This document shows positions 1-26,492 of a stretch of 26,492 nucleotides of DNA, one piece after another. Where the stretch lies: IMG/VR virus record IMGVR_UViG_3300030389_001666, positions 1-26,492 of that record; one strand, 5' to 3'. The DNA is from a virus. Position numbers and translations under genes: made by a program. The notes under the pieces are model-generated. The model was not told where the DNA came from. It did not search any database and saw nothing but the letters and a program-made list of their open reading frames with translations. Every line of letters begins with the position of its first letter. The stretch's first letter is position 1.

Positions 1-444
1 ATCAAGAGAAGTATATCTCGCAACGTAAGCGCATCAGATGAGCTTTCTAAATGCGCTCACTTTGAGCAAGAGGTCAAGGGAGTAATCAAAGGCGTAGAAT
101 TCAGAGGATTTGTCGATGCGATGAGTCAAGACACAATCATCGACCTTAAGACTACTCAAGACGCCTCTCCTGATGGATTTGCTAAGAGCGTTTACAATTT
201 TAGCTATCACTTACAAGCATCTATCTATCTAGAGCTTACGGGAGCGGACAGATATTTCATTCTAGCCGTAGAGAATCAAAGCCCTTACTCGTGTGCTCTT
301 TATGAGCTTAGTCAAGACGCCTTAGATTCTGGTCGTGCGATGCTTGAGAAGGGTATTGCTATGTTTAAAGATTGGGACGGAAGCTATCAAGGATATGAGA
401 AGCACAATTTCCAGAAGTTAGACCTCCCTCGATGGGCTAAGTGA
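1..444 (+). CDS. PD-(D/E)XK exonuclease, 3' part (partial at window edge)
   Basis: The frame is open from base 1 to the TGA at 442-444, so this is the C-terminal 147 codons of a longer gene; the ATG at 121 is internal, not the start. The full-length copy lies at 25760-26470 and has identical residues over the shared part. The fragment contains the nuclease core: GFVDAM, then IIDLKTT (D-x-K) and a QxxxY motif (QASIY), as in RecB/RecE/Cas4-like nucleases. The expected role is 5'-3' resection of phage DNA ends for recombination or replication. It overlaps the next gene by the TGATG junction at 442-446. Confidence 0.9.
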   Translation: MKRSISRNVSASDELSKCAHFEQEVKGVIKGVEFRGFVDAMSQDTIIDLKTTQDASPDGFAKSVYNFSYHLQASIYLELTGADRYFILAVENQSPYSCALYELSQDALDSGRAMLEKGIAMFKDWDGSYQGYEKHNFQKLDLPRWAK

Positions 445-466
445 TGGAGAGACAATTCAAGGGCAT
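1..466. repeat. Terminal repeat, left copy (466 bp, variant)
   Basis: Matches 26027-26492 along its whole length with no gaps. I count 15 substitutions (positions 87, 99, 111, 135, 138, 177, 192, 246, 321, 322, 324, 339, 354, 366, 411), all silent in the exonuclease frame. The overlap shows that the map is circular or circularly permuted (unit about 26,026 bp). The divergence shows that the two ends derive from different variants. Confidence 0.95.
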
Positions 467-1115
467 CTGGATTCCAGCTGAGATATGGCTCAATAAGAAC
501 CTCTCAGCGATTGACAAGATACTTCTAGCTGATATTGACAGCTTCACGGGTAACGGAAAGCTCTTCTACAAGAGCAACGCTACTCTGTCGAGAGAGCTAG
601 GAGTGTCTGAGTCAACCGTTAAGAGAGCTTTTAAGACACTTTTAGAGCAAAACCTTATCCGAGTATCAGGAGGAACTAGAAAACGTCTCTGTGAGGCTTT
701 AAATAGCTCCTATCAGGGTCATTCTGATTCTTATTCGGGTCATAGTGAACCTAGTCAGGGTCAAAATGAACTTTCTGTAGGGTCAAAATGCCCCCCTACT
801 AATACAGAGACTAATCAATCTACTAATCAAATAGACTATCCGTTTGAGGATTCTAGATTCAAGGATGCTTGGAGAGAATGGATTGAAGAGCGCAAAGCAA
901 AACGGATTCGAAAATACACACCGAAAGGAGAGCAAGGTGCGCTTCATTTACTACAAAAGGAAAGCAACAACGATTGCGAGACAGCGATTAAGATGATACA
1001 TAACGCTATCGCTAGAGGATGGCAAGGAATATACCCATTGAAAAATGACAAAAGAAATACAAAGAAAGGCTTCGATAGCTCAGAGTATCGCTCTTATATC
1101 GAGTCCCTCAACTAA
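444..1115 (+). CDS. HTH replication-initiator-like protein (lambda O-like layout)
   Basis: A 223-residue protein starting at the ATG that overlaps the upstream TGA; a GTG at 441 is an alternative. Residues ~1-85 look like a winged-helix domain (ATLSRELGVSESTVKRAFKTL, then a basic wing), of the type in phage replication organizers. Residues ~88-125 are a low-complexity Ser/Gly/Gln/Asn linker, and the remainder is a basic helical domain with W and K/R clusters. The linker is encoded by four direct GGGTCA repeats at 716-790, which look like iterons. This arrangement (N-terminal DNA-binding domain, origin repeats inside the gene, C-terminal interaction domain) parallels lambda O. The role as initiator is inferred; a plain transcription factor is the alternative. 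The 3' end overlaps the next gene by 71 nt. Confidence 0.6.
   Translation: MERQFKGIWIPAEIWLNKNLSAIDKILLADIDSFTGNGKLFYKSNATLSRELGVSESTVKRAFKTLLEQNLIRVSGGTRKRLCEALNSSYQGHSDSYSGHSEPSQGQNELSVGSKCPPTNTETNQSTNQIDYPFEDSRFKDAWREWIEERKAKRIRKYTPKGEQGALHLLQKESNNDCETAIKMIHNAIARGWQGIYPLKNDKRNTKKGFDSSEYRSYIESLN
716..830 (+). repeat. Four iteron-like direct repeats, candidate replication origin
   Basis: The core GGGTCAwwvTG occurs at 716, 737, 758 and 780 (spacings 21, 21, 22). The three downstream-extended cores are GGGTCATTCTGA, GGGTCATAGTGA and GGGTCAAAATGA; the last is GGGTCAAAATGC. The first three are in phase with codons (G-H/Q-S/N), but the fourth is shifted by one nucleotide and encodes different residues, so the DNA motif rather than the peptide is kept. 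Spacing is about two helical turns. A C6 run and an A/T-rich stretch of CTAATC/CTACTAAT repeats follow (791-832), as a duplex-unwinding element might. Origin function is inferred. Confidence 0.5.
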
Positions 1116-1641
1116 TAAATTAACACCAGCTCAAGCCTGGCATAACGGATGCAACGTAAGGAGCGCATTTAAGCACGAACCTCAGCTCGCACACGTCGCT
1201 TTGATGAGCTTGCTTAAGGATGCTATTGAGTATCTAGATTATAACAAGACTATCACAAGTACAAAAGATTTCATCGATGCGGTAGACTACCTCGTCGAGA
1301 CGTTTCCAGTTATGAAGGTCGAAGAATGGAAGGTCATAATGCAAAGGCTTAAAGCTGGACACTATGGCAACCGATACGAAAGGCTTAAGCTACCTGAACT
1401 CGTAGAGATATTTAAGCAATACGAAGGCGAAAGAGCTGAAATGATGGAGAGAGATTTACAGCGACAGAAAGACGAGCCTCCTACCCCCCTAACAGATGAG
1501 CAAAAGCATATCTTTAAGCGGTTAATGAAAGAGCTAGACTTACCAGAGGACGACACAGATGAGCGAGGTCGCTGGAAGTGGATAGAGCACCCTAATTCAG
1601 AAATCGATGACAGCTCAGGAGACAATCAATCTAATCAATAA
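1045..1641 (+). CDS. Unknown protein, possible replication partner of the initiator
   Basis: A 198-residue protein that I do not recognise with certainty. It is mainly helical and charged, with basic and acidic stretches (EGERAEMMERDLQRQKDE near 128-145) and an acidic Ser/Asn-rich tail. It starts at the ATG 1045 inside the previous gene; the next in-frame ATG is 1203 and would remove most of the overlap. Its position directly after the initiator-like gene is where lambda P or DnaC-type helicase loaders sit, but I see no Walker motifs, so a P-like loader is only a positional guess. The family also resembles short uncharacterised Bacteroidetes phage proteins. Its 3' end overlaps the next gene by 35 nt. 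Confidence 0.7.
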   Translation: MTKEIQRKASIAQSIALISSPSTNKLTPAQAWHNGCNVRSAFKHEPQLAHVALMSLLKDAIEYLDYNKTITSTKDFIDAVDYLVETFPVMKVEEWKVIMQRLKAGHYGNRYERLKLPELVEIFKQYEGERAEMMERDLQRQKDEPPTPLTDEQKHIFKRLMKELDLPEDDTDERGRWKWIEHPNSEIDDSSGDNQSNQ

Positions 1642-2008
1642 AAAGAAAGGAACTAAGCTATCGGATAAAGGGCTAGACGTTTTTAGCTCTTACGACGCTG
1701 AGGATGACTTCTACATCGTTGAAATCAAAAATCGACGAGGCTACTATCCGACTAAGATGATAGAAGCTCTTAAGCTATTTACTAACTACCACAAGGCTCA
1801 AAAAATGGGCAAGCATTTTCTGTATATCGTGACAGATGAGTCAGGCTTGTATGTCTTTAATATCAGCAAAGTGATTGACGAGATAATAGACTTAGGAGTC
1901 AAGAAGACCAGACAGCCTTCAACTACAGACTTTGATGATGATAGGAGGATAGTCAAGTACGTCTATTTTATTCCTGAGACGATGTCGATATGCACATTTG
2001 ATTTGTGA
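1607..2008 (+). CDS. Hypothetical protein
   Basis: A 133-residue protein of unknown function with an alternating strand/helix pattern (DFYIVEIKNRRGYYPTKMIEALKLF, then HFLYIVTDESGLYVFNISKV). The E-I-K within the first strand and the later strands are reminiscent of small PD-(D/E)XK-like folds such as holiday-junction or VRR-type nucleases, but the catalytic pattern is too incomplete to claim. It starts at the ATG 1607, overlapping the preceding gene by 35 nt, which suggests translational coupling. It lies in the recombination/replication block just before ninG, which gives a weak hint of a DNA-related role. Confidence 0.7.
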   Translation: MTAQETINLINKKKGTKLSDKGLDVFSSYDAEDDFYIVEIKNRRGYYPTKMIEALKLFTNYHKAQKMGKHFLYIVTDESGLYVFNISKVIDEIIDLGVKKTRQPSTTDFDDDRRIVKYVYFIPETMSICTFDL

Positions 2009-2055
2009 TTAACTTTTTTTAGACAGAGGCTAATGATGTGCGTATATTTTAGCCA
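2009..2055 (+). promoter_or_regulatory. Leader with inverted repeat before ninG-like gene
   Basis: The gap contains GGCTAA at 2028-2033 and its complement TTAGCC at 2049-2054, a 6-bp stem with a 15-nt loop that ends one base before the ATG at 2056. In mRNA this would occlude the start region. A T7 run and TATATTTT (2043-2050) also suggest promoter-like composition. It could be an operator, a translational control hairpin or chance. Confidence 0.3.
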
Positions 2056-2460
2056 ATGGCTACCCCCCGACAGAAACTGATTAAACAGCTAGACAGCATC
2101 TTCTCAAAATTCGTAAGGATGAGAGACGCTGATGATTCTGGGATGGCTACTTGTATCTCTTGCGGAGCTGTTAAAAAATGGAGAGAAGGTGACGCTGGAC
2201 ATTTCATATCTAGAGGAAAAATGAGCACTAGATACGACGAACAAAATGTTCACTTTCAATGTAAAAAATGCAACATCTTCCGCAACGGAGAGCAGTACCT
2301 CTATTCGCTGGCTTTAGATAGAACATACGGAGAGGGGACAGCAGAGAGGATATATTTAGAATCTAACAAGACTAAGAAAATAAGTATCGGAGAGCTGAGG
2401 CGAATGATAAAACACTACACTAGACAAGTTGACGAAATCACAAAGCAGAAAGGCATTTGA
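2056..2460 (+). CDS. ninG: NinG/Rap-like recombination protein
   Basis: A 134-residue protein matching the phage lambda NinG (Rap) family. It has a zinc-finger/HNH-like core with C33-x2-C36, DAGHFISRG at 46-54 (H49), RYDEQNVH at 59-66 and C69-x2-C72-N. Rap is known as a Holliday-junction/D-loop endonuclease that promotes phage recombination, and the motif order CxxCG...GHF..RG...D..NVH.QC..CN is characteristic. It is shorter than lambda Rap (204 aa) and lacks an extra N-terminal region, but its C-terminal helix (IGELRRMIKHYTRQVDEI) is present. Start is the ATG at 2056 behind the inverted repeat described above. It fits with the exonuclease as part of a recombination set. The 3' end overlaps the sigma-like gene by 32 nt. 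Confidence 0.88.
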   Translation: MATPRQKLIKQLDSIFSKFVRMRDADDSGMATCISCGAVKKWREGDAGHFISRGKMSTRYDEQNVHFQCKKCNIFRNGEQYLYSLALDRTYGEGTAERIYLESNKTKKISIGELRRMIKHYTRQVDEITKQKGI

Positions 2461-2920
2461 TAATTGGATAGAATCTAACTATCAAAAGTTAGTGAGTGCT
2501 GCAACAAGCATTCACTCACAGCCGACTGACCTTGTGCACCACACTTATCTCAGAATCATAAAGCTCAAAGGAGTCAAGATTGAGAACGTCTTGATAAATC
2601 CCTTCGGCTATTTTAGAAGGGCTATGTTCATCGAAGCCACCAGAGGAAAGTTTAAGACTGAGTATCTTTTGACCGATGCTCCAGCACATATCCACGTCTC
2701 GGACTATGACATATCTCACGCTCTTTTTTTAGAGAATTTTGAGCTTGCTTTAGACCGATTAAATTGGTTTGATAGGACGATACTAAAGCTCTATTGTGAC
2801 GGATGGAACTTGACGCAAATCGCACGAGAGTCAGGCATCAATCCGAGCACCTTTCACACGTCTCTCCATAGGTCACGAGAGAGACTAAAATCACATTTTT
2901 CAGATTATTATGTTAAATAG
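2429..2920 (+). CDS. Sigma-70-family-like RNA polymerase sigma factor
   Basis: A 163-residue protein with the two-domain plan of small sigma factors. A region-2-like helix contains DLVHHTYLRIIK (34-45), then PFGYFRRAMFIEATRG; a region-4-like HTH at about 110-160 reads DRTILKLYCDGWNLTQIARESGI followed by a recognition helix with RSRERLK. The start is taken as TTG 2429, coupled to the upstream stop, because no good ATG exists until about residue 72. The likely role is redirecting host RNA polymerase to phage promoters, probably those of the structural genes downstream. Its last codons form part of a 17-nt sequence found again at 14538. Alternative: a DNA-binding regulator with sigma-like HTH only. 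Confidence 0.72.
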   Translation: MTKSQSRKAFDNWIESNYQKLVSAATSIHSQPTDLVHHTYLRIIKLKGVKIENVLINPFGYFRRAMFIEATRGKFKTEYLLTDAPAHIHVSDYDISHALFLENFELALDRLNWFDRTILKLYCDGWNLTQIARESGINPSTFHTSLHRSRERLKSHFSDYYVK

Positions 2921-2923
2921 AAA
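2907..2923. repeat. 17-nt repeat, copy 1
   Basis: The sequence ATTATGTTAAATAGAAA is found again exactly, in the same orientation, at 14538-14554. It covers the end of the sigma-like gene (GTT AAA TAG). It is an imperfect palindrome (5 of 8 symmetric pairs). In both places it directly abuts the larger inverted element. It may be an operator or promoter part. Confidence 0.7.
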
Positions 2924-2927
2924 TTAT

Positions 2928-2996
2928 GCTCTGTATTATCAATAAAATTAGGCTTTTCAACGAACTCAAAAAAGTAAGGGTAACATACCAGCGAAA
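2928..2996 (+). repeat. Gapped conserved element, copy A (inverted copy at 14463-14530)
   Basis: Blocks in order: GCTCTGTAT (2928-2936), 12 nt, TAGGCTTTTC (2949-2958), 6 nt, CTCAAAAAAGTAAGGGT (2965-2981), 3 nt, ATACCAGCGAAA (2985-2996). The reverse complement of 14463-14530 has the same blocks with the same or nearly the same spacing (11, 6, 3 nt) and few mismatches. The gap here (2921-3036) has no gene. Function unknown; see findings. Confidence 0.8.
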
Positions 2997-3036
2997 AGAG
3001 ATAATTGATTCTAGACCCCTTAAAATGCGTTAGGCG

Positions 3037-3453
3037 ATGTTTTTTATTTCTACACAAAAGAGAGCAAATCGACTAGAAATCTGTCGCAATTGTGAGCACT
3101 ATATCGACCTAACTAGGAGCTGTGGAACGCTCGGAATCGGGAGCGAAGTGAAGGACGAAAATGACGAATCTGTGAAGCTGTGCGGATGCGTTATGCCGAT
3201 TAAAACTAGACTCAAAATTGCATCGTGCCCCCTTAAAAAATGGACTAGCGAAATCAGTCGAAAAGACATCGACATAATTAAGAGCATACTAAAGGACGTT
3301 GACGGAGTGACATCAATCTCACATCAACAAAATGAGAAGCTGACAGAAATGTGGAACAAGGCTACAGGGAGCAAAAAGAAGGTCAGCTCTTGTAACTCGT
3401 GCGTCCGTAAAATGATAACCGAACTAACACAATTTATCAAAGATGACGAATAA
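3037..3453 (+). CDS. Cysteine-cluster (zinc-binding-like) phage protein
   Basis: A 138-residue protein with an N-terminal metal-binding pattern: C16-R-N-C19 and a further C30, then CGCVMPIKTRLKIASCPLKKW with three Cys, so a zinc ribbon or similar cluster. The string CGCVMPIKTRL...SCPLKKW is common in small uncharacterised proteins of Bacteroidetes phages. A second CNSC pair sits near the C-terminus (about 122-125). Start is the ATG 3037. It is the first gene after the non-coding element A, so it likely heads a transcription unit that runs into the terminase and tail genes. The role is unknown; nucleic-acid binding is a reasonable guess only. Confidence 0.75.
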   Translation: MFFISTQKRANRLEICRNCEHYIDLTRSCGTLGIGSEVKDENDESVKLCGCVMPIKTRLKIASCPLKKWTSEISRKDIDIIKSILKDVDGVTSISHQQNEKLTEMWNKATGSKKKVSSCNSCVRKMITELTQFIKDDE

Positions 3454-3778
3454 CTACTATCTACAAATCGGAGTGCTCGCTGACGAGAATCCGTGCTATC
3501 AGAAAGAGACCCTCCTTAATCAATGTAAGAGAGGCTGTGACAAGATTGGAGTCGATTGGGAAGAGGTGCAAGCTGAAAAGAGGCTAGGTCATATCGTAGA
3601 CGCAAAGAGGCTCTGCTGTATGTATCTCAGGGACAAAGGCTGGGGACTTCAAGAGATAGCCGAAGCGGTCGGACTAACGAATCACACCTCAGCACACTAT
3701 CATCACAGACGAGCAAAAGAGCTGATAGAATACGACCCCCCATTTAAGAAAAAATACCTAACCTTTATACAAGCGTAA
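3443..3778 (+). CDS. DnaA domain IV-like DNA-binding protein
   Basis: A 111-residue protein. Residues ~45-95 (EKRLGHIVDAKRLCCMYLRDKGWGLQEIAEAVGLTNHTSAHYHHRRAKEL) follow the pattern of the C-terminal DNA-binding domain of DnaA: basic start, 'aR..amYL' helix, 'sl.eIg...g..dHsT' helix-turn-helix and the closing basic helix. The AAA+ ATPase part of DnaA is absent. Such stand-alone domains could bind DnaA boxes and so compete with or recruit host DnaA, or act as a transcription or packaging regulator. It overlaps the previous gene by 11 nt and sits just upstream of the terminase genes. Start ATG 3443. Confidence 0.7.
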   Translation: MTNNYYLQIGVLADENPCYQKETLLNQCKRGCDKIGVDWEEVQAEKRLGHIVDAKRLCCMYLRDKGWGLQEIAEAVGLTNHTSAHYHHRRAKELIEYDPPFKKKYLTFIQA

Positions 3779-3780
3779 CG

Positions 3781-4020
3781 ATGACACCTAGAAGAGCAAA
3801 GAGATACTTAAATCAGGCTAACGATTGGATAGTGTTTGCCGATGAGATTAAGCCAAACAGCGACCACAATTACAGAGTCATAATGAGCAGAGAGGAGGCG
3901 TGGGAAATCTTGCTTAATCTTGCCGTCTCTGAATACCCGATAAGGGAAACGCTTAGAGAGATTGTGCGATTAGCCGATGAGCATCAACAGCAAAATCAAC
4001 AGCCCCCCGAAAAGGAATAA
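3781..4020 (+). CDS. Hypothetical protein
   Basis: A 79-residue protein beginning two bases after the preceding stop. It is helical, with a Trp/acidic middle (REEAWEILLNLAVSEYPIRETLREIVRLADEH) and a Gln/Pro-rich acidic tail (QQQNQQPPEKE). I recognise no family. Its place between the DnaA-IV-like protein and the small terminase may mean a packaging or regulatory accessory role, but nothing in the sequence proves this. Confidence 0.6.
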   Translation: MTPRRAKRYLNQANDWIVFADEIKPNSDHNYRVIMSREEAWEILLNLAVSEYPIRETLREIVRLADEHQQQNQQPPEKE

Positions 4021-4072
4021 GATAAGAGAGCGTTATATAGATAAGACAAGACAATCTCAAAGGGATAATAAG

Positions 4073-4447
4073 ATGACAAAATCGGACAAATCAGACACTA
4101 AAAAAGAGAATCTAATCAAGGCACTTACTAAAACGCTAGGCGTCGTCTCAACGGCTTGCACGATGGCTGGAGTATCGAGAGACACACACTACAGATACCT
4201 AAAGACAGACCCAGAGTACAAGAGGAAAGTCAACGACCTTAAGAACGTAGCTCTAGACTTTGCTGAGACGCATCTACACGAGCTAATCAAGGACGGCAAT
4301 CCAGCAGCTACAATCTTCTTTCTAAAGACTCAAGGGAAGGTAAGAGGATACATAGAGACTCAGGACTTACAAGTGACAGAAAAGAAGCCGTTAACGTGGA
4401 TGAACGAAGTCACACGCAAACAGAAACGAGAGACAAAATCAGACTAA
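4073..4447 (+). CDS. terS: Terminase small subunit-like protein
   Basis: A 124-residue protein. The frame is open from 3977, but the ATG at 4073 is chosen because it avoids overlapping the previous gene by 44 nt and the extra 32 residues are low in structure. An N-terminal HTH (LGVVSTACTMAGVSRDTHYRYLKTDPEYKRKV) is followed by a helical segment with the typical string 'NPAATIFFLKTQGKVRGY', known from small terminase/phBC6A51-like families. It should bind the packaging start site and deliver DNA to the large subunit. Position directly upstream of TerL supports this. The C-terminus is basic, and a short membrane-peptide ORF intervenes before TerL. Confidence 0.75.
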   Translation: MTKSDKSDTKKENLIKALTKTLGVVSTACTMAGVSRDTHYRYLKTDPEYKRKVNDLKNVALDFAETHLHELIKDGNPAATIFFLKTQGKVRGYIETQDLQVTEKKPLTWMNEVTRKQKRETKSD

Positions 4448-4448
4448 T

Positions 4449-4577
4449 ATGAACGAAGCAATCTATCACGCTCTAGGCATTTGCGGAGAGCACTCACATC
4501 CTAATCTTTTGAACGTATCTCTTATCGTATTGATAGGGTATGTGATAATCAAATCAAGACGCAGAATCAAGGCTTGA
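4449..4577 (+). CDS. Small single-span membrane protein (42 aa)
   Basis: A short ORF (MNEAIYHALG...) from the ATG 4449, one base after the terS stop, to the TGA 4575-4577, which overlaps the TTG start of TerL. Residues ~22-34 (NVSLIVLIGYVII) form one hydrophobic segment followed by a basic tail (KSRRRIKA), predicting a single transmembrane helix with cytoplasmic C-terminus. The tight fit between terS and terL argues that it is translated. Function unknown; similar mini membrane proteins in phages include holin accessories and inner-membrane anchors. Confidence 0.5.
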   Translation: MNEAIYHALGICGEHSHPNLLNVSLIVLIGYVIIKSRRRIKA

Positions 4578-5731
4578 GACAGCCGTCGACATACTATCAC
4601 GCATCAGAATCAGCAGCAAGGATTCAGGTGCATCAGGGAGGCTCTCGTAGTGGGAAGACTTGGAGCTTACTACAGCACGTCATAGACTTCTGTTATCACA
4701 ACGAGGACGCTGGTGCGGTCGTTACTATATGCCGTAAGACATACCCAGCTCTCAGGGCTTCTGTTATGAGGGACTTCTTTACTATCCTAGAGCAACAGGA
4801 AATCTACATCCCCTCACTACACAACAAGTCTCAGAGCACTTATAAGCTCTTCGGGAATGTAGTCGAGTTCATAAGCCTAGACCAAAGCTCTAAGGTCAGA
4901 GGAAGGAAGAGAGACCTCCTCTTTTGTAATGAGGCAAATGAGCTAACTCTTGAGGATTGGAGACAGCTCATTTTAAGAACGACAGGACGCATAATAATCG
5001 ATTTCAACCCCTCAGACCAGTTCCATTGGATATATGATTCTGTCATCCCAAGAGAGGACTCAGACTTCTTTCAAACGACCTACAAAGACAACCCCTTTTT
5101 AGAGCAATCAGTTATCGATGAGATAGAGAGATTCAAGGACGTCGATGAGAACTTCTGGAGGGTCTACGGACTAGGAGAGAAGGGAGTCAATCGTAGTGCT
5201 GTCCTGACGCATTGGAAACAGGTCAAAAGCATCCCTGACGGATTCAAGCTGATGAACTACGGACTAGACTTCGGATATACAAATGACCCGACAGCTATCG
5301 TCGCAATCTACACCGATGGACGAGGCTTTCTGCTAGACGAGATATGCTACGCTACAGGACTCACGAACTCGGCTATCTGTGAGACTATGAGACACGCTGG
5401 TATCAATCGAGACGATGTCATTATCGCTGATTGTGCTGAGCCTAAATCTATCGACGAAATACACGGACACGGATTCAATGTCTTCCCTTGTCGTAAGGGA
5501 GCTGACTCTATTAGGTCGGGTCTTGACTTCCTACGCTCACGACCCTTGCTAATCACAGAGAGAAGCCTTAACGGAATCAAGGAGCTAAGAAATTACAAAT
5601 ACAAGGAGGACAAGAACGGCAATATCTTGAACTCTCCTGTCGATGCCTTTAATCACTTCATCGACGCATCACGCTACGCCATTACATTCAATCAAACAAA
5701 TCCGAACTTCGGCTCATACGCTATCGGGTAA
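4574..5731 (+). CDS. terL: Terminase large subunit (packaging ATPase/nuclease)
   Basis: A 385-residue TerL of the PBSX/Terminase_3 type. The N-terminal ATPase has Walker A GGSRSGKT (22-29) and a Walker B-like LLFCNEANEL. The C-terminal RNase H-like nuclease has acidic residues at D232 (GLDFGYTNDPTA), D286 (IIADCAEP) and D357/D364 (SPVDAFNHFIDASRYA). It pumps genomic DNA into the prohead and cuts the concatemer. Start: TTG at 4574 overlapping the previous TGA; no in-frame ATG lies upstream before a stop (4502), and starting at a later ATG would cut into the ATPase domain. Length is slightly short for the family (about 400-450). Strongly supported. Confidence 0.95.
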   Translation: MRQPSTYYHASESAARIQVHQGGSRSGKTWSLLQHVIDFCYHNEDAGAVVTICRKTYPALRASVMRDFFTILEQQEIYIPSLHNKSQSTYKLFGNVVEFISLDQSSKVRGRKRDLLFCNEANELTLEDWRQLILRTTGRIIIDFNPSDQFHWIYDSVIPREDSDFFQTTYKDNPFLEQSVIDEIERFKDVDENFWRVYGLGEKGVNRSAVLTHWKQVKSIPDGFKLMNYGLDFGYTNDPTAIVAIYTDGRGFLLDEICYATGLTNSAICETMRHAGINRDDVIIADCAEPKSIDEIHGHGFNVFPCRKGADSIRSGLDFLRSRPLLITERSLNGIKELRNYKYKEDKNGNILNSPVDAFNHFIDASRYAITFNQTNPNFGSYAIG

Positions 5732-5760
5732 GGAATTAACACAAAAATCGTTTTAAGAAT

Positions 5761-6435
5761 ATGCAATTCAGAGTCCCCCTACTATACTCAGATTTAACGC
5801 TAGGACAACTTGCTACAATCCACACAGAGGATGACCCTATCAAAAGAGTCTCAGCGTGTGCTAACATCACTATCGAGCAACTAAGAAAGCAACCTAAGAA
5901 AGTGGTAACTGAAGCCGATGAGCACCTAAAGAAAATTGCTGAGATGGAGACAGGAAAGCATCAAACAATCATAGAGCTAAACGGAGAAGAGTACGGATTT
6001 ATCAACGATTGGAGTGCGTTCTCTCTAGGGGAATGGATAGACGTTGAAGAGTACGCTAAGGACTTTTGGAACAACGCTCACAAGATAGCCTCAATTCTTT
6101 ACAGACCTATCGACAGACGGCAAGGCGACGTGTACACGATTAAGCCGTACACAGCAAAGGAAGACTCGGAGATATTTAGAGAGATGTCAGCGGAGATATT
6201 TGGAGGATGTATGCTTTTTTTTTCGACTTCAAGAAAGAGACTACTGAGCACTTTGCAGTCCTCTTTAGTGGAGGGAGCGGAGCGAGTGATGAGTTCTCAG
6301 AGCGATGGTCTTGGTATTCTACCCTCTACGCCTTATCAGGGGAGTCGTTTCTTAAGATGGACGAAGTATCTGAAAAGCCAGCTAGGGTCGTTTTTACACA
6401 CCTCGCTTTCCTCAAAGACCTTAAATACAAACTAG
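5761..6435 (+). CDS. Tail-assembly-chaperone-like protein, zero-frame product
   Basis: A 224-residue zero-frame ORF beginning at ATG 5761. Residues ~1-155 look like a real Bacteroidetes phage protein found next to tail genes (NGEEYGFINDW, then KIASILYRPI...GDVY and EIFREMSAEIFGG..FF). After the T9 run (6215-6223), the zero frame becomes Ser/Leu/Arg-rich (STSRKRLLSTLQSSLVEG...) and looks non-native, while the -1 frame gives a sensible protein. The genuine product is therefore probably the N-terminal part fused to the -1 frame (see next entries). The zero-frame tail of 70 codons may be made as a minor or alternative product, or be an artefact of a homopolymer error. Confidence 0.75.
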   Translation: MQFRVPLLYSDLTLGQLATIHTEDDPIKRVSACANITIEQLRKQPKKVVTEADEHLKKIAEMETGKHQTIIELNGEEYGFINDWSAFSLGEWIDVEEYAKDFWNNAHKIASILYRPIDRRQGDVYTIKPYTAKEDSEIFREMSAEIFGGCMLFFSTSRKRLLSTLQSSLVEGAERVMSSQSDGLGILPSTPYQGSRFLRWTKYLKSQLGSFLHTSLSSKTLNTN

Positions 6436-6455
6436 AGCAAGAGAGTCAAAAATGA
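6207..6455 (+). CDS. -1 frame extension of the 5761 gene (fusion C-terminus)
   Basis: This frame reads FFFDFKKETTEHFAVLFSGG, then a C-terminal domain with RWSWYSTLYALSGESFLKMDEVSEKPARVVFTHLAFLKDLKYKLEQ, which has the composition and W-x-W/Y, L-A/S, D-E-V pattern of tail-assembly proteins. The ATG at 6207 is probably fortuitous, because the conserved-looking FF and DFKKE continue the upstream protein. It would be joined by a -1 shift on the T run, in the manner of the lambda G/GT chaperones that load tape measure. It ends at 6455 and overlaps the next gene by 4 nt (ATGA). Independent initiation at 6207 cannot be excluded. Confidence 0.6.
   Translation: MYAFFFDFKKETTEHFAVLFSGGSGASDEFSERWSWYSTLYALSGESFLKMDEVSEKPARVVFTHLAFLKDLKYKLEQESQK
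6215..6223 (+). promoter_or_regulatory. T9 slippery site, candidate programmed -1 frameshift
   Basis: Nine T's follow CTT in the zero frame; 6216-6222 reads T TTT TTT, an ideal X XXY YYZ heptamer. A possible stimulatory stem starts 13 nt later: AGAGACT (6236-6242) pairs with AGTCcTCT (6257-6264, one bulged C). The shift puts the ribosome into the frame coding for the plausible C-terminal domain. A homopolymer length error would look the same. Confidence 0.5.
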
Positions 6456-7405
6456 TAACATTCAACAACATAGTAAATCGCTTCGAGAAGTTCGTAGAAG
6501 AGCATCACTTTCTTAGGTCGTTTACTCACGGCTCTCCGTCAGGAGTAGACCTCGACAAGTTCGAATTATATCCGACGTTGCATCTGGTCTACACAGGAGC
6601 AAACTACGATGCTACATCTAAAGAGTATAGCTTCGAGGTGTACATCCTAGACCTACCTCCTGACAAGGCTAACAAGGTCGACAATCAACAGCAACTCGTG
6701 AGCAACGCTGAGCAAGCTGCTGAGGACATTCTAGCCGATTTAAGGAACGGAGGGAACGTATTCGACTTCGGACACCTCTACACACTAACGAGCGCAAATA
6801 CGACGCCCCTAGAGGAGACCACATCGAACTCACTCTCAGGAGTGCTCTTGACTATCTCTATCGAGGTAGGCTTTGAGTACGATTCTTGCAACGCTCCTCT
6901 AACTGGAGTCACTCCATCAGGGTCAGCATCGGAGAGCTTGATAGGACGTCAGTCTATTGTGAGCGTTACAGGAGGCGCAACAGGCAATCAGAGCTTCACA
7001 GGGATAGGTACTACAACTATGTCGTTAAATCCCTCGACAAATTGGACGAGCTATCGTTACAATATGAACGGCTCGGCATCATTTATCAGCAGCTTTGTCT
7101 TGAACAGACACGAGATTCACGGACTGAATACATTGACTAACGTCAAGCTCGACATCACGCTGTCAGTAACGGCATCAGCAGCGACGGTATTTAACATCAT
7201 AACGGATAACGCTGGCTTTAATCTAGGCTTAAATGAAACTGTTGTATTCACAGGAGCAGAGACTAAAGAGGTCTCGTATTCTGTTAACGCCTCAAGCGAA
7301 ATCTCTGACGCTTTGTATACTACTTTCAAGATACTACACGGAGTATCTGGAAGCGTACAGATAAAATCATTTACATACACTATCACAGACCCTCTATCGG
7401 CATAA
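6452..7405 (+). CDS. Tail-completion/neck-like protein with beta-rich C-terminal domain
   Basis: A 317-residue protein. Residues 1-150 resemble a neck or tail-terminator-like family of Bacteroidetes phages (NRFEKFVEEH, 'LYPTLHLVYTGANYDATSKEYSFEVYILDLPPDKAN', then an ILADLRNG helix and a closing strand). Residues ~165-317 are rich in Ser, Thr, Asn and Gly with alternating strands (TNVKLDITLSVTASAATVFNI, KEVSYSVNASSEI), suggesting an appended beta-sandwich, perhaps a decoration or carbohydrate-binding module on the virion surface. No catalytic motif is visible. It overlaps the preceding frame by 4 nt. The domain boundary around 150-160 is an estimate. Confidence 0.65.
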   Translation: MITFNNIVNRFEKFVEEHHFLRSFTHGSPSGVDLDKFELYPTLHLVYTGANYDATSKEYSFEVYILDLPPDKANKVDNQQQLVSNAEQAAEDILADLRNGGNVFDFGHLYTLTSANTTPLEETTSNSLSGVLLTISIEVGFEYDSCNAPLTGVTPSGSASESLIGRQSIVSVTGGATGNQSFTGIGTTTMSLNPSTNWTSYRYNMNGSASFISSFVLNRHEIHGLNTLTNVKLDITLSVTASAATVFNIITDNAGFNLGLNETVVFTGAETKEVSYSVNASSEISDALYTTFKILHGVSGSVQIKSFTYTITDPLSA

Positions 7406-7406
7406 T

Positions 7407-7547
7407 ATGGCACATCACGAACTCACAGAAGAGGAGAGATTTTCTCAACCTTCAAAAGAACAGATTGACCTTTGGGACAGGGTATTCACAATCCTAAACG
7501 ACCTAGAGGATAGACTAAAAAAACTCGAAACAAAATCTAAGAAATAA
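7407..7547 (+). CDS. Small charged coiled-coil protein (46 aa)
   Basis: A short ORF starting at ATG 7407 (one base after the previous stop) and ending at the TAA 7545-7547, overlapping the next ATG. Residues 18-44 (EQIDLWDRVFTILNDLEDRLKKLE) have a heptad-like pattern and form a likely coiled coil; the rest is acidic then lysine-rich. Its exact packing between neighbours on both sides (TAATG junctions) supports that it is a gene. Function unknown. Confidence 0.55.
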   Translation: MAHHELTEEERFSQPSKEQIDLWDRVFTILNDLEDRLKKLETKSKK

Positions 7548-7708
7548 TGGAATTCATCTTATCAAATTGGGCAGAGCTTCTAATCGGAGGACTAGCCTTT
7601 GCTAAAGTCATCGTTAACCTAACTCCTACAGAGAAGGATAACAAGATATTTGCTTACATCGACGACCTTATCAACTACTTTGTCACAGACTCAAGGAAAA
7701 AACTATAA
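7547..7708 (+). CDS. Small membrane protein (53 aa), holin-like
   Basis: From ATG 7547 (overlapping TAA) to TAA 7706-7708. It has a hydrophobic segment (AELLIGGLAFAKVIVNL, ~9-25) followed by NLTPTEKDNKIFAYIDDLIN and a basic tail (DSRKKL). This plan, with the 'NLTPTE.DNKIF' string, is familiar from short membrane proteins near tail genes of Bacteroidetes phages. It overlaps the open frame of the next gene. One transmembrane helix is predicted; a holin or antiholin role is possible but unproven. Confidence 0.6.
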   Translation: MEFILSNWAELLIGGLAFAKVIVNLTPTEKDNKIFAYIDDLINYFVTDSRKKL

Positions 7709-8240
7709 GAAAGCCGTTCAAGCTTACGCTAGAGACTTAAATAATACAGCAAAAAGAGTATTAGGAAGGCGAACGATAGGCAAGAATAAGACGTACGGAG
7801 AAGCGTCGGGTAAGCTCAGAAAATCGTTGACCTACAAAGTCAAAGGAAGCGAGATAATTTTTGAGTCCAATCAACGCTCTGCTAAGTTTATCTACTGGGG
7901 AGTCAACGGCACGGAAAGAAACTACGATTCTCCCTTCTCTTATAAATCCAAACAGCCCCCTATCGACCCGATTGTTAAGTGGATGAGAGTCAAGCCTGTT
8001 AGACTTAGAGACCCTGAGACTGGTAGCTTTATTAAACAAACCGAATCAGGACTAAGGTCGGCAGCGTACTTCATAGCTAAAGCAATAAAAGAAAAGGGAA
8101 TCCCTAGTCTGAAATATTATGACCTAGCTTTTAACGAGACGATAAACAAATGGAAACCAAAACTAGAGGAGGCTATGCTATTAGACTGGTATGATGAGAT
8201 TAACAAACAACTTAAAGACAACGACATAGAAACCGAATAA
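7680..8240 (+). CDS. HK97 gp10-like tail/neck component
   Basis: A 186-residue protein if started at TTG 7680; the frame is open from TTG 7650, and I prefer 7680 because it reduces overlap with the membrane protein gene and skips a low-complexity Ser/Thr start. It resembles head-tail joining or minor tail (gp10-like) proteins: RDLNNTAKRVL, 'YGEASGKLRKSLTYKVKGSEIIFESN', AKFIYWGVNGTE, SPFSYKSKQPPIDPIVKWM and the FIAKAIKEKGI helix. The order of motifs (GxLRxSL, then aKfi.wG..Gt, then PP..pI..W) is typical. It probably caps or joins the tail to the head. The start is uncertain by about 10 codons. Confidence 0.7.
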   Translation: MSQTQGKNYKKAVQAYARDLNNTAKRVLGRRTIGKNKTYGEASGKLRKSLTYKVKGSEIIFESNQRSAKFIYWGVNGTERNYDSPFSYKSKQPPIDPIVKWMRVKPVRLRDPETGSFIKQTESGLRSAAYFIAKAIKEKGIPSLKYYDLAFNETINKWKPKLEEAMLLDWYDEINKQLKDNDIETE

Positions 8241-8241
8241 A

Positions 8242-9495
8242 ATGAGCGCACAAATAGACAGCAAGCCGACACTAATAGTCCCCTCAAATCAACCTCTGAT
8301 ATTTACAATCTCAGACACAGGGTCAGCTCCTGATAGGTTCGTCGTATGGGTAGACGAGGACGGAACGCAAATAGCTAAGCTCTATCTAACTCCTAACACA
8401 AATAACAAGGTGCACTTCAATCTTGCTGAGGTCGTTAGAGATAGGATTAAGGTAGACGACAAAATAAGAGACGAGAGTGCTACTTTATTGAGCTACGATA
8501 CAAAGCCATTTACGACAGGAAGGAACGGACTTAGAAAGTATCAAGTTGAGGTCGGTAGGTTTCACAATAACACGGAGTCAAGCCCTCAAGACTCTGACGT
8601 CGTTTATCTACTCGACGGAGCTGAGCAATTAAGCTCAGGACTACATCCGTCCTTTGCTGACTACTATCCTACGGCAAGCACTAAGAAGGTATGGCTAACG
8701 GACAGAGAGCCTGTTAACAATATCGTCAACGTCAACGTCAGGCAAGAAGACGAGGGATGTATAGCCTTTCTTAATGATTCAAACATCATCAGCGGTCTGG
8801 CTGGCTTAGTAGAATACAAGCTCTATGATGCATCAGGCTCAGTTTTGCAGACAGAATTAGACACAATAAACTCAGCAAACGGAGCACAGCTCCCCGCTGA
8901 CTCTGACATCAATCAAAAGCTCACTTATCTAATGGCATATCCAGCAAATATTAAGGGCTGGATTTCGGCTGGCAAAGCTCCTGAGGATAATCCAAGCTGG
9001 AGCTACTATGACATCCAATTAGAGACAGGCTCATTAGCTCAAACGAGTAATATCATTCGCTTTCATAAAGAGTGCGGAGCTGTTAAGCACGACAACACTC
9101 AGCTAGCTTGGACTAACACACGAGGAGGATGGGACTCGTTGACGTTTACAGGACGCTTATCAGAGACCGAGACGACTCAATCTAAGCCCTATCAAAAACA
9201 GATAGGAGATTGGGATGCTTCGACGTACACCTTCCTCCCTCAAGCTCGTGAGATTGAATCTTATCAGCGCACAAACTCAATCAAGCATAAGCTCAATCGT
9301 ATAGACTTCTCCTTTGCTGAAATGGAGCTATTGAGATACGCTCTACGCTCTGATAATGTGATGATGAGAATTGGAGATTCGGGAGCTTGGCAACCTGTAA
9401 CTCTTGATACAAAGTCTTACAAAGTCAATCAGACAGCTTCGAGGATGTTTAGTATCTCTGTAGATGTAACACTAGCACAAGTAGTCAAATGTTAA
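8242..9495 (+). CDS. Tail structural protein (distal/minor tail-like)
   Basis: A 417-residue, beta-rich protein starting one base after the previous stop. It contains a middle region 'VNVRQEDEGCIAFLN' and a C-terminal region with LAWTNTRGGWDSLTFTGRLSETE (near 283-305), where the '.W.N..GGWD..tF.G' string is typical of a tail protein family in Bacteroidetes phages. No enzymatic motif is seen. Position between the gp10-like gene and the large tail protein suggests a role in the tail tip or in tail initiation. It ends four bases inside the next gene (9489-9495 overlap). Confidence 0.65.
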   Translation: MSAQIDSKPTLIVPSNQPLIFTISDTGSAPDRFVVWVDEDGTQIAKLYLTPNTNNKVHFNLAEVVRDRIKVDDKIRDESATLLSYDTKPFTTGRNGLRKYQVEVGRFHNNTESSPQDSDVVYLLDGAEQLSSGLHPSFADYYPTASTKKVWLTDREPVNNIVNVNVRQEDEGCIAFLNDSNIISGLAGLVEYKLYDASGSVLQTELDTINSANGAQLPADSDINQKLTYLMAYPANIKGWISAGKAPEDNPSWSYYDIQLETGSLAQTSNIIRFHKECGAVKHDNTQLAWTNTRGGWDSLTFTGRLSETETTQSKPYQKQIGDWDASTYTFLPQAREIESYQRTNSIKHKLNRIDFSFAEMELLRYALRSDNVMMRIGDSGAWQPVTLDTKSYKVNQTASRMFSISVDVTLAQVVKC

Positions 9496-11777
9496 CTCTG
9501 ACGCTATGGAATGCAGCTGAGACAACTCAGCACACGATAGAGCTGTATCAACACGCTCCTGTCAACCTGAACTATCAATTCACGGACGTCACCAATATCA
9601 ACAAGGCTGTCGGCTCGTACTCTCAGACTTTTAGAATACCAGCTACAAAAGCAAATACAGACTTTTTTGGAGACATAAAGAATCCAGCTGTTCAGACATC
9701 ATTCGGACTGATAGAGGGACGATACTCAGTTAAGAGGAAGATACGAGCTGAGCTGTCTTACAACTCTATCCCGATGATGACAGGCTACGTCCAAATCAAA
9801 GCCATCTATCAACAGAAAAAAGACTATGCTGATATTGAGCTAGTGTTCTTTGGAGATACTGTAGATATGGCTGCTAAAATCGGAGACAAGATGATTTCGG
9901 ATATAGCAGACAACTCCTTAAATCACGTCTTAAATAAATCTAACATCGTTAACTCTTGGGCTGGTTCATCGGCAGCACCTTTTGACGGGAGCGTTAGATA
10001 TGGTCTTTTAGACAAAGGTCAAAACTGGCAAGCGATAGCTGGGTCTAACACATCAGCAGCAAGTCCAGTCTGGAGCAATACAGATGGCGTTTATCAAGGC
10101 TATTTGACTCCATACGTCAGAGCTAAGTATCTTGTTAATACGATACTAAGTGAGGCTGGCTTTACTTATACTTCTAACTTTATTGACGGCTCAGATTTTG
10201 CTAATGTTTACTTGCCAGCGTACTTCGGGTCTGAGACCCCTCGCTCTACGGATTTTGAGCCTGAAAATCAACTTGCAGCTGTCGGACTAGCTGCTAACGT
10301 AACTACTACCTCGATAGCTGTCTTGCCATTATTAGACACAGTTTCCAATGCGTATGATTACGGAGGCAATTGGGATAACTCTACATATCAATACACATCC
10401 CCTTACATAAACGAAACTACGTTCACGCTTAACACAAGCGCAACACCTCACTCGTCAGGCTTAGAGTATGTCATTTTTAAGGTCTGGAAGATACCCTCAG
10501 GGTCTGTCGTAGGACAGCAACAGCTCACATTTTCAGGGACAGGACAACATACGTTCACTTTCTTTTTGTTAGGAGGCGATAAGATTTATGTAACAGCTCA
10601 AAAAGCATCTAACGCACCAGGTGGGACGTATGAAGCTTTTGGCTCTGGCGTCGACGGGTCTGGCACTTGGCTAAGGATTGACAACGTGACTGAGCCTCTT
10701 CACGGACAGACTGTTGATATGTCAAAGAACTATCCTGAGATAAAGCAAATTGATTTCTTAATGGGCTTGCAGAGTATGTTTAACCTTGTCTTTGTGCCAG
10801 ACAAAAACAAGCCTAATCACATTTTAATCGAGCCTTTTAACGACTATGTATCGTCGGGGACTGCTAAAGATTGGACTAACAAAATAGACTACACAAAGGA
10901 CGTCGTAGTTAAGCCAACCGTTGACCTTCAAAAAAAGCAATATGACTGGACTCATTCGGAGGGTCAAGATTTTGTAAATGTTTTAATTCAGCAACAGACG
11001 GGAAGGGTTTACGGACGCTATAGAGTAACAGACCCTCAAAATGACTTTGCATCAGGAGAAGCGAGCATACAGAGTCCGTTTGCACCTTACTTGATGACAC
11101 ACATTCCTAACACGAATTTTGTCATACATCGCTGTATCACTAACGACGGCTCAGCTGTAGGGACTCCAAAGCCTCGTCTAGCTTTTTGGTGCGGTCAATC
11201 GACATTAATGGGGGCTTTATATATTAGAGAAGACAACGGAACTACTGACACAACTGCGTACAATTTTCCAGTTTTTTCAAATTATAATAGTGAGAGCCCT
11301 ACGATTACAGACGAAAATCTAAACTTCGGATATGAGCGAGATTTTTTCTTTGTACAAGTACATCCATTGAATACTCTATACTATAAGTACTGGAGTCCTT
11401 ATGTCAATGAGCTTTATACTCACGGTGCTCGTCACGTTACAGCGTTTTTCAAACTCACCAGAGCTGACATTCAAGACTTTGAATTCTCGGATAAGATTTA
11501 CATAGAAGACACTTACTATCGTATCTTAAAAATTAGCAATTTTGACGCAACTAAGGAGGGGATAACAAAGGTCGAGCTGTTAAAAGTAGGAACGGACGTT
11601 GCTGATTGCGCTGACATCCCACACGGAATCAAATCGAACGGACAAATCGTATTTAATAACAGTAATATTGACTACGGCTCAGAGGAGTGCTGTGTTAGGT
11701 ACGGCTATACTTGGAGAAAAAAATTAGGAAGATGCTACCCAGCGGGCTCTCAAGCAATACCCCCCTCAGTAACTTAA
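9489..11777 (+). CDS. Large tail protein (tail hub/baseplate-like)
   Basis: A 762-residue structural protein, the largest in the window. N-terminal residues contain 'YQFTDVTNINKAVGSYSQTFRIPATKANTDFFGDI' (about 27-65), a signature found in tail proteins of Bacteroidetes siphoviruses. The middle has glycine/serine beta-rich repeats and KIDYTKDVVVKPTVDLQKKQYDW. The C-terminus ends in a Cys motif (EECCVRYGYTWRKKLGRCY, ~735-753), probably a small metal or disulfide knot. It may form the tail hub or host-contact part of the tail; no enzyme motif is evident. It starts seven bases before the end of the preceding gene. Confidence 0.65.
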   Translation: MLTLTLWNAAETTQHTIELYQHAPVNLNYQFTDVTNINKAVGSYSQTFRIPATKANTDFFGDIKNPAVQTSFGLIEGRYSVKRKIRAELSYNSIPMMTGYVQIKAIYQQKKDYADIELVFFGDTVDMAAKIGDKMISDIADNSLNHVLNKSNIVNSWAGSSAAPFDGSVRYGLLDKGQNWQAIAGSNTSAASPVWSNTDGVYQGYLTPYVRAKYLVNTILSEAGFTYTSNFIDGSDFANVYLPAYFGSETPRSTDFEPENQLAAVGLAANVTTTSIAVLPLLDTVSNAYDYGGNWDNSTYQYTSPYINETTFTLNTSATPHSSGLEYVIFKVWKIPSGSVVGQQQLTFSGTGQHTFTFFLLGGDKIYVTAQKASNAPGGTYEAFGSGVDGSGTWLRIDNVTEPLHGQTVDMSKNYPEIKQIDFLMGLQSMFNLVFVPDKNKPNHILIEPFNDYVSSGTAKDWTNKIDYTKDVVVKPTVDLQKKQYDWTHSEGQDFVNVLIQQQTGRVYGRYRVTDPQNDFASGEASIQSPFAPYLMTHIPNTNFVIHRCITNDGSAVGTPKPRLAFWCGQSTLMGALYIREDNGTTDTTAYNFPVFSNYNSESPTITDENLNFGYERDFFFVQVHPLNTLYYKYWSPYVNELYTHGARHVTAFFKLTRADIQDFEFSDKIYIEDTYYRILKISNFDATKEGITKVELLKVGTDVADCADIPHGIKSNGQIVFNNSNIDYGSEECCVRYGYTWRKKLGRCYPAGSQAIPPSVT

Positions 11778-11782
11778 GGAAT

Positions 11783-11950
11783 ATGCATAAAGGACGTTTA
11801 ATACTTGAAGCGATATTGCTACTACAAGCCTCAGACGTAAAATCTAAGAGGCTTCCGTTATGGCATTACGCTCTCGACTACTCTCTAACTCTTGTATATC
11901 TGTCGCTATACGGCTACACGATTTACTCTCTAATTAACTGGCTAATATGA
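11783..11950 (+). CDS. Small membrane protein (55 aa) before tape measure
   Basis: The frame is open from 11711, but the ATG at 11783 lies just after the preceding stop and is preferred. The product (MHKGRLILEAILLLQAS..., then LDYSLTLVYLSLYGYTIYSLINWLI) is hydrophobic, with one or two membrane helices at ~6-15 and ~31-54. It ends at the TGA 11948-11950, overlapping the tape-measure ATG (ATGA). A short membrane protein just upstream of the tape-measure gene is unusual; it could be a cryptic lysis or DNA-injection component. Function unknown. Confidence 0.5.
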   Translation: MHKGRLILEAILLLQASDVKSKRLPLWHYALDYSLTLVYLSLYGYTIYSLINWLI

Positions 11951-13842
11951 GCAAAAAGCAGACAATGATATTCGGGGTAAAGACCGAAGGAGCAGACGTA
12001 GCAGCAAAAGAAGTCTCTAATGTAGGGAAAGCTGCTGGTGAAAGCTCTAAAGAGGTAGGAGACTTAAACAAGAGCCTTGAGAGTGCAGGCGATTCTGCAG
12101 GCGATGTAGGGAGCAAAGGTAAGCGAGGGATGGGGATGCTCTCTAAAGGTCTTAAAACAGGCGTAGGAGGGCTTAAAACACTTAAAACAGCACTTATCTC
12201 GACGGGAATAGGTGCGCTTGTCGTTGCTGTAGGTGCGCTTGTCACAAATTTTCAGATGTCAGAGAAGTGGAGCGACAGACTAAGAGTAGCGTCGGCAGCT
12301 TTGGGAGGTGTATTCTCAGTCGTTAGCGAAGCTATAGAGTCGTTAGGAGATTTTTTACTTGCAGCTTGGGAAAATCCACAGATAGCAATAGACGCTTTCA
12401 GCGACAGAATGGCAACTATTTGGAGCGTTATCACAGGCGTAGGGTCTCTGATAAAAGAAAGCTTTGTTCTAACCTTACAGACTCTCAAAAAATGGTTTAT
12501 TCAGGCGGGAATTTCAGCGACTGAATTCTTCTCTGCGGGCTTTGCTGATACGTCAGGAATGGAGGCAGCTCTACAGAGCGTTAAGGATGACATAGAGGAG
12601 ACTAAAAACGAAATAGCAGAGGCAGCGAATCAAGTAGCGACGCCATTCGTCCAAGCCTTTAACAAAGGTAAAGATGCTCTAAATCGATTTACAGAATCAG
12701 CTAAGGTCGCAGCTAACGCTTCGATGGCTTTAGAGAGAAGACAGCTGATGCTAGAAAAAGCTGAGCGAAAATTGTCTGTGCAATTTGCTCAAAGTAGACA
12801 AAAGATAGCCGAATACAAGAAAGACTCTGATGACATTACTTTAAGCTTTGAGGAAAGGATTGACGCTGCTGAAAAGGCTGCTGATATTGAGGCAACTTTG
12901 GCAAAAAACAACTTAACAATAGCAGAAGAGCAAGTAGCCATACTTAAACAAAGACAAAGAGAAGGTGACAAAACACTTAAAACAGCGGAGGCTTTAGCTG
13001 AGGCTGAGATAGCTCTTGCTGACGCTCAGATAGAATCTCTCGGAGTTCAGACTGAGCTAATGACTAAAATTAACGGCTTGAAGCTAGAGCAAAAGGCAGC
13101 TGCTCAAGAAGCTGCTGACGCTGAAAAGGCAAGACTTGACGCACAGATTGCTCTACAAATTGAAGCCGATGCTGTTTTGCAAAGCGAGTATTTCAATGCT
13201 GTTGAAGCCGAAAAGAGGAAGTGGGCTGCTCTGATGGAGGAAGCGGGAAAGGGCTCTTTTGAATACTTACAACTAGAGGCAGCTAGAGACAAAAAGCTTG
13301 AGCAAATGAGGTTAGCTCAGGATAAGAAGGATTTAGCTCAAACAAGAGCTGTAAATCAAGCTAAGCTCAAGCTAGCTAATGACGCCTTTGGTGCGCTTAT
13401 GGCTTTGAATAACTCACGAAGCGCAAAAGACGAAGCGACAGCTCGTAAGCAATTTGAAACTAACAAAGCGTTTTCTTATGCTCAGGCTACCATAAACACA
13501 GCTCTAGCAATTTCTGACGCTCTTGCAAAGGACAGCGTAGCTCCGTTCTCTAGATATGCGTCAGCTGCGACTGCGGCAGCTATGGGGTTAGCGCAAGTCT
13601 TAGCTATAAGTAACACACAATTCGACGACTCCGCTTTTAATGTAGATGACGACATACCAGAATCGGGAGGCTCAGATGCTGGTCAAGGGTCAATGGCTAC
13701 AGCAGCCGAAACTGCCCCACAAATAGACTTAGGATTTTTAGGAGAGGGAGCGGGTAACACTATACAAGCCTTTGTCATATCTGAAAACGTAACTAATCAG
13801 CAGCAAGCCGACCAGCTTGTGCAAGAACAAACTGTACTATGA
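11947..13842 (+). CDS. Tape measure protein
   Basis: A 631-residue tape measure. It begins with a coiled-coil/Gly-Ser region (SKEVGDLNKSLESAGDSAGDVGSKGKR), has a hydrophobic core typical of the family (LKTGVGGLKTLKTALISTGIGALVVAVGALV, ~80-108) that is predicted to insert in membranes during DNA delivery, then a long alanine/glutamate-rich coiled coil (~255-460: MALERRQLMLEKAERKLS...AEEQVAILKQRQREG...), and a C-terminal Gly/Asp region. It sets tail length: at roughly 0.15 nm per residue, ~631 residues would give a tail near 95 nm (rule-of-thumb estimate). ATGA overlap with the preceding gene. Strong match to the family by composition and layout. Confidence 0.9.
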   Translation: MSKKQTMIFGVKTEGADVAAKEVSNVGKAAGESSKEVGDLNKSLESAGDSAGDVGSKGKRGMGMLSKGLKTGVGGLKTLKTALISTGIGALVVAVGALVTNFQMSEKWSDRLRVASAALGGVFSVVSEAIESLGDFLLAAWENPQIAIDAFSDRMATIWSVITGVGSLIKESFVLTLQTLKKWFIQAGISATEFFSAGFADTSGMEAALQSVKDDIEETKNEIAEAANQVATPFVQAFNKGKDALNRFTESAKVAANASMALERRQLMLEKAERKLSVQFAQSRQKIAEYKKDSDDITLSFEERIDAAEKAADIEATLAKNNLTIAEEQVAILKQRQREGDKTLKTAEALAEAEIALADAQIESLGVQTELMTKINGLKLEQKAAAQEAADAEKARLDAQIALQIEADAVLQSEYFNAVEAEKRKWAALMEEAGKGSFEYLQLEAARDKKLEQMRLAQDKKDLAQTRAVNQAKLKLANDAFGALMALNNSRSAKDEATARKQFETNKAFSYAQATINTALAISDALAKDSVAPFSRYASAATAAAMGLAQVLAISNTQFDDSAFNVDDDIPESGGSDAGQGSMATAAETAPQIDLGFLGEGAGNTIQAFVISENVTNQQQADQLVQEQTVL

Positions 13843-14417
13843 AAATAATAGAACTTATAATCGACGAGGAAGCTGAGCTATTTGGCATCGATGCTATCTC
13901 GATAGTCGCTAAGCCAGCAATCGAGTCCTCATTTTTAGCTCTTAACGAGCAGAAGCTAACTTTAACCGAAGCCGACCCCGACAAGCGTATCTTGATAGGA
14001 GCAGCTCTCATCCCTGATAAGATGATTTATCGTCACAACGGAGAGGAGGAATTCCACGTCTATTTTTCTAAGAAGACAATCAGGAGAGCGATGGAGTTAT
14101 TTTTCAAATTTGGAAATCAGGGCAACACGACCCTCGAACACGAGCACAAATTAAACGGACTAAATGTCGTCGAGTCGTGGATAGTGGACGACCCTAAAAT
14201 GGACAAATCTCAGCTCTACGGATTGGACGTTCCTAAGGGAACTTGGATGGTATCTGTTAAGGTCGACAACGATGCAATCTGGCAAGATTGGGTCAAGTCG
14301 GACAAGGTAAAAGGCTTCTCGATTGAAGGCTATTTTATAGACAAAATGCAGCAAGAAAATAGGTCAAAATTGATGTCAGAATTGACCGAAATTTTGTCAA
14401 ATCAGGCAAAAACGTAA
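13839..14417 (+). CDS. XkdF-like prohead protease/structural protein
   Basis: A 192-residue protein overlapping the tape measure by ATGA. The order KRILIGAALIPDK..YR...EEFHVYFSKKTIRRAMELFFK...LEHEHKLNGLNVVESWIVDDPKMDKSQLYGLDVPKGTWMVSVKVDNDAIW..WVKS..VKGFSIEGYF matches the 'putative phage serine protease XkdF' family, thought to mature proheads. Possible catalytic residues (H in LEHEHK, S in FSIEGY) are visible. Placing a head-maturation gene after the tape measure but before the scaffold and capsid genes is an unusual order. The last residues (NQAKT) reach the stop at 14417. Confidence 0.82.
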   Translation: MKIIELIIDEEAELFGIDAISIVAKPAIESSFLALNEQKLTLTEADPDKRILIGAALIPDKMIYRHNGEEEFHVYFSKKTIRRAMELFFKFGNQGNTTLEHEHKLNGLNVVESWIVDDPKMDKSQLYGLDVPKGTWMVSVKVDNDAIWQDWVKSDKVKGFSIEGYFIDKMQQENRSKLMSELTEILSNQAKT

Positions 14418-14462
14418 AACTTTGTTTAAGGCACTTTTTAGCCGTTTTAAGCGACTTTCGTC

Positions 14463-14530
14463 TTTCTGTAGTATTAGACCCTTACTTTCTTGAGATAATC
14501 GAAAAGCCTATTCCTGCTGAGATACAGAGC
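14463..14530 (-). repeat. Gapped conserved element, copy B (inverted)
   Basis: Read on the minus strand it gives GCTCTGTAT (14522-14530), 11 nt, TAGGCTTTTC (14501-14510), 6 nt, CTCAAGAAAGTAAGGGT (14478-14494, one mismatch to copy A), 3 nt, ATACTACAGAAA (14463-14474, three mismatches). Same order and near-same spacing as 2928-2996. A and B face each other across about 11.5 kb. Confidence 0.8.
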
Positions 14531-14537
14531 CTCTAAC

Positions 14538-14554
14538 ATTATGTTAAATAGAAA
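14538..14554. repeat. 17-nt repeat, copy 2
   Basis: Exact copy of 2907-2923 (ATTATGTTAAATAGAAA), same orientation, lying 7 nt from copy B of the gapped element. It is followed by an AAAAAACTTTT stretch and a candidate promoter, so it may be an operator or upstream promoter element for the capsid block. Confidence 0.7.
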
Positions 14555-14568
14555 AAACTTTTAATCAA

Positions 14569-14595
14569 TTTGTAAGGATTTAACCCCCTAAATCG
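14569..14595 (+). promoter_or_regulatory. Candidate promoter for the capsid block
   Basis: TTTG at 14569-14572, 16 nt, then TAAATCG at 14589-14595, resembling the Bacteroidetes TTTG/TAnnTTTG pattern with one base missing in the -7 box. The start codon at 14619 would lie about 17 nt beyond the expected transcription start. TAAWTCGTTTA recurs at 24386-24396. Confidence 0.4.
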
Positions 14596-14618
14596 TTTAC
14601 TAAATATATTCTAGAATT

Positions 14619-15506
14619 ATGACTCTATCAGAACGCATCAACGAGCTTTTTCAAAAGTTCAACGTCAACCTTAAGACGGAAGAAATTGAGGTCAACCTAG
14701 AGGCACAAGCTGTCCTCGATAATGGTACAATCATTTACACAGACGCAGACTCATTTGATGAGGGAGCTGAGGTATATATCCTTAACGAGGAAGGCGAAAA
14801 GATACCTTTGCCAGAGGGAGAGTACGAACTAGAAGACGGCTCTAAAATGTCTATCGGAGAAGGTGGCAAGATTTCTAGAGCACCCCGTAAAGGAGGAGAA
14901 GGCGAAGGACAAGAAGGCGAGTCTGGAGAAGGTGGCGAGTCAAGAATAGGCGAAGGAGGTACACCTCCGAAAGCTGGACGTAAGCCTAAAGCTCCACCAG
15001 CAAGGAAAGACCCACCAAAATCACCTTTCCCCCCAGCAAAAGATAAGAAAGCCCCACCTAAAAAGAAGCAATCAGCTCAACAAAAGCTAGAGGAAGAGGA
15101 AAAGAAAGAGGAGCTTAACGAAGTGGAGGTTATGGAGATGCTTGTAGAGAGATTTCCCGACCTTGACAAAGAGATGGCTGCTGCAATCGCCTCAGCGGTC
15201 GCTGAGATATATGCGCCTGAGGTCGAAGTCGTTGACGCAGAAGACGAGAAGGACGAGGAGGAAATGAAGCACACTCCAGACCACAAAGAGGAGGACAAGA
15301 TGTACTCAGAGCAAGAGAAGCTCTTAACAGAATTAAAGGCTCAACTAGAATCTCAAGAAGCTGAGCTAACAGAATTAAAGACACAAGCTGCGTCGGAAGG
15401 CGTTAAGCGTGTGACGTCAACAGCTCGCAAGACTGAGCCTGTAGACTTAACGAAACTTTCAACAGAGGAGCGAATTAAGGCTCTTTATAATAAATTCAAT
15501 AAATAA
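14619..15506 (+). CDS. Scaffold-like head protein (low complexity)
   Basis: A 295-residue protein beginning at ATG 14619 after a non-coding gap. Residues ~1-85 form an ordered start (LSERINELFQKFNV...), followed by a Gly/Glu repeat region (EGEGQEGESGEGGESRIGEGG), then a Pro/Lys region (PPKAGRKPKAPPARKDPPKSPF), an acidic segment, and a C-terminal Glu/Lys coiled coil (QEKLLTELKAQLESQEAELTELK) with an ending KLSTEERIKALYNKFNK. This modular charged layout, next to the major capsid gene, is typical of scaffolding proteins. No catalytic motif. Family not recognised with certainty. Confidence 0.65.
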   Translation: MTLSERINELFQKFNVNLKTEEIEVNLEAQAVLDNGTIIYTDADSFDEGAEVYILNEEGEKIPLPEGEYELEDGSKMSIGEGGKISRAPRKGGEGEGQEGESGEGGESRIGEGGTPPKAGRKPKAPPARKDPPKSPFPPAKDKKAPPKKKQSAQQKLEEEEKKEELNEVEVMEMLVERFPDLDKEMAAAIASAVAEIYAPEVEVVDAEDEKDEEEMKHTPDHKEEDKMYSEQEKLLTELKAQLESQEAELTELKTQAASEGVKRVTSTARKTEPVDLTKLSTEERIKALYNKFNK

Positions 15507-15524
15507 GCCTAAAACACTCTTAAA

Positions 15525-16469
15525 ATGGCAAATGCAACAATCAATACGACATACGTCGGGCAGTTAGCTACCCCCTTTGTCGCACCAGCGATTCTTTCCG
15601 CTGATTCTATAGCTAACGGATATATCTCTGTACTAGAGAACGTAAGACACGAAGCTGTCCTTAAGAAGTTCTCAGGTGGGGCTATTGCTGACAGAACTTG
15701 TGAATTCACTACAGCAGCTGGAGCTTTAGTTCTTAGCGACGTTACGCTTACAACTAACCAGCTTCAAGTTAACGAGCAAATCTGTAACAAAGACTTAGCT
15801 CAAGATTGGGCAGCAGCTCAAATGAGAGGTGCGGACGCAGCAGCTCCTAACGCTTATCAGGCTTTCTTATCTCAGTACGTTGCTAAGATTGTCTCTCAGG
15901 ACGTTGAGCGCAATATGTGGAAAGGCAAGTACAATCACTCTGACGGAAGCACAACATCGACTCATCAGTCTTTTGCTGGTATTATGAACAAGTATGTTGC
16001 TGGAGCTGGTACTCACGAGACTCTTAATGTTGGAGCTTGGCAAGGTGGCACGCCAGGAACTACAGCGACGTACATCCTTGACAAGTTAGCTAATCTAACA
16101 GCTGACGCTCCTGACGCTATTGCTGGAGACCCAGATACTAAGCTAATTATGTCTCGCAAGAGTGCTCAGCTTTACTACGAAGCTCTTGCTGCAACTTATA
16201 ACCTTCCATTCCTAAACGATGGCTTAGTAGCTCGCTACAAAGGTTATGAGATTTTGACACCAGCTGGATTCCCTAACGACACAGCTATCTTGACTAAGAT
16301 TGATAACATCTATTTCGGTACTAACGTCCTTACTGATATGATTGAGGCTCGTATGTTAGACCTTACAGGAGTAACAGGCGACGCCGTAACTCGTGTAGCT
16401 ATGTTATTCGACGCTGGCTGTCAAATCGTAGACGAGGCGTCTATGGCTTGCGTAAGACGTTCAGCGTAA
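15525..16469 (+). CDS. Major capsid protein
   Basis: A 314-residue protein with the look of an HK97-fold major capsid: N-terminal segment MANATINTTYVGQLATPFVAPAIL, a long helical spine (LQVNEQICNKDLAQDWAAAQMRG, YQAFLSQYVAKIVSQDVERNMWKG), the AWQGGTPGTT loop and a C-terminal A-domain with LIMSRKSAQLYYEALAATYNLPF and TPAGFPNDTAILTKIDNIYFG. It follows the scaffold gene by 18 nt (leader ending TCTTAAA). Codon choices appear biased to high expression. No delta domain is obvious. Strong call by position and composition, but no motif is uniquely diagnostic. Confidence 0.82.
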   Translation: MANATINTTYVGQLATPFVAPAILSADSIANGYISVLENVRHEAVLKKFSGGAIADRTCEFTTAAGALVLSDVTLTTNQLQVNEQICNKDLAQDWAAAQMRGADAAAPNAYQAFLSQYVAKIVSQDVERNMWKGKYNHSDGSTTSTHQSFAGIMNKYVAGAGTHETLNVGAWQGGTPGTTATYILDKLANLTADAPDAIAGDPDTKLIMSRKSAQLYYEALAATYNLPFLNDGLVARYKGYEILTPAGFPNDTAILTKIDNIYFGTNVLTDMIEARMLDLTGVTGDAVTRVAMLFDAGCQIVDEASMACVRRSA

Positions 16470-16488
16470 CAATTATTAAATCGGATAA

Positions 16489-16512
16489 GAGAGGAGGGGC
16501 AACCCTCTTCTC
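16489..16512 (+). promoter_or_regulatory. Hairpin in leader of tail-tube-like gene
   Basis: GAGAGGAGGG (16489-16498) pairs with CCCTCTTCTC (16503-16512) with one mismatch, closing a GCAA tetraloop (16499-16502). No T run follows, so it is not a classical terminator. It is followed by CACAAA (16518-16523), 10 nt before the ATG. It may stabilise mRNA between highly expressed structural genes or adjust expression between them. Confidence 0.55.
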
Positions 16513-16533
16513 AACTCCACAAACTCTAATTCA

Positions 16534-17079
16534 ATGGCGTGTAACACGACAGTATCGGGGAGAGCGTTACCCTGTAAAGACTCTCTCGGAGGTATCAAAA
16601 AAATATGGGTAGTTAGCTCTGTAGGAGGCGACGCAACTGTGAGCTTTGTGGAGGACAATCTCTCAACGGTTTCAAGTGGAGCTGTAGCAAACTCTACATC
16701 AGCGACAATCCTTAAAAGCTACGAAATGCACAAGAACGTCGGGTCATTTACTCAGACGCTTAACGTATCTCCTGAGAACGGGACTATCTTCTACACTCAG
16801 GTCGTTTCTTGTCAATTCTCTAAGGAGGTAGCAGCCGACATCGGAGGCTTTCAAGATATGATTAAAGGACGTCTAGCTATCGTTGTGCAAGATGTGAATG
16901 ACAACTACTTTGTAGTCGGTCACACTAGAGGCTGCGAGGTAACGGCTGGCTCTGTAGAATCAGGAACAGCTCTAGGAGACTTTAACGGACTTAAGTACGA
17001 ATTCACAGCTCACGAAGCTATCGCAGCTCCATTCTTAACAATTACAGGAGCGAACCTTACGTTCACAGCGACAACTTAA
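16534..17079 (+). CDS. Major tail tube-like protein
   Basis: A 181-residue protein starting MACNTTVSGRALPCKDSLGGIKKIW, a start pattern (MAC...LPCKDS.GGIK) common to a structural protein of Bacteroidetes phages. Later strands include KNVGSFTQTLNVSPENGTIFYTQVVS and KGRLAIVVQDVNDNYFVVGHTRGCEV, followed by LGDFNGLKYEFTAHEAIAAPFL. Beta-rich, about the usual size for tail-tube subunits. A tail-tube role is inferred from this and from the lack of another candidate; it could alternatively be a head decoration protein, since it sits beside the major capsid gene. Flanked on both sides by mRNA hairpins. Confidence 0.65.
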   Translation: MACNTTVSGRALPCKDSLGGIKKIWVVSSVGGDATVSFVEDNLSTVSSGAVANSTSATILKSYEMHKNVGSFTQTLNVSPENGTIFYTQVVSCQFSKEVAADIGGFQDMIKGRLAIVVQDVNDNYFVVGHTRGCEVTAGSVESGTALGDFNGLKYEFTAHEAIAAPFLTITGANLTFTATT

Positions 17080-17111
17080 TTTTAAGCTCGCATTTTTAAC
17101 TGATTAGGATG

Positions 17112-17133
17112 AGGGGAGGCACAGGCTTCCCCT
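17112..17133 (+). terminator. Hairpin after tail-tube-like gene (weak terminator or leader)
   Basis: AGGGGAGGC (17112-17120) pairs with GCTTCCCCT (17125-17133) around an ACAG loop, with one G-T wobble. Only a short T-rich stretch (TATTTGATT) follows, and the ATG at 17146 is 13 nt on, so it is as likely a leader or mRNA-stabilising hairpin as a terminator. Confidence 0.4.
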
Positions 17134-17145
17134 TATTTGATTAAG

Positions 17146-17547
17146 ATGATTAGATTACAGCCAAATACAGCCTCTCAGACGCTCTATGCTTCCCCCTTTC
17201 AAGCTAGGAAGTATCTAAGCACGTTTACACACTATTTAATCGAGTTTAAGGGTATGTCTACGAGTAAGACTTTCCGTCTTATCCTAAACACTACATCGGA
17301 CAACTCACGCTTCACATCGGCAACGATAGGAACTAATGTCGACGATGCGATTAACGGAAGCATAAAAATCGAGGATTCAGGATTCTACACCTTTATCATC
17401 TACGGACAGACCTCATCTTCTAATCTAGACCCAACTAACGCCTCAGTCGTGGGGATTTGTCAGAGAGGAATCTTGCAAATCGTCGGTGAGGAAGCGTGGA
17501 CAATTCCTTCAATCGATATACCTGATAACGTAGTATATTACGAGTAA
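17146..17547 (+). CDS. Conserved Bacteroidetes-phage structural protein (unknown)
   Basis: A 133-residue protein; the frame is open from TTG 17137 but ATG 17146 is preferred. The sequence 'MIRLQPNTASQTLYASPFQARKYLSTFTHYLIEFKG', 'FYTFIIYGQTSSSNLDPTNASVVGICQRG' and the closing 'GEEAWTIPSIDIPDNVVYYE' are strings I associate with a small conserved protein in head regions of Bacteroidetes phages. It is beta-rich and lacks enzyme motifs. Possible role: head-tail connector or decoration, but not established. It lies between the tail-tube-like gene and the portal, 3 nt upstream of the portal start. Confidence 0.65.
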   Translation: MIRLQPNTASQTLYASPFQARKYLSTFTHYLIEFKGMSTSKTFRLILNTTSDNSRFTSATIGTNVDDAINGSIKIEDSGFYTFIIYGQTSSSNLDPTNASVVGICQRGILQIVGEEAWTIPSIDIPDNVVYYE

Positions 17548-17550
17548 CAA

Positions 17551-19656
17551 ATGGACTTAATAACACTATCACAATACGAAGAGAAGTCTCATCAAGAGCA
17601 ACCCTCAGGAAAGGGATGGATAAACTATGGAGACGACAACCTCTATCCTAACTATCTAGTCGACTTGTATCAATGCTCAGCGACTCACAATGCTCTGTGT
17701 ACGTCTATAGCTTATATGATATTCGGAAAGGGAGTACAAACGGACTCTCTAGACGCCAGATTGAAAGCTGAGGAATGGAATCTTAACGACGAAATCCGCA
17801 AGGCTTGTCTAGACCTTAAAATTCAAGGAGGATTCGCTCTAGAGATTATCTATTCAATTGACAGAACGACGATTTCTAAGGTTCGACATCTACCCTTTGA
17901 AAATATACGCTCAGGAGAGGTAAACGATAGAGAGGATGTAGATTTCTACTACTACTCTAGAGATTGGTCTGACGCCTCACAAGAGCCTCAAGAGATTAGA
18001 GCTTTTGACCCTGAGGACAGCAAGGACTACCCGACTCAGATTATGTATGTCAAGCCGTTCTCAATAGGCTCATTCTACTATCCTAAGCCTGATTATCAAG
18101 GCTCAATCTCTTATATCGAGCTAGACAAGGAAATCGGCACTTATCACATAAACAACATCAAGAACGGACTAGCCCCCAGCTTCACTATCCACTTCAAAAA
18201 TGGTACTCCAGCACAAGAGGAAAGGACTAGAATAAGAACGGACATTGAGAATCAGCTTGCGGGAGCTACGAATGCGGGTAAGTTTATAATCACATACTCA
18301 GACCAGCCAGACAGGAAGCCTGATTTTGAGCCTTTCCCCCTAAGTGATGCAGATAAGCAATATCAATTCCTATCGACTGAGGTGACTGACAAAATAATGG
18401 TCGGTCATAGAGTCGTATCGAGTGCGATGTTTGGAGTCAAGACAGCTGGACAGCTAGGCAATACTCAAGAGCTTGCTGTAGCTTCTCAGCTATTCGATAG
18501 ACAAGTGATAGAGCCATACCAGAGAATCGTCAACAAAGCTCTCAAGAGCCTTTTCAGAGCTGCTGGCGTCCCCGATGTGGTCGTAGTGAGTAAATCTGCT
18601 CCGATTCTTATTGAGGCGTCTAAAGACGAGCTAGAGAGCTTCTCTGACTATCCTGACTCTGTATCTAATAACGCTAAGAGAGGGATAGAGCTTAACGAGA
18701 ATCAAGGGAATAAATGTGCTACACAGACAGGAAAGGTGAGAGCGCAACAATTAGCTAAAGGAGAGGCTATCTCAATCGATACTATTAAGAGGATGTACTC
18801 ATACTTAAGCCGTGCGGAGGAGTATTATGACGAGAACGACACGAAAGCCTGCGGAACTATCTCTTATCTACTCTGGGGAGGTAAGGCTGCTTTAGGATGG
18901 AGCAGAAATAAGCTCAGAGAATTAGGTGAGCTTAACCTATCTGAGGACGAGTGCTGTGACAACAAGTGTTGTGAGCTAGAACAGAAGCCTGAGGATTGCT
19001 GTGAGAAGCCTTGCTGCGAAAAGCACAACCTCTCAGAAGAGCAAATCCACGAGCTAGACCTAGCTAGTGACTTTCTTATTGAGTTAGGAGAGGAGATGTC
19101 CGACGATTACGAGCTTATCGATTGTAGAAAGGTCGACTATGACGAGGAGAAGTCTCAGGATGCGATGTGGAGCTTTGCAAGAGCTATCGGAGGAGGACGT
19201 AAAGAGAGCGACCCCTCAGAGGTATCGTCACAAGACAACAAGCTGATAAAGGTGCGATATGCTTATATGCCTCAGGAGGTCGATACAGAGGTCTACAAGT
19301 CACGAGATTTCTGTCGTAAGATGGTCGGAGCTGGTAATAAAGTATGGGCTAAAGAACAGATAGAGCTTGCAAGCACAAAAGCCGTGAACAAAGGCTGGGG
19401 AGCTGGAGGAGCTGCGACGTATGATTTGTTCCTATATAAGGGAGGAGGTAGCTGTGCTCACTATTGGGAGCGTAGGACGTACCTTAAGAAAGGCAACAAG
19501 CAAATCTCAGTCAATAGGGCAAAGAAAATAATGAGAGAGGCTGGATATGAGCCTCTCGTTAAGAACTCTCCGAAGGTAGCTAAGAGACCTCGTGATATGG
19601 GCAACAATACAAGAGGCTTTCTAGATGGACGAGGTAATTGGACAACCCCACAATAA
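17551..19656 (+). CDS. Portal protein with C-terminal extensions
   Basis: A 701-residue multidomain protein. Residues ~1-350 look like a portal: the GWINYGDDNLYPNYLVDLY start, an 'LDLKIQGGFALEIIYSIDRTTISKVRHLPFENIR' segment, and the C-terminal helical 'VGHRVVSSAMFGVKTAGQLGN...RIVNKALKSLFRAAGV' part. Residues ~375-455 form a second helical domain (YPDSVSNNAKRGIELNENQGNKCATQTGKVRAQQLAKGE...RMYSYLSRAEEYYDEND). A Cys-pair cluster follows at C468-C489 (four CC pairs). Residues ~570-700 form a third domain (VRYAYMPQEVD...YKSRDFCRKMV...GGSCAHYWERRTY...PRDMGNNTRGF) seen at portal or minor-head C-termini in this phage group. Such fusion is larger than usual portals (450-550). Strong for portal; extension functions unknown. 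Confidence 0.78.
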   Translation: MDLITLSQYEEKSHQEQPSGKGWINYGDDNLYPNYLVDLYQCSATHNALCTSIAYMIFGKGVQTDSLDARLKAEEWNLNDEIRKACLDLKIQGGFALEIIYSIDRTTISKVRHLPFENIRSGEVNDREDVDFYYYSRDWSDASQEPQEIRAFDPEDSKDYPTQIMYVKPFSIGSFYYPKPDYQGSISYIELDKEIGTYHINNIKNGLAPSFTIHFKNGTPAQEERTRIRTDIENQLAGATNAGKFIITYSDQPDRKPDFEPFPLSDADKQYQFLSTEVTDKIMVGHRVVSSAMFGVKTAGQLGNTQELAVASQLFDRQVIEPYQRIVNKALKSLFRAAGVPDVVVVSKSAPILIEASKDELESFSDYPDSVSNNAKRGIELNENQGNKCATQTGKVRAQQLAKGEAISIDTIKRMYSYLSRAEEYYDENDTKACGTISYLLWGGKAALGWSRNKLRELGELNLSEDECCDNKCCELEQKPEDCCEKPCCEKHNLSEEQIHELDLASDFLIELGEEMSDDYELIDCRKVDYDEEKSQDAMWSFARAIGGGRKESDPSEVSSQDNKLIKVRYAYMPQEVDTEVYKSRDFCRKMVGAGNKVWAKEQIELASTKAVNKGWGAGGAATYDLFLYKGGGSCAHYWERRTYLKKGNKQISVNRAKKIMREAGYEPLVKNSPKVAKRPRDMGNNTRGFLDGRGNWTTPQ
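18952..19020 (+). other. Cys-Cys pair cluster inside the portal gene
   Basis: Codes for four CC pairs (C468-469, C473-474, C483-484, C488-489) separated by short acidic/lysine linkers (DNK, ELEQKPED, EKP) and ending near H492. The Cys density (8 in 22 residues) is metallothionein-like. It lies between two ordered portal extensions. Confidence 0.7.
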
Positions 19657-19666
19657 ATTTAACTAA

Positions 19667-20221
19667 ATGGCACTAACAGCAGAAATCTTATTTGTAAATC
19701 CTGACTACCTTAAGAGACTAACAAATCTCAACGGCTCAGTCGAGGACTCGTACATCATTCCGAGCGTAATCGTTGTCCAAGACAAAATCATACAGCAGTA
19801 TCTAGGGACAGACCTCTTAAACAAGCTCAAAAGTGACGTAAGTGGAGGAAGCCTATCAGGTAACTATGAGACGTTAATGGACAGCTATGTGAGGAAGGCG
19901 GTTTGCTGGTGGACTATGGTAGACTTAATCCCATCGCTCTACACTAAAATCGACAACGGAGGTCTAGTGATAAGGTCTGCTGAGAACACGACTCCAATCT
20001 CAGAGAATGACCTACACAGAGAAATCGAAAGAGCACGAACTAACGCTCAATTTTACACTGAGAGACTTGTGACTTACTTGTGCAATAACTCAAACCTCTT
20101 TCCAGAATACTCAAGCAACTCAGCTGGCGAAATGACCCCCCAGAGAGAGACTTACAATCAGAACGGAATGACAATATCAGGAGGGAAGGTAACAGAGCTT
20201 AAAAAGTACCTCTTCTCGTGA
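19667..20221 (+). CDS. Head-tail adaptor (DUF6712-like)
   Basis: A 184-residue protein. The segment 'LNGSVEDSYIIPSVIVVQDKIIQQYLGTDLLNKLKSDV', the long helix with DSYVRKAVCWWTMVDLIPSLYTKIDNGGLVIRSAENT and NDLHREIERARTNAQFYTERLVTYLCNN match a helical head-completion/adaptor family common in Bacteroidetes phages (gp6-like fold). It should sit under the portal as an adaptor ring. Starts at ATG 19667, 10 nt after the portal stop. An 11-bp perfect palindrome (TCGTGaCACGA, 20216-20226) straddles its stop codon. Confidence 0.72.
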   Translation: MALTAEILFVNPDYLKRLTNLNGSVEDSYIIPSVIVVQDKIIQQYLGTDLLNKLKSDVSGGSLSGNYETLMDSYVRKAVCWWTMVDLIPSLYTKIDNGGLVIRSAENTTPISENDLHREIERARTNAQFYTERLVTYLCNNSNLFPEYSSNSAGEMTPQRETYNQNGMTISGGKVTELKKYLFS

Positions 20222-20266
20222 CACGAAATAAGAACACACAACTCCTAAAAAATTGGCTTAGTAAAA

Positions 20267-20476
20267 ATGGACATCGAGATTCAAATAATCCTCAACCTCA
20301 TCCCGATTCTGGGAGCGATGATAGGCGTGTATGTAACCCTGACAAAAGAGGTCGAAAGGCTAAGAGGTAGGATATACTCTCTCGAAGCCGATAGAGACGA
20401 GGTTAAGCTGTTAGTCAAGGAGTGCATAGATGGAATCCAAGAGCTTAAAATCTTACTTGCAAAGAAGGGACTCTAA
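20267..20476 (+). CDS. Membrane-anchored coiled-coil protein, holin-like
   Basis: A 69-residue protein: residues 1-26 form a hydrophobic segment (IEIQIILNLIPILGAMIGVYVTL), followed by a charged coiled-coil (KEVERLRGRIYSLEADRDEVKLLVKECIDGIQELKILL). This N-in membrane anchor with cytoplasmic or periplasmic coiled coil recurs beside endolysins in phages. It overlaps the M15 peptidase gene by one base (20476), so it probably belongs to the lysis cassette. A holin or spanin-accessory role is inferred only. Confidence 0.6.
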   Translation: MDIEIQIILNLIPILGAMIGVYVTLTKEVERLRGRIYSLEADRDEVKLLVKECIDGIQELKILLAKKGL

Positions 20477-20835
20477 TGGAGCTTAAATGGTTTGACATAT
20501 CAGAATTTGACTCGCCTGATTTAGAGGGGTCAGGAGAGATGATGGAGGAGGAAGTCCTTCAAAGGCTAGACGTAGCTCGTGACATATACGGAAGCCCTAT
20601 GATTATATCGTCAGGATTTAGAACGATAGCTCACAACAAAGCCGTCGGAGGCGTAAAAAATAGCTCTCATCTTTTGGGATGGGCTGTAGACATCCGATGC
20701 ACTAACTCACACAGCCGTTTCTTAATGGTCGAAGCCTTGCTCGATGCTGGATTCAATCGGGTAGGCATATCCGACACTTTCATTCACGTCGATTGTGACC
20801 CTGAGAAGACTCCGCTGTTGATATGGACGTATTAA
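20476..20835 (+). CDS. Peptidase M15-like endolysin
   Basis: A 119-residue single-domain protein of the M15 D,D/L-alanyl-D-glutamate peptidase type. Zinc ligands are visible: H65 (SSHLLGW), D72 (GWAVDI) and H104 (FIHVD), in the order SxHxxGxAxD...HxD. It should cleave the peptide stems of peptidoglycan and lyse the host at the end of infection. There is no signal peptide, so export relies on a holin (candidate: 20267-20476). The size fits Peptidase_M15_3 proteins. Start ATG 20476 overlaps the preceding stop. Strong call. Confidence 0.92.
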   Translation: MELKWFDISEFDSPDLEGSGEMMEEEVLQRLDVARDIYGSPMIISSGFRTIAHNKAVGGVKNSSHLLGWAVDIRCTNSHSRFLMVEALLDAGFNRVGISDTFIHVDCDPEKTPLLIWTY

Positions 20836-20842
20836 GCTCTTT

Positions 20843-21544
20843 ATGAGACCTAGACTTAACGGACAGAAACTAGAGGCATATAAGCACCTCACAAAAGACG
20901 AGAGGCGCATCCTAGTAATCGGAGACCTACACGAGCCATTTTGCCTCAAGGGGTATCTTAAATTCTGTAAGGACGTCTACAAAAAGCACAATCTAAATCA
21001 GGTCATCTTCATCGGAGATATAATAGACAATCACTACAGCTCATATCACGAGACTGACCCTAACGGACACTCAGGAGGGCTTGAGCTTGCTCTTGCAATT
21101 AAGAAGGTCGAGGATTGGGCTAAGGCATTTCCTAAAGCTGACGTCTGCATCGGCAATCACGATAGAATCATAATGCGCAAAGCGTTCTCATCAGCTATCC
21201 CTAGAGAATGGATTAAGTCATATAACGAGGTCTTAGGCACTAATTGGAATTGGGTAGAGAGTATCGAGTACGATGGAGTACTCTATGAGCACGGAGAGGG
21301 AGGACAAGCTAAGACTAAAGCTAGAAATAATATGATGTCGTCGGTTTGCGGTCACACACATACGGAGGCTTACGTTCAATGGTACGTCGGCAAGAAATAC
21401 AAAGTCTTCGGAATGCAAGTCGGATGCGGTGTAGACGCTAAAAGCTACGCAGCAGCCTACGCAAAAAACTTCAAAAAACAAGCTATCTCAGTCGGAGTCG
21501 TCTTAGGAGGACATACGGCTTACAATGTAATGATGCAACTATGA
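20843..21544 (+). CDS. Calcineurin-like metallophosphoesterase
   Basis: A 233-residue protein with the complete metallophosphoesterase pattern: GDLHE (D28, H30), GDIID (D59), GNHD (N105-H106-D107), H150 in YEHGEG and GHTH (H171, H173). These ligands bind two metal ions to cleave phosphodiester or phosphomonoester bonds. Phage members include lambda PP and Mre11-like or CapC-like nucleases and proteins that remove nucleotide signals; I cannot tell the substrate. It sits between the endolysin and another membrane protein, an unusual place for such an enzyme, and could serve DNA processing or anti-defence. Start ATG 20843, 7 nt after the endolysin stop. ATGA overlap with the next gene. Confidence 0.9.
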   Translation: MRPRLNGQKLEAYKHLTKDERRILVIGDLHEPFCLKGYLKFCKDVYKKHNLNQVIFIGDIIDNHYSSYHETDPNGHSGGLELALAIKKVEDWAKAFPKADVCIGNHDRIIMRKAFSSAIPREWIKSYNEVLGTNWNWVESIEYDGVLYEHGEGGQAKTKARNNMMSSVCGHTHTEAYVQWYVGKKYKVFGMQVGCGVDAKSYAAAYAKNFKKQAISVGVVLGGHTAYNVMMQL

Positions 21545-21771
21545 AAAACCCCCTACTTAATAACTTACTAAAGGGTCTAGATTTGACCCAACTATTCAAA
21601 GGCAAAGGAGACCTCAAGAGATGGAGTGCTAAACGCACTATCGGAGGTACGATTGTCGCATACGCTCTCTACAGTATGGAGCAATCTGGAAACGGAATCG
21701 AGCCCTATGGAGTGCTCCTATGTCTGATAGGTGTGCTACCTTTGTGCTTGTCTTTTTTAGAGAAGGATTAA
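21541..21771 (+). CDS. Small membrane protein after phosphoesterase
   Basis: A 76-residue protein with an amphipathic start (KNPLLNNLLKGLDLTQLFKGKGDLKRWSAKRT), then two hydrophobic segments (IGGTIVAYALYSM and GVLLCLIGVLPLCLSFL). The layout resembles small holins or membrane-anchored accessory proteins. It overlaps the phosphoesterase by ATGA and ends 50 nt before the terminator at 21821-21854, so it closes the main structural-lysis transcription unit. Holin role inferred. Confidence 0.6.
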   Translation: MKNPLLNNLLKGLDLTQLFKGKGDLKRWSAKRTIGGTIVAYALYSMEQSGNGIEPYGVLLCLIGVLPLCLSFLEKD

Positions 21772-21779
21772 CCTACAAG

Positions 21780-21800
21780 AGTGACTCACTTTGACGAGTC
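21780..21800. other. Small inverted repeats before the terminator
   Basis: AGTGAcTCACT (21780-21790) is a perfect 11-bp palindrome, and GACTC (21783-21787) also pairs with GAGTC (21796-21800). They could be a protein-binding site or an mRNA hairpin upstream of the terminator, or chance. Confidence 0.35.
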
Positions 21801-21820
21801 TGTGTTAGTTCATTTGATGG

Positions 21821-21854
21821 GATGCCCTTGCTTCGGTGGGGGCATCTTTTTTTT
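21821..21854 (+). terminator. Rho-independent terminator
   Basis: GATGCCC (21821-21827) pairs with GGGCATC, with further wobble pairs up to a C(TTCG)G tetraloop, followed by T8 (21847-21854). It ends the late (structural-lysis) transcription unit on the + strand. It is the clearest terminator in the window. Confidence 0.92.
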
Positions 21855-21981
21855 ATGCCTTTCGAGCCCCCGAAAACATTAAGAAAGTAAAAAAACTTTA
21901 GATAAAAGATAAAATAAATTAGGATTTAGAAAAGTGATAGCCCTATATTGCGGTCATAACACAAACAAACAATCAAAAAAA
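21855..21981 (+). promoter_or_regulatory. Leader and candidate promoter of the 21982 gene
   Basis: A/T-rich gap. It contains AAGAAAGTAA (shared with the gapped element), TTAGATAA (shared with 24361 region) and TATATTG at 21944-21950 as a possible -7 box, then an A/C-rich unstructured leader (ACAAACAAACAATC...) to the ATG. A similar CAAACAAACAC-A-rich leader precedes 22302. Promoter strength cannot be judged. Confidence 0.35.
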
Positions 21982-22224
21982 ATGAGCAATTTTAACACAC
22001 AATCAACTGAGAGTCAGTCAGTTACAACCTTAAAAGAGGACACGTCATACACTAATGACAAAGGAGAGTCAATCCTAGTGAAGCAAATAACATACTACAC
22101 AGAGCTAGACGGATATAGATACATAGATGGAGCTTTCTGTGACGAGTTTGATGTGAATGGCGGATTTCAAAATCGAGGCTGGTATCCTATCAGAGCGATA
22201 GAAAGATTCACAAACAAAGCATAG
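21982..22224 (+). CDS. Hypothetical small protein (80 aa)
   Basis: An 80-residue protein. The frame is open from 21934, but ATG 21982 follows an A-rich leader and is preferred. It has a Ser/Thr/Gln-rich start (MSNFNTQSTESQSVTTLKED) and a more ordered end with aromatic residues (KQITYYTELDGYRYIDGAFCDEFDVNGGFQNRGWYPIRAIERF). I recognise no family. First gene after the terminator; it probably belongs to an early/middle transcription unit. Confidence 0.6.
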   Translation: MSNFNTQSTESQSVTTLKEDTSYTNDKGESILVKQITYYTELDGYRYIDGAFCDEFDVNGGFQNRGWYPIRAIERFTNKA

Positions 22225-22301
22225 GCAATCTGATGAGCACCTTAATGGTCGAAACGTCGAGAGACGTCATTGTCAAACAAACACAAAAAAACAATTTTAA
22301 G

Positions 22302-23552
22302 ATGTTACAATCAATCACACTTACAGAACTAGAGACAGCGATGCTTAAGAGAATCCAGAATCTAGAAGTCGACGGAATCGGAATGGGCTTTTCAGAGTTC
22401 GACGGCTACAACCTAACACCTCAGGAGAAGGGAGTGCTCAGCTCTCTGATTCAGAAAGGTATCGTTTACGATTCTACAGACGGAGAGGACGACTATCCGA
22501 CTCCTATGTATTGCTCAAGCTCTAAAGCTCCTCGTCTTCTTGATGAGGAGTCTGAGCACCCTAAGCTAGACTTAATCCTACAGATGGACAAAGACACTCT
22601 CAGAGAGTTCTTGCGTAACGCAGAGCAAAGGGTAGCTGAGGAGCTAGTTCGTCGATTCCCTTTCGGTCTTGACGGACAAAATTGGGAGAGAAGTCAGAAG
22701 GCTAAATCTGAGGTAATAAATCAGGTTAAAAAAGAGTTCAACGTAGACCTTCACGACGAGGAGTATCAGGAGCTACAATCAATCATCGACAGAGACGAGT
22801 ACAATCATCGTCTAGAGCTTGTAAGGGACATCTGTCATCTGTCATACAACTACGGATGTAATTGGAGATACGAGAATTTATACAAGGCTAATCGTAAGGC
22901 TTTCAAATGGTCTAAATACTTCACTAAGAAGGACGGCAAATACTACTCAAAAGCTCCTATGTTTGGACTAGAGAACGGAGAGCTAGTAGCTGAAAAGGTC
23001 GCTGGAGGATGGTGGAACGTGACACGCTACGGAAGTCACCTTAACTCACCTGATAGCTTAGTAGACATCATCAGAGATTATCAGGATTCTGTAGAATGGA
23101 GCAAGCGTATTGCTAAGGACGATATTAAGGAGCAAATTGAGCGCATAGGACACACACAGCTTGACGACAAGAGAGGTCTCTCTGATGCTGAGATTGAGCT
23201 GTTGATTTCAGAAGTAGAATCAGAGGGAGCTAAGCAAGAGCTATACACCTTCAAAGATGACAGCGTGAGACCTTTCATAGTAGAGGACGAAAAGACGTAC
23301 TTAAATGACCCTACCTACCTCATCGCTCCGACTACTTATCAGATAGCTCAGCAACGCTTAAAGATGCACAATGAAATCAAGAAGGCTTTCAGTCGTCAGA
23401 GCTACTATCAGAAAGAGCTTGCTAAGATTAACGCTGAGTATAACAGAGCTAAAAAAGAACTAGAGCAGAATCTAGCAATCCTAGAGCAGCTGACAAGCAA
23501 CAAAGCTCAGATTATTGACAGAATCGAATCAGGCGAAATCGTATACAAATAA
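22302..23552 (+). CDS. Large unknown protein with winged-helix-like start
   Basis: A 416-residue protein from ATG 22302 (LQSITLTELETAMLKRIQN). The frame is open from ATG 22233, but 22302 is preferred because an A-rich leader (AAAAAAACAATTTTAAG) precedes it, like that of 21982. The first ~60 residues look like a small helical/winged-helix domain (TELETAMLKRI...GVLSSLIQKGIV). The middle is Trp/Tyr/Asp-rich and predicted helical. The end is a clear coiled coil (RQSYYQKELAKINAEYNRAKKELEQNLAILEQLTSNKAQIIDRIESGE). No catalytic motif is visible. It may be a DNA-associated or replication accessory protein, but this is a guess. Confidence 0.65.
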   Translation: MLQSITLTELETAMLKRIQNLEVDGIGMGFSEFDGYNLTPQEKGVLSSLIQKGIVYDSTDGEDDYPTPMYCSSSKAPRLLDEESEHPKLDLILQMDKDTLREFLRNAEQRVAEELVRRFPFGLDGQNWERSQKAKSEVINQVKKEFNVDLHDEEYQELQSIIDRDEYNHRLELVRDICHLSYNYGCNWRYENLYKANRKAFKWSKYFTKKDGKYYSKAPMFGLENGELVAEKVAGGWWNVTRYGSHLNSPDSLVDIIRDYQDSVEWSKRIAKDDIKEQIERIGHTQLDDKRGLSDAEIELLISEVESEGAKQELYTFKDDSVRPFIVEDEKTYLNDPTYLIAPTTYQIAQQRLKMHNEIKKAFSRQSYYQKELAKINAEYNRAKKELEQNLAILEQLTSNKAQIIDRIESGEIVYK

Positions 23553-23572
23553 CCCCCTTAAATTCTTATCAA

Positions 23573-23833
23573 ATGGATAACGTAATTAAACACATCGAGA
23601 CAAAGATTGAAGAGCTTAACAGAAGTATCGAATACAATCAGAGAGAGCTGAAAATTGCGCAAGAGTTTTTGAACTTTTGCATCGTTAAAGAGAGAGCCGT
23701 TGAGCCAGCACAGCGAGACGTCGATTATCACACTCGTAGAATCAATGAAGCGACCCTTGAGCTAGATGTGTACTACACAGCTCAGGACGCAAAAGCGGAA
23801 GAAAAGCATCTAACATCATACCCTAAGAACTAA
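23573..23833 (+). CDS. Small coiled-coil protein (86 aa)
   Basis: An 86-residue protein with heptad-like helices (HIETKIEELNRSIEYNQRELKIAQEFLNF, then a second helix with NEATLELDVYYTAQDAKAEEKH). No family recognised. Its ATG follows a leader (TAACCCCCTTAAATTCTTATC) that resembles the 14581 leader. It overlaps the start of the next gene by one base (TAATG). Confidence 0.55.
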   Translation: MDNVIKHIETKIEELNRSIEYNQRELKIAQEFLNFCIVKERAVEPAQRDVDYHTRRINEATLELDVYYTAQDAKAEEKHLTSYPKN

Positions 23834-23979
23834 TGAAACCTAAGCTAGAAAGAAAGTTCAATATAGAACTACTATATTTTAACCTTATTAGAGACTTCTA
23901 CACTACTGAAGACTTAAAAAAGATAAGAGCTTTTATCGATGAAACTATTGAGGAAAGAGAAGACGGTCAAATCATATAA
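23833..23979 (+). CDS. Short ORF, charged helical protein (48 aa)
   Basis: MKPKLERKFNIELLYFNLIRD...: a 48-residue ORF from ATG 23833 (overlapping the previous stop) to TAA 23977-23979. It is helical and acidic toward the end (DETIEEREDGQ). Packed tightly between neighbours, so probably a gene. Function unknown. Confidence 0.5.
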   Translation: MKPKLERKFNIELLYFNLIRDFYTTEDLKKIRAFIDETIEEREDGQII

Positions 23980-23991
23980 CACATAGAAAAA

Positions 23992-24150
23992 ATGGACTTT
24001 AATTTTCAAGATTTACTAGACGAGCTTAGCTTAGAAGAGCTAAAGCGATTTAAGCACGCTCTCGGAGCTTATTATGAGCGCAGAGTACGAGAACGCCAGA
24101 AAGACATAGAAGACGCTCAGAACGCCTTAAAACAGCTTTTAGATGACTGA
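23992..24150 (+). CDS. Short ORF, acidic coiled-coil protein (52 aa)
   Basis: From ATG 23992 to TGA 24148-24150: MDFNFQDLLDELSLEELKRFKHALGAYYERRVRERQKDIEDAQNALKQLLDD. A single amphipathic helix with charged heptads. It overlaps the following gene by 8 nt. Together with the two preceding small genes it forms a run of short helical proteins, which are common in phage early regions and often inhibit host processes. No specific role can be assigned. Confidence 0.5.
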   Translation: MDFNFQDLLDELSLEELKRFKHALGAYYERRVRERQKDIEDAQNALKQLLDD

Positions 24151-24367
24151 TTCACTAATCCCCCCTTATATGGACATAAAGAGAGGAGCTGTAACTAAGA
24201 ACGAGCTTGACAAAATCAACACGAAGCTCACTTTCTATCTAGGGTATATTGAGTATCGCTCTAAGAACGCTTGGAGAGGTCAGGATAGCTCTTACATAGA
24301 GACAGACCTACAGAACATTTTAATCAGAATGAGGAACGACTTAATCACTAACGAGTCCCCTTTTTGA
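24143..24367 (+). CDS. Hypothetical protein (74 aa)
   Basis: MTDSLIPPYMDIKRGAVTKNELDKINTKLTFYLGYIEYRSKNAWRGQDSSYIETDLQNILIRMRNDLITNESPF. A 74-residue helical protein without recognised motif. Start ATG 24143 overlaps the previous stop. Its TGA at 24365-24367 overlaps the T-rich start of the non-coding segment. Confidence 0.5.
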   Translation: MTDSLIPPYMDIKRGAVTKNELDKINTKLTFYLGYIEYRSKNAWRGQDSSYIETDLQNILIRMRNDLITNESPF

Positions 24368-24420
24368 TTGTAAGTAAAAATTAGATAATTCGTTTAATAA
24401 TCAGGAGGCTAAACACCTCC
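24361..24420 (+). promoter_or_regulatory. Candidate promoter and leader hairpin of the 24436 gene
   Basis: TTTTTG (24361-24366), 19 nt, then TAATTCG (24386-24392) resembles the TTTG/TAnnTTTG pattern; the same TAAWTCGTTTA is at 14589-14599. Downstream GGAGG (24404-24408) pairs with CCTCC (24416-24420) to form a leader hairpin, followed by CACAAA (24420-24425) 10 nt before the ATG. Confidence 0.4.
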
Positions 24421-24435
24421 ACAAAATCAAATCAG

Positions 24436-24840
24436 ATGGTAGCATCTAAAATCAAAACAATCACCAAGACTAATAGCACTTGGGAAGGTCAATCGGGAAC
24501 GATGTACGACTATGACGTAGAAATGGAGGACGGAGCTAAAGGCGTAGCCTCAAGCACGTCACCAGAATCTCCTCCGTATGGAGAAGGCGACGAGGTAGAG
24601 TACACCTCTAAGACGAATAAGTGGGGCACTAAGCTCTCAATCAGAAGAGCTAACACATTCTCAGGAGGAGGAGGCTTCAAAGCCGACCCAGCACGAGAGA
24701 CGATTATAACTAATTCGTGGGCTATCGGGACGGCTGTGAATATAATGGGAGTCTGTCCAGAAAATACGAGCTACGATGACTATGTCGAGAGTGCTGGGCT
24801 TGTCGCTAAATTATTAATCTACAAACGTGACAACCTATGA
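24436..24840 (+). CDS. OB-fold-like (ssDNA-binding-like) protein
   Basis: A 134-residue protein. The segment 'GTMYDYDVEMEDGAKGVASS', 'GEGDEVEYTSKTNKWGTKLSIRRA' has the strand pattern of a small OB-fold, followed by a flexible FSGGGGFKADPAR and the string 'ETIITNSWAIGTAVNIMGVCPENTSYDDYVESAGLVAKLLIYK' common to uncharacterised replication-block proteins of Bacteroidetes phages. No acidic SSB tail (DDDIPF) at its own C-terminus. A single-stranded DNA-binding role is inferred from the fold-like pattern and its place upstream of the winged-helix protein and exonuclease; confidence is moderate. Overlaps the next gene by ATGA. Confidence 0.5.
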   Translation: MVASKIKTITKTNSTWEGQSGTMYDYDVEMEDGAKGVASSTSPESPPYGEGDEVEYTSKTNKWGTKLSIRRANTFSGGGGFKADPARETIITNSWAIGTAVNIMGVCPENTSYDDYVESAGLVAKLLIYKRDNL

Positions 24841-25238
24841 GCGTAGAAAGTATTAAAGCCTACGTCAATATCGTTGACGAGGTGAAACCTTTAGAGCGCA
24901 AAATTATCGAGCTACTTGCTTCGGGGGGCTATGCCCTCCGACAAGTCTCTCAGAAGCTCTTTATGCCCCTCCAAACAGCCTCAGCTCGTCTGAGCGAGCT
25001 TCACGACAGAGGCATTGTTGAGCAGCGAGGTAGAAAATACTATCTGACGTCAGTCGATAGGATTGAAGAGGTAAAGCAAAACAGACAGAAAATCCGTTTC
25101 GATAAGTGGGTCAAGCTAGGAGAGAAGGAAGGATTCTTTTCTAAGCTCGAAGCCCAAAAGCTAGACGAGTATTTCGATAGGTCGGGAAAGCCCCGACATA
25201 AATCAGAGGACATCCCTCAAGCAAAACTTCCATTTTAA
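24837..25238 (+). CDS. Winged-helix protein with SSB-tail/clamp-motif-like end
   Basis: A 133-residue protein with a winged-helix HTH (KPLERKIIELLASGGYALRQVSQKLFMPLQTASARLSELHDRGIVEQRGRKYYLT, ~17-71), then a charged helix. The C-terminus ends SEDIPQAKLPF. Terminal acidic residues followed by I/L-P-F mimic the C-terminal tip of bacterial SSB (DDDIPF), and QAKLPF also resembles clamp-binding motifs (QxxLxF, as in Hda QLSLPL). So it may recruit host DNA-repair or replication proteins. A transcription-factor role is also possible. It overlaps the previous gene by ATGA. Confidence 0.6.
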   Translation: MSVESIKAYVNIVDEVKPLERKIIELLASGGYALRQVSQKLFMPLQTASARLSELHDRGIVEQRGRKYYLTSVDRIEEVKQNRQKIRFDKWVKLGEKEGFFSKLEAQKLDEYFDRSGKPRHKSEDIPQAKLPF

Positions 25239-25244
25239 GAAAAT

Positions 25245-25472
25245 ATGGCACACATTCAGAACGACTTGAAAAAGTATATCAAAAAGCTCTACGGCACGCA
25301 AGCAAATTGCGCTCGTAGATTAGGCGTGACAACGATGTCCGTCCACAATTGGCACACACGCAACCCTAGAGGGATGCTTAAGTACGCTCCTGAGATTGTA
25401 TCTCAGGTGAATACGACTTGGACTCAGCTATCAGCGGAGGTCTTGTCAAGAGAATCAGAACTAAATCAATAA
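25245..25472 (+). CDS. Cro/HTH-like DNA-binding protein
   Basis: A 75-residue protein with an HTH pattern (GTQANCARRLGVTTMSVHNWHTRNPRGM, ~17-44), typical of small Cro/C1 or YdaS-like regulators. It probably represses or activates neighbouring phage promoters; the 25476-25491 hairpin and the upstream leader sequences are candidate targets. No repressor partner or integrase was found, so lysogeny control is not implied. It starts 6 nt after the preceding stop. Confidence 0.7.
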   Translation: MAHIQNDLKKYIKKLYGTQANCARRLGVTTMSVHNWHTRNPRGMLKYAPEIVSQVNTTWTQLSAEVLSRESELNQ

Positions 25473-25475
25473 CCA

Positions 25476-25491
25476 GAGGGACACCCCCCTC
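25476..25491 (+). promoter_or_regulatory. Leader hairpin before the 25506 gene
   Basis: GAGGG (25476-25480) pairs with CCCTC (25487-25491) around a C-rich loop, followed by CACAAA (25491-25496) 9 nt before the ATG. Same organisation as the 16489 and 24404 leaders. Confidence 0.4.
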
Positions 25492-25505
25492 ACAAATTTC
25501 TAACG

Positions 25506-25736
25506 ATGGCTAAAAAAGCTACACAGCCTCAAGAGGCAAAAGCTCCAAAGAGAGCACAATTAACAATCAAGACTCTACAGATAAAGGACGGAGATTGGAT
25601 TAACACATCTAAAGGATGGCAGCAATCTGTATCAGACGCTTATCGCAATAACGACGGAATCATTTGCGTCGAGATTGCTGATTGGGGAGAGTTTAAGTTT
25701 ATGAGCAACGACCAATCTATCACGATAGAACGCTAA
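25506..25736 (+). CDS. Small basic protein with SH3/OB-like pattern (76 aa)
   Basis: MAKKATQPQEAKAPKRAQLTIKTLQIKDGDWINTSKGWQQSVSDAYRNNDGIICVEIADWGEFKFMSNDQSITIER. A Lys/Ala/Pro-rich basic tail (1-16) then a compact strand-rich domain. No family recognised. The position right upstream of the exonuclease suggests a DNA-related accessory role, possibly binding to nucleic acid through the basic tail. Inference only. Confidence 0.5.
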   Translation: MAKKATQPQEAKAPKRAQLTIKTLQIKDGDWINTSKGWQQSVSDAYRNNDGIICVEIADWGEFKFMSNDQSITIER

Positions 25737-25771
25737 TCAAATGAGAAAAGAATAATCAAATGAGACAAGAA
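25734..25771 (+). repeat. Tandem 19-nt duplication with a 4-codon leader ORF
   Basis: TAATCAAATGAGAAAAGAA (25734-25752) is followed at once by TAATCAAATGAGACAAGAA (25753-25771), one mismatch. The first copy gives ATG AGA AAA GAA TAA (25741-25755), a complete MRKE ORF; the second gives the true exonuclease start (MRQE...). The first copy also overlaps the stop of the previous gene. Confidence 0.85.
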
Positions 25772-26470
25772 CTAACACCACTATCATACAGCTCTCTAAA
25801 GGAGTTTATGAAGTCTCCAGCTCATTTTTTAGCATATAAGAATCGAGAACTTAAGGAGACCCCAGCGATGAGATTCGGGACAGCCGTGCACTCGGCTATC
25901 CTAGAACCTCAGAAATTTATAAATCAATACGATAAGACAGACCTGAGGAGGAATACTAAAGCCTACAAGGAGCTAGATGACTCTAAGCTATGGCTAAGCT
26001 CCTCTGAATGGTCGTCTATCGAAGGAATCAAGAGAAGTATATCTCGCAACGTAAGCGCATCAGATGAGCTTTCTAAATGCGCTCACTTTGAGCAAGAGGT
26101 CAAGGGAGTAATAAAAGGCGTAGAGTTCAGAGGATTCGTCGATGCGATGAGTCAAGACACGATAATCGACCTTAAGACTACTCAAGACGCCTCTCCTGAT
26201 GGCTTTGCTAAGAGCGTATACAATTTTAGCTATCACTTACAAGCATCTATCTATCTAGAGCTTACGGGAGCAGACAGATATTTCATTCTAGCCGTAGAGA
26301 ATCAAAGCCCTTACTCGTGTGCTCTTTATGAGCTTAGTCAAGACGCTCTTGATTCTGGTCGTGCTATGCTTGAGAAGGGGATTGCTATGTTCAAAGATTG
26401 GGACGGAAGCTATCAAGGATATGAGAAGCACAATTTTCAGAAGTTAGACCTCCCTCGATGGGCTAAGTGA
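25760..26470 (+). CDS. PD-(D/E)XK exonuclease (DUF3799/RecE-like), complete copy
   Basis: A 236-residue protein. A helical lead (LSYSSLKEFMKSPAHFLAYKN...FGTAVHSAILEP, with H44) is followed by the nuclease core: D128 in GFVDAM, D137-x-K139 in DLKTT, and Q161-x3-Y165 in YHLQASIYLE. This order (GTxxH, then GxxD, then (D/E)xK, then QxxxY) is that of RecB/RecE-like phage exonucleases. It would produce 3' single strands for recombination with a partner such as an annealing or ssDNA-binding protein; the nearby OB-fold-like protein at 24436 is a candidate. The start ATG 25760 follows a duplicate leader (25734-25771). It shares all residues with the partial copy at 1-444. The final codon overlaps the next gene's ATG. 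Confidence 0.9.
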   Translation: MRQELTPLSYSSLKEFMKSPAHFLAYKNRELKETPAMRFGTAVHSAILEPQKFINQYDKTDLRRNTKAYKELDDSKLWLSSSEWSSIEGIKRSISRNVSASDELSKCAHFEQEVKGVIKGVEFRGFVDAMSQDTIIDLKTTQDASPDGFAKSVYNFSYHLQASIYLELTGADRYFILAVENQSPYSCALYELSQDALDSGRAMLEKGIAMFKDWDGSYQGYEKHNFQKLDLPRWAK

Positions 26471-26492
26471 TGGAGAGACAATTCAAGGGCAT
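26027..26492. repeat. Terminal repeat, right copy (466 bp, variant)
   Basis: Same 466 bases as 1-466, gap-free, with 15 silent differences. At 26161-26165 the coupled changes ACA-ATC to ACG-ATA avoid creating GATC. It holds the exonuclease C-terminal part and the first codons of the initiator gene. Confidence 0.95.
26470..26492 (+). CDS. Start of the HTH initiator-like gene (partial, second copy)
   Basis: ATG 26470 overlaps the exonuclease stop, exactly as at 444. Only seven codons (MERQFKG) are in the window; identical to the start of the 444-1115 gene. It marks where the circular map closes. Confidence 0.8.

Follow-up and report, generated by a model that had tools for sequence, protein, structure and literature searches.

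Type II site elimination has been described for dsDNA phages, in which palindromic words of 4–6 bp fall to an observed/expected ratio <0.1 (Rusinov et al. 2018, PMC6286503). It concerns almost only the sites of orthodox Type II systems (<0.5% for other types) and is commoner in non-temperate phages (PMC6286503). A loss of GATC ascribed to mismatch repair is reported for phage phiX174 (Deschavanne and Radman 1991, as cited in PMC5014478). Among the restriction enzymes, EcoRII (CCWGG) needs several sites for good cutting (PMC4081073). In PMC548270, Sau3AI (GATC) is classed as Type IIE and said to contain two MutH-like domains; a paper cited there reports its dimerisation on DNA, with loop formation. 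In the Inhavirus phages P12024S and P12024L of Nonlabens, GGCC is absent and CCGG occurs once in 22 kb.

The DNA analysed here, referred to as the window, is an IMG/VR virus contig of 26,492 bp from a metagenome assembly. As in the phages of Rusinov et al. (2018), the lost words are palindromes of 4–6 bp with observed/expected <0.1, and neither a sign of lysogeny nor an own methyltransferase was found, which matches the published traits of site-eliminating phages (PMC6286503). In contrast to these phages, the window loses about a dozen words at once within 26 kb, and its sister phage reveals selection continuing after the split. It shares the lack of GATC with phiX174 but misses many other words too. 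The gene order (capsid, portal, M15 peptidase, phosphoesterase) is that of P12024S and P12024L, whereas the capsid is only 23.5% identical and the Nonlabens phages have kept 50 GATC and 42 CATG in 22 kb. Relatives of the window with partial GATC depletion carry spaced GATCs, as two-site cutting by a Type IIE enzyme would favour; however, this dispersal is seen in the relatives from sequence only, and the window itself has no GATC left. The avoidance is an extreme case of a known kind; the rule for GATC spacing may be new.

The window is a near-complete tailed-phage genome. The features identified are as follows.

1..466, no strand, end repeat copy 1, matches 26027-26492
4574..5731, + strand, terminase large subunit (Pfam Terminase_3 and Terminase_3C)
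15525..16469, + strand, probable major capsid protein (phrog_11320, function unknown; 23.5% identity to a protein of Nonlabens phage P12024S)
17551..19656, + strand, portal protein (phrog_33693, E 4e-78)
20476..20835, + strand, M15 peptidase, probable lysis enzyme (Pfam Peptidase_M15_3)
26027..26492, no strand, end repeat copy 2, matches 1-466

The two end copies (466 bp) differ by 15 mismatches, which rules out an exact terminal repeat; the full genome is probably a near-closed circle of 26,026 bp. The contig joins two strain variants, and the forbidden sites are absent from both end copies. The capsid role of the 15525..16469 product is probable from its position, the similar P12024S protein being encoded just upstream of the P12024S portal gene. 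Profile searches also indicated a tape-measure-like protein, a NinG-like protein and a sigma-like factor, but no integrase; many genes are without known function. No tRNA genes were found in the window, and a search for methyltransferase domains (N6_N4, D12, C5) was negative. The PHROG label "DNA methyltransferase" at 13839-14417 was set aside as it looks wrong, this stretch being common to head-protease families.

The host is probably a member of the Bacteroidota, because of the terminase relatives and the capsid matches to Nonlabens phages, and perhaps marine. The terminase is 38% identical to those of Bacteroides phages, and its best relatives are loci in Bacteroidales metagenome bins (about 52%), which places the host at the phylum level only. 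The seawater phages P12024S and P12024L are the only known-phage matches of the probable capsid. A comparison of the window DNA with three genomes yielded a sole match of 40 bp (85%, E 0.003), which was judged to be due to chance.

Missing words and their specificity

Five tetramers are absent from the window. Their expected numbers are given below for base composition, a Markov model, synonymous-codon shuffles over 38 reading frames, and the strictest null, a codon shuffle in which the dinucleotides at codon junctions are preserved as well (in brackets, the minimum over 120 shuffles of the strictest null).

GATC: 0 observed; 97, 137, 99 and 106 expected (87)
CATG: 0 observed; 97, 54, 46 and 32 expected (22)
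GGCC: 0 observed; 58, 26, 29 and 20 expected (10)
CCGG: 0 observed; 58, 19, 18 and 8.5 expected (3)
CGCG: 0 observed; 58, 25, 34 and 20.5 expected (13)

This absence is beyond chance. Under the Markov model, all five tetramers fall within the definition of site elimination (observed/expected <0.1, expected >15); the expectation for CCGG falls from 19 to 8.5 under the strictest null. An earlier note on this DNA, made from the letters alone, had described GATC, CATG and GGCC as wholly absent and CCGG, which was checked less strictly, as seemingly absent too. All four counts are indeed zero, and its expectations of about 100, 100 and 60 agree with those from base composition (97, 97 and 58). The comparison with a Markov model that it had proposed gave 0/137, 0/54 and 0/26 for GATC, CATG and GGCC, respectively. 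The tetramers it had named as present do occur (GTAC 52, TCGA 123, AGCT 306, GCGC 28). Its claim of absence was too modest, since CGCG and the words of 5–6 bp had been overlooked.

Zero counts were also obtained for the following words, with expectations from the strictest null: GGWCC (7 expected), GGNNCC (19), CCNNGG (20), RGCGCY (16), YACGTR (15), CYCGRG (12), GAGCTC (15) and GATATC (8). Two further words occur once each:

20056..20060, no strand, sole CASTG in the window (18 expected)
13573..13577, no strand, sole GCSGC in the window (17 expected)

Some of the lost words overlap one another in sequence, and some are extremes picked from many words tested; a stepwise analysis discounting the overlaps retained about ten separate signals. 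GTAC, TCGA, AGCT, CTAG and ACGT were near or above expectation. Window-wide, AGCT is in excess (301 vs 255 expected, strictest null) and AGCTC more so, with GAGCTC at zero. The asymmetric words ACTGG, AACCA, CCTGC and CTGAAG are low throughout the window, which could reflect other restriction sites or a codon-context bias.

The lost words are short palindromes of 4–6 bp, and more widely spaced versions of their half-sites are near normal. Loss is seen at gap 0 for the half-sites GA..TC and CG..CG and at gaps 0–1 for CA..TG; CC..GG and GG..CC are depleted at gaps 0–2 and near normal from gap 3 onwards. Of 43 six-base palindromes that contain no lost tetramer, 12 have zero counts (1.2 expected). 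Zeros are likewise in excess among matched non-palindromic six-mers (6/40, 0.5 expected), so the six-base signal need not be all restriction, and part of it may have other causes.

Codon choice deviates only at positions where a site would otherwise arise. Asp ahead of C is always written GAC (48/48; GAT 0), and Ile after G is ATA (77) or ATT (62) but never ATC (0/139), which is favoured elsewhere; both codon preferences had been read correctly in the earlier note. Likewise, no internal ATG codon is preceded by C (0/139).

The sister phage and the phage families

The sister phage is represented by contigs L001 and L151, joined by 1,339 identical overlapping bases; in the blocks that align, its DNA is about 73–87% identical to that of the window. 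The two differ by 3,943 substitutions in 21,109 aligned bases. When distributed randomly over the same bases and codon phases, these substitutions are expected to create 56 GATC, 43 CATG, 30 GGCC, 27 CCGG and 24 CGCG; one new CCGG and none of the other four were seen. Since almost no sites were created, selection acted after the split of the window and its sister. The whole sister contigs contain three CCGG. The sister phage also carries a gene for a 229-aa DNA methyltransferase (L001:3668-4357), which shares up to 55% identity with methyltransferases of other phages; the window is devoid of such a gene at the matching place, near 1610-1670.

The window terminase served as query for relatives, and a terminase tree of 53 contigs was built. 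Elimination changed repeatedly on this tree, at least 12 times for CCWGG, 7 times each for GATC and CTAG, 6 times each for GGWCC, RGCGCY and CCGG, 4 times for CATG and 3 times for GGCC, and GCGC, GTAC, TCGA, AGCT and TGCA were never eliminated. Five relatives with about 75% terminase identity to the window (L007, L009-L012) have normal GATC and CATG. The shifting set of missing words is as expected if it tracks the enzymes of the hosts. GC-richer relatives (L014, L030, L034, L040, L044, L059 and others) have lost CTAG and mostly CCWGG, not the set of the window. A second family was retrieved with the portal of a Nonlabens phage as query; in two of its P12024-like members (L313, L318), GATC, CATG and GGCC are absent or nearly so. 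Among the loci compared, the number of eliminated tetramers is highest in the window and its sister contig L001 (five each), and nearly all lambda-like prophages compared have none. Hardly any independent contigs came from additional scans with tail proteins of the family and with a lambda terminase, and a third family comprised too few to be tested.

Type II restriction as the probable cause, and rival explanations

A probably lytic tailed phage of Bacteroidota that escapes host Type II restriction, with no or almost no sites left for about a dozen specificities, is very likely the explanation for these observations. The shifting lost palindromes and the lack of a detectable protecting methyltransferase fit an escape from many Type II systems. 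Infecting DNA with a site would be cut by the host enzyme before it could be methylated or replicated. Because the specificities outnumber what one strain usually encodes, many host strains have probably exerted the pressure over time; of the bacteria listed in REBASE, at least 87% possess no more than three Type II enzymes (PMC7560954). Strong selection on 4-bp sites by several host restriction systems had been suggested in the earlier note, and the palindromes, the codons, the sister phage and the family support it. Methylation at CGCG, GAGCTC, CYCGRG, GATC, GGCC and CCWGG has been reported for genomes of marine tailed phages (PMC9516812), which independently suggests that enzymes for words of this type are active in the sea.

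Mismatch repair, acting through a MutH-like nuclease that cuts GATC when unmethylated or through a benefit to a phage that evades repair, is considered very unlikely. Such a counterselection of GATC has been proposed for enterobacteriophages, with phiX174 as a phage without GATC (PMC5014478), but it touches this word only and leaves CATG, GGCC, CCGG, CGCG and the longer words unexplained; at least four tetramers other than GATC are at zero in the window. Furthermore, in 196 genomes of the order of Neptunitalea, a flavobacterial prophage carrier, MutH-domain proteins occur in six, and in each of the six the Sau3AI family model identifies them as Sau3AI-type restriction enzymes. Which words are dangerous can be read from the site pattern, not whether the modified or the unmodified form is cut, and the host might accordingly methylate the words and a Type IV-like nuclease cut the methylated phage DNA. 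This modification-dependent danger is very unlikely given that published elimination is nearly confined to orthodox Type II sites, at <0.5% for other types (PMC6286503), and that a host methylating its own words would itself risk attack by such a nuclease.

A mutation bias, or a phage copying the base usage of its host, would be in line with the strong genome signature, e.g., the excess of AGCT and AGCTC. It is nevertheless highly improbable: many sites are still expected when codon use and junction dinucleotides are kept, the zeros are exact while the neighbours GATG and GATT are common, and the relatives with about 75% terminase identity are normal for GATC and CATG. The contig being a metagenome assembly, an artefact of assembly or library preparation, such as a restriction digest, was also considered. 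This is hardly conceivable, as relatives from other samples (L004, L005) have the same zeros, whereas L149, from the sample of L004, contains 14 GATC and 29 CATG; moreover, the reading frames are undamaged, and the missing words, about a dozen, are unrelated to one another.

GATC spacing in partially depleted relatives

An even spacing of the remaining GATCs was first seen in a few contigs, after which all loci were tested, with contigs sharing sequence collapsed beforehand. The variation of the gaps was below random in 28 of 31 loci with partial GATC depletion (combined z -8.2) and not in seven undepleted loci (z -0.4). In the 31 loci, which include L152, L013, L209, L179, L008 and 26 other relatives, 103 GATC pairs were found at ≤300 bp, compared to 204 expected (z -7.4), a result stable to leaving out any locus. 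The pair-distance ratios were 0.34–0.65 below 300 bp, mildly low up to 600 bp and 1 beyond, and no long-range order was detected in the GATC pair distances. The second family gave a weaker signal (gap test z -2.1, 8/15 below random; close-pair test in partially depleted members z -2.3), which is only a partly independent replication, because the 300-bp cut was set after the curve had been seen and the second family was part of that curve.

Other partially depleted words did not show the same spacing (CATG, 24 loci; CCGG, 16; GGWCC, 10). In a ranking of all tetramers for spacing, GATC came top, followed by CCAG/CTGG, a part of CCWGG. The flanks of 226 GATC sites share no bases, which rules out that the spacing belongs to a longer motif. 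In prophage-like loci from bacterial genomes, GATC regularity was not among the leading words.

The data would fit a danger that lies in close GATC pairs. It is about as likely as not that the remaining GATCs avoid each other at distances under about 300 bp because a Sau3AI-like attacker, with its two MutH-type domains, has to bridge a pair of sites. Escape might then proceed in two steps, in which the sites would be spread out and later all be lost, as in the window. Sau3AI-family proteins are encoded in 6 of the 196 genomes of the order of Neptunitalea, none of the six being linked to a phage studied here, and a DpnII-family match over the cut-off was obtained in one. Both Sau3AI-family genes examined are strong matches to the Sau3AI model, and one of them adjoins a cytosine methyltransferase gene.

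The list of missing words is a readout of the enzymes an uncultured phage has faced, obtained without the host in hand, and the shifting lists within one phage family show how the pressure differs from lineage to lineage. Should the GATC spacing rule hold, one-site and two-site restriction in nature could be told apart from sequence alone, and the rule would bear on the question of why enzymes requiring two sites exist.
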